A stretch of 64,000 bases of DNA from assembly GCF_003336875.1 (NCBI RefSeq), contig NZ_QGNJ01000007.1, positions 62,001 to 126,000 on the forward strand, in the 5' to 3' direction. Below are positions 1-64,000 of this stretch, in pieces; position 1 is the first letter of the stretch; each line of letters starts with the position of its first letter. The translations under genes and the position numbers were made by a program. The DNA comes from Oleisolibacter albus. Lineage in GTDB: Bacteria > Pseudomonadota > Alphaproteobacteria > Azospirillales > Azospirillaceae. The notes under the pieces are model-generated. The model was not told where the DNA came from. It searched no databases and saw nothing but the letters and a program-made list of their open reading frames with translations.

Positions 1-641
1 ATATCCGGGGGATTCAGCACCAGGTCCTCCAGCGCCACACGGCCGGTCGCCCCGTGGGCATAATGGTCGGCAATGTTCTGCAGTCCGGCACGCGCCAGCA
101 TATCGGTGATGAGGCTGCGGCCACCCGGCACGTCGCCGCCGGGTCGGAACAGGGCGGCAGTCAGCCGGGAGCGGCCAGGGGGCGGCGTGATCTGGGTACG
201 GATCCGGTCCGCCAGGGCATGCCCCCGCGCGGAGGCGCCCACGGCGGCGGCCAGCTGTTCGATCTGACCGGGAATATCGTCAAGGGAGGAGGCCGTCGGC
301 AGCTTCAGGACGGGAACCCCCAACCGTTCCAGCATCTCCAGTGTGGACCGCCGCGTGAACCCGCCGGTCACCACCAGATCCGGCTTCAGCATCAGCACGG
401 ATTCGGCCCGGCCATCATGCCGGGGCAGGCCCTCGGCCAGGGACGCCGCCGGTGACAGGTATGGATCGCCGGCCAGCAGGCTGACAGCGGCGATCCGGTC
501 CCGGTCCGCCACCGCCAGCACGAACTGGTCGGCACACAGGCTCAACGACACGATGCGGCGCGGCGCTTCCCCCGCGGCAACCGCCGACGCTCCCGTCAGC
601 ATCGCCAGCAGAACAGCCGGGAGCAGGCGCCGCACCGCCAC
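1..641 (-). CDS. btuF: Cobalamin-type ABC transporter periplasmic binding protein, C-terminus off the window
   Basis: The reverse strand from a GTG at 641 reads without a stop to the window edge, about 213 codons. It opens with a signal peptide (VAVRRLLPAVLLAMLTG, then an Ala-rich cleavage region) and continues RIVSLSLCADQFVL, the characteristic start of the BtuF/FecB periplasmic-binding fold, followed by LKPDLVVTGGFT. The GTG lies 3 bases after the stop of the TonB receptor at 645, so both are probably one transcript under the cobalamin riboswitch at 2696-2894. Family knowledge: BtuF carries B12 from the outer-membrane receptor to the BtuCD importer. The substrate is inferred from this context. 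A second in-frame GTG at 635 is possible, and the true C-terminus is not visible. Confidence 0.85.
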   Translation of the reverse strand, partial: MAVRRLLPAVLLAMLTGASAVAAGEAPRRIVSLSLCADQFVLAVADRDRIAAVSLLAGDPYLSPAASLAEGLPRHDGRAESVLMLKPDLVVTGGFTRRSTLEMLERLGVPVLKLPTASSLDDIPGQIEQLAAAVGASARGHALADRIRTQITPPPGRSRLTAALFRPGGDVPGGRSLITDMLARAGLQNIADHYAHGATGRVALEDLVLNPPD

Positions 642-644
642 GGC

Positions 645-2492
645 TCAGAACGCCCCCCGCACGCCCACATAGGCGGCGGTTCCGGAGGTGCGATAGCCGT
701 AGACTTCCTGGTAATTCTCATCGAACAGGTTTTCGACCCGCCCGAAGACGCTGACCGCGTCGGTGACCTGCTGGCTGACGCGCAGATCCACCACCGTGTA
801 GCTGTCCAGGATCGGGGCGCTGGCTGAGGCGCGGTCACGCTGGCGCGAGACATAGCGCAGGTCCGTGCCGATCTCGGTGCCGGCCAGCGGCCGCACCGCC
901 GCCGAGAGATTGACCGTATGGCGCGGCCGCCGCGGCAGCGCCCGGTTGGTGGCCGGGTCCTCCGTATCCAGCAGCGTGTAATTGCCGCTCAGATCCAGCC
1001 AGTCCAGCGGACGCAGGGTCGCCGCCAGTTCGACACCCTTGGTCTTTGCCTTGGCGATATTGACGTAACCGCTGGTGAAGGCGATCAGATTGTCATAGTC
1101 GGTGTGGAAGACACCGGCTTCCAGCTCGATCCGGCCATCCAGGAAGCTCTGGACCACGCCGGCATCGATGCCCTTGCTGGTTTCCGTCTTCAGGTCGCGG
1201 TTGCCATAATCCGGATCGAACAGCTGGTACAGGCTGGGCGCCTTGGCGGCGGTGCCGTAGCTGGCGCGCAGGCGCGTGCCCGTGGGCAGGCTCCAGGACG
1301 CGGCGATGCGGCCGGTGGTCTTGCCGCCGAACCGGCTGTTGTCGTCATGGCGCACACCGCCGGTGATGAAGACCGCATCGGTGACGGCCAGCTGATACTG
1401 GGCGAACACCGCGTCGGTATGGACCTCCGCGTCGGTACCGGTGGTCTTGACCCCGCTGATGGTGGAGGTGTTCTTGGCCTTTTCCCATTCCCGCGAGGCG
1501 CCGGCGGTCAGGACATCGGCGGAACGCAGCTTGAGCTCGGTCTGGTAATCGAGGCCAGTCCGGGACCCGTCATAAGTGGAGTAGCGGTAATAACCGAGCG
1601 GCTCGTCAAAATCCCGGTCGGTATCGCTGCCGGACAGGGTCAGCGTGTGGCTCCAGCGTCCATCCAGAAGATCGAAGCCGGCCGATGCGCTGCCGTGCAG
1701 GACCTTCTTCTTCTGGCTGGCCGGGCCATCCTGACTGGTGGATGGATCGAAATCGGAGTCCATATCTTCATAACCGCCAGACAGGTTGAGGCGGACAGTG
1801 TCGGCGATGACCGTGCCCAGACGCCCCGACAGGTTCAACGCCTCGGCCCCGTCATTCTCGCCACCGGCGGCGACGCGGGAGAAGCCGTCCGACTTCACCC
1901 AGGCGGCATTGAAGCTGCCCGAAACCGTACCCACGCGGCCGGCCACCGTCCCCTGGATCCGGCGCGTATCGAACGCGCCATATTCGGCCAGCCCATTGAC
2001 CCGCACCGGCCCATCAGCCTGCTTGGTGATGATATTGATGACGCCACCCATGGCATCGTTGCCATAAAGGGCCGACTGCGGACCACGCAAGACCTCGATG
2101 CGCTCGATTCCCGCCGTGGTCATAGCACTGAAATCAAAGTCATTTCCGGCACCGCTGGGGTCGTTGACCTCGACGCCGTCGATCAGAACCTTGACCTGGC
2201 CGGTGTCGGAACCGCGGATGCGCACGGCGGACGAGGCGCCCAACCCGCCTGTGCGGGAAATCGAGACGCCGGGGGTGCGTGCCAGCACGTCCAGCACCTG
2301 GGTCCGCTGGCTGGACTCGATCTCTTCTGCGGTCACGACGGTGATGGCGCTGCCGACCTGATTGAGCGGCGTCGGGCGGCGCGTGGCGGTGACTACGATC
2401 TCGGACAGGGAATCGCTGGACTGGGCGGCGGCGGCACCGGGGGCCAGGACGGCGGCGGTGGCCAACAGGGTCGAAAGATGGATGTGACGCAC
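645..2492 (-). CDS. btuB: TonB-dependent vitamin B12 receptor
   Basis: This is a 615-residue outer-membrane receptor. A signal peptide (VRHIHLSTLLATAAVLAPGAAAA) is followed by a TonB-box region and plug domain (SEIVVTATRR near the mature N-terminus, then RIRGSDTGQVKVLIDGVEV and IERIEVLRGPQSALYG), then a beta-barrel ending in Phe. The frame stays open upstream to 2759, but that stretch is riboswitch RNA, so GTG 2492 is preferred; the purine-rich AAGGGA about 13 bases upstream is a weak Shine-Dalgarno. Substrate specificity is inferred from the upstream cobalamin riboswitch and the downstream btuF-like gene. Length fits BtuB (about 600 residues). Expected role: TonB-energised import of cobalamin across the outer membrane. 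Confidence 0.88.
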   Translation of the reverse strand: MRHIHLSTLLATAAVLAPGAAAAQSSDSLSEIVVTATRRPTPLNQVGSAITVVTAEEIESSQRTQVLDVLARTPGVSISRTGGLGASSAVRIRGSDTGQVKVLIDGVEVNDPSGAGNDFDFSAMTTAGIERIEVLRGPQSALYGNDAMGGVINIITKQADGPVRVNGLAEYGAFDTRRIQGTVAGRVGTVSGSFNAAWVKSDGFSRVAAGGENDGAEALNLSGRLGTVIADTVRLNLSGGYEDMDSDFDPSTSQDGPASQKKKVLHGSASAGFDLLDGRWSHTLTLSGSDTDRDFDEPLGYYRYSTYDGSRTGLDYQTELKLRSADVLTAGASREWEKAKNTSTISGVKTTGTDAEVHTDAVFAQYQLAVTDAVFITGGVRHDDNSRFGGKTTGRIAASWSLPTGTRLRASYGTAAKAPSLYQLFDPDYGNRDLKTETSKGIDAGVVQSFLDGRIELEAGVFHTDYDNLIAFTSGYVNIAKAKTKGVELAATLRPLDWLDLSGNYTLLDTEDPATNRALPRRPRHTVNLSAAVRPLAGTEIGTDLRYVSRQRDRASASAPILDSYTVVDLRVSQQVTDAVSVFGRVENLFDENYQEVYGYRTSGTAAYVGVRGAF

Positions 2493-2538
2493 GGCGATGA
2501 TGATCCCTTCGCAACAGTTGGACGGCGAAGGGCTGCAC

Positions 2539-2562
2539 CCGGATCGACAACTGCCGATCCGG
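2539..2562 (-). promoter_or_regulatory. Stem-loop in the btuB leader (possible expression platform)
   Basis: A perfect 8-bp inverted repeat (CCGGATCG / CGATCCGG, 8-base loop) lies between the riboswitch aptamer and the btuB GTG, about 47 bases upstream of the start. It is not followed by a U-run, so it is not a standard terminator. It could belong to the riboswitch expression platform or simply be leader structure; the role is inferred. Confidence 0.4.
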
Positions 2563-2695
2563 CGTCGTTGACACAGGCAGCATCCGGGCAGGGATCTCCC
2601 TTCCCGAACGGCAGGCCGGCACGCGCCCCTTCGCAGCGCCGGCGCGATACGGGATACCCCGCGCCCCCAGGACACCCCGCCCGGCGACCACGCAG

Positions 2696-2894
2696 CGCAT
2701 TGCCGAGGCAGGTCTCCTGGCTCACGGGTCAATGCGGCGGCCCAGCCTTCCCAGCGCACCGGGTTCCCCGGATTGCCAGTGGCATTGATGGGCGCCGCTC
2801 ACCGCTTACAGTTGCGGGGGCAGCCGCGGCTTGGACGAATATCGCCTCCACCGCGTTCCCTTTTCATCCGCTTGCGCGGAACCATCGGTGCAGC
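2696..2894 (-). promoter_or_regulatory. Cobalamin (AdoCbl) riboswitch
   Basis: On the minus strand the conserved B12 aptamer segments occur in order: AAAAGGGAA followed by GGTG (near 2860), CCCCCGCAACTGTAAGCGG (2820-2802), GCCACTGG (about 2783-2776), GGGAAGGC (about 2752-2745) and the B12 box GAGCCAGGAGACCTGCC (2722-2706). A terminal P1-type pairing can be drawn between bases near 2889 and near 2698. Known role: it represses the downstream gene when adenosylcobalamin is abundant. Here that is btuB and probably btuF. Boundaries are estimated from the motifs, not from a covariance-model search. Confidence 0.95.
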
Positions 2895-3196
2895 GACCCT
2901 AATCAAGCGGAGGCGCAAGAACAAGAGGCGATCCGCATCATACGGGGAAGGGCAGGCTTCGCCCCGAATGATTTTGCCGCGGAACGGCGCTGCTGCAGCG
3001 CCTGCGGATGTCACCCGGATGCCCCCTCAATTGTCCCGTTTGGAGTGGACATTCTGCTGAATTGCATGCCTATTTCTGAAGCATCGGGGTTGCAGCGGCG
3101 CAGGCTCCGAACCGGTCTTTGACCGGCATCCGGCGTGGGGCGCCGGAACCAGCCGCACGGGGGAAACCCCGTCTTCTCTGGATGGGCAGACAGCGA

Positions 3197-4480
3197 ATGA
3201 GCAATGACATCTCCGCCCTTGCGGATATCGTGACCAGCGCCATCACCGTCGCGCAGTTCGACAAGGCGGTGGAGGCGGCCCGTAAGCTGTCGGAGATGGG
3301 GGCGTCCGACCAGATCCCGTCCCGGGCGGTCGCGCAGATGCTCTATGCCAACGGCGTAACCGAGAGCGCGCTTCCGCTGCTCCGCCGCATGGCCCAGTAC
3401 CAGACCGACGACCATGTCCCGCTTTATGTCCTGGCCCACCATGCCCAGAAGCTCGGGCTGGAGAAGGAGGCGCGCCGCTATCAGGCAACGGCTCTGGAGC
3501 GGGCTCATACCCGCATCGCCCAACGGTTGAGCGATCTTGCCTCCAGCGCCGGTCCGGTTCTGCTCGGCCCCTGGCTGGGCGAGCCGGAGTTCGAGGTGCT
3601 GTACTGGATTCCGTTCCTGCGCAAGGTGCTGTCCCAATACGGGATCGATCCGGCCCGGTGCATCGCGGTGTCCCATGGCGGCGCCAGCAGCTGGTATGCC
3701 GGCCTGGCCGCCCGATGCTGGGATGTGTCGGAAAACAGTGATGCCGGAACCGTGACACGGTTGCAGGCGGAGCGTGTCGCCGCCACGGGCTTCACCTTGC
3801 AGGCAACCATCCGCAGCCAGGATGCCGCCGTGGTCAATGCCTGCCGCGAAGCCCTGGGATTGGACAGCGTGAAGGTGCTTCACCCGCTGGCCATGTTCGA
3901 CATCCTGCATCCCTATTGGGCCGGGCAGATGCCCGTCGAACACGCCCTGGCGTTCCTGTCGCCCTATCCCGCCAACTGGAAGGCGGCGCCGGAGGGCGCG
4001 GTACCGGCGTGCGACATCGTCAGCAGCTTCCAGCAACGGCCCTATTTCGTTCCCTCGCCACTGACCGAGAACTTCGCCAACAGTCTTGCTGCCGCGGCGG
4101 GCCAGTTGGGCCGGTCCCTGCTGGATGTCTCGGCCCTGGTCGATGGCGGGGCGGAGAACCCGTTCGTCCCTTCGCCACGCGACAATGTCCTGGCCCTGTC
4201 AACCGACGATGTCTCGCCGGAACTGTCCCTGGCCGCCGTTGCCGCCACATTGGGTGCCGGAAAGGTCTATATGGGGACCTATGGCGTCGGCTGCTTCCTG
4301 GCGCTGGCCCAGGGGCGCCCCGCATTCGGTGCCGTCTATGGTGCCGGAACCATCGTCGCCGCACATACCCGGCTGGCCGAGGCGCTTCTTGGCTCCGACA
4401 CCGTCCGCCTGCATGTGCTGGATGTGACGGACTGGGATATGTGGATGGCTGCCCTGTCCGCCGTCGAAGCCAGGGTCTGA
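3197..4480 (+). CDS. Uncharacterised protein paired with a Maf/DUF115 gene (possible glycosyltransferase-like)
   Basis: This gene encodes 427 residues from ATG 3197 (MSNDISALADIVTSA). The frame is open upstream to 3119, but that extension is Arg/Pro-rich and unlikely. The first 110 residues look like short helical TPR-like hairpins. The remainder alternates beta and alpha segments with Gly-rich stretches (for example KVYMGTYGVGCFLALAQG), which could fit a Rossmann or GT-B-like fold; no diagnostic motif was recognised. No signal peptide or membrane segment is visible. It lies 42 bases before the Maf/DUF115 gene in the same direction, so the two are probably cotranscribed and may act together in glycosylation. 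Function is not assigned. Confidence 0.7.
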   Translation: MSNDISALADIVTSAITVAQFDKAVEAARKLSEMGASDQIPSRAVAQMLYANGVTESALPLLRRMAQYQTDDHVPLYVLAHHAQKLGLEKEARRYQATALERAHTRIAQRLSDLASSAGPVLLGPWLGEPEFEVLYWIPFLRKVLSQYGIDPARCIAVSHGGASSWYAGLAARCWDVSENSDAGTVTRLQAERVAATGFTLQATIRSQDAAVVNACREALGLDSVKVLHPLAMFDILHPYWAGQMPVEHALAFLSPYPANWKAAPEGAVPACDIVSSFQQRPYFVPSPLTENFANSLAAAAGQLGRSLLDVSALVDGGAENPFVPSPRDNVLALSTDDVSPELSLAAVAATLGAGKVYMGTYGVGCFLALAQGRPAFGAVYGAGTIVAAHTRLAEALLGSDTVRLHVLDVTDWDMWMAALSAVEARV

Positions 4481-4522
4481 CCGGCCTTTCCTTTGCCCAC
4501 CCCTTGATCAGGTAGTCGTTGC

Positions 4523-6610
4523 ATGACCGAGCAAACGCCCCCGGCCGCCCCCGCCCCTTCTGCGGCGGACCCCAGCCAGGTGCCGCCGCTGGAGGCCATC
4601 GACCTGTTCGAGCGCAATATGCGCTTCTTCGCCCGGGCCTTGCCGTCGCTTTACCAGGGCTTCCTGACCTACAAGCCGACCAAGCAGCTGCTCTGGTACC
4701 CGGATGGAGAGGTGAATGTCCGCGGACCCAACGGGCTGATGTATCCCACCGGGGGCCGGGCCGAGAACGAAGCACAGGCCAAGAAGGCCATGCTGAGTCC
4801 GCAGCAGATCGTGATCGGCGGCGCCAGTACGATCCCCGAGGCTCCCCGCCTTTTTTCGAAGAAACGGCGCGCGGCGCTGCCGACGTTTGACTGGCCGACC
4901 CAGTATTATGACGATCGTGACCAGGACGCCCATTCCGACGATTTCCTGGTCGATGTCTTTGACTATCTGGAAAGCAACGGCATCAAGCTGAGCACCCTGC
5001 CCAAGGTGCAGAATCCCTATTTCGTCGTTCTGTATGGCATGGGGTTGGGCACGGACCTGTTACAGATCCTCGAATACCACCGCCCGCGGGTCCTGCTGCT
5101 CTGCGAGATCGACATCGATCTCGTCTACTTCTCCTGCTTCCTGATGGATTGGGAAAAGTTGTACCGGACCGCGGAATCCTGGGGTGGCAAGGTCCTGCTG
5201 AACATGGCGCTGTCTGCGGTCGAAATCTATCGCACCGTGGCCGGAACCGTGGCAGCCGAGTGCAACCTGGCCATCGATGGCATGATCAGCTATGTCCACA
5301 CCCCCTGCGAGGCACCGTTGCGCATTGCCGCGGCGGAGTTCCATACGCAGCGGACGGCCCAGTTCGCCTCCTTCTTCGGTTTCATCGTCGATGAAATCAA
5401 CATGATGAAGAACACGTTCCGGAATCTGCAATCCGGGACGCGGCGGGTGCTGGGTCATGTCAGCGAAAGCTGCAAGCTGCCGGTCATCGTCGTGGCCTCC
5501 GGCCCCTCGGTGACGGCCAGCCTGGACTTCATCCGCGAGAACAAGGACCGCGCCATCATCATCAGCTGTGGCTCGGCGTTGCGCATCCTGACCCGAGCGG
5601 GGATCAAGCCCGATTTCCACTGCAATCTGGAACGGGCCAAGGAAGTGTACGACATGCATGTCGAGCTCCAGAAGGAGACCGACCTGTCGGACATCTATGC
5701 CGTGATGACGACCACGGTCTGGCCGGGCATCGACAGCTTCTTCAAGGACACCATCTATTTCTTCCGTGCGCCGCTGTCGCCCGTGGGCGTCTTCGTTGAC
5801 CGGGATGACGAGATCCTGAACCACGAAGGCCCGACCGTCACCAACACCGCTTTCTCGCTGGCCATGCGCCTGCAGGCGCCGGAAGTGTATCTCTGCGGTG
5901 TCGATCTGGGCTCGGCCGATCCCAAGCGCACCACCCGCAATCCCGACGCCTGGGGCGTCACTCCGCGCGAGCTGACCATCCCCGTGCGCGGCAATTACGG
6001 CACCACCGTCTTCACCGACCAGACGCTGGTGCGCCAGCGCCTGAACCTGGAGGAGCAGATCCGTCTGGCGACGGGGCAGGCCAGCCAGACCAAGGTCTAC
6101 AATCTCAGCAACGGCGTGCGCATCGACGGCGCCATGCCGGCCCGTCCCGGCTATGTCCGCATGGCGCAGCCGGTGGTGGAGAAGGCGGAACATCTGACCG
6201 CCCTGGTGCAACAGTTCCCCGTCTACACCCGCGAACGGTTCGAGACGGCCTGGCTCAGCTCCGAGGTGCGTGACGGCGTGCAGGAATTGATCAAGTTCCT
6301 GACCGAGTCCCTGGTCAAAGCGGATGATTGGGACCACACGTTGATGCACGCGCTGGATCAGGTGAACCAGTACAGCCACCTGTCCTTCCGCCGGCAATAT
6401 GCACGCCGGCTGTTGCGCGGATCGCTGACCACCATGTCCCAGACCTTCCAGTCCGTGTTGAACCGGCTGGAAGACCAGTCGCGCCGCAAGGAGGTGTTCA
6501 ACACCTTGCGCAATCTGTATCTGGACATGCTGGAACGGGCGGAGCGGGAAGCCTACGGCCTTGCCGACGAGCTGGAAGCCGAGGACGGAGCCTTCGGCGT
6601 GATGATCTGA
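4523..6610 (+). CDS. Maf-type flagellin glycosylation protein (DUF115/MptE-like domain)
   Basis: This 695-residue cytosolic protein has a DUF115/6-hydroxymethylpterin pyrophosphokinase MptE-like core at about residues 300-480 (VIVVASGPSVTASLDF, then IISCGSALRILTRAGIKPDF and LCGVDLG). That core is the hallmark of the motility-associated Maf family, which in Campylobacter, Aeromonas and Magnetospirillum helps transfer nonulosonic acids to flagellin. N- and C-terminal extensions of roughly 300 and 200 residues are typical for family members of this size. ATG 4523 has only a weak upstream purine tract. A nucleotide-sugar cluster on the other strand (6695-11610) sits immediately downstream and could supply the donor sugar. 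The acceptor (flagellin) is inferred; no flagellin gene is in the window. Confidence 0.82.
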   Translation: MTEQTPPAAPAPSAADPSQVPPLEAIDLFERNMRFFARALPSLYQGFLTYKPTKQLLWYPDGEVNVRGPNGLMYPTGGRAENEAQAKKAMLSPQQIVIGGASTIPEAPRLFSKKRRAALPTFDWPTQYYDDRDQDAHSDDFLVDVFDYLESNGIKLSTLPKVQNPYFVVLYGMGLGTDLLQILEYHRPRVLLLCEIDIDLVYFSCFLMDWEKLYRTAESWGGKVLLNMALSAVEIYRTVAGTVAAECNLAIDGMISYVHTPCEAPLRIAAAEFHTQRTAQFASFFGFIVDEINMMKNTFRNLQSGTRRVLGHVSESCKLPVIVVASGPSVTASLDFIRENKDRAIIISCGSALRILTRAGIKPDFHCNLERAKEVYDMHVELQKETDLSDIYAVMTTTVWPGIDSFFKDTIYFFRAPLSPVGVFVDRDDEILNHEGPTVTNTAFSLAMRLQAPEVYLCGVDLGSADPKRTTRNPDAWGVTPRELTIPVRGNYGTTVFTDQTLVRQRLNLEEQIRLATGQASQTKVYNLSNGVRIDGAMPARPGYVRMAQPVVEKAEHLTALVQQFPVYTRERFETAWLSSEVRDGVQELIKFLTESLVKADDWDHTLMHALDQVNQYSHLSFRRQYARRLLRGSLTTMSQTFQSVLNRLEDQSRRKEVFNTLRNLYLDMLERAEREAYGLADELEAEDGAFGVMI

Positions 6611-6694
6611 ACGGGACCGGGGAGCTCACACCGCGCTCCCTCCCCTGACCGAGCGGGTTCCGGCCGCCCCGGACGGCGGTCCCCAGCCGATCGT

Positions 6695-7231
6695 TCAGAC
6701 CGGGGTCAAGATCTCCAGCAGGATATCATCCTGCCAGTCGCCCTCGCAGAGCCAGTGGCGCGGGCGGCGGGCCGCTTCGTGGAAGCCCGCCTTGAGGAAG
6801 GCCCGGCGGGATCCCTCGTTGTTGCCATAACAACTGGCCGTGACCTTGTTCAGTCCGAGCATCTCGAACGCATAGCCGGTCAGGGCGGCAATGGCCTCCG
6901 CCGCCAGACCCTGCCCCCAGCAGGCACGCTCCCCCAGCATCAGCCCCAGATCGGCCCGGCGGTGATACGGGTCGATGGGGCCGAGCTTGATGTTGCCCAC
7001 ATGCAGGCCGCCCTCGCGCAGCACCATGCCCAGCAGCAGCGTGTCCGGGCTGGCGTTCGCCTCCTCCACGAAGGCAAGGGTGGCGGCGGCGCTGCGGTCG
7101 CCGTGGCGCACTTCCAGGAAACGGGTGACCTCCGCATCCCGGAGCCAGCCGAGATAGCGTGGCCCCACATCCGCCGCGGTCAGGGTCCGCAACAGCAGCC
7201 GCGGCGTGGCAAGGGGTGTGTGCAGGCGCAT
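6695..7231 (-). CDS. GNAT-family N-acetyltransferase (RimJ/RimL type)
   Basis: This 178-residue protein starts LATPRLLLRTLTAADV and contains a Gln/Gly-rich acetyl-CoA loop (ERACWGQGLAAEAIAAL), then LGLNKVTASCYGNNEGSRRAFLKAGF, the usual motif A and B pattern of RimJ/RimL-like acetyltransferases. It is the last gene of a leftward group and begins 12 bases after the stop of the cytidylyltransferase-aminotransferase fusion. In this setting it probably N-acetylates an amino sugar intermediate made by the cluster, as PseH or legionaminic-pathway acetyltransferases do. That substrate is inferred; protein or small-molecule acetylation is an alternative. Confidence 0.85.
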   Translation of the reverse strand: MRLHTPLATPRLLLRTLTAADVGPRYLGWLRDAEVTRFLEVRHGDRSAAATLAFVEEANASPDTLLLGMVLREGGLHVGNIKLGPIDPYHRRADLGLMLGERACWGQGLAAEAIAALTGYAFEMLGLNKVTASCYGNNEGSRRAFLKAGFHEAARRPRHWLCEGDWQDDILLEILTPV

Positions 7232-7243
7232 CGCCGCCCGCCC

Positions 7244-9292
7244 TCAGCGTACCTTGAAGATGGACTCGATGGCCGGACGGCCGAGGCGGGCCTCCAACTG
7301 CCCGGTCGCCAGTTCCTCAGCCACCACATCCAGGGCCGCACGGTAGCCCGCCAGGACCTGGGCCACGTCCACAGCGGTGTGGGCGTAGGTGACATTGTGG
7401 TTGCCGGCCGTCAGCACGCCCCGCTTCAGGATTTCCATCAGGAAGCGGGTCCGGATCGCCTCCTTGCGGGCCTTGGGATGGTCGTCGATGGAAAGAATGC
7501 TCCAGGGAGCCAGACCGATGGGGGCGAAGATCCCGTCCAGCCCGGCCGCGGTGATGGCGTTGCACACGCCATCGGCCACCGTCTTGCCCGTGCTCCACAG
7601 GCGTTCGATCACCGGCTCCCGCCGCATCTTGTCGATGGTGGCGATGCTGGCCGCCAGGGACAGGGCCTCGCCGCCGAAGGTGCCGGAGAAGAAGATCTCC
7701 TCCATCTCCCGCATGACATCGGCACGGCCGACCACGGCGGAGATGGGGAAGCCGTTGGCCATGGCCTTGCCGAAACTGGCCAGATCCGGCGTGACGCCGA
7801 ACAGCTGCTGCGCGCCGCCGAGGGAGAAGCGGAAACCGGTGATGACCTCGTCGAACACCAGCAGGGCGCCATGCTTGTGCACCAAGGCCTTCAACTCCTC
7901 CAGGAAGCCCGGCGCCGGCTCGACGACCGACATGGGTTCCAGGATCAGGGCCGCGACGTCGCCGGCATGCTGCTCCAGCACGCTTCTGATGGCGTTCAGA
8001 TCGTTGTAGGGCACGGCATGGGTCAGGGCACGCACGGCCTTGGGCACGCCCTTGTGGCGTGTGGTCGAGCCGATATACCAGTCCTGCCAGCCATGGTAGC
8101 CGCAGACCAGGACATGATCGCGGCCCGTATAGGCGCGGGCCAGACGGATGGCGGCCGAGGTGGCGTCGGTGCCGTTCTTGCCATAGCGCACCATCTCGGC
8201 GCAGGGGATGATCTCCACCAGCCGCTCGGCCAGCTCGGTCTCCAGCGCCGTCGCCAGACTGTAGCTGACGCCGTTCAGCATCTGATCGCGCACGGCCTGA
8301 TCCACATCGGGATCATGGTAGCCGAGGACCACCGGCAGCAGGCCGCTGATCAGGTCCACATATTCGTTGCCGTCCACGTCCCAGACGCGCCCGCCCTCAC
8401 CATGGGTGAGGAACAGCGGAGAGGCGCCGGTCGGAAACTGGATCCAGCTCTTGCTGAAGGTCTGGCTGCCCAGCGGGATGACCTTCAGTGCCCGCTCCAA
8501 CAAGGCATTGGAGGTAGAGAAATCCGTGGCTGTGACGGTGCCCACCTCGTCGGCCAGAGACTTGGCAAAACCTTCGTCACGGACGGCCGGCGCCTGCTGC
8601 TGGCGCAGGCCGGGCACGCTGTCCAGCACCGACAGGATGTCCAGGTGCGACGGCACGCGGTCCGCCGGCAGATGGGCGGCGATGGCGCGGAGATAGGCCA
8701 GATCGGCGGGCTCGTCCACGGTCCAGCGATGGGCCGCCAGACCGGGCACGGCACAGGTCAGGTTGCGGACCTTGAAACGGTGACGGTTGTTGGCCAGGAA
8801 GGCCGTGACATGCTCCCGGTCGGAAGGACGAGTCGCCTCCAGATGCGCCGTCTTCAGGGCGGCCGCCGTCATCACCTCACAGTCGAGGCCATCGGGCCAG
8901 GTGGGCGGGCTCTGGTTGGTGGCGTAGTCGGCCCCGGTTTCCTTCAGCAGGCGCAGCACCTGACCGCAGATGGCGGGGTCGAGGAACGGGCAGTCCCCTG
9001 TCAGCCGCAGGACGATGTCCGCGCCTTCAACCAGAGCCGCCTGCGCGTAGCGGGCCAGCACATCCTGCTCGGAGCCGCGATGACAGGGGATGCCGCGCTC
9101 GGCACACCAGGCGGCCACCGGATCATCGCTGGAAGCGACGGTGGTCGCCACCACGGCGCGATCGACACCGGGAATGGACTGGGCGGCCCGGACGACCCAG
9201 GACAGGACCTCTCGTCCGGCCAGATCGGCCAGGATCTTCTGCGGCAGGCGGGTCGAGCCCATACGGGCCTGGATGATGGCGACGGTCGTCAT
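7244..9292 (-). CDS. Fused SpsF/NeuA-like cytidylyltransferase and class III (GSA-type) aminotransferase
   Basis: The protein has 682 residues in two enzyme modules. Residues 1-210 are an SpsF/NeuA/KdsB-like cytidylyltransferase: AIIQARMGSTRLPQK at the CTP site, LRLTGDCPFLDP as the metal-binding segment. Residues about 260-682 are a PLP-dependent class III aminotransferase of glutamate-1-semialdehyde aminomutase type, with VFDEVITGFR (Asp481) and the Schiff-base lysine in SFGKAMANGF (Lys509). A linker of some 50 residues joins them with no internal start that looks used. The start overlaps the stop of the dehydrogenase gene (ATGA), showing tight coupling. Inferred role: amination and CMP activation of a keto-sugar for glycosylation. 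The order of reactions and the substrate are unknown. Confidence 0.88.
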   Translation of the reverse strand: MTTVAIIQARMGSTRLPQKILADLAGREVLSWVVRAAQSIPGVDRAVVATTVASSDDPVAAWCAERGIPCHRGSEQDVLARYAQAALVEGADIVLRLTGDCPFLDPAICGQVLRLLKETGADYATNQSPPTWPDGLDCEVMTAAALKTAHLEATRPSDREHVTAFLANNRHRFKVRNLTCAVPGLAAHRWTVDEPADLAYLRAIAAHLPADRVPSHLDILSVLDSVPGLRQQQAPAVRDEGFAKSLADEVGTVTATDFSTSNALLERALKVIPLGSQTFSKSWIQFPTGASPLFLTHGEGGRVWDVDGNEYVDLISGLLPVVLGYHDPDVDQAVRDQMLNGVSYSLATALETELAERLVEIIPCAEMVRYGKNGTDATSAAIRLARAYTGRDHVLVCGYHGWQDWYIGSTTRHKGVPKAVRALTHAVPYNDLNAIRSVLEQHAGDVAALILEPMSVVEPAPGFLEELKALVHKHGALLVFDEVITGFRFSLGGAQQLFGVTPDLASFGKAMANGFPISAVVGRADVMREMEEIFFSGTFGGEALSLAASIATIDKMRREPVIERLWSTGKTVADGVCNAITAAGLDGIFAPIGLAPWSILSIDDHPKARKEAIRTRFLMEILKRGVLTAGNHNVTYAHTAVDVAQVLAGYRAALDVVAEELATGQLEARLGRPAIESIFKVR

Positions 9293-10302
9293 GGCGACTT
9301 GCTCTTGGCTGCGTCGGGAAGGTTGGCAAGACGGCGGGCGGCGATGACCTGGTCCAGCACGGCCAGGGCCTCCCGCCCGTCACAGACGGGTGCGGTTCCC
9401 CGGTCGATGGCGTCCAGGAAGGCCCGCATCTCGTCCACATAATCCTCATCATCGCTGCCGGGCAGCACGGCATCGACCAGAACCCTCCCATCCGCGCCGA
9501 AATGGCGCAGGCGGCGGCCCAGCAGATCCAGCTCCAGCAGGCCCTCCGTCCCGACGATCTCCGTCGCCCGGCGGTCGGGCCGCGTCACATAATCCAGATG
9601 GATGGTCGAGCGGGCTCCGTCCGCATGGTCCAGCACGATGTCGGCCATGTCCTCCGACGGCATGTCGAGCAAACCGCTGCGCCGGGCCAAGGCCGCGACG
9701 GTACGGGCCGGACCCAACAGGTGCCAGGCCAGGTCGAATTCATGGATGATGTCGAACAGCACCCCGCCAGTGCCGGCGTCGGCGGTATAGCCGGCCCGGT
9801 AATCCTGCCAGGGTCGCCAGGCCGGCAGGTAGGAGGCGCAGATCAGACGGCCCCAGAGCAGACGGCCGATGCCGCCCGCGGCAATGATGCACCGCGCCTG
9901 CCGCACCACCGGATTAAAGCGCATGTTCAGCCCGGCGAAGACCACCAGTCCGGCCGCGGCCGCCCGGCCCAGCACGGCGGCCGCGGCATCCGGGTCATGG
10001 GCCAGCGGCTTCTCGACGAAGGCCGGCAGGCCGGCGGTGATGGCGGCATCCAGGTCGGCCAGATGGAAGCGGTTGGGACTGGCGATCAGGGCGGCACCGG
10101 CAGCGGCCAGGGCCTGATCCCGCGACTCCACGGCCCGTCCACCGGCCTGGACCAGCAGGGTCCGCCGGTCGGGCGAGGGATCGAAGCCGACCACCCCGCG
10201 TCCGAGCGCCAGCAGATTGCGGGCATGGCGGAGGCCGATGGAGCCGAGGCCGAGGACCGCGACAGGAGCAGGGGAAACGCCGGAAACGGACCGACCAGTC
10301 AC
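9289..10302 (-). CDS. Gfo/Idh/MocA-family sugar oxidoreductase
   Basis: This is a 337-residue NAD(P)-dependent dehydrogenase. The nucleotide-binding Rossmann motif VAVLGLGSIGLRHARNL is near the N-terminus. The EKP motif (FVEKPLAHD), conserved in Gfo/Idh/MocA enzymes, follows at about residue 93. The frame is open upstream to 10488, but residues before GTG 10302 are low-quality Arg/Trp-rich sequence, and the family length (about 340) supports GTG 10302. The stop overlaps the next gene's ATG at 9289-9292. It resembles PtmF-like oxidoreductases found in legionaminic acid clusters. Inferred role: oxidation of a nucleotide sugar to a keto form that the fused aminotransferase then aminates. Confidence 0.87.
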   Translation of the reverse strand: MTGRSVSGVSPAPVAVLGLGSIGLRHARNLLALGRGVVGFDPSPDRRTLLVQAGGRAVESRDQALAAAGAALIASPNRFHLADLDAAITAGLPAFVEKPLAHDPDAAAAVLGRAAAAGLVVFAGLNMRFNPVVRQARCIIAAGGIGRLLWGRLICASYLPAWRPWQDYRAGYTADAGTGGVLFDIIHEFDLAWHLLGPARTVAALARRSGLLDMPSEDMADIVLDHADGARSTIHLDYVTRPDRRATEIVGTEGLLELDLLGRRLRHFGADGRVLVDAVLPGSDDEDYVDEMRAFLDAIDRGTAPVCDGREALAVLDQVIAARRLANLPDAAKSKSP

Positions 10303-10432
10303 GATGGCTACCCAGTGAGAACCGGCCGGGAAAGGCCGGAGGCAGGAACCGATGCGCCCATCGGCGCCATCGGATTCCTTAAGCCTAATCCATCGGGGAT
10401 GCCATGTCCAAGCACGCCATGTCCCAGGACAA

Positions 10433-11077
10433 TCACAGGAATTCGGCGATGGCGGCGAAGCGGTCGAGGCGGCCGCGCAGTCCCGCATGCCCGGCCAGGG
10501 CCGGCGGCACCGCCCGCATCAGCACGAAGGTCGGCAGGCCGGCGGCCAGGGCCGCCATCGCCCCCTGCGCCCCGTCCTCCAGCGCCAGCGAGGCGGCAGG
10601 ATCACAGCCCAGCCGGGCCAGGGCGGTGCGGTACGGTTCCGGGTCGGGCTTGCCGCAGCCGACATCGTCACCGCCCACCACAAGATCGACAGCTCCCTCC
10701 AACCCGACCTGCCGCAGCCAGGCCTGCGTATGGGCGTGGGTGGAGGATGTGACCACGGCCACCTTCCAGCCCCGGTCCGCCGCCCGGACCAACACCGCCG
10801 CGGCTTCCGGAGCCGGCGGGACCATGGTGAGCGCATCGCGGGCCATGTCGGCATAGAGCCGCATCAGCGCACCATGGTCACCGGGCAATCCGTGCCGGGA
10901 CATCAGTTCGGCCACGATGGCGGAGAGCGGGGGGCCGTTGAGGCGCTGGAACTCCTCCTCCGTGCCGGTGGCGCCATGGCGGGCCAGGAAAGCGTGATAG
11001 ACCCCGCGCAGGGCGCCGATGCTGTCGGCCAGGGTGCCGTCCAGATCCAGGAACAGGCCGCGCCGCCCGCTGCTCAT
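10433..11077 (-). CDS. HAD-superfamily phosphatase (phosphoglycolate phosphatase-like)
   Basis: This 214-residue HAD hydrolase has motif I FLDLDGTLADS (residues 9-19), motif II VVTSSTHAHTQ, motif III near GKPDPEPY and motif IV LALEDGAQG. The helical cap between motifs I and II is that of the Gph/beta-phosphoglucomutase subgroup. ATG 11077 overlaps the stop of the upstream GNAT gene (ATGA at 11074-11077), so the two are translationally coupled. In a nonulosonic or amino-sugar pathway such an enzyme would remove phosphate from a sugar phosphate intermediate; this is inference from context. Confidence 0.88.
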   Translation of the reverse strand: MSSGRRGLFLDLDGTLADSIGALRGVYHAFLARHGATGTEEEFQRLNGPPLSAIVAELMSRHGLPGDHGALMRLYADMARDALTMVPPAPEAAAVLVRAADRGWKVAVVTSSTHAHTQAWLRQVGLEGAVDLVVGGDDVGCGKPDPEPYRTALARLGCDPAASLALEDGAQGAMAALAAGLPTFVLMRAVPPALAGHAGLRGRLDRFAAIAEFL

Positions 11078-11610
11078 GGCCGCAGATCCTTCATGAAGCG
11101 GACGATGGCGGCCTGTTCGCCGGTGTCGGCCACCAGCACCACCGCCGGTCCCAGATCCTGGTAGCCGGCAGCGGCGAAGGCGCGCAGCGAGGCGGCGTTG
11201 CCAGCCCGTACCTCGGCCATGACCCCATCGACGCCCTGGGCACGCAGATGCCCGTCCAGGGCCAGGAGCACCGCCACACCCAGGCCACGGCCGCGGCTGT
11301 CGGGCGCCAGATTGATGCCGATTTCCACGAAGCGGCCGGACCGCGGCGGATGGTCCGCCGGCTCCAGCCGCAGGAAGCCGATGCGCCGGCCCAGATGGAC
11401 GGCGAAGACCGGCCCCGGCACCGCCGTGAAATAGGTGCTGCGGAATTCCTCCAGAAAGTCCGGCCAGAGCTTCGGCCTGGGGTGGTAAGCGGCGGCCAGC
11501 GAAACGGGATCGTTGCGCCACGCCATCACCAGCCGGGCGTCGGCGGCATCGGGGCGGGCGGGTTCGAACCCGATCTCGGCGGGCAGCGGCCGGGGGCCGG
11601 CGGTGGTCAC
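11074..11610 (-). CDS. GNAT-family acetyltransferase
   Basis: The protein has 178 residues from GTG 11610, which has GGAG six bases upstream; the frame continues only to a TTG at 11631. The sequence contains DARLVMAWRNDP (typical of amino-sugar acetyltransferases such as PseH/WecD-like GNATs), the acetyl-CoA loop DSRGRGLGVAVLLAL and NAASLRAFAAAGYQD. It is the first gene of a five-gene leftward group running to 6695. Its role is probably acetylation of an amino sugar. The second GNAT at 6695 suggests two acetyl (or other acyl) groups are added to the final sugar. Confidence 0.84.
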   Translation of the reverse strand: MTTAGPRPLPAEIGFEPARPDAADARLVMAWRNDPVSLAAAYHPRPKLWPDFLEEFRSTYFTAVPGPVFAVHLGRRIGFLRLEPADHPPRSGRFVEIGINLAPDSRGRGLGVAVLLALDGHLRAQGVDGVMAEVRAGNAASLRAFAAAGYQDLGPAVVLVADTGEQAAIVRFMKDLRP

Positions 11611-11654
11611 GGCTTCTCCAGGACGGGGCAAGTTGCTACCGTCCCCTTCATGCC

Positions 11655-12383
11655 ATGGAGGCCCGCCGCTTGTCCCGCCCGATCATCCCCGCAGTCCCCG
11701 TCCTTGCCCATGCCCTGACGCCGCACCCCACCATGTGCGTGGAACCGGAGCCGTTGACCTATGACGCCGGAATCGAGGCCGAGGTGGCGCGGATCTGGGG
11801 CGAACGGCAGGCCGCCAGCAGCGGACGCCTGTTCGACGGACCGGTCTATGGTGTGGCCGGCATCGCCCCCGACCGGCTGGTGCTGCGGCCCGGCCAGTTC
11901 CGCCACGCCCTGGCGCGCTGCCTGGAACCCGAGCTGCGCCACCGGGGGCTGGACATCCGGCAGGCCGCCGTTTCCGGCCTGCTGCTGTGCCCAGAGGGGC
12001 TGGTGCTCGGGCGGCGGGCCGGCAGCGTGGCCACCGACGCCGGCCGCTGGGAGCCGCCGCCGTCCGGCGGTTTGGACCGGCCAGACCCGGTGGCGCAGAT
12101 CCACGCGGAATTGCGGGAGGAGTTGGGGCTGACTCCGGCCGATCTGGACGAAACCCGGTTGATCGGTGCCCTGGAGCAGACGGACACGGGACTGGTGGAC
12201 CTGCTGCTGTGCCTGACCACCCCCCTGCCCTTCGCGCTGGTCGACCAGCGCTGGCGCCAGACGGGCAGCGACGAGTACAGCGCCCTGCGCGTGGTGCCAC
12301 AGACGGCGCTGCCAGATCTCGCCGCCAGCGCCAACGCCGTACCGCTGCTCCGCCCCATGCTGGCCCTGGCCGGGCTGATCTGA
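11655..12383 (+). CDS. NUDIX-hydrolase-like protein
   Basis: This 242-residue protein is divergent from the sugar cluster. The first 120 residues are unassigned. The second half has a NUDIX-like strand-helix pattern (AVSGLLLCPEGLVLGRRA, a Gly-rich turn, then QIHAELREELGLTPADL), where the canonical REUXEEXGU helix reads AELREELGL, so the first Arg of the box is replaced by Ala. A nucleotide-sugar or nucleotide hydrolase is possible, but the altered box makes activity uncertain. No clear Shine-Dalgarno precedes ATG 11655, and a start at the Met in TMCVEPEP (near 11733) is possible. Only 44 bases separate it from the divergent GNAT start at 11610. Confidence 0.68.
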   Translation: MEARRLSRPIIPAVPVLAHALTPHPTMCVEPEPLTYDAGIEAEVARIWGERQAASSGRLFDGPVYGVAGIAPDRLVLRPGQFRHALARCLEPELRHRGLDIRQAAVSGLLLCPEGLVLGRRAGSVATDAGRWEPPPSGGLDRPDPVAQIHAELREELGLTPADLDETRLIGALEQTDTGLVDLLLCLTTPLPFALVDQRWRQTGSDEYSALRVVPQTALPDLAASANAVPLLRPMLALAGLI

Positions 12384-12480
12384 CGCACGCCGGGAGACCG
12401 AGCAGCCAGGCCCGTCGCCACAGTGGCTTTCATTACAGGTGCCCCCGACGCCGATGAGCATCGGTGGCGATGGCCCGATG

Positions 12481-12812
12481 TGAACCGTGCCGGGTTTGCC
12501 GGAGCTCGCCCCCCCCATGGACCGGAGCATCATGAGCCAGACGACGAACAGGTTCTTGCCTGAGGTGCGCGACCGCGGCGTGGCTGATGTTGGACAATGA
12601 GGGTCAGCACGGCTCGCATTGGCGGGCCATCCTGTCGCTCGCGGCAAAAGTGGGCTGTTCAGCCCACCCTGAACGATTGGGTCAGGAAGGCAGGGATTGG
12701 TCGCGGCCGACGGGCTGACCTTCCCGGCCGAGAGGGCATGGGCATGGGCATTGACGCTGGCCTTCCCGGCGCGCTATCGCGGGCGGGGAGCAATTCCGCC
12801 GACGGGATGTGA
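12481..12812 (+). mobile_element. IS3-family insertion sequence remnant (left end plus broken orfA)
   Basis: The remnant begins with TGAACCGTGCCGGGTTTGCC, which resembles the left inverted repeat of IS3-family elements, followed 51 bases later by a transposase orfA start (MSQTTNRFLPEVRDRG). The reading frame shifts at least twice inside 100 codons and the similarity fades after about 12735. No orfB and no right inverted repeat were found before the HD gene at 12819, so the element is dead and truncated. Confidence 0.75.
12532..12812 (+). pseudogene. Frameshifted IS3 OrfA transposase fragment
   Basis: Three frames read together give an OrfA-like helix-turn-helix: MSQTTNRFLPEVRDRGVADV up to the TGA at 12598, then LDNEGQHGSHWRAILSLAAK and VGCSAHP in the next frame, then LNDWVRKAG in a third. 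This matches the order of residues in the IS3-family OrfA N-terminus, where an uninterrupted protein is expected. The stop and the shifts show that it no longer encodes a working protein. Confidence 0.75.
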
Positions 12813-12818
12813 CAGAGT

Positions 12819-13445
12819 ATGACGGCAAGGCCACGGGCATGGGTAAGATTGCCCTCCAGGAAGCGCCTGGACCTGCTGGATCCGACGCCGTTCGATTGGG
12901 ACGATGCCGATCTGGCCCTGGGGCTGGCCCGCACCTACCGCTGGGGCGGCCATTCCGTCTGGCCGCGGCCATTGTCGGTGGCCCAGCATTCGCTGCTGGT
13001 GCTGACCCTGTCGCGCCAGCAGGCACGCCACCCCCTGGATGTGCGGCAGGAACTGCGCGAGCTGCTGCACGACGCCGACGAGGGGCTGCTGGGATTCGAC
13101 CCGATTTCGGTGATCAAGCCGTTCCTGGGACCGGATTTCAAAGCCATGACCCAGCGGTTGCAGGCCGCCATCTTCCTGCGCTATGGGCTGGTGTCCTGGA
13201 GCGACGAGGAGAAGCTGGCGCACAAGCGGGCCGACCGCGTGGCCGCGGCCAGCGAGGCGCTGCATGTGGCGGGGTGGACGCGTGACGAAATCCGGCGCAC
13301 GCTGAAGATCCCGCTGAAACCGCTGGATGAAGACCCGCTGCTGCCCCTGTATGGCGGCGCCCCTTGGGAGCCCTGGGCGCCGGAAATCGCGGCCGACCGC
13401 TTCCTGGCCGAACTGGCCGCGCTGAAACAGCGCGCGACAGCCTAG
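12819..13445 (+). CDS. HD-domain phosphohydrolase (YfbR-like)
   Basis: This 208-residue protein has the metal-binding layout of small HD phosphohydrolases: GGHSVWPRPLSVAQHSLL, with candidate ligand His57, followed by LLHDADE with the paired His84-Asp85. YfbR-like enzymes dephosphorylate deoxynucleoside monophosphates; substrate is not determined here. It follows the IS3 remnant by only a few bases, so the original promoter region may have been replaced by the insertion. No strong Shine-Dalgarno is seen before ATG 12819. It converges on the sugar-binding-protein gene at 13497 across a strong hairpin. Confidence 0.8.
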   Translation: MTARPRAWVRLPSRKRLDLLDPTPFDWDDADLALGLARTYRWGGHSVWPRPLSVAQHSLLVLTLSRQQARHPLDVRQELRELLHDADEGLLGFDPISVIKPFLGPDFKAMTQRLQAAIFLRYGLVSWSDEEKLAHKRADRVAAASEALHVAGWTRDEIRRTLKIPLKPLDEDPLLPLYGGAPWEPWAPEIAADRFLAELAALKQRATA

Positions 13446-13454
13446 CCCGCCAAA

Positions 13455-13481
13455 CCCGCCCCGGTCCCGAGCCGGGGCGGG
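13455..13481. terminator. Bidirectional hairpin between convergent genes
   Basis: A perfect 10-bp inverted repeat (CCCGCCCCGG / CCGGGGCGGG, 7-base loop) sits between the HD gene stop and the binding-protein gene stop. No long U-run follows on either strand, but placement between convergent genes supports transcription termination for both. Confidence 0.65.
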
Positions 13482-13496
13482 CGGCGGCAACACCGC

Positions 13497-14783
13497 CTAC
13501 CAGCGGCCGCCACGGCCGAGCCGGGTCAGGCGCTGGTCGAGATCCTTCATCGCCTCTTCCGCCGGACGCTGGCCGGTGAGAACGGCGTGGACCGCGGTGA
13601 AGAACTCGGTGGAGACCTGATTGTAGCGGTCACCGGTCACGGTGGCCGGCCGGGCCACGGCGCTGGTCAGGGTGCCGTACAGGTCCTTCATGATCGGCAC
13701 GGACTTGATGGCGTCCTGATCCTGGTACAGGGCCTTGATGGTGGGCAGGAACGCCCCCTGGAGCACACGCCGCTTCTGCTCCTCCGGACTGGCCAGATAC
13801 TTCACGAGGTCGATGGCCGCCTCCTTGTTGCGGGAGTACTTCGACACGGCCAGCTGCCAGCCGCCCAGCGTGCCGGAATTCTTGCCCTGGTCGCCGCCCT
13901 TGGGCAGCGGAGCCACGCCGACCTTGTCCTTCACCGGACTGTCGGCCCCCTGCGCCAGGGCCCAGGCATAGGGCCAGTTGCGCATGAACACGGCGTCGCC
14001 GGACTGGAAAACGCCGCGCGCCTCCTCCTCGCCATAGTTCAGCGTGCCGGTGGGGGCGATCTTGCCCATCCAGCCCGCGGCCTGCTTCAAGGCGGCGACC
14101 GCCTGCGGCCGGGTCACCGAGATCTTGCCGTCAGCTTCGACGATGGTGCCGCCGCCATTGCTGTCGATCCATTCCAGGGCGTTGCAGGTCAGGCCCTCAT
14201 AGGCCTTGCCCTGGAAGACGAAGCCCTGCATGCGGGCATTGCCGGCCTTGCGCTCCCCCTCCATGACGATCCGCGCGGTTTCCGCCAGATCCGCCCAGGT
14301 GGCCGGCACCGGCCGCTTGTACTTGTCCAGCAGATCCTTGCGGTAATAGAGCAGCCCGGCATCGGTGAACCAGGGCATGCCCACCAGCCGTCCATCCACC
14401 GTGTTGTTCTTGACGATGCTGGGGAAGTGCTGATCCAGGATGTCCTTGCCCACGGCCTTGGACAGGTCCTCGAAATGCTGCCCCAGCACCCCGGGCCAGA
14501 TGACATCGATCTGGTAGACGTCGATGTCGCCGGAGCCGGCGGCCAGCATCTGCTGATAGAGCGCCAGACGCTCGGTGGCCGAGCTGGGGGTGGAGACCAC
14601 CTTGACCTGATTGCCGGTCTTCCTGGCCCAGGCGTCCGCCCCCTGCTGGCAGATGGCCAGTTCCTGCCCCAGCGCCCCGCAGGAGATGACGACCGTGGCC
14701 GCCTTGGCCGCCCCGGCCGTCAGCCCGCCGGCCACCAGCAGCGCCGCCGTTGCCGCCGCCCCCAGAATTCCGCGCAGTTCCAT
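13497..14783 (-). CDS. Sugar ABC transporter periplasmic binding protein (trehalose/maltose ThuE-type)
   Basis: This 428-residue protein starts at ATG 14783, which has GGGAGG about nine bases upstream. It has a signal peptide (MELRGILGAAATAALLVAGG, cleaved after an Ala-Lys-Ala motif) and a family 1 extracellular solute-binding fold: GSGDIDVYQIDVIWPGVL, GMPWFTDAGLLYYRKDLL and AYEGLTCNALEWIDSNGGG are typical of ThuE/AglE/LpqY disaccharide binders. It lies on the same strand as the permeases and ATPase at 17755-20755 but is separated from them by a porin and an MFS gene, so it probably has its own promoter while serving that importer. Trehalose, maltose or sucrose is likely; the exact sugar cannot be told from sequence. 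Confidence 0.88.
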   Translation of the reverse strand: MELRGILGAAATAALLVAGGLTAGAAKAATVVISCGALGQELAICQQGADAWARKTGNQVKVVSTPSSATERLALYQQMLAAGSGDIDVYQIDVIWPGVLGQHFEDLSKAVGKDILDQHFPSIVKNNTVDGRLVGMPWFTDAGLLYYRKDLLDKYKRPVPATWADLAETARIVMEGERKAGNARMQGFVFQGKAYEGLTCNALEWIDSNGGGTIVEADGKISVTRPQAVAALKQAAGWMGKIAPTGTLNYGEEEARGVFQSGDAVFMRNWPYAWALAQGADSPVKDKVGVAPLPKGGDQGKNSGTLGGWQLAVSKYSRNKEAAIDLVKYLASPEEQKRRVLQGAFLPTIKALYQDQDAIKSVPIMKDLYGTLTSAVARPATVTGDRYNQVSTEFFTAVHAVLTGQRPAEEAMKDLDQRLTRLGRGGRW

Positions 14784-14968
14784 TTTTGTTGTCCTCCCTT
14801 GGATGGCTGCCATCGGGCACGGAAGCGGGGTCGGCGCCCGCCCCCGTGCCCGATCGCTAGGGAGGTAACGTCGTGGCCATACAATAGGACTGTGCGCCCG
14901 GACAGCGCTTCACCCATTGCCCCCCGCCCCTCCCAAGGGGCGGCGGCGCTGCCACCTCTGCGCGCCGG

Positions 14969-16138
14969 TCAGGCCACCCGCCGGCGCAGGATCGGGATGG
15001 ACGCCAGCAGCAGACCCACCAGACCGAGGGCCCAGGGCAGCGTGACCAGTTCCGCCAGGAAGCCGACGCCGGGCGGCCCGCCCAGGAAGGCGAAATAGCC
15101 GACGGTGGACACGGCGGCGATGGCGACACCGGCGGAGGGGCCGGCGGCCTTGGCCGCCAGCAGCAATGTCAGGGGGAAGATACAGGACAGGCCGGCCCCG
15201 ACCAGACCGAACCCAATCACCGTGGCCGCAGCCGACGGGATGGCGGCAGCCAGCAGAAGGCCCGACGCAGCCAGCGCACCACCCCCGGCCAGCACCCGCT
15301 CGGCGCCGAGACGGGCGATGATCCGGTCCCCGGCCAGCCGGCCGATGGCCATGGTGCAGGAGAACAGGGCGAAAGCCGCCCCGGCGGTCACCGGCCCGGC
15401 CTGACGCCAGTCGGCCAGCAGGATGGCACTCCAATCCGCCACCACACCCTCACCCAGCAGGCAGCAGAAGGCGATCAGCGAGAGGGCGCCCAATCCCTTG
15501 AGGGCCGCGGGATGGAATCCCTCCTGCCCGGCCCGTGCCGCCCGGCGCAGCATGGGCCGGCAGGCCAGAAACCCGCAGAGGGCCGCCAACGGCCCGACCA
15601 GCAGGAACTGTGTCGAGGGCGGTAATCCCGCACCCGCGGCCAGCGCCGCCACGGCCGCGCCGGCCAGTCCACCCAGGCTGAATCCCCCATGGAATCCGGC
15701 GAAGACGGGGCGGCCCAGGCGCTTTTCCACCTCCGCCCCTTGCACATTCATCGCCACGTCGAGGGCACCGCTGCTCATGCCGAACAAGACCAGGGCGGCC
15801 GCCAACAGCGGCAGGCTGGGCGCCAGACCCGGCAGCGGCAGCACCAGCCCCAGCAGGGTGACGGCGACAAGACAGACAGTGCGGGTGCCGATACGGTCGG
15901 CCAGCCAACCGGCCAGCGGCATGGCCACCAGCGCTCCGGCGGCGATGCCCAGCAGGGCCAGCCCCATTTCGCCTTCGGACGCAGCGAGGCGGGTACGGAC
16001 CTCGGCCACGCGCGGCACCCAGTTGGCGAAGACGAACCCGTTGATGAAAAAGACGAAGAAAACGGACCAGCGTGCGGTTTCAGCCCGCCGGCTGCTCACA
16101 TCCGCCTCAGTGGCGGACATAGGGATCGGTTGCTCCAT
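14969..16138 (-). CDS. MFS transporter
   Basis: A 389-residue membrane protein with about twelve hydrophobic segments. It carries the MFS loop 2-3 motif in GWLADRIGTRTV and a related motif in GDRIIARLGAERV between segments 8 and 9. Similarity is to the YbjJ-like MFS subgroup (FINGFVFANWVPRVAEVR near the N-terminus). The gene lies between lamB and the binding-protein gene in the same direction, with a terminator upstream at 16168-16205, so it is likely transcribed separately from lamB. The substrate is unknown; sugar or sugar-derivative transport or efflux is suggested only by location. Confidence 0.85.
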   Translation of the reverse strand: MEQPIPMSATEADVSSRRAETARWSVFFVFFINGFVFANWVPRVAEVRTRLAASEGEMGLALLGIAAGALVAMPLAGWLADRIGTRTVCLVAVTLLGLVLPLPGLAPSLPLLAAALVLFGMSSGALDVAMNVQGAEVEKRLGRPVFAGFHGGFSLGGLAGAAVAALAAGAGLPPSTQFLLVGPLAALCGFLACRPMLRRAARAGQEGFHPAALKGLGALSLIAFCCLLGEGVVADWSAILLADWRQAGPVTAGAAFALFSCTMAIGRLAGDRIIARLGAERVLAGGGALAASGLLLAAAIPSAAATVIGFGLVGAGLSCIFPLTLLLAAKAAGPSAGVAIAAVSTVGYFAFLGGPPGVGFLAELVTLPWALGLVGLLLASIPILRRRVA

Positions 16139-16167
16139 CCCGGATGTTCCTGGCTTGGCGAAAACAA

Positions 16168-16205
16168 AACGGCCCCGCCCCCTGTCACCAGCGGGCGGGG
16201 CCGTT
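16168..16205 (-). terminator. Rho-independent terminator after the maltoporin gene
   Basis: The minus-strand transcript forms a perfect 13-bp GC-rich stem (AACGGCCCCGCCC / GGGCGGGGCCGTT, 12-base loop) followed by TTGTTTTCG, immediately downstream of the porin stop at 16218. Confidence 0.9.
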
Positions 16206-16217
16206 CCGCTTAAACGC

Positions 16218-18909
<2,692 letters not shown>

Positions 18910-18953
18910 GGCTTCCTCCTATTCGGTCTTTGGGCCGGATGCATTGAGGGAGA

Positions 18954-19787
<834 letters not shown>

Positions 19788-19801
19788 GGCACCGGCCCTC
19801 C

Positions 19802-20755
19802 CTAGCGGGCATCCGCCGCCAGCCGGACACGTCCGACCGTCAGCAGGATGCCGGTGATGAGCAGGATCAGCAGGACCAGCAGGGTGGAGGCGGCCGAGCC
19901 GAACCCCACATCCTGGAAATCCACCAGATTCTGCCGGGCATAGACCGACAGGGTGGCTGTCGCCGCATTGGCCCCGGCCATGACATAGGCCAGGTCGAAC
20001 ATGCGCAGCGCGTCCAGAGCGCGGAAGATGATGGCCACCATCAGCGCCGGCCGGATCAGCGGCAGGGTGATGCGCCAGAACACCTTCAGCGGATGCACCC
20101 CGTCCACCCGCGCCGCCTCGTAGATCTCGTGCGGGAGCGTCTGCAACGCCGCCAGAATCAGCAGGGCCATGAAGGGCGTGGTCTTCCACACATCCACCGC
20201 CACCATGGCCCACAGTGCCGTATCGGGATTGGCCATCCAGGCCCGCGGCGCATCAAGGATGCCGAGGCCCACCAGCAGCGTGTTCACCACGCCGTAAAGG
20301 TCGTGATACATCCAGCCCCACATCTGGGCACTGATGACCGTGGGGATGGCCCAGGGCACCAGCACCGCCGCCCGCATCAGCCCGCGGCCGGGCAGATGGG
20401 CGTTCAGCACCAGGGCAATGACCATGCCCAGCACCGTCTCGATCACCACCGACGCGGTGGCGAACTTCAGCGTCACCCAGGTGGCGGTCCACCAGGCCGG
20501 ATCGCTGAGCAAGAAGCCGAAATTGGCAAGGCCGACGAACGACGCCTGTTCGCTGCCGCCCAGACGAGCATCGGTGAATCCCAGATAGACGGTGCGCACC
20601 AGCGGCCAGCCGGCCACCAGCAGCAGGGCGATGACGGTGGGCATCAGGAAGAAGACAGCGGCCCGTCGCCGCCGCTGTTCCATGCGCCCCACGATTTCGA
20701 CCCGGACGGGTTCGCCGGCCTCTGCCGCCACGCTGTTCGGTACGGTCGCCGTCAT
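19802..20755 (-). CDS. Carbohydrate ABC permease (MalF/ThuF type)
   Basis: This 317-residue permease has a positively charged N-terminus ([16 protein letters not shown]) followed by transmembrane helices, and the EAA motif [23 protein letters not shown] 20755 has a strong GGAGG six bases upstream; the frame continues to 20836, but that start lacks such a signal. It is the first gene of the leftward importer operon and faces the binding-protein gene at 21437 across a 680-base divergent region. It pairs with the permease at 18954. Confidence 0.93.
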
Positions 20756-21436
20756 GGGCCGCCTCCTGCCGCTGCGATGCGGCCAGGACACGGACGCGGC
20801 GGGCGCTTCCGCTGTCGCATTTGCTGTCCCTCCCACTTTCGTTCAACGCGGCCGCTTCGTGTCGTGCGGCTTCAGCGTGCTGGACCGCCGTTCGCGAGGA
20901 ACGGGCAAGCCCGGCCGGAACCGCACCGCCCGTCAGGACGGCAGTGCTCGGGCCATGCGACGCGTGGAGACAGCAAAGACGTCGGCAGCCTGTCCGGGAT
21001 GAAACGCATGGAAAGGCGAGGCGGATCGGTCCTGCGACAGTTTCGTGACATCAATCTTCGGGACGGTCACCCCCAAGGAGCGCGCCATCAAGGAGAGCAC
21101 CGTGCGGCAGCCCTCTGCGGGTACGGCAGATCCTGGCATTCTCAGTCCTCCCCCGATCCTGGTGGCACCGGGGCCGCCCGATGGCGGAACACCGGCCCGG
21201 GATGGTTCATCCATCCTTCGCGGGTCGGAAACAGCCGGCCGCCGTCCCGGACCCGATTACAGCTTAGGGGCAAGCCGACCGCAGGTCTGTTTCAGTTTGT
21301 TTCATTTCCTGGCAAACGATACCCCGACGAAACAATGCGGCCAAGGCATCAGGGGCCAAGCCTGTCCTAGGATCGGTTGATGCAAGAAACAGGGACCGGA
21401 CAGGAACGTCCGGGTCCGCCAACGGGAGGTTATGCG
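20756..21436. other. Divergent intergenic region between two sugar ABC operons
   Basis: This 681-base stretch has no convincing gene; all open frames are short and Arg/Pro-rich. It must hold the promoters for both operons. No clear operator or riboswitch was recognised, and no LacI, AraC or other sugar regulator gene is present in it. Confidence 0.6.
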
Positions 21437-22702
21437 ATGCCCAGGATGGGTCACACCCTTTCCCTTCTGCTGCGGTCCGCCGCCGTGATCGGTGTGCTGG
21501 CGGCGACACCGGCCATGGCCGAACCCACGGTCGAAGTGCTGCACTTCTGGACCTCGGGCGGCGAGAGCCGTGCGGTGAACGTGCTGCGCCAGGACTTCGA
21601 GAAGGCCGGCGGCAAGTGGATCGACGCGCCGGTGGCCGGCGGCGGCGGTGATGCCGCCAGCACGGTGCTGCGCTCCCGCGTGCTGGCCGGCGATGCCCCG
21701 AACGCGGTGCAGCTGAAGGGACCGAGCATCAAGGAATGGGCCGAGCAGGGCGTGCTGGCCCCGCTGGACAGTGTGGCCAAGGCCGAGAACTGGGACCAGC
21801 TGGTGCCGCCGCAGTTGCAGCAGGTCATCAAGAGCGACGGCCATTATGTGGCCGTTCCCGTGAACATCCATCGCGTCAACTGGCTGTGGTCGAATCCCGC
21901 CGCCCTGGCCAAGGTCGGCGCCCAGCCGCCCAAGACCTGGGAGGAATTCAACGCCGTCGCCACCAAGCTGAAGGCCGCCGGCATCGTCCCGCTGGCCCAT
22001 GGCGGCCAGCCCTGGCAGGATGCCACCATCTTTGAAACGGTGGTGCTGGGCCTGGGCGGGTCCGAGTTCTACAAGAAGGCACTGGTCGATCTGGATGAGA
22101 AAGCCCTGACCTCCGACACCATGGTCAAGGTGTTCGACCAGATGCGGACCATCCGCGGCTTCGTCGACAATGGCTTTTCCAACCGAGAATGGAATCTGGC
22201 CACGGCCATGGTCATGAAGGGCGATGCCGCCATGCAGATCATGGGCGACTGGGCCAAGGGCGAGCTGGTGGCCGCCGGCAAGGTGCCGGGCAAGGACGTG
22301 CTCTGCACCACCACGCCGGGCAGCGACGGCTTCCTGCTGAATTCCGACAGCTTCGTCATGTTCACGGCGAAGGACAAGGACCGCACCGCCGGACAGATGC
22401 TGCTGGCCAAGCTGATGCTGGGCGAGAAGTTCCAGCACGAGTTCAATCTGACCAAGGGCTCCATCCCCGCCCGCATGACCCTGCCCATGGACGGATTCGA
22501 CGCCTGCGCCCAGAAATCGTCCCAGGATCTGAAGCAGGCCATCGGCGCCAAGACACTGATGCCGAGCATGGCCCATGAGATGGCGGTGCCGGGCTCTGTC
22601 CGGGGCGCCTTCCTGGACGTGGTCACGGCGCATTTCAACAGCGACATGTCCTCGAAGGACGCGGTGAAGCGGCTGGCCGAAGCGGTGACGCTGGCCCGGT
22701 AA
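21437..22702 (+). CDS. Sugar ABC transporter periplasmic binding protein (glucose GtsA/GlcE type)
   Basis: This 421-residue protein has a signal peptide (MPRMGHTLSLLLRSAAVIGV, cleaved after AMA). The mature part begins EPTVEVLHFWTSGGESRAVN, and VPVNIHRVNWLWSNP and MVMKGDAAMQIMGDWAKGE are typical of the glucose/mannose-binding GtsA-like group of family 1 solute-binding proteins. GGGAGG lies seven bases before ATG 21437; the frame opens at 21377 but has no signal peptide there. It is the first gene of a rightward operon (two permeases and an ATPase follow). Substrate assignment to glucose is by family resemblance and by the ROK sugar kinase downstream. Confidence 0.9.
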   Translation: MPRMGHTLSLLLRSAAVIGVLAATPAMAEPTVEVLHFWTSGGESRAVNVLRQDFEKAGGKWIDAPVAGGGGDAASTVLRSRVLAGDAPNAVQLKGPSIKEWAEQGVLAPLDSVAKAENWDQLVPPQLQQVIKSDGHYVAVPVNIHRVNWLWSNPAALAKVGAQPPKTWEEFNAVATKLKAAGIVPLAHGGQPWQDATIFETVVLGLGGSEFYKKALVDLDEKALTSDTMVKVFDQMRTIRGFVDNGFSNREWNLATAMVMKGDAAMQIMGDWAKGELVAAGKVPGKDVLCTTTPGSDGFLLNSDSFVMFTAKDKDRTAGQMLLAKLMLGEKFQHEFNLTKGSIPARMTLPMDGFDACAQKSSQDLKQAIGAKTLMPSMAHEMAVPGSVRGAFLDVVTAHFNSDMSSKDAVKRLAEAVTLAR

Positions 22703-22716
22703 CGTCTGAGGAGACC

Positions 22717-22744
22717 GGGGTGGCGACGGAAGAATCGCCACCCC
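22717..22744 (+). repeat. Intercistronic stem-loop between binding-protein and permease genes
   Basis: A perfect 10-bp inverted repeat (GGGGTGGCGA / TCGCCACCCC, 8-base loop) begins 14 bases after the binding-protein stop. Similar hairpins after periplasmic binding-protein genes protect the upstream mRNA and lower expression of the permeases. It also buries a GTG at 22720, arguing against that codon as the permease start. Confidence 0.7.
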
Positions 22745-22767
22745 GTGAGGGCAAGGGACAAGAGGTC

Positions 22768-23751
22768 ATGGTGCAACAGACGATGCCGGAGCCGGCGGCG
22801 CCGGCCGTGCCGGCGCTGTCGACACCGCCGGCGGTGTCCACGGTCAGGGCAGTCCCCGATGGCGACCGCCGCCTGGCCGACAGCGTACAGCGCCACCTGT
22901 CGAAGCTGGTGGTGGCCCCGAGCTTCGCCGCGGTACTGCTGTTCGTCTACGGGTTCATCCTGTGGACGGCCTATATCAGCTTCACCAGGTCGCGCATGCT
23001 GCCGGTCTACGGCTTCGACGGCATCGACGCCTATGTGCGTCTGTGGTCGATGACACGCTGGAACGTGGCCATCGGCAATCTGCTGCTGTTCGGCAGCCTG
23101 TTCATCCTGATCAGCCTGATGCTGGGGATCATTCTGGCCGTGCTGCTGGACCAGCGGGTCCGGGCCGAGGGGGCGCTGCGCACCATCTATCTGTATCCCA
23201 TGGCGCTGAGCTTCATCGTCACCGGCACCGCCTGGAAATGGATCCTGAATCCGGATATCGGCATCCAGGCCTTCGTCCGCGGCCTGGGCTTCGAGACATT
23301 CCGGTTCGACTGGATCATCAACGACCAGATGGCGGTCTATACGCTGGTGATCGCCGGTGTCTGGCAGGCCAGCGGCTTCGTCATGGCGCTGTTCCTGGCA
23401 GCACTGCGCGGCGTGGACCAGGAGATCGTCAAGGCCGCCTATCTGGACGGCGCCAGCCTGCCCCGCATCTACTGGGGCATCGTTCTGCCGTCGATCCGGC
23501 CGGTGTTCCTGTCGGCCATCGTCATCCTGGCGCATCTGGCCATCAAGAGCTTCGATCTGGTGGTGGCGCTGACCGGCGGCGGCCCCGGCTATGCCTCGGA
23601 CCTGCCGGCCACCTTCATGTACGAGATGACCTTCCGCCGCAACCAGATCGCCATCGGCGCCGCCAGCGCCATGATGATGCTGGCCACGGTCATGGCCGTC
23701 ATCGTGCCCTATCTCTATTCCGAGCTGAGGGGAGGCCGCCGTGTCCAGTAG
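22768..23751 (+). CDS. Sugar ABC permease (GtsB type)
   Basis: This is a 327-residue CUT1 permease with about six helices (APSFAAVLLFVYGFILWTAY is the first) and EAA motif EIVKAAYLDGASLPRIYWGI. An in-frame GTG at 22720 lies inside a hairpin stem, so ATG 22768, preceded by AAGAGG, is preferred; the extra 16 residues would not change the fold. The stop overlaps the GTG of the next permease gene (23741), indicating coupled translation. It forms the channel with the protein at 23741-24631. Confidence 0.9.
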   Translation: MVQQTMPEPAAPAVPALSTPPAVSTVRAVPDGDRRLADSVQRHLSKLVVAPSFAAVLLFVYGFILWTAYISFTRSRMLPVYGFDGIDAYVRLWSMTRWNVAIGNLLLFGSLFILISLMLGIILAVLLDQRVRAEGALRTIYLYPMALSFIVTGTAWKWILNPDIGIQAFVRGLGFETFRFDWIINDQMAVYTLVIAGVWQASGFVMALFLAALRGVDQEIVKAAYLDGASLPRIYWGIVLPSIRPVFLSAIVILAHLAIKSFDLVVALTGGGPGYASDLPATFMYEMTFRRNQIAIGAASAMMMLATVMAVIVPYLYSELRGGRRVQ

Positions 23752-24631
23752 CCTGTCGGCCCTGCCGCGTACCCACACGCCGGGCGCCCGCGCCTTGCGC
23801 ATCGGCCTGTATCTGATGCTGGCGCTGTTCGCCCTCTATTATATCACCCCGCTGCTGGTGCTGGTCGCCACCGCGTTCAAGACGCCGGACGAGATCCGCA
23901 CGGGATCGCTGCTGTCGCTGCCGCTGGCGCCGACACTGGATGCCTGGCGCACGGCCTGGAACCAGGCCTGCATCGGTGCCGACTGCCGCGGGCTGGCACC
24001 CTATTTCTGGAACTCCGTCGCCATCGCCGTGCCGGGGGTGCTGCTGTCCACGGCGCTGGGCGCGCTGAACGGCTTCGCCCTGACCAAGTTCCGCTTCCGC
24101 GGCGCCAACGTCGTGTTCGGACTGATGCTGTTCGGCAGCTTCCTGCCGTTCCAGCTGGTGCTGCTGCCCATGGCGCAGACGCTGGGCTTTCTCGGCATGG
24201 CGGGCACGACCCAGGGGCTGGTGCTGGTGCATGTGGTCTATGGCCTGGCCTTCACCACCCTGTTCTTCCGCAACTACTATGTCAGCCTGCCCGATGAACT
24301 GGTGAAAGCCGCCATCATCGATGGCGCCGGCTTCGTGCAGATCTTCACCCGCATCATCCTGCCGATGTCGCCGCCCATCATCGTGGTCACGGTGATCTGG
24401 CAGTTCACCCAGATCTGGAATGACTTCCTGTTCGGCGCCAGCTTCGCCGCCGGCGGAGCCCAGCCCATCACCGTGGCGCTGAACAACCTGGTCAACACCA
24501 CCACCGGCGTGAAGCAGTACAATGTGGACATGGCGGGCGCCCTGATCGCCGGCCTGCCCACGCTGATCGTGTATGTGCTCGCCGGCCGCTACTTCATCCG
24601 CGGCCTCACGGCCGGGTCCGTCAAAGGGTAA
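23741..24631 (+). CDS. Sugar ABC permease (GtsC type)
   Basis: This 296-residue permease starts at GTG 23741, overlapping the previous gene by 11 bases with GGGGAGG upstream. It has about six helices ([20 protein letters not shown] is the first) and EAA motif [20 protein letters not shown], and ends GLTAGSVKG like other MalG-type subunits. It partners the GtsB-type permease and the ATPase at 24636. Confidence 0.92.
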
Positions 24632-24635
24632 TGCC

Positions 24636-25766
24636 ATGGCCACGCTGACCATCGACCGCGTCCGCAAGCGCTATCATCATCAGGAGGTGCTGAAAGGCAT
24701 CGACCTGGACCTCAATGACGGTGAATTCCTGGTGCTGCTGGGACCATCCGGCTGCGGCAAGTCCACCCTGCTGAACCTGATCGCAGGCCTGGACGAGATC
24801 ACCGACGGGGAGATCCGCATCGACGGGCGCGTCGTCAACGGGGTTCATCCCAAGGACCGCGACATCGCCATGGTGTTCCAGTCCTACGCGCTCTATCCCA
24901 CCATGTCCGTGGCCCGGAACATCGGGTTCGGGCTGGAGATGCGCAAGGTGCCCAAGGCCGAGCGCGAGGCCGCCGTGCGCAAGGTGGCGGCCCTGCTGCA
25001 GATCGAACATCTGCTGGAGCGCAAGCCGGCGCAGCTGTCCGGCGGCCAGCGTCAGCGCGTGGCCATGGGCCGGGCCCTGGTGCGCGATCCCAAGGTGTTC
25101 CTGTTCGACGAGCCGCTGTCGAACCTGGATGCCCGCCTGCGCATCGACATGCGCACCGAGATCAAGAAGCTGCATCAGCGGCTGGGTTCCACCATCGTCT
25201 ATGTCACCCACGACCAGATCGAGGCCATGACCCTGGCGACCCGCATCGCCATCATGAAGGAGGGCGTGGTGCAGCAGTTCGCCCCGCCGCAGGAGATCTA
25301 TGAACGACCGGCCAACATGTATGTGGCCGGCTTCGTCGGCTCCCCGCCCATGAACTTCCTGCCGGCCGTGGTTGCGGTGGAGAAGGACCGGCTGGGCCTG
25401 TTCGTGAAGTGCGAGGCCCATGGCGCCTGGTCGGACGTGTTCCTGCCGCTGCCGCCGCAGGTGCCGGTGCAGCTTGGTAACGGCTTGGCCGAGCATGTGG
25501 GACGTGAGGTGGTGCTGGGCCTGCGCCCCGAGCACATCACCCGCGCCGGCAGCGACCTGGCCTCCGGCCAGGTGGTGGTGGAGGCCAGCGTCGGCGTGCT
25601 GGAACCCACCGGCGCCGACACCCTGGCCTATATCGGCCTGGGCGGGCAGGACACGGTGGCCCGCGTCAAACCAGCCGACGCGCCACGCACCGGAGAGACG
25701 GCCAGCTTCGCCCTCGATTTGGGATCGGCCAGCCTGTTCGAGCCGAAGTCGGGCGCCCGGATCTGA
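24636..25766 (+). CDS. Carbohydrate ABC transporter ATPase (MalK/UgpC type)
   Basis: This 376-residue protein starts at ATG 24636, five bases after the permease stop. It has Walker [12 protein letters not shown], signature [17 protein letters not shown], Walker [15 protein letters not shown] and the switch His in [15 protein letters not shown], with the C-terminal regulatory domain ([12 protein letters not shown]) from about residue 240. It completes the glucose-type importer encoded at 21437-25766. A hairpin at 25797-25825 follows and probably ends this operon. Confidence 0.93.
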
Positions 25767-25796
25767 TCGGTGCGCCCGCGATGGGGTAGTCCCGAT

Positions 25797-25825
25797 GCCC
25801 CCGGCCGGTGCAGATGGCCGGGGGC
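25797..25825 (+). terminator. Probable terminator or attenuator after the sugar importer operon
   Basis: A perfect 10-bp GC-rich stem (GCCCCCGGCC / GGCCGGGGGC, 9-base loop) lies 31 bases after the ATPase stop and 30 bases before the sulfotransferase start. There is no U-run, so partial termination or mRNA protection is as likely as full termination. Confidence 0.5.
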
Positions 25826-25854
25826 GGACTGGATATCTTGTCCAGGGGCAAGGA

Positions 25855-26631
25855 ATGCCCGTAGACCGGACCGGACATCGCTGTCCGCACCGGAGATGGT
25901 CCTTGCTCTACTACATGCATGTGCCCAAGACAGCCGGAACCAGTCTGCGCCTGCTGCTGGCCGAGAAGGTCTATGCCGGGCGGCTACGCGAGATCTATCT
26001 CGATTACGGCTATTGGAATGTGCCGGCGCTGCGTGCCCAGGTGGGCCGGGGCGATGTGCTGTACGGCCATTTCTCCTACGGCTTCCATGCCCTGCTGGGC
26101 GACACGGCGCCGCGCTATGTCACGGTGCTGCGCCATCCGGTGGAACGGGTGGTTTCGCTCTACTGGCATCACCACCGGCTGCCGCAGGCCCCCTTGCATG
26201 CCGCCATCCATGCCGAAGGGCTGGACATCGCCGGCTTCGTCGAGCGGCAACTGACCGAGGAGAGCAACAACCACATGGTGCGCATGCTGGCGGCGCGGTA
26301 CAGCCGTGGCCGCCGCTGGCGGGAGATCGCCGGCAACCGGCTGCACCGGGCGCTGACCGGGCGGCCGGTCCGCCCGTTGCGGACGCGGCTGCAACTGTAT
26401 CGGGCCCTGCGCAACCTGAAGCGCAGCTTCGCCTTCGTCGGCCGCACCGAGGATCTGGACGGGCTGCTGGATTTCATCGCCCATGACAGCGGCCTGGAGC
26501 GGTCCTGTCTGACGCTGGGCCATGAGAATGTGCAGCGCCCTGGCGGCTTCGTCCTGCGCGACCGTGACCGCCGCGCCATCGAGAACGCCAACGAGCTTGA
26601 TCTGGACCTGTACCAGCGCCTGTTCGGCTGA
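25855..26631 (+). CDS. Sulfotransferase-family protein
   Basis: This 258-residue protein carries both PAPS-binding signatures of Golgi-type sulfotransferase family 2: the 5'-phosphosulfate loop MHVPKTAGTSLRLLL near residue 21 and the 3'-phosphate motif VLRHPVERVVSLYW near residue 88. It would transfer sulfate from PAPS to a sugar or small molecule; the acceptor is unknown. AGGGG lies six bases before ATG 25855; a later ATG at 25915 would remove only the poorly conserved N-terminus. It is placed between the glucose-type importer and a ROK sugar kinase but separated from the importer by a hairpin, so it may be a later insertion. Confidence 0.82.
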   Translation: MPVDRTGHRCPHRRWSLLYYMHVPKTAGTSLRLLLAEKVYAGRLREIYLDYGYWNVPALRAQVGRGDVLYGHFSYGFHALLGDTAPRYVTVLRHPVERVVSLYWHHHRLPQAPLHAAIHAEGLDIAGFVERQLTEESNNHMVRMLAARYSRGRRWREIAGNRLHRALTGRPVRPLRTRLQLYRALRNLKRSFAFVGRTEDLDGLLDFIAHDSGLERSCLTLGHENVQRPGGFVLRDRDRRAIENANELDLDLYQRLFG

Positions 26632-26707
26632 GGCCCCGTCGCCATTGACGCCATCCACCGGCCTGTCGCTTGATGGCCTGGGCAACGGGAGCAGGAATGG
26701 CAGTGGC

Positions 26708-27613
26708 ATGATCCAGATCGGCATCGACTTCGGCGGCACCAAGATCGAAGCGGCGGCGCTGGACGCAGATGGCAACTTTCTCACCCGGGTGCGCGTACCC
26801 AGTCCCGGCGGCTATGACGCAGCGCTGACGCTGCTGCGCGATCTGGTGGCGCGGGTCGAGCAGGAGGTGGGAGCCAGCGGCAGCATCGGCATCGGCCTGC
26901 CCGGTTCGCCGTCGCCGCGCACCGGGCTGATGCGCAATGCCAATTCCACCTGGCTGAACGGACGGCCCTTCGCCCGCGACCTGGAAGCGGCGCTGGGCCG
27001 TCCGGTGCGGCTGGCCAACGACGCCAACTGTTTGGCCCTGTCGGAGGCCGTGGACGGCGCCGCCGCCGGCGCCCGCGTGGTCTTCGGCCTGATCCTGGGC
27101 ACGGGCTGCGGCGGCGGGCTGGTGGTGCATGGGCGGCTGGTGGAGGGCGCCAACGGCATCGGCGGCGAATGGGGCCATGTGCCCCTGCCCTGGCCGCGCG
27201 CCGACGAGATCCCCGGCCCGGCCTGCTGGTGCGGCCAGCACAACTGCCTGGAAACCTGGATCTCCGGCAGCGGCCTGCGCCGGGATTTCACCGCCGTCAC
27301 CGGGCGGACACTGAGCGGAGAGGAGATCGTGGCCGCAGCACGGGCCGGCGACGCCGAGGCCGCGGCCGCGCTGGACCGCTATATCGACCGGCTGGGCCGC
27401 GGCATGGCCATGCTGTGTACCATCGTGGACCCGGACGTGTTCGTGCTGGGCGGCGGCCTGTCCAACGTGGACGAGATCTATGCGCGCGTGCCGGCGGTAA
27501 TCGAACGCTATGTCTTTTCCGACCATTGGTCGGCGCGCATCGTCCCGGCGCGCTGGGGTGATTCCTCCGGCGTGCGCGGCGCCGCCCGCCTGTGGCAGGG
27601 AGAGGCGCTATAG
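26708..27613 (+). CDS. ROK-family sugar kinase (fructokinase/glucokinase type)
   Basis: This 301-residue kinase begins MIQIGIDFGGTKIEAAALD, the ATP-binding phosphate-1 motif of ROK proteins. The sugar-binding segment includes LANDANCLALSEAVDGA (catalytic Asp) and GIGGEWGHVPLPWP, and the ROK zinc site is seen in CWCGQHNCLETW. No DNA-binding domain is present, so it is an enzyme rather than a repressor. The zinc-site and GGEWGH forms resemble fructokinase (Mak) and glucokinases of ROK type. It would phosphorylate the sugar imported by the adjacent CUT1 system. The stop overlaps the convergent histidine-kinase gene by six bases. Confidence 0.92.
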   Translation: MIQIGIDFGGTKIEAAALDADGNFLTRVRVPSPGGYDAALTLLRDLVARVEQEVGASGSIGIGLPGSPSPRTGLMRNANSTWLNGRPFARDLEAALGRPVRLANDANCLALSEAVDGAAAGARVVFGLILGTGCGGGLVVHGRLVEGANGIGGEWGHVPLPWPRADEIPGPACWCGQHNCLETWISGSGLRRDFTAVTGRTLSGEEIVAAARAGDAEAAAALDRYIDRLGRGMAMLCTIVDPDVFVLGGGLSNVDEIYARVPAVIERYVFSDHWSARIVPARWGDSSGVRGAARLWQGEAL

Positions 27614-28660
27614 CACCCGCGGCAGCGTCACCCGCACGCGCAAGCCGCCTTCCAGCCTGTTCATCAGTTCCAGCCGGCCCTGGTGGGCGTCCACCACCGA
27701 CTTCACGATGGACAGGCCCAGGCCGGACCCGCCGGTGGAACGGTTGCGTGACGGATCGAGCCGGTAGAAGGGACGCAGCACCTTCTCCATCTCGGCCTCG
27801 GGAATGCCGGGGCCGTCGTCCAGCACCTCCACCACCACTTCGGCCGTGTCGGCGGACAGGCTGACGCGGGCGCGGCCCCCATAGTTCAGGGCATTCTCAA
27901 TAAGGTTGGCAAAGGCGCGACGCAGGCTGCGCGGCCGACCGCGCAGGCGGATCTGTGGCGGCGGCCCGAAGGTCAGCCGCCCGCCACCGCCACTGCCGAA
28001 CACGGTGCCGACGGGGTCGAAGCTCAGCGGCGGCGGGCCGTCGAAGCCGACCGGGCGGCCCATATCGGCATAATCCTCGCACAGGCTCTGCAACAGCGCG
28101 GTGAAGGCCAGCAGTTCCACCGGCTCGCGCGCCGCGTCATCCACCAGAAAGTCGAGGGAGACGGCCAGCATGGCCTCCATCTCCTCCAGATCCGCCAACA
28201 GCTTGTCACGCACCCCCTCGTCACGCACGAACTCCGCACGCAGGCGCATGCGCGTGGCCGGAGCCCTCATATCGTGGGAGATCGCGGCCAGAAGCTGCGT
28301 GCGCTCCTCCAGCAGCCGGGTGACGGCGGCGCGGTCGCGGTTGACGGCGGCGGCCAGGGCCGCCAGCTCCTCCGGTCCGTCGGTCGGCAGCGGGCGCGGC
28401 AGGATGCAGTCATCCTGCGGTTCCGCCGCCTCGGCCAGCCGCTCCACCGGGCCGGCCAGCAGGGCCGCCAGCCCGTAGGCAAGCGCCACCAGGGCGCCGG
28501 TCACGGCCAGCAGGGCCAGCACCACCTCGCCGCGCCCCGCCTCGGCCAGCCAGAGGTGCAGCAACCCGACGACCAGCAGCGACAGCAGAACCAGGCCGAC
28601 CTGGGTCAGCTCCAACCGGCTGCGGAAGCGGCCGGGCAACGGCAGGCGCCGGCGCGGCAT
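27608..28660 (-). CDS. Two-component sensor histidine kinase (EnvZ-like)
   Basis: This 350-residue inner-membrane kinase has two transmembrane helices (about residues 20-39 and 46-70) enclosing only a very short periplasmic loop, then a HAMP-like linker. The H-box is AAISHDMRAPATRMRLRAE (His129). The N-box is ANLIENALNYGG, with DDGPGIPEAEMEKVLRPF and GGSGLGLSIVKSVV as the G boxes. The tiny periplasmic part means it may sense membrane or intracellular cues. It starts two bases after the stop of the response regulator. Adjacency to the glucose importer recalls GtrS/GltR of Pseudomonas, but a large sensor domain is missing here, so that link is tentative. Confidence 0.9.
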   Translation of the reverse strand: MPRRRLPLPGRFRSRLELTQVGLVLLSLLVVGLLHLWLAEAGRGEVVLALLAVTGALVALAYGLAALLAGPVERLAEAAEPQDDCILPRPLPTDGPEELAALAAAVNRDRAAVTRLLEERTQLLAAISHDMRAPATRMRLRAEFVRDEGVRDKLLADLEEMEAMLAVSLDFLVDDAAREPVELLAFTALLQSLCEDYADMGRPVGFDGPPPLSFDPVGTVFGSGGGGRLTFGPPPQIRLRGRPRSLRRAFANLIENALNYGGRARVSLSADTAEVVVEVLDDGPGIPEAEMEKVLRPFYRLDPSRNRSTGGSGLGLSIVKSVVDAHQGRLELMNRLEGGLRVRVTLPRVL

Positions 28661-28661
28661 A

Positions 28662-29408
28662 TCAGGCCACCGCGCTGCCCGCGGCGCGGTCCTGCTCCTC
28701 CACCGGGGCCGAGAGCACATAACCGACGCCACGCACCGACTTGATCAGCTCGGTCGAGGCGCCGCCGGCTTCCAGCTTGCGGCGCAGCCGGCTGACCTGG
28801 ATATCGACCGAACGGTCGAAGGGGCCGGCCTCCGCCCCGCGGTGCAGTTCCAGCAGCTCCTCCCGCGCGACCACCTGCTGCGGCCGGCGCAGCAGGGCGC
28901 CGAGAATCCGGTATTCACCGCTGCTGAGATGGATCAGCGTGCCGTCGGGCGCCCGCAGCTCGCGCCGGCCCTCATCCAGGGTCCAGCCGTCGAACCCATA
29001 GGTCTTGGGCCGTGCTTCGGCCCTGGCCGTGCCAGACCGGCGCATGACGGCACGGATGCGCGCCAGCAGCTCGCGCGGGCTGAACGGCTTGACCACATAA
29101 TCGTCGGCCCCCAGCTCCAGCCCGACGATGCGGTCGGCTTCCCCGCGCATGGCGGTCAGCATGATGATGGGGACATTGGAGCGGGCCCGCAGCTGACGGC
29201 AGAGGGCGGTGCCGTCCTCCCCCGGCAACATGACATCCAGCACCACGGCATCCACCGGCCAGCGCGCCATCAGACGCGCCATCTCCGTGCCGTTGCCGGC
29301 CGTGGAGACGCGGAACCCATGCTCCAGCAGAAAGGCGTGGAGCAGTTCGCAGAGGTCGGGGTCGTCGTCGACGACCAGGATGTGTCGTTGCGCTTCCATG
29401 CCGCCCAT
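28662..29408 (-). CDS. OmpR-family response regulator
   Basis: This 248-residue regulator has a receiver domain at residues 9-125 (acidic pocket VDDD, phospho-acceptor Asp58 in VVLDVMLPGEDG, LTA switch Thr and VVKPFSPREL conserved Lys). A C-terminal winged helix follows (LSSGEYRILGALLRRPQQVV, RSVDIQVSRLRRKLE, SVRGVGYVL). ATG 29408 is chosen because a GCGGGA tract precedes it; the frame opens at a TTG (29435) and an ATG at 29399 is also possible. It is the upstream gene of a two-gene operon with the EnvZ-like kinase. Targets are unknown; the neighbouring sugar importer is a candidate. Confidence 0.92.
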   Translation of the reverse strand: MGGMEAQRHILVVDDDPDLCELLHAFLLEHGFRVSTAGNGTEMARLMARWPVDAVVLDVMLPGEDGTALCRQLRARSNVPIIMLTAMRGEADRIVGLELGADDYVVKPFSPRELLARIRAVMRRSGTARAEARPKTYGFDGWTLDEGRRELRAPDGTLIHLSSGEYRILGALLRRPQQVVAREELLELHRGAEAGPFDRSVDIQVSRLRRKLEAGGASTELIKSVRGVGYVLSAPVEEQDRAAGSAVA

Positions 29409-29480
29409 GTCATCCCGCCGGAGCCCGTCCGACAACCGGATGATGGAGATAGCCCGAAAGGTCCGGCCCGGTAAAGAGAA

Positions 29481-29511
29481 AGCCCCGCCGGTCGGGCCGA
29501 CCGGCGGGGCT
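29481..29511 (-). terminator. Rho-independent terminator after the TonB receptor gene
   Basis: A perfect 15-bp GC-rich stem (starting AGCCCCGCCGGTCGG) followed on the minus strand by TTTCTCTTT lies just beyond the receptor stop at 29537. Confidence 0.92.
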
Positions 29512-29536
29512 TCAGCAATAAAACCAGCGGAGATGC

Positions 29537-31741
29537 TTAGAAACGCATGCTCGCGGTCACGCCATAGGTGCGCGGCTCGATGATGAAGCCGGTGAGATTG
29601 TTGAAATCGATGCCGCCTTCCAGCTGCTTCTCGTTGGTGAGATTGCGGACGAAGGCGGAAATATCGAAGCGGTCATCATGATTATAGCCGACGCGCAGAC
29701 CCCCCAGCCAGTAAGCCTTGGAGTGGAACTCCTTGGACTCGTACAGGAAGAAATTGGCGCTGGTCTTGTAGGCCCAGTCGGTGAAGCCGTACAGCTCGCC
29801 ATCGCCCAGCGGGATGCCGTAGCGGGCGGTGGTGTTGACGATCCAGCGCGGCGCCTGCGGGAACGGATTGCCGTCGATCAGCGCCAGGGTGCGGCCACCG
29901 CGGGTCACCAGCGGATCGGTGACGGTGCAGCTGCGGCAGGTGCCGACGGCCACGTCGCTGTCCTTGATCTCCGTGTAGTTGTAGCTGGTGCCGGCGGTCA
30001 GCAGCAGGTTTTCCACCGGCTTGACCTCCAGCTCGGCCTCGAAGCCGGCGCCGATGCCCTTGTCGGCATTCAGCAGCGTGTTGGCGTTGCTGGCGCCACC
30101 CACGGCCGTGAACTGCTGGTCCTTCACCTCGTAATAGAAGCCGGTGAGGTTCAGGCGGGCCCGGCGGCCCCAAAGGTCGGACTTCACGCCGGCCTCATAG
30201 GAGGTGACGGTTTCCGAATTGGCCGTGGTGCTGGGCACGCCCGGATCGGTGCGCGGCTGGATCGACGGGGCGCGGAAGCCGGTGGCGATGCGGGCGAAGC
30301 CATGCACGCCGTCGGTGATGAGATAGTCGGCCGCCACGTCCCAGCTGACCTTGCTGTCGGACTTGCTGACCTTGGGGTCGGTGGTCACGGGCCGGCCAAC
30401 CTGATTGTAGAAGACCGTGTACTTGTTCAGGTCCTTCTGATCGTCGGTGTACCGCAGGCCGGCGGTCAGGGTCAGACGGTCGGTGACGTCGTAGCTGGCC
30501 TGGCCGAACAGGGCCCAGGCATCGTTCTTCTGACGGGAATAGGCGACGGTGCTCCAGCCCAGCGGATGCGTGGCGTTGCCGTAATTGATGTTCTGGAAGT
30601 GGACATTGTCGTGGAAATAGAAGAAGCCGCCCTGCCACTTCAGCGGACCGCTGTCGTTGGAGGACAGGCGCAGTTCCTGTGACACCTGATCCACGCCCGG
30701 AATGACGCTGGCGCTTTCCGCCGGGAAGGGAATGCCCGGATCACCCGTGAAGCTGCCGTCCACGTCGCCGCGGGAGAACACATCCACATATTCGTAGGCG
30801 GTGATCGAGGTCAGCGTCACCGGGCCGAAATCATAGGCGGCATCGATGGAGACACCGCGCTGATTGACCTCCTGGTCGTTGCCGCCATCCAGCGCCGCCT
30901 TATAGGGGCTGAAGCCGTCAACCAGATCGTTGGTGCCCGGCTTGATGATGTTGGCGCGGAAAACACGGGCAGTGCCATCCAGCGACCGCATATGGCCGTT
31001 GACCAGCACGGTCAGGCGGTCGTTCGGCGTGAACTCCACCTGCACGCGGGCGGCCGTGTCCTCGTAGCCTTCCAGGGAGTCGTTCTCGCCGGTGAAGCTG
31101 TTGTCCACATAGCCGTCGCGGCGCTGGTGCAGGAAGGAGACGCGCCCCTTGACCTTACCCTCGATCAGGCTGCCACCGACGGCACCCTCGGCCTCCATGG
31201 CGTTCCAGCGGCCATAGGACAGGCTGGCATAGCCCTCGGTCTCGTCGGTGGGCTTCTTCGACACCAGCTGGATGATGCCGGCCGGGGTGTTGCGGCCGAA
31301 CAGCGTGCCCTGCGGACCGCGCAGAACCTCGACCCGCTCCAGGTCGAAGGCCGGCATGCCCTTCAGCGCCGGATTTTCCAGCACCACATTGTCATAGACC
31401 AGACTGACCGGCTGCGAGGCGTTGAGGTCGAAGTCCGTGTTGCCCAGACCGCGGATATAAAAGCGCGGGAAGGTGCGACCGAAGGAGGATTCCGCCGTCA
31501 GCGACGGCACGCGGGCCGACAGGAAGCGGATGTCGGCGCCGCCGGCCGACACGTTCTGCAGCACATCGCCGCCCAGCGTCGCCACCGACACCGGCACGTC
31601 CTGCAGATTCTGTTCGCGCTTCTGCGCCGTGACGATGATTTCTTCCAGCGTGCCAGCGTCCTGCGCCTGGGCCGCCCCGAACAAAGCCAAGGACGCCACA
31701 GCGCCCATCAGGGACGCGCGTCCCGCAACCGAACGAACCAT
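29537..31741 (-). CDS. TonB-dependent outer-membrane receptor, substrate unknown
   Basis: This 734-residue receptor has a signal peptide ending GAAQAQ, a TonB box/plug start LEEIIVTAQKREQNLQDVPV, plug motif VEVLRGPQGTLFGRNTPAG and a barrel ending in Phe. The plug wording (AQKREQNLQDVPVSV) is that of the large FecA/sphingomonad-type receptor class, which imports siderophores, sugars or aromatics. It stands alone with its own terminator and a 16-bp operator-like palindrome 167 bases upstream (31908-31923), so it is separately regulated. The receptor is not adjacent to the lanthanide cluster, so a lanthanophore role cannot be claimed. Confidence 0.92.
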   Translation of the reverse strand: MVRSVAGRASLMGAVASLALFGAAQAQDAGTLEEIIVTAQKREQNLQDVPVSVATLGGDVLQNVSAGGADIRFLSARVPSLTAESSFGRTFPRFYIRGLGNTDFDLNASQPVSLVYDNVVLENPALKGMPAFDLERVEVLRGPQGTLFGRNTPAGIIQLVSKKPTDETEGYASLSYGRWNAMEAEGAVGGSLIEGKVKGRVSFLHQRRDGYVDNSFTGENDSLEGYEDTAARVQVEFTPNDRLTVLVNGHMRSLDGTARVFRANIIKPGTNDLVDGFSPYKAALDGGNDQEVNQRGVSIDAAYDFGPVTLTSITAYEYVDVFSRGDVDGSFTGDPGIPFPAESASVIPGVDQVSQELRLSSNDSGPLKWQGGFFYFHDNVHFQNINYGNATHPLGWSTVAYSRQKNDAWALFGQASYDVTDRLTLTAGLRYTDDQKDLNKYTVFYNQVGRPVTTDPKVSKSDSKVSWDVAADYLITDGVHGFARIATGFRAPSIQPRTDPGVPSTTANSETVTSYEAGVKSDLWGRRARLNLTGFYYEVKDQQFTAVGGASNANTLLNADKGIGAGFEAELEVKPVENLLLTAGTSYNYTEIKDSDVAVGTCRSCTVTDPLVTRGGRTLALIDGNPFPQAPRWIVNTTARYGIPLGDGELYGFTDWAYKTSANFFLYESKEFHSKAYWLGGLRVGYNHDDRFDISAFVRNLTNEKQLEGGIDFNNLTGFIIEPRTYGVTASMRF

Positions 31742-31907
31742 GGAATGAAGCCTCCCAACCGGTGAGCCGACGCGACCCCTGGTGGTTCATTCCCCCCCTG
31801 CCGACCGGTTGACGGATGCCTTGTGCCCTGCCGATCCGTCCGGCCGCCTCGTTGCGGCGGACCCTATGGAGACGACCGGCCCCTGTCAACAAACCGTCAT
31901 ACGATAG

Positions 31908-31923
31908 GGACACATCTGTGTCC
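31908..31923. promoter_or_regulatory. Operator-like palindrome upstream of the TonB receptor gene
   Basis: GGACACATCTGTGTCC is a perfect 7-bp inverted repeat with a two-base centre, 167 bases upstream of the receptor start. It has the size of a dimeric repressor or activator site. No regulator gene adjoins it, so the binding protein is unknown. Confidence 0.45.
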
Positions 31924-31972
31924 GCACCGCCACAGTCGGGCAGCCCGCAGAAAACAAGCGCAGAAGCAGGAT

Positions 31973-32146
31973 TCAGGAGGCGTTGCGGACACGCGCCAAC
32001 AAGGCCCGCCGATAACGGTGGGCTTTCAGCAACAGTGCCGGGTCCGCCGTGCCTTCGATGAACAGGCGGTCACCCGCGGAGCGCAGAGTGACCTTCTGGG
32101 CGGACAGGGCGGACATCAATCGATCGAGGGAACGGTCGGCACGCAT
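31973..32146 (-). CDS. Small protein resembling a TubC-type docking domain
   Basis: This encodes 57 residues from ATG 32146, which has AGGAG eight bases upstream (the frame extends only seven codons further). The sequence DRLMSALSAQKVTLRSAGDRLFIEG followed by a helical LLLKAHRYRRALLARVR has the strand-helix pattern of the TubC N-terminal docking domain found at the start of some nonribosomal peptide synthetase subunits. Here it is a stand-alone gene with no synthetase in the window. The docking resemblance is by eye and not proven. It lies 126 bases downstream of the DUF454 gene, same direction. Confidence 0.6.
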   Translation of the reverse strand: MRADRSLDRLMSALSAQKVTLRSAGDRLFIEGTADPALLLKAHRYRRALLARVRNAS

Positions 32147-32272
32147 GATCGGATCTCCTGCATCCATGATCCTGAACGGGGTCTCTTGGCAGGCCGGAAA
32201 GCCGGAAAGGACCCGCGACCCGGGGCGGGATCGCGGGCCAAGGTTTCCGACCGAAACACGGGTGCCCCCGGC

Positions 32273-32722
32273 TCAAGCGCCGGAACGCACCCGCACTGTC
32301 CGCGGCTCCGGTCGGGTCGCCAGCCACGCACCGACCAGGGCCAGGACAGCCCACCCTGCCGCGACGGCGACGGGTTGGCTGGCAGCAAGCGGTGCGAGCA
32401 CCGCTGCGGAAAGAAGAAGACCGGAAAGGGCGAAGGCCTTGCCCCGCCGGCTGATGGCGCCCTGTTCCAGGAACAGCCGGATGGGTGCGCCATAGCGGGG
32501 ATGGGCCAGCAGCCGTCCGGCGCGCTGATCCCCGGCCCGCAACAGGCACAGCACGGCCAGGATCCAGAAGATGGTGGTGGGCAGCAGCGGCACGGCCATG
32601 CCGATCCCGCCCAGCAGCACGAAGCCGTAACCAGCCAGCTTCCAGCCAGCCCGCGACAGCCGGCCTTGTACAGGACCGGGAGAGACGGGAACGGGCACTA
32701 TGTCGGACCGGGACGGCATCAT
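32273..32722 (-). CDS. YbaN-family (DUF454) membrane protein
   Basis: This 149-residue protein has three to four hydrophobic segments. It carries the DUF454/YbaN signature LLGGIGMAVPLLPTTIFWIL followed by a short cytosolic linker with a conserved HPRYG-type turn (LLAHPRYGAPIRLFLEQG) and two helices near the C-terminus. GGAG precedes ATG 32722; a GTG at 32755 is also possible. Function of the family is not known. The basic C-terminus (RPEPRTVRVRSGA) is probably cytosolic. Confidence 0.85.
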   Translation of the reverse strand: MMPSRSDIVPVPVSPGPVQGRLSRAGWKLAGYGFVLLGGIGMAVPLLPTTIFWILAVLCLLRAGDQRAGRLLAHPRYGAPIRLFLEQGAISRRGKAFALSGLLLSAAVLAPLAASQPVAVAAGWAVLALVGAWLATRPEPRTVRVRSGA

Positions 32723-32820
32723 CACCACTCCAATCTTCAGGAGGATGGTGACCACCCTCCCCTGACCGTATCAGCGCCTTGTCCGTGGTCCCGCTGAGGC
32801 GGACCCAACGGGACCGGGTG

Positions 32821-34290
32821 TTACTCGGCGGCTACCGCCGCAGGGGCCGCCGCCACGGCAAGAGCCGCCCGGACACCGGCGCCATAGTCCGGGTGGACCG
32901 TGTCGAACAGGGCCAACTGGCGCTCCACGATGAACGCCGGCACACCCTGCATGGCCGCAGCGATGTTCGAGAACAGGCGCTGCCTCTGGCCGGCGTCGAA
33001 CAGGCTGAACAAGGTCCGCGGCTGGCTGAAGTCGTCATTGCCCGCCCGGTGATCGTAGCGGTCGGCATCACCGGTGAGGCGCAACGGCGGCTCCTTCACG
33101 CCCGGGTCCTGGCTCGGGCCGTTGAAGCTGTTCGGCTCGTAGTAAACATCGGCGTTGCCCGTATCGTTGCGGAAGAACCGCATGGCCCCGTCCTTGTGAT
33201 AGTGATGGACCGGGCACTTCGGGGCGTTGACCGGCAGGGCCTCGTAATGGGTGCCCAACCGGTACCGGTGCGCATCGGCGTAGGAGAAGATGCGGGCCTG
33301 GAGCATCTTGTCCGGGCTGAAGCCGATCCCCGGCACCACGTTGGACGGGCTGAACGCCGCCTGTTCGATCTCGGCGAAGTAGTTGTCGGCGTTGCGGTTC
33401 AGCTCAACCACCCCCACCTCGATCAGCGGATAGTCGCCATGTGGCCAGACCTTGGTCAGATCGAAGGGATTGTAGGGCGTCTTTTCCGCATCCAGCTCCG
33501 GCATGACCTGGACATACATGGTCCAGCGCGGGAATTCGCCGCGCTCGATCGAGCCGAACAGATCCTCCTGATAGCTTTCGCGGGTCTGGCCGATGACCTG
33601 GGCGGATTCCGCGTTGGTCAGATAGCGGTGGCCCTGCCGGGTCTTGAAGTGGAACTTCACCCAGAAGCGCTCGCCATTGTCGTTCCAGAAGCTGAAGGTG
33701 TGGCTGCCATAGCCGTTCATGAAACGCGGGCTGGGCGGCAGACCACGGTCGCTCATCAGGATGGTGACCTGATGCAGGCTTTCCGGCGACAGGCTCCAGA
33801 AGTCCCACATGGCGGTGGGCGAGCGCAGGTTGGTGCGGGGATGCCGCTTCTGCGTATGGATGAAGTCCGGGAACTTCAGCGGATCGCGGACGAAGAAGAC
33901 CGGCGTGTTGTTGCCGACCAGATCCCAGTTGCCGTCCTCGGTGTAGAATTTCATGGCGAAGCCGCGCACATCGCGCTCGGCATCGGCGGCGCCCAGTTCA
34001 CCCGCCACGGTGGAGAAGCGGATCAGCAGATCCGTCGTCTTGCCGACCTCCCCAAACAGCTTGGCCCGGGTGAAGCGGGTGATATCCTGCGTGACCGTCA
34101 GCGTGCCGAAGGCGCCCCAGCCCTTGGCATGCACCACGCGCTCGGGGATGCGCTCACGGTTCTGATGCGCCAGCTTCTCGATCAGCTGGTAGTCCTGAAG
34201 CAGGACGGGGCCGCGGGCACCGGCGGTGAGGCTGTTCTGGTTGTCGGCGACAGGGGCGCCGGCGGTGGTGGTCATGCGCGGAGGGGTCAT
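32821..34290 (-). CDS. katA: Monofunctional small-subunit catalase
   Basis: This 489-residue haem catalase has the distal His54 in [13 protein letters not shown], Asn127 in [14 protein letters not shown] and the proximal haem-ligand Tyr337 in [14 protein letters not shown] with Arg333 ahead of it. Length fits the clade 3 KatA group. GGGAG precedes ATG 34290. It converts hydrogen peroxide to water and oxygen in the cytosol. The divergent gene at 34462 is an OxyR-type activator, and an OxyR-like dyad lies between them, so peroxide induction is expected. Confidence 0.95.
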
Positions 34291-34388
34291 GGCTGGTTCT
34301 CCCGGGTTCGGGCCGGCGGGCCGGCTTCTGGTTGTGGAGCCTAGGGGCGGATCGGTTTTCGGTGAAATCGATTGTTCGGATTGATATG

Positions 34389-34403
34389 ATAGTCTTCACC
34401 TAT
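34389..34403. promoter_or_regulatory. Candidate OxyR half-operator between katA and oxyR
   Basis: The intergenic region contains ATAG-N7-CTAT (ATAG at 34389, CTAT at 34400), which matches the dyad of the OxyR consensus. It is 99 bases from the catalase start and 59 from oxyR. A second matching half-site at the expected spacing is not convincing. The role is inferred from motif and location. Confidence 0.6.
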
Positions 34404-34461
34404 CGTCGGTCCGCCCCGCCGACATCCAGAATCCCCGCGGGCACCGGAAACCCGTTCTGCG

Positions 34462-35394
34462 ATGAACCTTCGTGATCTGCGTTACCTGATCGCCGTGGCC
34501 GAGCACCGTCATTTCGGCCGCGCCGCCGAGGCCTGCCATGTCAGCCAACCCACCCTCAGCGGGCAGATCCGCAAGCTGGAGGAGGAGTTGGGCGTTATCC
34601 TGTTCGAGCGCACCAGCCGGCTGGTGGTGCCGACCCCGTTGGCGGAGTCCATGCTGGTGCATGCCCGTGCGTCGGTGGAACAGGCCGATGCCCTGCGCGA
34701 ACTGGCCCGGGCCGGCCGCGATCCCTATGCCGGCCGCTTCCGCCTGGGCATGATCCCCACCCTTGCCCCCTACGTCATGCCCTGGCTGCTGCCGGCCCTG
34801 AAGCGCAGCCTGCCGGCCCTGCAGCCTGCGGTATGGGAGGATGTGACCGACAGCCTGATCGCCCGGCTGCGCCGGCATGAGCTGGACGGCATCCTGATCG
34901 CCAGCCCGCCGGAAGGGGAGGATCTGGCTGCGGCCCTGGTCTTCGAGGAACCGTTCCTGGCCGCCCTGCCGGCAGGCCAAGCGCTGGCGGCGCGGGCGAC
35001 CCTGTCGGAGCAGGACCTGCTGGGTACGGACCTGCTGCTGCTGGCCGAGGGGCATTGCCTGCGCGACCAGGCACTGGCGCTCTGCGGCACCGCCCCGGCG
35101 GAGGGTGCCGATCTGCGGGCCACCAGTCTGGAGACGCTGCTGAACCTGGTGACGGCCGGCATGGGCAGCACCCTGGTCCCGGCCCTGGCCGTCCGCCAGC
35201 TGGCCCGCGAGCGTGGCGGGCTGGCCTTGCGCCCCGTGGAGGGCGGCCGGGCCAGCCGTGGCATCCGGCTGGCCGGGCGGACGGGATATCCCCGCCAGGC
35301 GTTGCTGGACCGGCTGGCGACTCTGCTGGCCGCCGAGGTGCCAAGCGATAGCGGTTGCCGGCCGGCCATTCCGGCCCCGCGAGTCCACGCCTGA
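34462..35394 (+). CDS. oxyR: LysR-family peroxide regulator
   Basis: This 310-residue protein has an N-terminal winged helix-turn-helix (MNLRDLRYLIAVAEHRHFGR, AEACHVSQPTLSGQIRKLEEE) and a C-terminal effector domain. The OxyR redox cysteine pair is represented by Cys199-type GHCLRDQAL (residues near 200) and a second Cys within ALALCGTAP about nine residues on, the usual CX8C arrangement. It senses hydrogen peroxide by disulfide formation and activates katA. It is divergent to the catalase gene with a candidate OxyR dyad between. A strong hairpin follows its stop. Confidence 0.93.
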   Translation: MNLRDLRYLIAVAEHRHFGRAAEACHVSQPTLSGQIRKLEEELGVILFERTSRLVVPTPLAESMLVHARASVEQADALRELARAGRDPYAGRFRLGMIPTLAPYVMPWLLPALKRSLPALQPAVWEDVTDSLIARLRRHELDGILIASPPEGEDLAAALVFEEPFLAALPAGQALAARATLSEQDLLGTDLLLLAEGHCLRDQALALCGTAPAEGADLRATSLETLLNLVTAGMGSTLVPALAVRQLARERGGLALRPVEGGRASRGIRLAGRTGYPRQALLDRLATLLAAEVPSDSGCRPAIPAPRVHA

Positions 35395-35435
35395 GCCGGC
35401 CTGCGGCGGGCGAGCCCCCCACCCGCCGCAAGCCG
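35395..35435. terminator. Bidirectional hairpin between oxyR and porin genes
   Basis: Nested inverted repeats (GCCGG / CCGGC flanking GCGGCGGG / CCCGCCGC) lie between the oxyR stop and the convergent porin stop at 35448. No U-run is seen, so the termination call rests on placement and stem strength. Confidence 0.6.
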
Positions 35436-35447
35436 GAGAGGATCCGG

Positions 35448-36848
35448 TCAGAAGAACAGGATGGCGCCCAGGGCGATGGTGTCGGACTCCGCCTTGTTGC
35501 CGCCATGGGCCTTGGCCGTGGTGTTGATGTATTCCCCGATCAGCGACACCCAATCGGTCAGGCCGTACTTCACCTGTCCGACCCAGGATTTGTTGACCTT
35601 GACCAGGGTCGGGTTGATCTCGCCACCGGTCAGATCCAGCCGGCTTTCGCCATAGCTGGCCCCCAGGGTGAGTTTGCGGAGCAGGGTGTAGGTGCCCTGG
35701 ACATAGAAGCCGTCGCTATCGCGCTTGTTGCCGGCCGCATCGGTGGCCAGGATGAACAGACCCGTGGTGCCGATCCCCTCGCCCGTATAGTAATAGCCGG
35801 CCAGACTGGCATCCCCCAGGGTGACGCTGCCGCCCACATCGATGCCGCTGCCGCGGTAGCTGTCGAGGCCGCCCGTGGCATCGTGCTTCTGGGTGATGGC
35901 ACTGGCCCACAGCTTGCCGGTGACGGCACCGGCCTTCAGCGCATAGGTGATTTCGCCCTGGAAGCCAGGCTGGCTGTTCTCCTCGTCCGTGCCCGCCGTC
36001 CGCAGGGGCTGGAACACGCCCACGGCCAGTTGCACCCCGGCGAAGCTGGGGGAGGTGTAGGTGATCTGCGGCTGGAAGTCGGTGTAGATGTAGCCGACGC
36101 CGATGCGGCCCAGCGAGGTGTTGCTGGGGGCGGCGTTGCCGGCCGCCGTGCCGATGGAGAGCAGGGTGATGTCGGTGAGGATGGCCTCCGACGCGAACAG
36201 GCCGATATCGCGGCCGATCTTGACCTCGCCCAGCTGCGGCTTGCCGAAGGTCAGATAGGTCTGGCGGAAGTCGATGCCCGACGTGGCCAGCGCCGTGGGA
36301 TTGCCGGACGAATTGGCGCCGCCCTCGCCCCAGCTGACGCTGTCGATGCCGGGATACATGCCGAAATGGGCGCCCACGTCCCAACCATCCTGGGTCGTGG
36401 TCACGTCGAACTTCAGGAAGCCGGGCAACAGGCCGTTGCGCACCGACGAGGTATCTCCCCCGACATTGATGACGCCGCCGGTCACCGTCTTGGTCGGTCC
36501 CGGATCGTCGCCGCTGTCATGGACATAGAAGCCGTTGACCGACCCGGACAATTTCAGCTCGACCGCACCGATCTTGAGCCCGACACCCTTGTCGGTGGTA
36601 CGGACGACGGTGGAATCCAGGGCGGTGGCCGTGGCCGGCGGCACCGCCGGTGTCCGTGCCGCTTCGACCCGACGCGCATCCTCCTCCGCTTTCCGCTGGC
36701 TGAGAGCGCGGTATTCCTGGTCGGTCAGGATTCCCTTGGTCCGCAATTGCTGCAACAGATCGTCGGTGGTGTCCGCCTGTGCAGACACGGCGGTGGTAAT
36801 GGCGGCACCCAGGCAGGCGCCGGCCAGAAACAATCCCCGGACGTTCAT
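35448..36848 (-). CDS. Outer-membrane porin with coiled-coil N-terminus
   Basis: This 466-residue protein starts at ATG 36848 (GGAGGAGAGG just upstream) with a signal peptide ending VSAQA. Residues about 25-65 are charged and helical (DLLQQLRTKGILTDQEYRAL, then QRKAEEDARRVEAA), resembling a short SHOCT-like stretch. About 16 amphipathic beta-strands follow, typical of gram-negative porins, ending AILFF. It would allow diffusion of small solutes. It is convergent with oxyR and divergent from the nitrate/taurine-type importer at 37301, so it could be the outer-membrane route for that importer's substrate; this is inference. Confidence 0.85.
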   Translation of the reverse strand: MNVRGLFLAGACLGAAITTAVSAQADTTDDLLQQLRTKGILTDQEYRALSQRKAEEDARRVEAARTPAVPPATATALDSTVVRTTDKGVGLKIGAVELKLSGSVNGFYVHDSGDDPGPTKTVTGGVINVGGDTSSVRNGLLPGFLKFDVTTTQDGWDVGAHFGMYPGIDSVSWGEGGANSSGNPTALATSGIDFRQTYLTFGKPQLGEVKIGRDIGLFASEAILTDITLLSIGTAAGNAAPSNTSLGRIGVGYIYTDFQPQITYTSPSFAGVQLAVGVFQPLRTAGTDEENSQPGFQGEITYALKAGAVTGKLWASAITQKHDATGGLDSYRGSGIDVGGSVTLGDASLAGYYYTGEGIGTTGLFILATDAAGNKRDSDGFYVQGTYTLLRKLTLGASYGESRLDLTGGEINPTLVKVNKSWVGQVKYGLTDWVSLIGEYINTTAKAHGGNKAESDTIALGAILFF

Positions 36849-37300
36849 TTCCTCTCCTCCCATGTCGGCGGGCCTGATTTATCATCAGCACCGCATAGTT
36901 TTTTGAGCAGACCGCAAAGTTTCTGCCAGCCACACCGAAGGAATGGCTGCGATCAGAACAGCATGCAGCGGAATGCTAGAGGCTTATATCGCCCCTCTAT
37001 ACAGGACTTTGGTTTTCGCTGCCCCTCTATGGCGACATGACAGGCGCCAGGGAAATGCCATACAGGTATTGCTTCACCGTCCATTTTTCATCCCGGATGG
37101 ATATCTGCACTGCAACAGCGGGCGAAAACAGTGTGGCCGGCCCGCGTCTATTCCACCACAGCGGGGGACCGGGGCTGCCGCACTCCCACCGTCATTGACC
37201 CTTCGTCTAATATCGGCGGCGGTTCCCTCTCTCCTACGATAGGCTCGCGCTGCGGTGACGATGTGGATGGCAGACGGCCGGCAGCGGGTGGGAGAACGCC
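36849..37300. other. Divergent intergenic region between the porin and an ABC importer
   Basis: This 452-base stretch has no supported gene. It contains a 10-base direct repeat at 30-base spacing (36991 and 37021) that may be regulatory, and AT-richer DNA near 36890-37060 where promoters are likely. Confidence 0.55.
36991..37030. repeat. Direct repeat, 30-bp period
   Basis: GCCCCTCTAT occurs at 36991-37000 and again at 37021-37030, exactly 30 bases apart (about three helical turns), with a partly inverted copy (CTAGAGGC) just upstream near 36976. The helical phasing suggests a site bound by a dimer or by two regulator molecules. It lies about 270 bases upstream of the ABC importer and about 140 upstream of the porin. 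Confidence 0.45.
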
Positions 37301-38329
37301 ATGCGCCGTGCGATCACGCGCCCCGCATGCGAACAGGTGGCGCGTCGGCGGCTGCTGTCGGGCATGGCAGCCCTGGGCATGATGGCCGTAGCCGGGCGGG
37401 CCGGGCCGGTGCGGGCCGCCGACGCCAGCATCCGCGTCGGCATGCTGCCCTATGGCACCGTTCATTGGGAGCTGGAGACCATCCGGCGCCTGGGTCTGGA
37501 CCGGGACAACGCCGTGGCCCTGTCACCGGTCGAGCTGGCCGGTCCCCAGGCCGGACAGATCGCGCTGCAGGGCGGCGCGGCCGACATCATCGCCAGCGAC
37601 TTCCTGTGGGTGGCGCGGCAGCGCGCCGCCGGGATACCCCTGACCTTCATTCCCTATTCCAGTGCCGCCGGCGCGATGGTCGTGCCGGGCGGATCCCGCC
37701 TGTCCGGCATCGGTGATCTGGAAGGGGCCCGCATCGGCGTGGCCGGCGGGCCGTTGGACAAGGGATGGCTGCTGCTGAAAGCGGTCGCCGCCCGTCGGCA
37801 CGGGCTGGATCTCGACAAGGCAGCCAGCCCGGTCTTCGCCGCCCCGCCCCTGCTGTCGCAGCAGTTGGAGGCCGGGCGGCTGGAGGCGGTGCTGACCTAC
37901 TGGCATTTTGCCGCCCGGCTGGAGGCCAGGGGCATGCGTCAGCTGGTAGGGGTGCAGGACTTGGCCCGCGGGCTGGGATTGGAGGGGGATGTGCCGCTGC
38001 TGGGCTACGTGTTCCGGGAGGATTGGGCCCGCGCCAACCCCGATGCCATCGCCGGCTTCGCCACCGCATCCCGGCAGGCCAAGTCCGTCTTGCAACGGGA
38101 CGACCGGGCCTGGACGGCGCTACGGCCGCTGATGGAGGCGGCAGACGACGCCACGGCCGTGCGTCTGCGCGACCGGTTCCGCGCCGGCATCCCGCAGCGC
38201 TGGGGGATGGCGGAACGTCAGCAGGCGGAGCGTTTATTCGCCCTGCTGGCCGACCTGGGCGGTCCGGCGCTGGTCGGCACATCTGGCCACATCCCCGACG
38301 GCACCTTCTGGCCACTGGACTGGGGCTGA
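37301..38329 (+). CDS. ABC transporter binding protein of nitrate/sulfonate/taurine type
   Basis: This 342-residue protein has an N-terminal twin-arginine-like stretch (VARRRLLSGMAALGM) and a cleavage region ending VRAA, then the SsuA/TauA fold (IRVGMLPYGTVHWELETI, GGAADIIASDFLWVARQR, GARIGVAGGPLDKGWLLLK). It is the first gene of a rightward three-gene importer (permease 38336, ATPase 39054). The system belongs with nitrate/sulfonate/bicarbonate importers, but proteins of this subgroup are also often found beside quinoprotein and formaldehyde genes, as here, so the substrate is uncertain. The twin-arginine feature suggests possible Tat export. Confidence 0.85.
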   Translation: MRRAITRPACEQVARRRLLSGMAALGMMAVAGRAGPVRAADASIRVGMLPYGTVHWELETIRRLGLDRDNAVALSPVELAGPQAGQIALQGGAADIIASDFLWVARQRAAGIPLTFIPYSSAAGAMVVPGGSRLSGIGDLEGARIGVAGGPLDKGWLLLKAVAARRHGLDLDKAASPVFAAPPLLSQQLEAGRLEAVLTYWHFAARLEARGMRQLVGVQDLARGLGLEGDVPLLGYVFREDWARANPDAIAGFATASRQAKSVLQRDDRAWTALRPLMEAADDATAVRLRDRFRAGIPQRWGMAERQQAERLFALLADLGGPALVGTSGHIPDGTFWPLDWG

Positions 38330-38335
38330 TCGGCC

Positions 38336-39085
38336 ATGGCCCCATGGCACCGGACCCTGCTGTCCATCGCCGGATTCCTGATTCTGTGGGAACTGGCGGC
38401 ACATCTGGCCGCCAGCCCGACCCTGCCGGGGCCGGGCGCGGTGGCCCGGGTCCTGACGGCGGAAACGGCCAGCGGACAATTGCCGTACCATCTGGGCGTG
38501 ACCCTGGCGCGCGTGGCCGCCAGCTTCGCCCTGGCCATGTCCATCGGCACCGCCATCGGGCTGGCCATGGGCCGGTCGCGCAGCCTCAACGGGTTCCTGG
38601 ACCCCTGGCTGGTGCTGGCGCTGAACGTGCCGGCGCTGGTGGTGATCGTGCTGGCCTATGTCTGGATCGGGCTGACCGAGGCCGCGGCCATCGCCGCCGT
38701 GGCCATCAACAAGATCCCCAACGTGGTGGTGCAGGTGCGCGAGGGTGCCCGCGCCGCCGACCAGGGCCTGCTGGACATGGCGCGGACCTACCGGCTGTCG
38801 TGGCTGGACACGCTGCGCCATGTGCTGCTGCCGCAGTTGCAGCCCTATCTGCTGGCCGCGGCGCGCAACGGGCTGGCCCTGATCTGGAAGATCGTACTGG
38901 TGGTCGAACTGCTGGGCCGCGGCAGCGGCGTCGGCTTCAAGATCCATCTGTTCTTCCAGCTGTTCGACGTGACCGGGCTGCTGGCCTATACCCTGGCCTT
39001 CGTGGCTGTGGCGCAACTGATCGAACTGGGCCTGCTGAGCCCGATGGAGCGACATGTCGGCCGTTGGCGCACCGCCCGCCCCTGA
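38336..39085 (+). CDS. ABC transporter permease (SsuC/TauC type)
   Basis: This 249-residue permease has about six hydrophobic helices and the EAA-type loop PNVVVQVREGARAADQGLLD with DMARTYRLSWLDTLRHV. It starts six bases after the binding-protein stop and its end overlaps the ATPase start by 32 bases, consistent with one operon. It pairs with the ATPase at 39054 to import a small anion or organosulfur-like substrate; substrate is not determined. Confidence 0.88.
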   Translation: MAPWHRTLLSIAGFLILWELAAHLAASPTLPGPGAVARVLTAETASGQLPYHLGVTLARVAASFALAMSIGTAIGLAMGRSRSLNGFLDPWLVLALNVPALVVIVLAYVWIGLTEAAAIAAVAINKIPNVVVQVREGARAADQGLLDMARTYRLSWLDTLRHVLLPQLQPYLLAAARNGLALIWKIVLVVELLGRGSGVGFKIHLFFQLFDVTGLLAYTLAFVAVAQLIELGLLSPMERHVGRWRTARP

Positions 39086-39824
39086 AAGACCGGCCCTGGA
39101 TCTGAACATCGCCGAGAAGACCTTTCCCGGCCAGGGACGGCATGCCGTCCCGGTGCCGGTGGTGCGGGACCTGCGGCTGCGCGTCGGTGCGCGGGAAAGC
39201 GTGGCCCTGGTCGGCCCGTCGGGCTGCGGCAAGACCACGACGCTGGGCATCGTCGCCGGATTGGACCGGGCCTTCACCGGCACGGTTCAGGGGCCAGCGG
39301 ACGGGCGGCTGGCCTGCGTCTTCCAGGAGCCGCGGCTGCTGCCCTGGCGCAGCCTGGCGCAGAATGTGGAGCTGGTGCTGCCGCCGGCCCGCCGTGGCGA
39401 CGGCAGCGCCCGCTGCTGGCTGGAGCGCATGGGACTGGGCGAGGCAATGGCCCGCTATCCCGGGCAGGTCAGCCTCGGCATGCAGCGCCGGGCGGCGCTG
39501 GCACGGGCCTTCGTCACCGAGCCGAGCCTGCTGCTGCTGGACGAGCCCTTCGTGTCCCTGGACGGGCCGACGGCCCGGCGCCTGCGCCGGCTGCTGGTGG
39601 AGACCCTGGCCGAGCGCCCCTGTGCGGCCCTGCTGGTCACCCATGATCTGCGCGAGGCCATCACCCTGGCCGACCGCGTCCTGATCCTGTCACCGCGGCC
39701 GACCTGCATCCTGGCCGAGATCCAGGTCCCCGGCCGACGCGAGGAGCGCACCGAGACCGATGTGGAACGCCTGCGCCAGGACCTGCTCGACCGGCCGGAG
39801 CCCGCATTCCGGCTGATCGCCTGA
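39054..39824 (+). CDS. ABC transporter ATPase (SsuB/TauB type) with altered signature motif
   Basis: This 256-residue ATPase has Walker A GPSGCGKTTTLG, Q-loop VFQEPRLLPW, Walker B LLLLDEPFVSLDG and the H-loop LLVTHDLREAITLADR. The C-signature, usually LSGGMRQR, reads VSLGMQRRAALARAFV, so the first Gly-Gly pair is changed to Leu-Gly; function is still expected, since related SsuB-type proteins vary here. The first 20 residues lie inside the permease gene's end. It completes the three-gene importer. A 170-base gap separates it from the next small gene. Confidence 0.87.
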   Translation: MSAVGAPPAPERPALDLNIAEKTFPGQGRHAVPVPVVRDLRLRVGARESVALVGPSGCGKTTTLGIVAGLDRAFTGTVQGPADGRLACVFQEPRLLPWRSLAQNVELVLPPARRGDGSARCWLERMGLGEAMARYPGQVSLGMQRRAALARAFVTEPSLLLLDEPFVSLDGPTARRLRRLLVETLAERPCAALLVTHDLREAITLADRVLILSPRPTCILAEIQVPGRREERTETDVERLRQDLLDRPEPAFRLIA

Positions 39825-39994
39825 TACGGCCGGAACGGTGCCGGCCGCCCGACCGTTCGGATCGGCGCCTGACTTTTTTGCAATGCACAACGCCGCCGGC
39901 GCTGTGTACGCTATTATGCAGACCAAGTCCGGACCACCGGCACCCCTGGGAGGGGACCTCCAAACCCGTGTCCATCCCAGCCGGAGGCCGAGCC

Positions 39995-40240
39995 ATGCTG
40001 ACCGCCATCGTCCTTGTCTGCTCCCTGTCCGTGACCCCGGATCTGCAGGCCTGCACCCGCGACAATGCCGTAGGCGTGCTGCGGGTGCCGGAACAGTTTG
40101 CCGTACCCAGCGCCTGCCTGATGTCGGGCGGCGCCTACCTGGCCCAGACCGAGCTGGGGCGCCAGCTGGCGGCCGATGAGCGGGTCAAGGTGCTGTGCCT
40201 GCCCGATGACCGTGCAAAGCGTCCGCTGCGGGCAGGCTGA
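39995..40240 (+). CDS. Small conserved hypothetical protein
   Basis: This 81-residue protein starts at ATG 39995 with GGAGG seven bases upstream. Cysteines sit in QACTRDNAVGVLRVPEQFAV, SACLMSGGAYLAQTELGRQL and VLCLPDD; similar short Cys-containing proteins occur in rhizobia and related alphaproteobacteria without known function. The N-terminus is moderately hydrophobic (LTAIVLVCSLSV) and may be an export signal. It is convergent with the cytochrome c gene across a hairpin. Function is not assigned. Confidence 0.72.
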   Translation: MLTAIVLVCSLSVTPDLQACTRDNAVGVLRVPEQFAVPSACLMSGGAYLAQTELGRQLAADERVKVLCLPDDRAKRPLRAG

Positions 40241-40263
40241 CGGCTGCCGGACCGGCAGCCGTC
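40239..40263. terminator. Bidirectional hairpin between convergent genes
   Basis: A perfect 12-bp inverted repeat (GACGGCTGCCGG / CCGGCAGCCGTC, one-base centre) overlaps the small gene's stop and precedes the cytochrome gene stop at 40279. Its symmetry fits termination from both sides; no long U-run follows. Confidence 0.7.
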
Positions 40264-40278
40264 GCATCGCGGTCCCGA

Positions 40279-40674
40279 TCAGCCCTCGGAAGCCTTGTGC
40301 AGATAGGCGATGAGGTCGGCGCGGTCCTGGGCGTTGGGCACGCCGGGGAAGGCCATCTTGTTGCCGGGCAGGAAGGCCTGCGGCTTGGTCAGCCACTGGT
40401 CCAGCTTGTCCGGCGTCCACTCGAAGTTCGCCCCCTTCAGCGCGTCGGAGTACTTGAAGCCCTCCACCGCCGCGGTGTGACGGCCGAACAGGCCGTGCAG
40501 GTTCGGGCCGACCTTGTTCGGGCCGCCCTTCTCGATGGTGTGGCAGGCCTTGCAGCGGGCGAACACCTTCTCGCCCTTGGCGGCATCGCCGTCCTCGGCG
40601 ACGGCGGCATGACCGGTCAGGGTCGCGGCCGCCAGCAGGCCGGCAAACAGCAGGGAACGCTTGAACTCCACCAT
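40279..40674 (-). CDS. Soluble class I c-type cytochrome
   Basis: This 131-residue protein has a signal peptide ([20 protein letters not shown], cleaved near AVA) and one haem-binding motif CKACH in [16 protein letters not shown], with the sixth ligand Met in GNKMAFPGV. It resembles cytochrome c2/c550 and is a periplasmic electron carrier. Located next to formaldehyde oxidation genes and a few kilobases from xoxF, it could link the quinoprotein to the terminal oxidase, though the closer partner of XoxF is the cytochrome at 50491. ATG 40674 has GGAGC upstream; the frame runs on to 40773 without a signal peptide. Confidence 0.9.
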
Positions 40675-40769
40675 GGCACCGTTGCTCCGGATCTGTTCGG
40701 GGGACGACGACGGTTGGTCCGCCGCCGGGGGAAAAGGACGGCGCCGCCCGGCCCTGGACGGCGCCATCA

Positions 40770-41630
40770 TCAAACGACCGCCGCCGCGTGGTGGCGGAGA
40801 TGGTCCTCGATCACGGTCTGGATAAAGAAATAACCGTGATCGTACCCCTCGTGCCGGCGCAGGGTCAGCGCCTGTCCGGTCTGGGTGCAGGCCTGTTCCA
40901 GCAGTTCCGGCCGCAGCTGTTCCTCCAGGAACTTGTCGGCCAGCCCCTGGTCCACCAGCAATGGACCGGGGAAGCGCCGGCCGGCCTGGAGCAGCGCCAC
41001 CGTGTCATGCTCCGCCCAGACGCTGCGATCAGAACCGAGATAGGTGCCGAACGCCTTGTGGCCCCACGGGACCTGCGACGGAGCCACGATCGGCGCCAGG
41101 GCCGAAACCGAGCGGAAACGGCCGGGATGGCGCAGCGCCAGGGTCATGGCGCCATGACCGCCCATCGAATGCCCCATGATGGACAGACGATCCAGGTCGG
41201 CCGCGGGGAAGGATGCGGCCACCGTCCGCAGCAACTCGCCGGTGATGTAGCTTTCCATGCGGAAATTGGCCGCCCAGGGCTGCGCCGTGGCATCGAGATA
41301 GAATCCCGCTGCCTCGCCGAAGTCCCAGCTGTCGCGGATGCCCGGCAGGTCCAGTCCGCGCGGGCTGGTGTCGGGCGCCAGCAGCATCAGCCCCAGTTCC
41401 GCCGCCACCTTCTCCGCCGCCGCCTTGATGAGGAAGGTGGTCTCGTCACAGGTCAGCCCGGCCAGGTACAGCAGCACGGGAACCCTGGCTCCGGTCGCGG
41501 CCGCCTGCGGCGGCTCGAACACGCCGAATTTCATCGGCGTGCCCGTGCTGCTGCTGTCATGGCGGTAATAGCCCACCCAGCCGCCGTGGCAGCGGTGGCG
41601 GGAGATGGTCTCCACCGTCGTGGTCGCCAT
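40770..41630 (-). CDS. fghA: S-formylglutathione hydrolase
   Basis: This 286-residue esterase has the alpha/beta-hydrolase catalytic triad of the FghA/esterase D group: Ser155 in GHSMGGHG, Asp227 in [12 protein letters not shown] and His265 in GYDHGYFF. It hydrolyses S-formylglutathione to formate and glutathione, the second step of glutathione-dependent formaldehyde oxidation. The gene starts at ATG 41630, 10 bases after the class III dehydrogenase gene's stop, so both form one operon. The pathway removes formaldehyde made by the XoxF-type methanol dehydrogenase encoded downstream. Confidence 0.95.
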
Positions 41631-41640
41631 GGGCCCGTCC

Positions 41641-43317
<1,677 letters not shown>

Positions 43318-43695
43318 ATGCCCCTGTCCCCCAGGATCACCGCCGGCCTGCTGCTGGCCGTGTCAACCGCCGCCCTTTCTCCCGGCACAGGCCATGCGGC
43401 GGAACCAGTGCGCAACGACTATCCCACCGAAGCCCGGGTCGACTATGTGCTGGGCTGCATGGCCAGCAACGGCCAGGGCCGCGACGTGATGGGCAAATGC
43501 GCCTGCAGCATCGACATCATCGCCGGCCAGATCAGTTACGACGACTACACGGCCGTGGAAACGGCCATGGCCATGCAGCAGATGCCGGGCGAGCGTGCCG
43601 GCATGATGCGCGACGTGGGCTGGATCAAGGATCTGCTGGAGCGGTTCCGCCAGGCCCAGATCGAGGCCGACCTGGAGTGCTTCCCCCACAGATAG
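43318..43695 (+). CDS. Small exported protein of quinoprotein clusters
   Basis: This 125-residue protein starts at ATG 43318 (GGAGG eight bases upstream) with a signal peptide (ITAGLLLAVSTAALSPG). The mature part carries three cysteines in VLGCMASNGQGRDVMGKCACS and ends ECFPHR. Similar short proteins occur in methanol dehydrogenase gene neighbourhoods but have no assigned function. It lies between the formaldehyde operon and the SoxYZ-like carrier, supporting a link to the quinoprotein system. Confidence 0.75.
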   Translation: MPLSPRITAGLLLAVSTAALSPGTGHAAEPVRNDYPTEARVDYVLGCMASNGQGRDVMGKCACSIDIIAGQISYDDYTAVETAMAMQQMPGERAGMMRDVGWIKDLLERFRQAQIEADLECFPHR

Positions 43696-43731
43696 CCCGC
43701 TTGCCGACTGACGCTGATCCCGGCACCCGGG

Positions 43732-44547
43732 TCAGGACGGCCCGCCCGGTACCGGCCAGGACTGGCGGTAGACCTTGCCTTCGCTGTCGTGGGCGTCCAC
43801 CTCCAGCGTACCGCCGGCGGCGTCGGGCACGAAGGCGAAATGCAGGCTGGGGTCCTCGCTCAGCGCGATATCGGTTTCCACCTCCGCCACGCTGCGGCCG
43901 TTGTAGCGGATGCTGACCTGCCGGACATAGTCGGCCGGGATGTAGGTACGCCCGATCTGGTCGAACTGCATGCCGGTGGCGTTGGGATGGCTGATGAGCA
44001 GTTGCGCCCGCACGGGCCGGCCTGGATGGATCTCCGCCGGCAGGTTCAGCTTCATGCGGCCGGCACGGGCGCGCGCCGCCTCCGGGTCCTTCAGGGCCGG
44101 GGCGGAGCAACCGCCGCTGGCCTTGATGAAGGTGGCGGTCTGGAGCAGGCGGCCGCTGGCCGTCTCCGCCACCGCATGCATCCAGGTATATTCATTGACG
44201 CGCACGCGCGTCTCCAGCCCGCCGGCCGGATCGGCCGCCGGCCCGAAGGTCAGGCTGTAGGCCCGCGGCACGGGATTGTCGTCGATGAAGAGATGCAGCC
44301 GGATCACCCGGTCGCCGCCGAGATCACCCAGTTGCACGCCCACAGGCACCAGCGCCGCATCGCCGGCCCGGGCCGGCGCCTGGAGCGACAGGGCCGCCCC
44401 CGCCGGTTCCGGGGTGCGGCCAGGGAAGCTCATCTCCACCACCGCCTGCCAGCGCTCCTGATCCGCCGGCGTCGGCCCCTCCTGCGCCGCCGCCGGCAGG
44501 GAGGAGACCAGGAGCAGTGCCGCGGCAGGGGACAACATCGTCTTCAT
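43732..44547 (-). CDS. SoxYZ-like carrier associated with quinoprotein dehydrogenase
   Basis: This 271-residue protein has a signal peptide (MKTMLSPAAALLLVSS, cleaved near AAAQ) and two fused domains: a SoxY-like N-terminal half ending with the swinging-arm Cys in KASGGCSAPALKD, and a SoxZ-like C-terminal half (GTLEVDAHDSEGKVYRQSWPV). It matches the quinoprotein dehydrogenase-associated SoxYZ-like carrier family. The genuine Sox thiosulfate system is not present, so the Cys probably carries a different intermediate in the alcohol-oxidation relay. GGGAG lies nine bases before ATG 44547; ATG 44562 is an alternative start. Confidence 0.9.
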   Translation of the reverse strand: MKTMLSPAAALLLVSSLPAAAQEGPTPADQERWQAVVEMSFPGRTPEPAGAALSLQAPARAGDAALVPVGVQLGDLGGDRVIRLHLFIDDNPVPRAYSLTFGPAADPAGGLETRVRVNEYTWMHAVAETASGRLLQTATFIKASGGCSAPALKDPEAARARAGRMKLNLPAEIHPGRPVRAQLLISHPNATGMQFDQIGRTYIPADYVRQVSIRYNGRSVAEVETDIALSEDPSLHFAFVPDAAGGTLEVDAHDSEGKVYRQSWPVPGGPS

Positions 44548-44552
44548 GGCGT

Positions 44553-45464
44553 TCACTCCCATTCCAGTTCGGCGTAGGCCGCCGTTATCAGCTGCGGATG
44601 ATAGGTCTCGAACAGCAGCCAGCGCGTCTTCGTCTCCGCCGCTGTGCGCGGCACCGCCTCGGCCAGACCGACACCCCGGCGCTGCAGGGTGCGCACCTCT
44701 TCCGCCACGGTGCGGAGATAGGTCCGCTGCGGCTCCAGCGCGGCGGGCCAGGGGCCGGGCGGACCGTGGCCCGGCACAACCGTTCGCGCCGGCACAGCCG
44801 CCAGATCATCCATGACCCGCAGCCAGCCCAGCAGGCTGCCATCCAGCGACGGGTGGCGGTCACGGAACAGCAGATCGCCGGTCCAGAGCGTGCCGGTGGC
44901 GGTGTCGAGCACGGTCAGGTCGTTGTTGGTATGGGCCGTGGGCCAGGCGGTCAGGCGCAGCACCCGGCCACCCAGATCGAGATCGCGGCTGTCCGTCACG
45001 GCGATGTCGACCGGCAGGACCGCGGGGACCTCATCCCCGGCGGTCCGGCTGTCGGCCTGACGCGCCCTATAGGTGTCGAAGCGGGCGGCCAGGGCGGCCG
45101 GCAGCCGGCCATGGGCAACAAGGGATGTCCCCGGATCACGGAAGGCGGCATTGCCCAGCACATGGTCCGGATGCATGTGGGTGTTGATGACATAGCGGAC
45201 CGGCAGGTCCGTGCGCTGGCGGATGGCGGCCAGCAATCCCCGCCCCAGCACCATCGAACCGCCACTGTCGATGACGGCCACCGCCGCACCGCCGACGATG
45301 AAGCCGATATTGGCGATGTCACCGCCATTGGCCGCTGTCGCATCCTCCTGACGCCCTTGATGCAGGAAGACGCCGGGCGCCACCTCCGTCACCGGCAGCG
45401 GATCGGCGGCCCGGACCGGCAGGGGAAGCAACAGGCAAGCCAGAAGCAGCAGTCCTGATCGCAT
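44553..45464 (-). CDS. Quinoprotein relay system zinc metallohydrolase
   Basis: This 303-residue periplasmic metallo-beta-lactamase-fold protein has a signal peptide (MRSGLLLLACLLLPLPVRAA), the zinc-site motif NTHMHPDHVLGN, a second His in TAHTNNDLTVLD and VVPGHGPPG. It belongs to the SoxH-related metallohydrolases associated with PQQ dehydrogenases. The neighbouring SoxYZ-like carrier is the likely partner: the hydrolase may release the product bound to the carrier Cys. The stop is six bases from the carrier start. Whether it is type 1 or type 2 of the relay system cannot be settled by eye. Confidence 0.88.
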   Translation of the reverse strand: MRSGLLLLACLLLPLPVRAADPLPVTEVAPGVFLHQGRQEDATAANGGDIANIGFIVGGAAVAVIDSGGSMVLGRGLLAAIRQRTDLPVRYVINTHMHPDHVLGNAAFRDPGTSLVAHGRLPAALAARFDTYRARQADSRTAGDEVPAVLPVDIAVTDSRDLDLGGRVLRLTAWPTAHTNNDLTVLDTATGTLWTGDLLFRDRHPSLDGSLLGWLRVMDDLAAVPARTVVPGHGPPGPWPAALEPQRTYLRTVAEEVRTLQRRGVGLAEAVPRTAAETKTRWLLFETYHPQLITAAYAELEWE

Positions 45465-45691
45465 GGGGCCGGTCCCGGATGCGGGGGAACGGCCTTTATC
45501 CTGCCCCGCGGCACCGCCCCCTGTCCCCCGGCCAAAGGGCATGGCCCCGCCCCCAGCCATGCGGATAGGGGGCGGCCTTTTTCGGCGGGATGGGTACGCA
45601 GGGTCTTGCCGCCGCCGCCGAAGCCCCGCACTGTTCCGGGAAAGACAACAGACCGACGGGCGGCACAGCCCGCGGTGGGAGGATGTCCGGC

Positions 45692-46984
45692 ATGTGGAGA
45701 CGGCGGCAGGACCCGGACCGGGCCGCCCCGGAGGCCGCCCTGGGGGCGATCCTGGCGGCTGTGCTTGCCATTCTGGCCCTGATCGGGCCGGCACCGGCCT
45801 GGGCGGCAGAAACGGCAGCGGCGAAGGAACCGGCGGGGGCGGCACCGGCGGAGCCGATGCACGTCATCGTCGGCTATCTGGGCCAGGAGGAGGTGCCGCG
45901 CCAGCCGCTGAGCTTCCTGGAGCCGGAACTGCAGGACGAGGGCGTGCAGGGCGCCCGGCTGGGCATCGCCGACACCAATACCACGGGACGCTTCCTGAAC
46001 CAGCGCTTCGACCTGGTGGAAGCGGTCATCCCGCGGAACACGGACCCTGCGGTCGCCATCGCCGCGCAGATGCAGGCCCTGGCCGACAAGGGAGTCAGGC
46101 TGCTGGTGGCGGACCTGCCGGCCGAGCGGCTGGTGCAGGCACTGGACCAGCCGGCAGCCGGGGGCATGCTGGTGCTGAACGCCCGCGCCCCCGACGACAA
46201 CCTGCGCAACGAGGCCTGCCGGCCCAACCTGCTGCACACCATACCCAGCCGGCGCATGCTGGCCGACGCCCTGGCCCAGTATCTGGTGTGGAAACGCTGG
46301 ACGCGCTGGATGCTGGTGGCCGGCAGATACCCGGAGGATCTGGCCTATGCCGAGGCCCTGCGCCGGGCGGCGAGGAAATTCGGAGCGAAGATCGTCGAGC
46401 AGAAGAGCTGGACTTTCGAGGAGGGAAACCGCCGCGCCGATTCCGGCCATACCACGGTGCAATCGCTGGTGCCGACCATGACGCAAGGGGCCGACCACGA
46501 CGTCCTGGTGGTGGCCGATGAGCGCGACATCTTCGGGGAGTACCTTCCCTTCCGCACGGCCGAGCCGCGGCTGGTGGCCGGAACCCAGGGGCTGGTGCCC
46601 ACCAACTGGTCGCGGGTGCATGAGCAATGGGGCGCCACCCAACTGCACAGCCGGTTCGAGAAACTGGCCGGGCGCTGGATGACGCCGCGCGACCATGCGG
46701 CCTGGGTGGCGGTCCGGGCTGTGGGCGAAGCCGCGACGCGTACCCGCTCCGCCGATCCGGAACAGCTGAGCCGCTTCATCACCGGCCCGGACTTCACCCT
46801 GGCCGCCTTCAAGGGACAGGCGTTGAGCTTCCGCCCCTGGGACGGGCAGCTGCGCCAGCCCGTGCTTCTGGCGGGACCGCGCATGCTGGTGTCCGTGTCG
46901 CCGCAGGACGGGTTCCTGCACCGGGTCACGACCCTGGACACGCTGGGCGACGACCAATCCGACAGCCGCTGCACGCGGCAATGA
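45692..46984 (+). CDS. PQQ-associated ABC transporter binding protein (LutA-like)
   Basis: This 430-residue protein starts at ATG 45692 (GGGAGG eight bases upstream; ATG 45683 is also in frame) with a hydrophobic export signal. The fold is of the branched-chain amino-acid-type periplasmic binding class (MHVIVGYLGQEEVPRQPLSF; GARLGIADTNTTGRFLNQRF) and the wording matches the binding protein of the ABC system that accompanies PQQ alcohol dehydrogenases. Related proteins in the Methylorubrum lut cluster are linked to lanthanide import. The cognate ATPase and permease are at 53443-54995. A direct metal-binding role is inferred from that family and not visible as a motif. Confidence 0.85.
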   Translation: MWRRRQDPDRAAPEAALGAILAAVLAILALIGPAPAWAAETAAAKEPAGAAPAEPMHVIVGYLGQEEVPRQPLSFLEPELQDEGVQGARLGIADTNTTGRFLNQRFDLVEAVIPRNTDPAVAIAAQMQALADKGVRLLVADLPAERLVQALDQPAAGGMLVLNARAPDDNLRNEACRPNLLHTIPSRRMLADALAQYLVWKRWTRWMLVAGRYPEDLAYAEALRRAARKFGAKIVEQKSWTFEEGNRRADSGHTTVQSLVPTMTQGADHDVLVVADERDIFGEYLPFRTAEPRLVAGTQGLVPTNWSRVHEQWGATQLHSRFEKLAGRWMTPRDHAAWVAVRAVGEAATRTRSADPEQLSRFITGPDFTLAAFKGQALSFRPWDGQLRQPVLLAGPRMLVSVSPQDGFLHRVTTLDTLGDDQSDSRCTRQ

Positions 46985-47005
46985 CAAACCAAGCCGGGAG
47001 GAATC

Positions 47006-47983
47006 ATGGGGAGAATGCGGGCCGGACTGGCCGTGGCGCTGGGGGTGCTGACCATCCTTCCGGGAGGTGGTGCCGCGGCCTACAGCGTCTATGTCTCCAA
47101 CGAGCGGTCGAACACGGTGGCCGTGGTCGATCCGGAAACGCTGACGGTCAGCAAGACCATCCCGGTCGGGCGCCGCCCGCGCGGCATCACCTTCAGCCAT
47201 GATTACAAGCATCTTTATGTCTGCGTCGGCGACGACGACCGGGTGGACGTCATCGATACGGCCAGCGGCACCGTGGTGGACAGCCTGCCCTCTGGCCCCG
47301 ACCCGGAACTGTTCGTGCTGCACCCGCAGAAGCCCGTCCTCTACATCGCCAACGAGGACGACAACATGGTCACCGTGGTCGATACCCAGACCCGGCGCGT
47401 GCTGGGCGAGATCCAGGTGGGGGTGGAGCCGGAGGGCATGGGCATCAGCCCGGACGGCACCGTGCTGGTCAACACCTCCGAAACCACCAACATGGCCCAT
47501 TTCATCGACACCACCAGCCTGCAGATCACCGACAATGTGCTGGTGGATTCCCGGCCGCGGGTGGCCCAGTTCACGCCCGATGGCCGCCATGTCTGGGTGT
47601 CGTCCGAGATCGGCGGTACGGTCAGCGTCATCGACATGCAGACCCGGCAGGTGGTCCACAAGATCGGGTTCGAGGTGCGCGGCGTGCCCAAGGAGGCCAT
47701 CCAGGCCGTGGGCATCGAGCTGACGGCCGATGGCAGCACCGCCTTCGTCGCCCTGGGTCCATCCAACCGGGTGGCCGAGGTGGATCAGAAGACCTATGCG
47801 GTGCGGCGCTACCATCTGGTGGGGCAGCGGGTATGGAATCTGGCTCTGTCGCCGGATGGCAAGCGGCTCTACACCACCAACGGGGTCAGCAACGATGTCT
47901 CCGTCATCGATGTGGCGGCGGGCAAGGTCATCAAGAGCCTGCCGGTGGGGGATTCCCCCTGGGGCGTGGCGGTGAAGCCATGA
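47006..47983 (+). CDS. YVTN beta-propeller protein of PQQ-dependent systems (LutD-like)
   Basis: This 325-residue exported protein has a signal peptide and about seven 40-residue beta-propeller repeats of YVTN type (VYVSNERSNTVAVVD, LYIANEDDNMVTVVD, VWVSSEIGGTVSVID, LYTTNGVSNDVSVID). It matches the PQQ-dependent catabolism-associated beta-propeller family. Homologues in lanthanide clusters (LutD-like) are reported to bind lanthanide. GGGAGG precedes ATG 47006, 22 bases after the binding-protein gene, so the two are cotranscribed. Role inferred: a periplasmic partner in metal or substrate handling. Confidence 0.88.
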   Translation: MGRMRAGLAVALGVLTILPGGGAAAYSVYVSNERSNTVAVVDPETLTVSKTIPVGRRPRGITFSHDYKHLYVCVGDDDRVDVIDTASGTVVDSLPSGPDPELFVLHPQKPVLYIANEDDNMVTVVDTQTRRVLGEIQVGVEPEGMGISPDGTVLVNTSETTNMAHFIDTTSLQITDNVLVDSRPRVAQFTPDGRHVWVSSEIGGTVSVIDMQTRQVVHKIGFEVRGVPKEAIQAVGIELTADGSTAFVALGPSNRVAEVDQKTYAVRRYHLVGQRVWNLALSPDGKRLYTTNGVSNDVSVIDVAAGKVIKSLPVGDSPWGVAVKP

Positions 47984-47994
47984 GGATGCCTCGT

Positions 47995-48480
47995 CTATCC
48001 TGCTTCTGTCAGCCCCAACCGGTGCCGCGCCAGCCAGCGGATGCCGTGCAGCCAAGCGGCATCATTGTCACCGCGGATGTCGGCGATGCCCACGGCCACC
48101 TTTGCACCGTCCGCCACGCGGACGGCCTGGATCTGGACGCTGAGGATCAGGGTGCTGACCTTGTGCACCTGGGCGGTGAAGACCGTGTCAGCCCCCAGCG
48201 ACCGGCCCAGATCACGTTCGCAGCCATTGCAGCCATGGGACGGGCGCTGGTCGGCGATCGGCCCGGCCAGAGGGGCCGTATCCACCAGATCATAGGCGGC
48301 GGACGCCGCCACCAGCCGGCGCAGCTCATCCGTGGCCAGGGCGATGCGCGCCTGCTGGGCGGGGTTGGTCCCCTCCCCGCTGGTGTCGAGCAGATCGACG
48401 GGAAACACTGCGGCCTTCTGCGCCGCCGCGGCCCGATGCGGCAGGACCACCAAGGCCAGGGCCAGGGCGACGGAAGCCAC
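47995..48480 (-). CDS. DUF3280/DUF2380-type exported protein of quinoprotein cluster
   Basis: The protein is about 161 residues if it starts at GTG 48480. A hydrophobic stretch (VASVALALALVVLPHRAAAA) is followed by KAAVFPVDLLDTSGEG, LATDELRRLVAASAAYDLVD and GCNGCERDLGRSLGADTVFT, matching small periplasmic proteins (DUF2380/DUF3280 type) often encoded in quinoprotein dehydrogenase clusters. No upstream ATG or Shine-Dalgarno is visible, and the signal lacks the usual positive charge, so the start is uncertain. Its 5' end abuts or overlaps the divergent gene starting near 48436-48535. It is convergent with the beta-propeller gene. Function unknown. Confidence 0.7.
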   Translation of the reverse strand: MASVALALALVVLPHRAAAAQKAAVFPVDLLDTSGEGTNPAQQARIALATDELRRLVAASAAYDLVDTAPLAGPIADQRPSHGCNGCERDLGRSLGADTVFTAQVHKVSTLILSVQIQAVRVADGAKVAVGIADIRGDNDAAWLHGIRWLARHRLGLTEAG

Positions 48481-49119
48481 CGCGGCCCAGGGCGCCTGGG
48501 CGGCTTGGGCCTGAGCGGTTTGGGCCTGAGCGGTTTGCTGCTGGCGGCGGGGCTGCTGGCGGGGCCGGCCCAGGCCCAGCCCCGGGGCGGGCGCGACCCT
48601 GACTTCCCCTGCGTCCAGGTGCTGGTGCCCAGCCTGTCCCCCGGACAGATCTGGAGCGGGCCGCCCGTCGACGACATTCCGGCCGGCGCCTGGACCAGCG
48701 ACACCGAGGTGCGGCGGCTGGTGGAGATGGCCGGCGACCGCCGGGTGGGAACCGAGGCGCTGACGAGCGAGATCGACCGCTTTGCCGGCACCACCAAGGA
48801 CGGAAACCGGCTGGTGCTGCTGTTCGCCGGCGTGTTCGAAACCCTCCAGGCCGAGCGCGGCCAGTCGCTGGACGCCATCCGCCGCTATGCCCAGGGGCAG
48901 CGGCAGATGCTGGACCGTATCGCCGCCCGGCTGCGCGACCAGCAGGACCTGTCCGCCGACGATCCCCGCCGGGCCGAGATCGCGGACGCCATCGCCTGGG
49001 ACCGCCGCGTGCTGGAGGACCGGCGGCGCATGCTGCCCCCCCTGTGCGAGCGGCCCGCCCTGCTGGAGCGGCGGCTGGGCGCCGTGGCCCGCACGCTGGC
49101 CGCCCATCTGCCGCCCTGA
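48436..49119 (+). CDS. Exported helical protein of quinoprotein cluster (start uncertain)
   Basis: From ATG 48436 this reads 227 residues with a charged N-region, a hydrophobic segment (GLSGLLLAAGLLAGPAQA) and a mature part starting QPRGGRDPDFPCVQVLVPSL. The mature part is helical with paired cysteines (one in FPCVQ, one in LPPLCERPALL). Similar proteins occur beside PQQ alcohol dehydrogenases, with unknown function. No Shine-Dalgarno is visible; TTG codons at 48505, 48520 and 48535 are other possible starts. A 15-base tandem repeat encodes the N-terminal LGLSG repeats. The start region overlaps the DUF3280-type gene on the other strand. Confidence 0.6.
   Translation: MRQDHQGQGQGDGSHRGPGRLGGLGLSGLGLSGLLLAAGLLAGPAQAQPRGGRDPDFPCVQVLVPSLSPGQIWSGPPVDDIPAGAWTSDTEVRRLVEMAGDRRVGTEALTSEIDRFAGTTKDGNRLVLLFAGVFETLQAERGQSLDAIRRYAQGQRQMLDRIAARLRDQQDLSADDPRRAEIADAIAWDRRVLEDRRRMLPPLCERPALLERRLGAVARTLAAHLPP
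48505..48534. repeat. 15-bp tandem duplication at a divergent gene junction
   Basis: TTGGGCCTGAGCGGT occurs twice in tandem, giving LGLSG LGLSG in the rightward protein. It lies exactly where the two divergent genes meet, suggesting recent slippage or rearrangement of the shared upstream region. Confidence 0.7.
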
Positions 49120-49172
49120 GTGGGAGGCTCCCAGGTCCAGGCTTGTAAGGACGCGTGTGTGGACGGCACCGG

Positions 49173-50477
49173 TCATCCCTGCGGACCGCCGTCCAGCGGC
49201 GGTACCGGGACCAGCGGCTGGCGCGCCTCGGCCCAGCCATCGACGCCGTCGGGATACCAGAGAACCCGGCTGTACCCCCAGTCCAGTGCCCGTTTGGCCG
49301 CGTTCCAGGACATCCAGCAGTCACGCTTGCAGAAGATCAGCAGCGGTGTGTCGCTGCGGCCGCCGGTCAGCCGCTGCAGACCCGCACGGAAATACTGCTC
49401 CTGCGCGGGGGTGAGGTCGCCATGGCCCACATCGGGCAGCCAGGCGGCACCGGGGATGCTGTCATGCGGACGCGGCAACCAGCCGTCATCGCGACCGGCC
49501 GGCCGCTGTTCCGCCGGCAGCACGTCCAGCAGCACGGGCTTCTGCTCCGCCGCCAGCAGACGGACCACATCGGCCGTGGCCAGCACAGTGGCACCCGTCA
49601 GCGTTTCCGGCACCGGGGCGCGGTAGTCGGATTTGCGGTACTGCGCCGGCTCCGCCGGCCGGGCCTGCAGCAGCCGCCCGTCCCGGTCCAGCAGCGGCAC
49701 GCCATACCCGGCCAGCAGCGCATCGATGCGGGCTTGGTTCTTGGAAATCCAGCCATTCAGCCAGTGTTTCCAGTCCGGCTCGTCGGGGCGGATGCCCATG
49801 GAAATGGTGAAGGACAGGCGCGTGCCGGCGGCATCCGCCACCAGCGGCACCACGGTCAGCGGGACCTTCTGCTGCTTGGCCCAATAGCCGGCCAACGGCC
49901 CCCAGATCACGGCGGCATCGGTGGTGCCGGCGGCCACATCCTCGATGGCGGCGCGGGCCGGCTGATAGGCGCGGGTGTCCACCGCCAGCTGATAGGGCTC
50001 CACATTGGTCAGGCCGTAGCGCACCAGCAGATCCACCGGCGGCGTCTGCGACACCACGCCGATGCGCGTGCCTTTCAGGGCCGGATCGGCCAGCGATGTG
50101 GCGGTCAGGCCGGACTCGGTGCGGTACACCAGCGCATAGACCGAGCGGTAATAGGGATTGGTGTTCTGCATCAGCTGCTCGCCCGAGGCCGTGCCCAGGA
50201 CCAGATCGCAGCGCCGCGCTGCCAGGGTGTTGCGGACGAAGCCGATGCTCTGGGGGAACCACGTATAGGCGATGGGGATGCCGAGATCGGCGGCGATCAT
50301 CTCCGCCAGCTTGTTCTCGAAGCCCTGCCCTTTCTCGTCGCTGTAGGGCAAGGCGTTGCCGTCGGCACAGATGCGGAGCGTGTCGCGTCCGCTCTGCTCC
50401 ACGGCGGCAGCCAGGGGCGCCGCGGAGCCGGCCCATGCCAGCCCCGCCAGCAGCAGCAGGGGCAAAGCCTTGCGCAT
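49173..50477 (-). CDS. XoxJ-like binding protein fused to a rhodanese (CXXCW) domain
   Basis: This 434-residue exported protein has two parts. Residues about 30-270 are a MxaJ/XoxJ-like solute-binding domain (LRICADGNALPYSDEKGQGFEN, AYTWFPQSIGFVRNTLAARRCDLVLG), known to accompany methanol dehydrogenases and thought to help activate or load them. Residues about 300-434 form a rhodanese-like domain with FCKRDCWMSWNAAKRALDWG (Cys383, Cys387), the pattern of the PQQ-dependent catabolism-associated CXXCW family. In most genomes these are separate genes. AAGGGG lies eight bases before ATG 50477. It begins 13 bases after the cytochrome gene, in one operon with xoxF. The two domains may work together in dehydrogenase maturation. 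Confidence 0.88.
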   Translation of the reverse strand: MRKALPLLLLAGLAWAGSAAPLAAAVEQSGRDTLRICADGNALPYSDEKGQGFENKLAEMIAADLGIPIAYTWFPQSIGFVRNTLAARRCDLVLGTASGEQLMQNTNPYYRSVYALVYRTESGLTATSLADPALKGTRIGVVSQTPPVDLLVRYGLTNVEPYQLAVDTRAYQPARAAIEDVAAGTTDAAVIWGPLAGYWAKQQKVPLTVVPLVADAAGTRLSFTISMGIRPDEPDWKHWLNGWISKNQARIDALLAGYGVPLLDRDGRLLQARPAEPAQYRKSDYRAPVPETLTGATVLATADVVRLLAAEQKPVLLDVLPAEQRPAGRDDGWLPRPHDSIPGAAWLPDVGHGDLTPAQEQYFRAGLQRLTGGRSDTPLLIFCKRDCWMSWNAAKRALDWGYSRVLWYPDGVDGWAEARQPLVPVPPLDGGPQG

Positions 50478-50490
50478 GCCAGTGCCCCTT

Positions 50491-50967
50491 TCAGTTGCTG
50501 AGACGCTCGGGCCGGCCACGCTCGACCTTGCCGTCGGAGCGGGCCTTGAGATAGCGGTAGATATCGTCCAGATGGTCCATGACGTTGGGATCGGTGCCGA
50601 AGCTGGGCATGACCCGGTCGCCGGTGGCGCCGGCCACCTTGCGGCCGTTCACCACCACATCGGTGAAGGTCCAGAAATCCAGCTTCTTCAGCGATTCCGT
50701 CAGGGCCGGGGCGAAGCTGCCGCCCAGCCCGTCCGGCCCATGGCAGACATGGCAGGAGGCATGATAGCGGCGGAAGCCGTTGTAGGTGCCCGGATCGACC
50801 TTGCCATTGTCCGCCTTGTAGGTGGGAATGCCTTCGGCATCCACCAGAGGTGCAGGCTGCGGTGCAGGGCCGCTGGGCGCGGCCGCCGTCAGCAGGGCAG
50901 CGGTCAGCAGCAATGTCGCCGTCAGCGTAAGCCGGCGCAGACCGCGCCGTTGAACCAGTCGCGTCAC
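50491..50967 (-). CDS. c-type cytochrome partner of XoxF (XoxG-like)
   Basis: This 158-residue periplasmic cytochrome starts at GTG 50967 with GGAGG upstream, a signal peptide (LVQRRGLRRLTLTATLLLTA) and one haem motif CHVCH in HASCHVCHGPDGLG. MPSF near the end is a possible Met ligand. It lies between xoxF and the xoxJ-like fusion, the classic order of the xoxFGJ operon, so it is the likely electron acceptor of the dehydrogenase. It is shorter than many XoxG proteins. Confidence 0.9.
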   Translation of the reverse strand: MTRLVQRRGLRRLTLTATLLLTAALLTAAAPSGPAPQPAPLVDAEGIPTYKADNGKVDPGTYNGFRRYHASCHVCHGPDGLGGSFAPALTESLKKLDFWTFTDVVVNGRKVAGATGDRVMPSFGTDPNVMDHLDDIYRYLKARSDGKVERGRPERLSN

Positions 50968-51149
50968 CAGGAACTCCTCCCATGTGGTTTGGTTGCCACC
51001 CGGCCGGCGCCGGCCGGGCTTTCCCCCTGTTGCCGGGGGTTCGTCTGCCACCGCAGGCACCGCGCGCCGGGGACCTGTCGTGGCAAGGATCGCTCGTTCA
51101 AGGGTGATGGCGCGGGCGGCCCCCGAGGGGACCACCCGCCATGCTCCGC

Positions 51150-52997
51150 TCACTTCGATTTCAGCTCGGCGCTCTGCCGACGCGAGCCCAGTTCGAACAC
51201 GGTCAGCACGCCGCCCAGCTGGGTGTACTCACCCAGCGTGGCATGGGCACCCACCGCCCCCAGGCCCGCATTGGGTTCGGTCAGGCCGGCCGCGAGGCCG
51301 ATGCCGGCCCAGCCACCGATGCCGGACAGCACCGCGATGTACTGCTTGCCATTGTGCATATAGGTGTTGACGTTGCCGATGATGCCGCTGGGCGTCTTGA
51401 ACCGCCACAGTTCCTTGCCGTTGTTCATGTCGAAGGCGACCAGGAACCCTTCCAGCGTGCCGTAGAAACCGACGCCGGCCTTGGTGGCCAGAGCGCCCGA
51501 CCAGACGGCGAACTTCTCCGGCTTCGACCATTTCACCTTGCCGGCCACCGGATCCCAGGCGATGAAGTTGCCCATGCCGCCATGGCTGTTCGGAGCCGGA
51601 TACATGGACAGCGTCGCGCCCACATAGGGCTGGCCGGCCACGTAGCTGACCTGGAACGGTTCATAATCCATGCAGATATGGTTGGTCGGCACATAGAGCA
51701 GACCGGTATCCGGCGAGAAGGCCGAGGGCTGCTGGTCCTTGGACCCCAGCGCCGCCGGGCAGACGCCCTTGGAGTTGGTGTCCTCGCCATTGGCGAAGGT
51801 GCTGTACTTCTCGTTCACCACCGGCCGGCCGGTCTTCTTGTCGACCCGGTCGGCCCAGTTCACCGACGGGTCGTACTTCTCCGCCACCAGCAGTTCGCCG
51901 GTGACACGGTCCAGCGTGTAGCCGAAGCCGTTGCGGTCCATATTGATCAGGACCTTGCGCTTCTTGCCGTCCATGGTCACGTCGGCCAGGACGTTCTCAT
52001 TGACGCCGTCATAGTCCCACTCGTCGAACGGCGTCTTCTGATACAGCCATTTCACCTCGCCCGTATCAGCATCGCGGGCGAAGATGGTCATGGACCATTT
52101 GTTGTCGCTGCCCTCGCGCTTGCCGTCCTTGGCCCGCTGCTTGGGGTTCCAGGTGCCCGGATTGCCGGTGCCGTAATAGATCAGGTTCAGCTCGGGATCA
52201 TAGGTGTACCAGCCCCAGGTGGTGCCGCCGCCGATCTTCCATTCCTCGCCGGGCCAGGTCTTGACGCCCAGATCGGTCTCGCCGATGGGCTTGCCCAGCA
52301 TCAGCGTCTTCTTCGGGTCGATCTTCACATCCTTGTCCGGGCCGGTGGAATAGGCCCGCCAGGCCTGCTTGCCCGACTTCACGTCATAGGCCGTCAGATG
52401 GCCGCGGACGCCGAATTCACCGCCGGAAATGCCGACCAGGACCTTGTCCTTCACCACCACGGGGGCCGCGGTCAGTGTCTCGCCCTTGCCGGCATCGCCG
52501 TTCTGGACCTTCCACAGCTCCTTGCCGGTGTTGGCGTCCAGCGCCACCAGCGTGTTGTCGGCCTGCCCCAGGAACACCCGCCCCTCGGCCACGGCAACGC
52601 CGCGGTTGACCGTGTCGCAACACATCACCGGAATGACCGAGGCATCCTGGCGGGGTTCGTACTTCCACTTCACCCGTCCCTGGTCCTTGAGATCCAGGGC
52701 ATAGACGATGTTGGGAAAGGGGGTGTGGATGTACATGGTGTCCCCCACCACCAGCGGGCCGCCTTCATGGCCGCGCAGGACGCCGGTGGAGAAGGTCCAG
52801 GCCACCCGCAGATCCTGGACATTGTCCTTGGTGATCTGATCCAGGGTGCTGTAGCGCTGGCCATAGTAATTGCCAAGCTGCATGGCCCAGTTCGCCGGGT
52901 CCTTGGTCAGCTTGTTGACAGCATCATTGGCCAAGGCCGGTCCCGCCAGAAGCAGCGCGACAGCGGATGTGAGCAGATAACGAGAGCACGCCCTCAT
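51150..52997 (-). CDS. xoxF: Lanthanide-dependent PQQ methanol dehydrogenase
   Basis: This 615-residue periplasmic quinoprotein starts at ATG 52997 (GGAGG upstream) with a signal peptide cleaved near LANDAVN. It has the eight-bladed propeller fold, the vicinal disulfide Cys126-Cys127, metal ligands Glu194 and Asn279, and active-site Asp328 followed by Asp330 in EWDYDGVNE. Asp330 replaces the Ala of calcium-type MxaF and marks lanthanide-using XoxF enzymes. Trp261 stacks on PQQ. It oxidises methanol (and probably other alcohols) to aldehyde, passing electrons to the cytochrome encoded next. No MxaF or MxaI is present. PQQ synthesis genes are outside this window. Confidence 0.97.
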
Positions 52998-53442
52998 AGC
53001 CCGACTCCTCCCTATTCTGGAATTTGCTGTGGGGTGATCAACGACCGCCCCTTCTTGCGAAGCAGGTGAACCGGCCGGGCTGACGCCCACCCCTCACCGA
53101 CCTCGGGATAAATTTCCAATACCCAACCCTACAAGACCGGGAAAAATGCCGCAATGGATGTCAGGTCAGTCTTTGGTATCTTTTGCATAGTCCGACTAGC
53201 ACAAAAGACAAACACATGCGTAGGAATTGCGAATACTGCGATAGCAAAAATGAATGCCGCTTTGCAGCATTACGATCCGGCATCTCGCTGCCGGACAAAG
53301 CCGCCACCGCACGGCAAAGCACTGACACAGACCCGATTATTTTCCATTCACCGGCGCTTTATTTTTCAAATACCCACACTGCAACACGGCAACCGGGAAA
53401 AGTCGGTCCGGATAATCGAATGCTTCCCATATTTCTCCCGCA
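52998..53442. other. Upstream region of xoxF
   Basis: This 445-base stretch is AT-richer than the flanks and has no supported gene; open frames through it are short and unconserved. It holds the xoxF promoter and lies downstream of the permease gene at 53443. No riboswitch was recognised. A pair of CTTTTG / CAAAAG half-sites (about 53179 and 53201) is only weakly symmetric. Confidence 0.55.
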
Positions 53443-54255
53443 TCAGGCGTCCCCCGCCCCGGCCTTGCGGGGCATCAGGCCCCGCGCCGGGTTGTAGGCC
53501 CAGAAGGACAGCAGCAGGACCACGATCATGGTCAGCACGACCCATCCCAAGGCGGTGCCGTCCACCTGCCCGTAGAGGGCGAAGCGCACCAGCTCGACGA
53601 CATGGGAGAACGGATTGAACCGGCAGACCTGCCAGAGCAGTTCGCTGGATTCGCGCATCTTCCACAGGGGATAAAGGGCCGATGACAGGAAGAAGGCCGG
53701 GAAGATGACGAAGTTCATCACCCCGGCGAAATTCTCCAGCTGGCGGATGGTGGAGGACAGCAGCATGCCCACCGCCCCCAGCATCAACCCGGCCAGCAGC
53801 AGTGCCGGCAGCACCGTGACATAGCCGTCCGGCGGCGCCGCGATCCCGAACAGGGCGGCCACGCCCAGGAAGGCATAGACCTGCAGGATGCCCACGGCGC
53901 TGCCGGCCAGGAGCTTGGCCGTCAGCAGGAATTCCCGCGGCAGCGGACTGACCAGCAGCAGCCGCATGCTGCCCATTTCCCGGTCATAGACCATGGACAG
54001 GCTGCTCTGCATGCCGTTGAACAGCAGGATCATGGCGCAGAGGCCGGGCAGGATGTAGGTCTCATAGGTGATATAGGTCTCGTAGGGCGGCTGCACCGAG
54101 ACACCCAGGGCCGCGCGGAAGCCGGCGGCGAAGATCAGCAGCCAGACCAGCGGCCGCACCAGGGCCGAAACGAAGCGTTCGCGCTGATGCACGAAGCGCA
54201 GCAGTTCCCGCCACACCACCGCCCGCAAGGCCCGAAGATAGCCGGCCGCCGTCAT
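53443..54255 (-). CDS. ABC-2 type permease of PQQ-associated transporter (LutF-like)
   Basis: This 270-residue inner-membrane protein has six hydrophobic helices (LVRPLVWLLIFAAGFRAALG is the first). The ABC-2 wording GMQSSLSMVYDREMGSMRLL is followed by FSHVVELVRFALYG. It matches the permease of the ABC system accompanying PQQ alcohol dehydrogenases. Its start overlaps the ATPase stop (ATGA at 54252-54255). Homologues in the Methylorubrum lanthanide cluster are named LutF. Direction is the same as xoxF. The transporter is expected to import or export a metal chelate or product; direction is not settled by sequence. Confidence 0.88.
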   Translation of the reverse strand: MTAAGYLRALRAVVWRELLRFVHQRERFVSALVRPLVWLLIFAAGFRAALGVSVQPPYETYITYETYILPGLCAMILLFNGMQSSLSMVYDREMGSMRLLLVSPLPREFLLTAKLLAGSAVGILQVYAFLGVAALFGIAAPPDGYVTVLPALLLAGLMLGAVGMLLSSTIRQLENFAGVMNFVIFPAFFLSSALYPLWKMRESSELLWQVCRFNPFSHVVELVRFALYGQVDGTALGWVVLTMIVVLLLSFWAYNPARGLMPRKAGAGDA

Positions 54256-54995
54256 GCCGCGTTGCTCCCGACCAGGGTGTGGAAGGCCCGGTCCAGCGAT
54301 GGCGCGTCCGCCCGCGCCTTGAGGTCGGCCACGGAGCCGCTGGCCACCACCTGTCCCCGGTCCAGCAGCACCACGGCATCCTCCGCTCCGATCTCGTCGA
54401 ACAGGTGTGTGGCCCAGAGGGCCGCCACGCCCTCCTCCCGGCAGAGGGCGTGGACATGCTCGACCAGGGCCCGCCGCGACGGCACATCCAGCCCCACCGT
54501 CGGCTCGTCCAGCACCAGCAGACGCGGCCGGTGCAGCAGGGCGCGGGCCAGTTCCACCCGCCGGCGATGGCCGCCATTGAGCTGGCGCACCCGCTCCCCC
54601 GCCCGCTCGGCCAGGGCGAAACGGTCCAGCAGGGCGGCGATGCGGGGGTCGTAGTCACACCGCGCCATCCCCCGCAGGCCGGCGGCATAGACCAGATTCT
54701 GCCGGACGCTGAGGTCGAGATCGAGGGTGGACTGCTGGAACACCACCCCCATGCAGGCCAGGGCCTTGCGCGGGTCGCGCCGCAGATCGTGGCCGCAGAC
54801 CGACACCGTGCCGGCGGCGGCATCGAACAGGCGGGTGATGACGGCCAGCAGCGTGGTCTTGCCGGCACCGTTGACGCCCAGCAGGGCCGTGAACCCGCCC
54901 GGCGCCACCTGGAAGCCGATGTCGCGGATGGCGAAACCGCCGGACCGGCCGGCATAGCCGAACCCGACCCCCGCCAGTTCCAGCGCCGGCACCAT
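54252..54995 (-). CDS. ABC ATPase of PQQ-associated transporter (LutE-like)
   Basis: This 247-residue ATPase has Walker A LLGVNGAGKTTLL, Q-loop VFQQSTLDLDL, signature QLNGGHRRRVELARAL (LSGGQ variant with Asn and His), Walker B LLVLDEPTVGLDV and His in LWATHLFDEIG. It matches the ATPase of the PQQ-dependent alcohol dehydrogenase ABC system. The first codons have several possible starts; ATG 54995 and GTG 54992 both follow GGGAGG closely. It is the upstream gene of the pair with the permease at 53443. Confidence 0.9.
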   Translation of the reverse strand: MVPALELAGVGFGYAGRSGGFAIRDIGFQVAPGGFTALLGVNGAGKTTLLAVITRLFDAAAGTVSVCGHDLRRDPRKALACMGVVFQQSTLDLDLSVRQNLVYAAGLRGMARCDYDPRIAALLDRFALAERAGERVRQLNGGHRRRVELARALLHRPRLLVLDEPTVGLDVPSRRALVEHVHALCREEGVAALWATHLFDEIGAEDAVVLLDRGQVVASGSVADLKARADAPSLDRAFHTLVGSNAA

Positions 54996-55421
54996 CACCT
55001 CCCCACCCCGGCGCCGGCCCCGGACGGCCGGAGACGGCGGGCCGCGACAGGGGGGCCGGCAGGCCGGCAAACCGGCCCGGCGATGATCCGGCGGCGCGGG
55101 GGCCGAACGATAGCGGACAGGCGCATCTCCTTTACCGGTCAGGAACGGCGGCGGGCAGGGAAAACCGCGCGCCCCTTCCCCGGCAGAGTGCGCGGGGCCG
55201 CGTCCGCGGACCACCTGTACTTTCGCACAAGAGGACGGACCAGAGCCGCCTGCGCCGCCGACAGCCCGGCCCTGGCGGCGTTTCCCGCGTCCGGCGGGGC
55301 CCGAAGGCGTGTGCGCCCTATCCCGTCCCGCTGTTGTCAGGGCCGGATCAAGTCCGTTAGTCTCATGCCCACTGAAAACGGCCAGCAGAGCCGGGCTATA
55401 AAATCAAACCGGGAGGACGTC
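54996..55421. other. Divergent GC-rich intergenic region before a LuxR regulator
   Basis: This 426-base region separates the LutE-like gene and the response regulator. It is GC-rich with no supported gene and no clear hairpin of terminator type. Promoters for both are expected here. Confidence 0.5.
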
Positions 55422-56105
55422 GTGGGCAAAGTGCTGATTTCCGACGATCATCCGCTGGTCCGTGACGGTCTGCGCACCGTCCTGGCCGTGGCTTTCGACC
55501 GCTGCGAGCTGTTGGAAGCCGGCGATCTGGATGAAACCATCCACATCATCGACCGCGAAGGCGACCTTGATCTGGTGTTGCTGGACCTGAACATGCCGGG
55601 CATGAACGGGTTCGACGGGCTGGCGCGGCTGCGCCAGCGCTATCCCGCCCTGCCGGTGGTCATCGTGTCCGCCAGCTGCGACCGCCGGCTGGTGTCGGAC
55701 GCCCTGCGTCACGGGGCGGCCGGGTTCGTGCCGAAATCACTGCCGCGCAGCGTCATCGCCGGAGCCCTGCGCGGTGTGCTGGACGGGGAGGTCTTCGCCC
55801 CGGCCGGTCTGGACGAGGCGGAGGCCGATGCCGCCGCCGACGCGGAGAAGGAAATCCGCCGCCGCATCGACAGCCTGACGCCACAGCAGCGGCGGGTGCT
55901 GGAACTTGTGGTGGCGGGCCGGCTGAACAAGGAGATCGCCTATGAGCTGGACGTGACCGAGACCACGGTGAAGGCCCATGTCTCCGCCATCCTGCAGAAG
56001 CTGCAGGTGTTCAGCCGCACCCAGGCCGTGATCCTGGCCAACCGTGTGCACTTCACCCCGGCGCCCCAGAGCGGCGGTCCCCTGGCCCGGGTTGCCAGCC
56101 ATTGA
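55422..56105 (+). CDS. LuxR-family response regulator (ErbR/AgmR-like)
   Basis: This 227-residue regulator has a receiver domain (acidic residues ISDDHP, phospho-acceptor Asp55 in LLDLNMPGMNG, Lys105 in VPKSLP) and a C-terminal LuxR helix-turn-helix at about residues 150-210 (LTPQQRRVLELVVAGRLNKE, TETTVKAHVSAILQKL). GTG 55422 has GGGAGG six bases upstream; ATG 55365 is in frame but lacks one. The family includes ErbR/AgmR, which activate quinoprotein alcohol dehydrogenase genes. It lies beside the XoxF block and a NahK/ErcS'-like kinase, so it is probably that system's output regulator. Confidence 0.87.
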   Translation: MGKVLISDDHPLVRDGLRTVLAVAFDRCELLEAGDLDETIHIIDREGDLDLVLLDLNMPGMNGFDGLARLRQRYPALPVVIVSASCDRRLVSDALRHGAAGFVPKSLPRSVIAGALRGVLDGEVFAPAGLDEAEADAAADAEKEIRRRIDSLTPQQRRVLELVVAGRLNKEIAYELDVTETTVKAHVSAILQKLQVFSRTQAVILANRVHFTPAPQSGGPLARVASH

Positions 56106-56130
56106 CCGCCCCTTCCCTGGAGACGGCACC

Positions 56131-56676
56131 ATGACGGACGAGAGCGGGGACCAGCCGAGGCCGGAGGTGCCGAGGCCGGCGTTGGACGACGAAACCCTGG
56201 CCTTCGCCGCCCGGCTGTTCCAGTCCGTCCGCGGCGGGGACTCGGCAGCGCTGGAGCCGCTGCTGCGGGCGGGACTGCCGGCCAATCTGCGCAACGACAA
56301 GGGCGACAGCCTGCTGATGCTGGCGGCCTATCACGGCCATGCCGCGACCTGCCGCCTGCTGCTGGAGCATGGGGCCGACGCCGACCTGGCCAACGACCGC
56401 GGCCAGACACCGCTGGCCGGCGCCGCCTTCAAGGGCGACGCCGAGGTGGTCCGGACGCTGCTGGACGGCGGGGCGCGGGTGGACGGCCACGGGCCGGACG
56501 GGCGGACACCGCTGATGGTGGCCGCCATGTTCAACCGGGTGGACATCGTGGAACTGCTGCTGGCCCGCGGGGCCGACGCGGCGGCCCGCGATGCCGGCGG
56601 GCTGACCGCCCGCGACCTGGCCCTGGCCATGAACGCCCCGGACACGCCGGCCCGGCTGGCGACCGGCCCGGCTTGA
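56131..56676 (+). CDS. Ankyrin-repeat protein
   Basis: This 181-residue protein starts at ATG 56131 (GGAG eight bases upstream) and contains four ankyrin repeats (for example DSLLMLAAYHGHAATCRLLL, QTPLAGAAFKGDAEVVRTLL, RTPLMVAAMFNRVDIVELLL). No signal peptide or membrane segment is seen, so it is cytosolic. It lies 26 bases after the LuxR regulator and is probably cotranscribed. Function is not known; a partner-binding role is typical of the fold. A repeat tract follows its stop. Confidence 0.85.
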   Translation: MTDESGDQPRPEVPRPALDDETLAFAARLFQSVRGGDSAALEPLLRAGLPANLRNDKGDSLLMLAAYHGHAATCRLLLEHGADADLANDRGQTPLAGAAFKGDAEVVRTLLDGGARVDGHGPDGRTPLMVAAMFNRVDIVELLLARGADAAARDAGGLTARDLALAMNAPDTPARLATGPA

Positions 56677-56677
56677 C

Positions 56678-56820
56678 GCGACCAAAGGCGACACAGGGCG
56701 ACCTTAAGCTGACCTTAAGGCGACAAACGCGACCTTAAGGTGACATGCCGGACGGCGGATGTCGCGTGCCAATGCCTTGATGACAAAAAGACTTTTTTCC
56801 TTAAGGTGACAAAGGTGACG
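56678..56820. repeat. Repeat tract built on CCTTAAG
   Basis: CCTTAAG occurs four times (56702, 56713, 56733, 56799), usually within GCGACCTTAAGGTGACA-like context (also GCGACCAAAGGCGACA near 56679 and AAAGGTGAC near 56811). The core CTTAAG is self-complementary, so the copies can also pair with one another. Spacing (11, 20 and 66 bases) is irregular. It lies just after the ankyrin gene. Confidence 0.7.
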
Positions 56821-57401
56821 GATTTTCATTCCTCCGTCGCCGTTGCATCAAGTCTTTCAGTTTTCACCCTGTCCACGTGTACCTGCACGCCATCTGGTAT
56901 CGCCTGTACCGGGTAGGCCGCACGGACCGTGCCGTAAGCATCACCGCGGCATCCGCCAGTCCATCTCGACCAGGCGGGACCCGCACAGGGAGCAGGCCAG
57001 CGGCCTACCCTACGCCGCGGCCGCCCGTGGGACTGCCGGCATCCAGGTGTTTATTGATATGCCGGCTTGGCAGATCACCTCCAGAGGCACGCCGGCGCTA
57101 TGCGAGCAGCTGCAGCACCGCGCGACCAGCGGGGTTCGGTGACGAATTGCGCCAACAATCAGTTCGATACGCTTGGATCCCATCCATGGAACATAAGGGG
57201 AACATTGTGGCTGTGTCCAGCTGCGGCGCTGCCATGGTGACGTTGCCAAAAAAATGCACAGGATTGCTGTCATTCCATTCCAACGATAGGCTTACACCTC
57301 AAATCTCCTCCGGGCAGCGAGATCGGTGCAGGAGAGCAGCGCAGAGCAGGTGATGCGCTCCGCCACGAAGGAGAATCCGACGGTTCGGGAGGCGAATAGG
57401 T
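56821..57401. other. Gene-poor region before the HEPN-like gene
   Basis: No supported gene is seen in these 581 bases; open frames are short and lack conserved content. Base composition falls toward AT from about 57140, marking the left edge of an apparent island. Confidence 0.5.
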
Positions 57402-58130
57402 ATGAAGAGAAACATGAAGAAAGATATTCAGCCACTCCAAGTCAACGAAGCAAAGCAGCGTTCGCAGCAGATCTTTCCAATATTATTCGACGACATATGG
57501 ATAATGCTTCTGTCACTTACGCTGGTCGAGGCAGCAAATGATCTTCTGCTGAAAACAAGATTTCAGCAGCCATCCGAATATGAAGATACAATTAAAGTTG
57601 TCATTAATACATTACTTATCAGCAGTGTATTGAACGTTTCTCGTATCTTTGATGTCAACCCAAACAAGACTTATGATTCTCAAGACAAGGCTTCTATACC
57701 TGTTCTTATGTATCTGCTTGAGCGACCCGATGTCCGTAACGCTGTCGCGGTGGACAGCTGCGCACCAAGAGAGAGAGCGCTTTCGGGCCTGGATACAATG
57801 CTCGGCATTTACAAAGACGCTAAAGAAAAAAAGCAATTCCAGGACGCCCATCACAGGATTAAAGCATTCCGCAACCACAGACTGGCTCACCATCTTTTTG
57901 AAAAATCACAAGACAACCCTCCACTCATAAGCGACATATTCTTGTTAGCTACCGTTGCCAGGCCGATTGCAGAGCAGATTTACATTATAAAATACGGAGA
58001 AGTCCGCGAATTACTGACAGAAGAAGCAATTATAAAGCAGACAGATACTGCCTTCTGGACGAAGGCATTCTCAGCAGCACTCTGCACCGATACCGATGTT
58101 GAGGTGCCAGACACGATGTGCGGCTCGTAG
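57402..58130 (+). CDS. HEPN/AbiU2-like protein, AT-rich (probable defence or toxin gene)
   Basis: This 242-residue protein starts at ATG 57402 with GGGAGG upstream. It is mostly helical and carries an RNase-type HEPN motif RX4-6H in KAFRNHRLAHHLFEKS. Its overall pattern resembles AbiU2-type abortive-infection HEPN proteins; no nucleotidyltransferase partner is adjacent. The coding region is far more AT-rich and richer in Ile/Lys/Asn than all flanking genes, indicating horizontal transfer. Predicted role: RNA cleavage in phage defence or toxin-antitoxin function. The HEPN assignment is by motif and fold pattern, not by database search. Confidence 0.62.
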   Translation: MKRNMKKDIQPLQVNEAKQRSQQIFPILFDDIWIMLLSLTLVEAANDLLLKTRFQQPSEYEDTIKVVINTLLISSVLNVSRIFDVNPNKTYDSQDKASIPVLMYLLERPDVRNAVAVDSCAPRERALSGLDTMLGIYKDAKEKKQFQDAHHRIKAFRNHRLAHHLFEKSQDNPPLISDIFLLATVARPIAEQIYIIKYGEVRELLTEEAIIKQTDTAFWTKAFSAALCTDTDVEVPDTMCGS

Positions 58131-58467
58131 GAAGCGTCGCAGAGCTGATAAGCGGAAGTACGTGCAGGCATTCATTCTGCTGCACCCCGGTATCAAACCG
58201 CGCGCAAAAATCGCTCGTTTGTTATTCAGAACTGCTCGATCGGTATCAAAGCACTCACAACGCCCATCAGAGCCCCAACTGCCCCGGAAGCCGCGAGATT
58301 CCTAGTCTTTCTGGCCCGCTGCATTCCCCGGTATCAATTCCCAGGCTGTATCAATCCGATCAGTCCCCCACAGTCCAAGAACCACGCCCGATCCAGGCGT
58401 TGGGGACAGAAAAACATAAAATAGGATTTTTGTCCACATCCGAGCTTGGCTGGCGGGATGCCCGCCC
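58131..58467. other. AT-richer region after the HEPN-like gene
   Basis: No supported gene is seen. CGGTATCAA-like words recur at 58188, 58241 and 58329 (with TGTATCAA near 58347), too few and irregular to call a CRISPR or iteron. This stretch probably forms the right edge of the AT-rich island. Confidence 0.45.
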
Positions 58468-61143
58468 CTATGCCAGCAGCTGGGTCAGCATGGCCCGCAG
58501 CTGGGCCGGCTTGACCGGCTTGGTCAGCAGATGCAGGCCACGGGCCTGGACCTGTTCGTGGATGGCGGCGGTGCGGTTGGCGGTGATGACCAATCCCGGC
58601 AGATCGGCCCCGAAGCGGCGGCGCAGGCCGGCGATCTCCTCCACGCCCACGGCCCCGTCCTCCAGATGGTAGTCGGCCACCACCAGATCCGGCCGGCCGC
58701 CGAGACAACCGAGGGCCGACGGCAGCTCCGCACCGGCAGCGGCCACGGCGACCTGGCAGCCCCAGCCACGCAACAGCGCGCCCATGCCGTCCAGGATCGC
58801 CGGTTCATTGTCGATGACCAGGATGCGGGCACCGGACAGGGGGCTGGTGAAGGCGGGCGGGCCGGGGCTGCGCGTCTCCGCCGGACGCGCGCCGGCGCCG
58901 AAGGGCACCGTGACCGCGAAGACCGACCCTTGCCCGAGGCTGGAGCGGACCGCGATGGGGTGGTTCAGCATGCGCCCGGCCCGCTGCACGATGGCCAGCC
59001 CCAGACCGATGCCACGGTCACGGCCGGCCCGGTCGGTTTCCAGGCGGCGGAACTCCTCGAAGATCTCCTGCTGCTTGTCGGCGGGAATGCCGGGGCCGGT
59101 ATCCCAGACCTCGATGCGCAGCCCGGCGGCGGTGCGGCGGCAGCCCAGCAGCACCTGTCCCCGGCGGGTGTAGCGCAGGGCATTGGAGACGAAATTCTGG
59201 AGAATCCGGCGCAGCAGGCGGATATCGCTGCGCACGACGGCCGTGGAGGCGACGACGGCGAAGCCCAGCCCCCGCTCCCGCGCCACCGGCGTATATTCGG
59301 CCTGCATGCTGGACAGCAGGGCGGCGATGGGGAAATCGTCCAACTGCGGCTGCACGGCTCCGGCATCGAGCTTGGAGATGTCCAGCAGCGCTTCCAGCAG
59401 ATCCTCCACCGACTGCAGGGCGGCGTCGGTCTTTTCCACCAGCGTCTGGGCCGCCGGCTCCTGGCGCATGTCGCAGAGGGCGGAGACGAACAGGCGGGCC
59501 GCGTTCAGCGGCTGCAACAGGTCGTGGCTGGCCGCGGCCAGGAACTTGGTCTTCGACAGGTTGGCCTGTTCCGCCGTGGTCTTGGCCACGCGCAACGCCT
59601 CCTCCATCTGCAGCCGTTCACCGATCTCCTGCTGCAATTGCCCGTTGAGTTCGGTCAGGGCGGCGGTGCGTTCGGCCACGCGGCGTTCCAGCGTCTCGTT
59701 GGTGTCGCGCAGCGCCTCCGCCGCCAGCCGGCGCTCGGTCACATCCTGGATCAGGGAGAAGAACCCGATCACCGCCCCGTCCGGCCCGCGATGGGGCAGG
59801 TAGCTGGCCTGGGAATAGCGCACGCCACCGTCCGGCATGCGCCAATCCAGCTCGAAGGCCACGGCATTGCCGGCCATGACCGCCTCGATATGGGGCCGGC
59901 GCAGGGCGTACTGCTCCGGCCCCAGCAGACCCTCCATGCGGATGCCCAGGATCTGGTCGCGGGTGCGGCCGAACAGGGCGCCATAAGGGCTGTTGACGAA
60001 ACGGTAGATCTCGTCCGCATCGACATAGGCGATCAGGGCCGGCACGGCATCGGTGATGAGGCGGATGCGCTGTTCGCCGTCGCGCAGCGCCTGTTCAATG
60101 CGCTTGCGCTCGGTGATGTCGGTATAGGTGGTGACGAAGCCGCCGCCGGGCATGGGGTTGCGCCGCACCTCCAGGCTGCGGCCATTGTGCCAATCCTGCT
60201 CGAAGGCCAGCGGCCGGGGCTGGCCGGCATCCCAGCGCATCACCGCGCCGGGGAAGCCGCGGGAGCCCAGCGCCGCATTGTGGGCCAGCAGCGCCTGATA
60301 GGCCGCGCCGTCATGCACCACCGTCTCCGGCAGGTCCAGCAGGCGGACAAAGGGATCGTTCCAGGCCACCAGCCGCAGGTCGCGGTCATAGACGCAGACA
60401 CCCTGGGGGATGTTGTCCAGAGTCGATTGCAGCAGCACCGACTTTTCCGCCAGGGCATGCGCCCGTTCGCGGGCGTCATGCTCCTTGACGTCGGTGATGT
60501 CGGTATAGATGCCGACGATGCCGCCATCGCGGGTGCGGCGTTCGTTGATCTGGATCCAGCGGCCGTCGGACAGGGCATGCACATGCGCCCCGCCGGCATG
60601 GGCATGCTGCTCCAGCCGTTCCAGCACCCAGCGGTCCGGCCGGTCATGGGTGGTGATGACCGAGCGCTGCTGCGCCGCCAGCTCGGCGATCTCGGCGAAG
60701 CGGATGCCGGGGCGGATGCGCTCGGCGATGGCCGGCCACAGGTCGAGATAGGTCCGGTTGCACAGGATCAGCCGGTCGTCGCGGTCGAACAGGGCGAAGC
60801 CCTCATTGACGCTTTCAATGGCCTCCTGCAGGCGGGACTGGGCGGTTTCCGCCGCCTCCTTGGCGCGGGCCAGGGCGGTGTTCGACGCCTCCAGCTCGCG
60901 CAGCGTCTCCTCCAGCTGCTGGGTGCGCTCGCGCACCTTGGTTTCCAGCAGGATGGCCGTCTGGAACAGGGAGAAGGCGTTGCCATGCACATCCATGCTG
61001 CGCTCGACCCGGTCCATCAGGGCCTGGTTGATGCGCCGGAGCTTGGCGTTCTCCCGCTCCAGCGCGTGCAGGCGCGCCTGCGTCGCCGCATCGCCGCCCG
61101 CGGGATCCCCGCCGGGAACCATGATGGCGAGACCGTCCGTCAT
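58468..61143 (-). CDS. PAS-domain hybrid histidine kinase (NahK/ErcS'-like)
   Basis: This 891-residue cytosolic protein has a coiled-coil N-terminus, then at least three PAS domains (about residues 115-230, 240-350 and 360-480; for example NEGFALFDRDDRLILCNRTY and PQGVCVYDRDLRLVAWND). These are followed by HisKA (FLAAASHDLLQPLNAARL), a HATPase domain (DTGPGIP, GIGLGLAIVQRAG) and a C-terminal receiver (VVADYHLEDGAVG, KPVKPAQL). It has no membrane helix. Architecture and neighbours match Pseudomonas NahK/ErcS', which acts with ErbR in ethanol oxidation and responds to nitric oxide through NosP. Its start overlaps the FIST gene stop (ATGA at 61140-61143). Confidence 0.85.
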   Translation of the reverse strand: MTDGLAIMVPGGDPAGGDAATQARLHALERENAKLRRINQALMDRVERSMDVHGNAFSLFQTAILLETKVRERTQQLEETLRELEASNTALARAKEAAETAQSRLQEAIESVNEGFALFDRDDRLILCNRTYLDLWPAIAERIRPGIRFAEIAELAAQQRSVITTHDRPDRWVLERLEQHAHAGGAHVHALSDGRWIQINERRTRDGGIVGIYTDITDVKEHDARERAHALAEKSVLLQSTLDNIPQGVCVYDRDLRLVAWNDPFVRLLDLPETVVHDGAAYQALLAHNAALGSRGFPGAVMRWDAGQPRPLAFEQDWHNGRSLEVRRNPMPGGGFVTTYTDITERKRIEQALRDGEQRIRLITDAVPALIAYVDADEIYRFVNSPYGALFGRTRDQILGIRMEGLLGPEQYALRRPHIEAVMAGNAVAFELDWRMPDGGVRYSQASYLPHRGPDGAVIGFFSLIQDVTERRLAAEALRDTNETLERRVAERTAALTELNGQLQQEIGERLQMEEALRVAKTTAEQANLSKTKFLAAASHDLLQPLNAARLFVSALCDMRQEPAAQTLVEKTDAALQSVEDLLEALLDISKLDAGAVQPQLDDFPIAALLSSMQAEYTPVARERGLGFAVVASTAVVRSDIRLLRRILQNFVSNALRYTRRGQVLLGCRRTAAGLRIEVWDTGPGIPADKQQEIFEEFRRLETDRAGRDRGIGLGLAIVQRAGRMLNHPIAVRSSLGQGSVFAVTVPFGAGARPAETRSPGPPAFTSPLSGARILVIDNEPAILDGMGALLRGWGCQVAVAAAGAELPSALGCLGGRPDLVVADYHLEDGAVGVEEIAGLRRRFGADLPGLVITANRTAAIHEQVQARGLHLLTKPVKPAQLRAMLTQLLA

Positions 61144-62285
61144 GACGCACCGATGGCCAGGCCGGTAAAGGTCTGGTTCACATGCATGGCGTTGAACTGT
61201 TCCCCATAGGTGCAGAAGCCGACCACCCCATTGTGCCGAAGCAGCGGCGCCACCGCCTGTTTCAGCTGCTTCTGCTCCAGCTCCAGGGCGCGGAACACGC
61301 AGTCGAAGCCCAGCACCAGCTCGGGCCGGCCGACCTCCCGCTCCATCCTCTGGAACAGCTCCTCCAGATTGCGGACGATGTCGATGCCCGAGGCCACGGT
61401 CAGCACGATGCCCTCGTCCACCGCACAGAAGAAGGTCAGGCTGTCATCGTCGTTCACCCGCTGGATGGCGCGCACATAATATTCGCCGCCGGTGCGCACC
61501 ACCACGGGATGGGTGGCGAAGATCATGGGCGTCAGCGGCTCCCCCTCCAGCCCGACCAGGCGGGCATATTCGCGCGCCGCCGGTTCGGCATTGATCTCGG
61601 TGACGATGCGGCGGGCCGGATCAGCCCCGGTGACCACCATCTTGCGGTCGGCATGGACGAAATGCTGGTTGCGGAAGGTGGTCACCGGCCGGGTGGTGGT
61701 GAGGATCAGCAGCAGCGCCGCATCGCTGTGGACGGCGCCGTCATGCAGCACGAAGGTGCGGTGGAACCCCAGATCGTCACCGGCCGAACCACCGATCAGC
61801 GGCACATCGCCCAGCGCGTCATGGATGGCGCTGACCAGCAGCTCCTCCCGCATGCACAGCCCGTCCACCAGGAACAGGCAGACGCGCCGCGTGTCGCGGC
61901 CCAGCCGGGCAGCCCCGGTCTCCGCCCGCGCCAGCAGGCTGCGCACGGCGGGCTTGGCATCGGCCATGGTGAAGCGGCTGACGGCATCGACGCGATGGAT
62001 GGCGAAGGAGAAGGCCTCGCGGGGGAAGGCCACGGCGACGATCCCGCCCTCGCGGTAGCCGTCGGGCGTCAATTCCCCGGCCGAGGTGCAGCCCACCACC
62101 GGCACGTCACCGAAACACCGGGCCAGGGCGGCGGCCAGCCGGTCGAGATCATACCGGACGGAGCAGAACACCAGCACCAGGGCCGGGGCGGCCGGTCCCG
62201 CCAGCTGCGCCCGGATCTCGGCCGCGGCATCGTCCGCCGCCGCCGCGCCGGACCAGGCGGTGCGGAGCAGCCTCGTCCTGGACAT
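61140..62285 (-). CDS. FIST-domain sensor protein (NosP-like)
   Basis: This 381-residue cytosolic protein begins at ATG 62285 (GGGGAAGGG upstream) and contains FIST N (about residues 30-225; VVGCTSAGELTPDGYREGG, LIGGSAGDDLGF) and FIST C (about 240-370; LGFDCVFRALELEQ, VGFCTYGEQFN). It is the upstream gene of the PAS hybrid kinase pair. NosP-family FIST proteins bind haem and sense nitric oxide to control the partner kinase. Haem binding is not visible by motif here, so the NO-sensor role is by gene pairing. Confidence 0.85.
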   Translation of the reverse strand: MSRTRLLRTAWSGAAAADDAAAEIRAQLAGPAAPALVLVFCSVRYDLDRLAAALARCFGDVPVVGCTSAGELTPDGYREGGIVAVAFPREAFSFAIHRVDAVSRFTMADAKPAVRSLLARAETGAARLGRDTRRVCLFLVDGLCMREELLVSAIHDALGDVPLIGGSAGDDLGFHRTFVLHDGAVHSDAALLLILTTTRPVTTFRNQHFVHADRKMVVTGADPARRIVTEINAEPAAREYARLVGLEGEPLTPMIFATHPVVVRTGGEYYVRAIQRVNDDDSLTFFCAVDEGIVLTVASGIDIVRNLEELFQRMEREVGRPELVLGFDCVFRALELEQKQLKQAVAPLLRHNGVVGFCTYGEQFNAMHVNQTFTGLAIGAS

Positions 62286-62383
62286 CGCATCCCTTCCCCG
62301 GAGCCCGCGGCCCCTGTTCTCGCTTACACCGGACTCTATGCGGGCCACGGCGCCATGGGAAGCCGGCGCCCCGCCGGAACCCC

Positions 62384-63403
62384 TTAGACATTGGTGTAAT
62401 GGCCGGGGGTGGCGCGGTAATGCAGGCGGGCGGCCTCGCGGCCCACAGCCTCGGACCAGCCGCTGCGCCGGTCGGATGCCACATCCTCCACCGCCCGGCG
62501 CGCCAGCTCCGGCAACAGGTGCAGCCCGGCCAGATCATCCATGCCGATGGGGGTCTGCGGGCAGCGGTCGATGCGCAGATAGCGGGGGCCGAGGATGCGC
62601 CGGGCCTGATCCACGCCGGCATGCTCCTGCGCTGTGACCGTCAGTTCCACCAGCCGGTGCCGGCGCAGCCAGGCCAGCCCGCCGGTGGAGCCGAAGGGCC
62701 GGCCCGGCAACGGCGACGCCGCCGTGCCGATGCTGAGCACATGGATCCCCGACAACGGTGCGTGGAGATGGGCCATGGCCGCACTGACCGCCAGCAGATC
62801 CGGTGCATTGGCCACCAGACCGCCATCGGCATAGACATGATCGCCGATACGGTGCGGCGGGAAGAAGGTGGGAGCCGCCGCAGTGGCCAGGGCGGCATCC
62901 AGCAGTGTGACCGTGTCGGCCTGCGCACCCGCCAGCCCGCGCGAGCGGAAAAGGTGCGAGCGGCCCGCCGTCTGATCCACCGCGGTCACCAGCAGCGGCA
63001 CCTCCAGGTCGCTGAACCGCCGCCCGGCCTGATCGCCCAGGATCGACTGGACCGCCTGGCGCAGAGGCTCCTGGGGATAGCGGGCGGTGAGCAGGTAATG
63101 GCGGAAGGGACGGCGCCGGAAGATGTGCGGCGCCCGGGTGCGGATGGCGTCGGCAATCCGGGCCGCCGGAATGCCGGCGGCGAGCCCGATGGCGATGATG
63201 CCGCCGATGGAGGTGCCCGCCAGAAGGTCGAAGCGCGTGGCCGCCGGCGCCCCGGCCGCCGCCTCGAACGCCGTCAGCACGGTGGCGGTGAACAGGCCGC
63301 GCAGACCGCCGCCGCCGAGGCTGAGACAGGCCACCAGCGCCTGTGCCGGCGCGGCCGGGGCTACCGGGCCATCCAGGGCCGGGTCAGGCCGGCGGGACGG
63401 CAT
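62384..63403 (-). CDS. Patatin-like phospholipase
   Basis: This 339-residue protein has the patatin oxyanion box SLGGGGLRGLF, catalytic Ser in LAGTSIGGIIAIGLA and the Asp of the DGG motif in YADGGLVAN (catalytic dyad). The family cleaves acyl chains from membrane lipids. ATG 63403 lies inside the 3' end of the upstream PIN-like gene (20-base overlap), so the two are translationally coupled. Patatin effectors occur in phage-defence CBASS operons (CapV), but no cGAS-like cyclase is visible in this window, so a defence role is not claimed. It may be an ordinary phospholipase. Confidence 0.85.
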   Translation of the reverse strand: MPSRRPDPALDGPVAPAAPAQALVACLSLGGGGLRGLFTATVLTAFEAAAGAPAATRFDLLAGTSIGGIIAIGLAAGIPAARIADAIRTRAPHIFRRRPFRHYLLTARYPQEPLRQAVQSILGDQAGRRFSDLEVPLLVTAVDQTAGRSHLFRSRGLAGAQADTVTLLDAALATAAAPTFFPPHRIGDHVYADGGLVANAPDLLAVSAAMAHLHAPLSGIHVLSIGTAASPLPGRPFGSTGGLAWLRRHRLVELTVTAQEHAGVDQARRILGPRYLRIDRCPQTPIGMDDLAGLHLLPELARRAVEDVASDRRSGWSEAVGREAARLHYRATPGHYTNV

Positions 63404-63881
63404 AGGGATCGACCAGATGCAGGCTGTGATCGCGCACCAGCACATCGTGCCAGGGGCGCCGCCGGGTGACGAAGCGGTAGCGGCGGACCAGCGCCTGGGC
63501 CGGCACCATCAGCACGGCCCCGTCCACGGGCCAGCGCCCGGCCGGAGACCCGCCCTGCCCGGACGGCCCCTCCGCCGGCCGCTCCTCCCCCGGCTGCTCC
63601 TCCAGGCCGAGCGACAGCAGCCGCGCCCATTCCTCGGCATCGCGCGGGTCGAAATCGAAGGTGCGCGCCTGGAACGCGGTCTTGGCCTCCACCAGCCGCG
63701 GGCGCCACAGGGCGCGGTCGCGGGCCGGCCGATCCTCGATGGCGTTTTCGGCCAGACCCAGGACGACGGTGCTGACATAGGCCAGCCGGTCGGGAATGGC
63801 ATTGGCCCTGGCCCAGCGCGTGACCGGCGTTTCCGTGCCCCGGATCAGGTCCAGGAACGGCTGCACGTCGAACAGATACAT
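63384..63881 (-). CDS. PIN-domain-like protein
   Basis: This 165-residue protein begins MYLFDVQPFLDLIRGTETPV and continues YVSTVVLGLAENAIEDRPA and VDGAVLMVPAQAL, matching the layout of VapC-type PIN domains: Asp5, the acidic residue in LGLAENAIE and an Asp in VDGAVLM. PIN proteins are metal-dependent RNases, usually toxins paired with an upstream antitoxin. A gene fragment ending seven bases before the ATG could be such a partner. It overlaps the patatin gene. The assignment is by motif layout; the full set of catalytic acids is not certain. Confidence 0.65.
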   Translation of the reverse strand: MYLFDVQPFLDLIRGTETPVTRWARANAIPDRLAYVSTVVLGLAENAIEDRPARDRALWRPRLVEAKTAFQARTFDFDPRDAEEWARLLSLGLEEQPGEERPAEGPSGQGGSPAGRWPVDGAVLMVPAQALVRRYRFVTRRRPWHDVLVRDHSLHLVDPYAVPPA

Positions 63882-63887
63882 GGCCGG

Positions 63888-64000
63888 CTAGAGATCGTAG
63901 GCCGGGCGGCGGCCACGCCGCGGGACAGCCTCCAGCGCCGGAGCCGCCGGCAGGTCGGGGCGCGGGGCGAACAGGTCCGCCAGACCGGGCGTCGGCGTTC
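63888..64000 (-). CDS. Unknown gene, C-terminal end only
   Basis: The reverse strand from the window edge reads without a stop to TAG at 63888-63890, ending VPRRGRRPAYDL. The tail is Pro/Ala/Arg-rich. Only 36 codons are visible. Because it ends seven bases before the PIN-like gene it may be the antitoxin or regulatory partner. No function can be assigned. Confidence 0.5.
   Translation of the reverse strand, partial: TPTPGLADLFAPRPDLPAAPALEAVPRRGRRPAYDL

Follow-up and report, generated by a model that had tools for sequence, protein, structure and literature searches.

XoxF, XoxG, XoxJ, a SoxYZ-like carrier, a SoxH-like hydrolase, the Lut/Ped-type ABC set, an alcohol dehydrogenase and FghA lie between 37.3 and 55.0 kb of the window, a stretch of 64,000 nucleotides of the Oleisolibacter albus genome (Table 1). 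An NCBIfam profile search recovered, in or near the predicted span, every gene named in the original prediction, which was made from the sequence alone. The families found over their cut-offs are TIGR04557, TIGR04559, TIGR03863, TIGR03866, TIGR03861, TIGR03864, TIGR03871, TIGR02818, TIGR02821 and TIGR03075. The predicted end point, 56105, coincides with the last base of a LuxR-type response regulator gene, which begins at about 55.4 kb. The XoxJ-rhodanese fusion and the PqqT-type ABC genes at 37301-39824 had been overlooked.

Table 1. Features of the island and its flanks, in window coordinates.
Feature	Coordinates	Strand	Evidence
Porin-like outer-membrane protein (label by eye)	35448..36863	-	Divergent from pqqT; without Pfam match
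PqqT homologue, predicted periplasmic PQQ-binding protein of ABC transporter	37301..38329	+	PDB 9b1u/9b1v, E 2e-70
Permease of PqqT-type ABC transporter	38336..39085	+	SsuC/TauC-like, far below every curated cut-off
ATPase of PqqT-type ABC transporter	39054..39824	+	Profile search; mostly adjoins pqqT
Soluble cytochrome c550-like protein	40279..40674	-	NF043008, below cut-off
S-formylglutathione hydrolase FghA	40770..41630	-	TIGR02821, 393 bits
Class III alcohol dehydrogenase / S-(hydroxymethyl)glutathione dehydrogenase	41641..42756 (scripted start)	-	TIGR02818, 656 bits
Four-cysteine protein, unnamed, secreted by look of N-terminus	43318..43695	+	No NCBIfam/Pfam family
Fused SoxYZ-like carrier	43732..44562	-	TIGR04557, 224 bits (cut-off 140)
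SoxH-like zinc metallohydrolase (quinoprotein relay type 2)	44553..45464	-	TIGR04559, 367 bits (cut-off 280)
LutA/PedA1-like substrate-binding protein	45683..46984	+	TIGR03863, 474 bits
PedA2-like beta-propeller	47015..47983	+	TIGR03866, 497 bits
DUF2380/DUF3280 protein (start by inspection)	47995..48480	-	PF11684, 122 bits
Protein without family, secreted by look of N-terminus (start approximate)	48511..49119	+	No family match
XoxJ fused to CXXCW rhodanese domain	49173..50477	-	TIGR03871, 282 bits; TIGR03865, 198 bits
XoxG cytochrome	50491..51051 (start approximate)	-	TIGR03874, 151.5 bits, just under cut-off 161.75
XoxF lanthanide-type methanol dehydrogenase	51150..52997	-	Best PDB match 6oc5, E 5e-280; TIGR03075
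LutF/PedC-like permease	53443..54255	-	TIGR03861, 419 bits
LutE/PedB-like ATPase	54252..54995	-	TIGR03864, 316 bits (cut-off 302)
LuxR-type response regulator, ErdR-like (start approximate)	55422..56105	+	NF041830, 194 bits, below cut-off 390
NahK/ErcS-family hybrid histidine kinase	58468..61143	-	NF041832, 488 bits, over cut-off
NosP-like FIST protein	61140..62285	-	PF08495, PF10442

The central enzyme, XoxF, possesses the catalytic D328, the lanthanide ligand D330 and a vicinal cysteine pair. The second aspartate stands two residues past the catalytic one, in the WDxDG motif of lanthanide enzymes. In the PDB alignment, the lanthanide enzymes 6oc5 and 6dam read WDFDG and WDYDG at this place, versus WDYAG in the calcium-type chains 4tqo and 1lrw, and the earlier assignment of Asp330 is correct. 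The XoxF chains 6oc5 and 6dam score 933 and 852 bits, the calcium-type methanol dehydrogenases at most 677 and the listed quinohemoprotein and ethanol dehydrogenases at most 383. Judged by these bit scores rather than by a tree, the sequence is nearer to XoxF than to MxaF or the ethanol dehydrogenases.

Several other genes of the island and its flanks recur elsewhere. Homologues of the DUF2380/DUF3280 protein occur in six compared loci (L036, L039, L043, L066, L070, L082) and those of the protein at 48511..49119 in three (L045, L046, L068), while the NahK/ErcS-family kinase recurs with PQQ-ADH genes in L053, L068, L080 and L083. The porin-like gene is perhaps part of the island; a gene 67% identical to it holds the same divergent position beside pqqT in a genus-mate (G175, locus L105).

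The ABC transporter parts were originally likened to the Lut set. This holds for the TIGR03863/03866/03864/03861 genes, a complete Lut/PedA1A2BC set with all four families above their curated cut-offs, and fails for the unit at 37.3-39.8 kb, which is of the PqqT type. It is also true, as predicted, that neither MxaF, LanM nor a dedicated TonB receptor adjoins the island. No LutH-type receptor was recognized among the gene models of 32-64 kb, part of which were family-scanned. The nearest TonB receptor, at 29540-31708, and the one that follows pqqT in L056 gave only distant matches to siderophore and colicin receptors. Another TonB receptor, near pqqBCDE, was considered as a PQQ or lanthanide receptor and rejected, since TIGR01778, over its cut-off, marks it as a copper receptor of the OprC type. 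Lanmodulin was not found by an EF-hand_7 search of the genome, which gave one match over the cut-off and one below; the loops of the former have no proline at position 2, which we take to be a LanM feature.

The original prediction saw here a reduced arrangement in a probable non-methylotroph, a reading that the rest of the genome overturns. Contig C16 carries MxaF (WDYAG), MxaJ, MxaG and MxaI, pqqBCDE begins 0.46 kb past the right-hand edge of the window, and the large and small subunits of a form I-like RuBisCO are present. Fae was not found in the genome search. With genes for methanol dehydrogenase, formaldehyde oxidation and a key enzyme of C1 assimilation, the set by which a methylotroph is recognized, the organism is, from its gene content, probably a methylotroph. 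Passages of PMC12628762 describe a glutathione-linked XoxF-Calvin route in Bradyrhizobium and Sinorhizobium, with which the gene set of O. albus would be compatible.

The best account of the locus, to which we give a probability of about 0.8, is the known xox/lut/ped kind of periplasmic island for lanthanide-dependent oxidation of methanol (alcohol). NCBIfam and PDB matches support the predicted lanthanide-type PQQ methanol dehydrogenase with its uptake, relay and formaldehyde-disposal genes. In such an island, the Lut/Ped-type ABC system would handle the lanthanide, and the PqqT-type system would bind and retrieve PQQ, substrate and direction of transport being predicted for both. XoxF, with PQQ and lanthanide, would oxidize methanol to formaldehyde and pass electrons to XoxG and the soluble cytochrome c; AdhC and FghA would convert formaldehyde to formate. 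The rest of the genome adds PQQ synthesis next door, the calcium MxaF system and RuBisCO, and the cell would probably be a facultative methylotroph choosing the lanthanide or the calcium enzyme. The island is an ordinary example of its kind, but O. albus probably combines the two methanol dehydrogenase systems in a single genome.

The carrier, the hydrolase, the rhodanese and the four-cysteine protein deserve separate consideration. The carrier bears its arm cysteine, Cys152, in a GGC motif between the SoxY and SoxZ domains (GGC in 23/23 aligned sequences). It is not a true SoxYZ of thiosulfate oxidation, as TIGR04488 gives 45 versus 125 bits and TIGR04490 58 versus 76; its arm is internal, by alignment and model, whereas that of true SoxYZ is a free C terminus. 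When the carrier model was used for a fold search, chains of SoxYZ complexes came up, with three unrelated chains ranked above them by E-value. The hydrolase contains HxHxDH, a motif complete in 21 of the 22 aligned sequences. The small protein keeps its four cysteines in all 10 distinct sequences, and its gene accompanies that of the carrier, directly or at a short distance, in 8 of the 22 other loci with a carrier; its homologue in L045 contains ambiguous bases.

The carrier also follows XoxF across genomes. In cross-tables of 289 genomes, counted by hand and including related, non-independent genomes, which make the P values look stronger than they are, TIGR04557 is over its cut-off in 15/17 genomes with an XoxF of at least 60% identity (the exceptions being G131 and G027) versus 11 of the other 272. 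The rhodanese TIGR03865 is over its cut-off in eight of the 289, all of which also have TIGR04557. Aquamicrobium (L068) has xoxFGJ without carrier, hydrolase or rhodanese on a flank that ends just past xoxJ. The carrier is absent from the three drawn genomes with an MxaF-like match and no XoxF, a label given by identity alone (49-53% to XoxF) and not by residues. Since all 24 scorable PQQ-ADH rows of the fetched loci have Asp at the D330 position, one of them (L037) reading YDYDS instead of WDxDG, this sample is no test of whether the relay leaves calcium enzymes aside.

XoxJ and its rhodanese domain form a single protein, which matches XoxJ (6onp) and MxaJ (9ism) in the PDB. The fusion is present in five other loci (L063-L066, L082), but it is not the rule, because among the 10 fetched loci that have both parts, 4 encode them separately (L036, L039, L048, L049) and frameshifts break XoxJ in a further one, L070. 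Its fold model (mean pLDDT 69.7, pTM 0.49) is too weak for placing the domains. A limited literature search found no XoxJ with rhodanese in print.

The four proteins most likely work as a periplasmic thiol or sulfur relay in the maturation or repair of the dehydrogenase. That the enzyme itself is the target of the relay is suggested by the fusion, here and in the five other loci, and by PDB entry 9ism, in which MxaJ, a homologue of XoxJ, appears together with a dehydrogenase large subunit. We regard this target as possible, at somewhat less than even odds. An unlikely alternative is that carrier and hydrolase handle the product, as a periplasmic counterpart of the glutathione route: the arm cysteine and formaldehyde would give a hemithioacetal, oxidation would turn this into a thioester, and from the latter the metallohydrolase would release formate in the periplasm. 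The invariant cysteine and the well-kept metal-ligand motif would suit this chemistry, as would the weak GloB similarity of the hydrolase and its glutathione-pathway neighbors AdhC and FghA. However, the rhodanese fusion points to XoxJ instead, no thiohemiacetal oxidase is evident, and carrier and hydrolase also accompany ExaF-like dehydrogenases (L051, L053; 37-39% identity to XoxF), which are of the ethanol type and would make other aldehydes. Similarly doubtful is a relay that strips off sulfite or thiol adducts and in this way shields PQQ against sulfur nucleophiles, an alternative proposed in section 15 of PMC12997753; sulfur removal would suit the chemistry of a Sox-type carrier and rhodanese. 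That section also reports that the three relay genes showed minimal phenotypes when P. putida was examined by RB-TnSeq without lanthanide, and it names as a gap what the rhodanese, the SoxYZ-like and the SoxH-like protein do next to lanthanide dehydrogenases, in agreement with the original view that the role of carrier and hydrolase is not known.

The PqqT homologue matches the solved PQQ-binding protein across residues 43-334 of 342. According to a part of PMC12124388, PqqT binds PQQ with a Kd of 50 nM. An alignment (A1) of 17 of 29 pqqT sequences, 16 of them from the 28 loci and one from the window, has 37 invariant residues, including K154; L070, with pqqT and XoxJ frameshifted, was omitted from this alignment and from A3. 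The lysine of LDKxW is invariant (17/17) and, from the numbering, would be K142 of the literature. Permease and ATPase genes mostly adjoin pqqT in the compared loci. PQQ or lut genes lie within about 10 kb in 17 of 28 further pqqT loci from a draw on 289 class members (15 with lut genes) and nearby in 17/28 in named genomes, versus none of 20 paralogous control loci, hand-chosen from weak matches. Eleven of the 28 drawn loci are without such a neighbor; the contigs of two of these measure 3-5 kb. The same counting rules applied to pqqT and control loci: ATPase matches under 44% identity were not scored as LutE, and NahK, NosP, cytochrome, FghA, AdhC and ExaC matches were excluded as PQQ neighbors. 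That the unit transports sulfonate or another NitT/TauT substrate and lies beside the island by chance is very improbable despite the SsuC/SsuB-like look of its permease and ATPase, as its genes score far under the sulfonate cut-offs, linkage to PQQ or lut genes sets pqqT loci apart from controls, four Neomegalonema records have pqqCDE upstream of the unit, and the PqqT match of the binding protein speaks against a sulfonate transporter.

A broader proposal can be drawn from these neighborhoods, and we offer it as speculation that is probably wrong as a whole. In alphaproteobacteria, PQQ recovery and lanthanide uptake may be one module that imports cofactor and metal jointly, and perhaps also binds them jointly, with PQQ as part of the lanthanide carrier; at the same time XoxJ-rhodanese, SoxYZ, SoxH and the four-cysteine protein would be a thiol relay loading or repairing the lanthanide dehydrogenase. 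Joint uptake would explain the shared neighborhood of the PqqT-type and Lut-type ABC systems. A limited literature search found no PQQ as part of a lanthanophore with ABC uptake in print. The fusion and the four-cysteine neighbor are clues to the question of the sulfur relay, and the PQQ-lanthanide transporter linkage is a further lead.

Compared with known systems, the island shares with Methylorubrum extorquens AM1 the XoxF/G/J, LutA-, LutE- and LutF-type genes and PQQ genes near xox (PMC7391723, in part). AM1 has lut and lanM in one cluster with the TonB receptor LutH; the window, in contrast, has no adjacent TonB receptor, LanM was not found, and the XoxJ-rhodanese fusion and a PqqT transporter lie within the island. 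With the ped cluster of Pseudomonas putida KT2440, as given in sections of PMC12997753, it shares PedA1A2BC, the SoxYZ-like PP_2677, the SoxH-like PP_2678, the rhodanese PP_2666 and the NahK-like PedS1. KT2440 has the ethanol-type PedE/PedH and a separate rhodanese, whereas the window has a XoxF-type enzyme, a fused rhodanese and AdhC/FghA. Bradyrhizobium and Sinorhizobium likewise have xoxF with glutathione-linked genes nearby and RuBisCO (PMC12628762, in part), but the Oleisolibacter genome has mxaFJGI in addition. The islands of Chelativorans, Breoghania and Pararhizobium (L063-L066, L082) also carry pqqT, permease and ATPase beside xoxF, xoxG, the XoxJ-rhodanese fusion, the hydrolase and SoxYZ, although in a gene order and on strands unlike those of the window.

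The original observation was correct, and the island in the window represents a system of a known kind. All of the genes named in the original prediction were confirmed through codon-scored gene models combined with NCBIfam and Pfam scans. From right to left on the minus strand, XoxF is followed by XoxG, XoxJ, a DUF2380 protein, a SoxH-like hydrolase and the SoxYZ-like carrier, and the series continues leftward with class III ADH, FghA and cytochrome c550, ending at 40.3 kb. What is new is modest in scale but open to experiment: the linkage of a PqqT system with lut genes, the rhodanese fused to XoxJ, and a four-cysteine protein, as yet without a name, that neighbours the carrier.

In a PDB search, the best solved relatives of XoxF were the XoxF chains 6oc5 and 6dam, at 933 and 852 bits, whereas calcium-type methanol dehydrogenases reached at most 677 bits. 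Asp330, singled out earlier, lies in the segment DEWDYDG with D328 and D330, which is XoxF-like, while 4tqo and 1lrw read WDYAG. The vicinal cysteine pair is also present. Together, these features mark the enzyme, by sequence, as lanthanide-type. A seven-residue insertion relative to 6oc5 and 6dam occupies residues about 289-296, ahead of the DNKWSM segment.

The view that this is a reduced arrangement in a non-methylotroph was not borne out by the rest of the genome (4.69 Mb, 44 contigs), which contains pqq genes, mxa genes and RuBisCO. The window covers C42:62001-126000 of this genome. The genes pqqE, D, C and B lie outside the window, and beyond them are an OprC-like copper TonB receptor and an ExaC-type acetaldehyde dehydrogenase. 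Contig C16 carries mxaF, with the motif WDYAG, as well as mxaJ (TIGR03870), mxaG (TIGR03872), mxaI (PF02315), a kinase and a regulator, and a run of seven more genes resembling, by eye, the mxaRSACKL region. The RuBisCO large chain has a DFTKDDEN loop, is closest to the solved large chains 25hn (910 bits) and 1bxn (872 bits), and is encoded next to the small chain. The genome search did not find Fae, and the one EF-hand protein over cut-off in the genome is not lanmodulin-like. Given mxa genes, pqq genes and RuBisCO alongside XoxF, the organism is therefore probably a methylotroph with both types of methanol dehydrogenase.

Coordinates of the island and associated features (window numbering unless a contig or fetched locus is named)
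Feature	Position	Strand	Remark
Two-component system (by eye)	27608-29408	-	
TonB receptor	29540-31708	-	5.6 kb left of pqqT
Porin-like gene	35.4-36.9 kb		
ABC unit (PqqT-type)	37.3-39.8 kb	+	
Four-cysteine protein	43318-43695	+	
SoxYZ-like carrier	43732-44562	-	
LutA-type and beta-propeller genes	45.7-48.0 kb	+	
XoxF	53.0-51.15 kb (51150-52997)	-	
LutE-, LutF-type ABC genes	55.0-53.4 kb	-	
Weak HEPN_AbiU2 match	57402-58130	+	
NahK-NosP pair	58468-62285	-	repeatedly adjoins PQQ-dehydrogenase clusters
pqqE, D, C, B	C42:126462-129515 (64462-67515)		outside window
OprC-like copper TonB receptor	C42:130352-132370 (L088:6352-8370)		next to pqqBCDE
Run of seven mxaRSACKL-like genes	L091:4267-11249		contig C16

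The binding protein of the PqqT-type unit has no fitting model in NCBIfam, and it matches 9b1u/9b1v with an E value of 2e-70 in a PDB search. Among named genomes, PQQ or lut genes were found inside the fetched flanks of 17 of 28 pqqT loci; in four of these, all Neomegalonema records, pqqCDE lies upstream in the same orientation. As a guard against bias in the named-genome search, 289 genomes sampled evenly from the class were searched, and 30 of them held an unambiguous pqqT, with E values of 1e-70 or lower. Neighbourhoods of up to 20 kb were scored for 28 of these, leaving out the window's own and that of G051; 17 had PQQ or lut neighbours and 15 had lut genes, as against none of 20 paralogous control loci, which were chosen by hand among that search's weak matches (12 from pqqT-bearing genomes). 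The genus-mate G175 shows the order propeller-LutE-LutF, an opposite-strand porin-like gene (67% identical to that of the window), then PqqT-permease-ATPase-TonB receptor (L105). Its pqqT unit and TonB receptor, the latter sharing 84% identity with a receptor from a Niveispirillum MAG (L056), adjoin both lut genes and PQQ dehydrogenases of the ethanol type. That identity makes Niveispirillum the probable genus. The search of G175 found no XoxF at 60% identity, so members of the genus differ in whether they have the xox island. The window has a TonB receptor of its own to the left of pqqT, beside an apparent two-component system.

Co-occurrence was tabulated across the 289 genomes with Fisher tests that ignore relatedness between genomes. 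The carrier model TIGR04557 was over cut-off in 26 genomes, comprising 15 of the 17 that have an XoxF of at least 60% identity (one match, in G027, being partial) and 11 of the 272 without. Similarly, pqqT occurred in 14/17 XoxF genomes versus 16/272 others, and in 17/26 genomes with the carrier. The rhodanese model TIGR03865 was over cut-off in eight genomes, all within the 26. Three genomes (G071, G137, G140) have an MxaF-like match (49-53% to XoxF) without XoxF, and the carrier was over cut-off in none.

In the putative sulfur-type relay, the arm cysteine (GGC) of the carrier is invariant in 23/23 aligned sequences, and the hydrolase motif HxHxDH is kept in 21/22. The exception, L051, lies beside an ethanol-type enzyme and has lost the first and last motif histidines (SNLHPDY), with the carrier cysteine still present. 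In the rhodanese alignment, the first cysteine is kept in 13/13 and CxxxCW in 12/13. The window shares the XoxJ-rhodanese fusion with three records from Chelativorans and one each from Breoghania and Pararhizobium; four other loci having both proteins encode them separately (L036, L039, L048, L049), and a further locus (L070) is broken. MxaJ, a XoxJ homologue, and a dehydrogenase large subunit are chains of one PDB entry, 9ism. Because the fusion joins the rhodanese to the partner of the dehydrogenase, reasoning from gene fusion puts maturation or repair of XoxF ahead of product handling.

The four-cysteine protein, matched by no NCBIfam or Pfam model, is a candidate relay part. Of 22 fetched loci containing a carrier match, 8 have a homologue (29-57% identity), which directly adjoins the carrier in six (L040, L042, L044, L045, L046, L061) and lies at a distance of about 3 kb in two (L036, L039); none was found within the fetched stretch of the other 14. 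A ninth locus, L128, has its homologue near XoxJ. All four cysteines are kept in 10/10 distinct sequences.

To the right of the island lie an ErdR-like response regulator (below that model's cut-off), a kinase of the NahK/ErcS family and a NosP-like protein; such genes also adjoin the PQQ dehydrogenases of L053, L068, L080 and L083. The weak HEPN_AbiU2 match in this flank scored 27.8 bits, against a cut-off of 26.8, and the domain takes its name from abortive infection. The same kinase type belongs to the ped cluster of P. putida (PMC12997753). In a profile search, the two halves of the carrier match SoxY and SoxZ chains, and fold matches of its model include chains of the SoxYZ complex. In that model, residues 152-154, comprising the cysteine and those adjoining it, form a low-confidence stretch between the two domains; the arm is thus tethered at both ends, unlike that of true SoxY.
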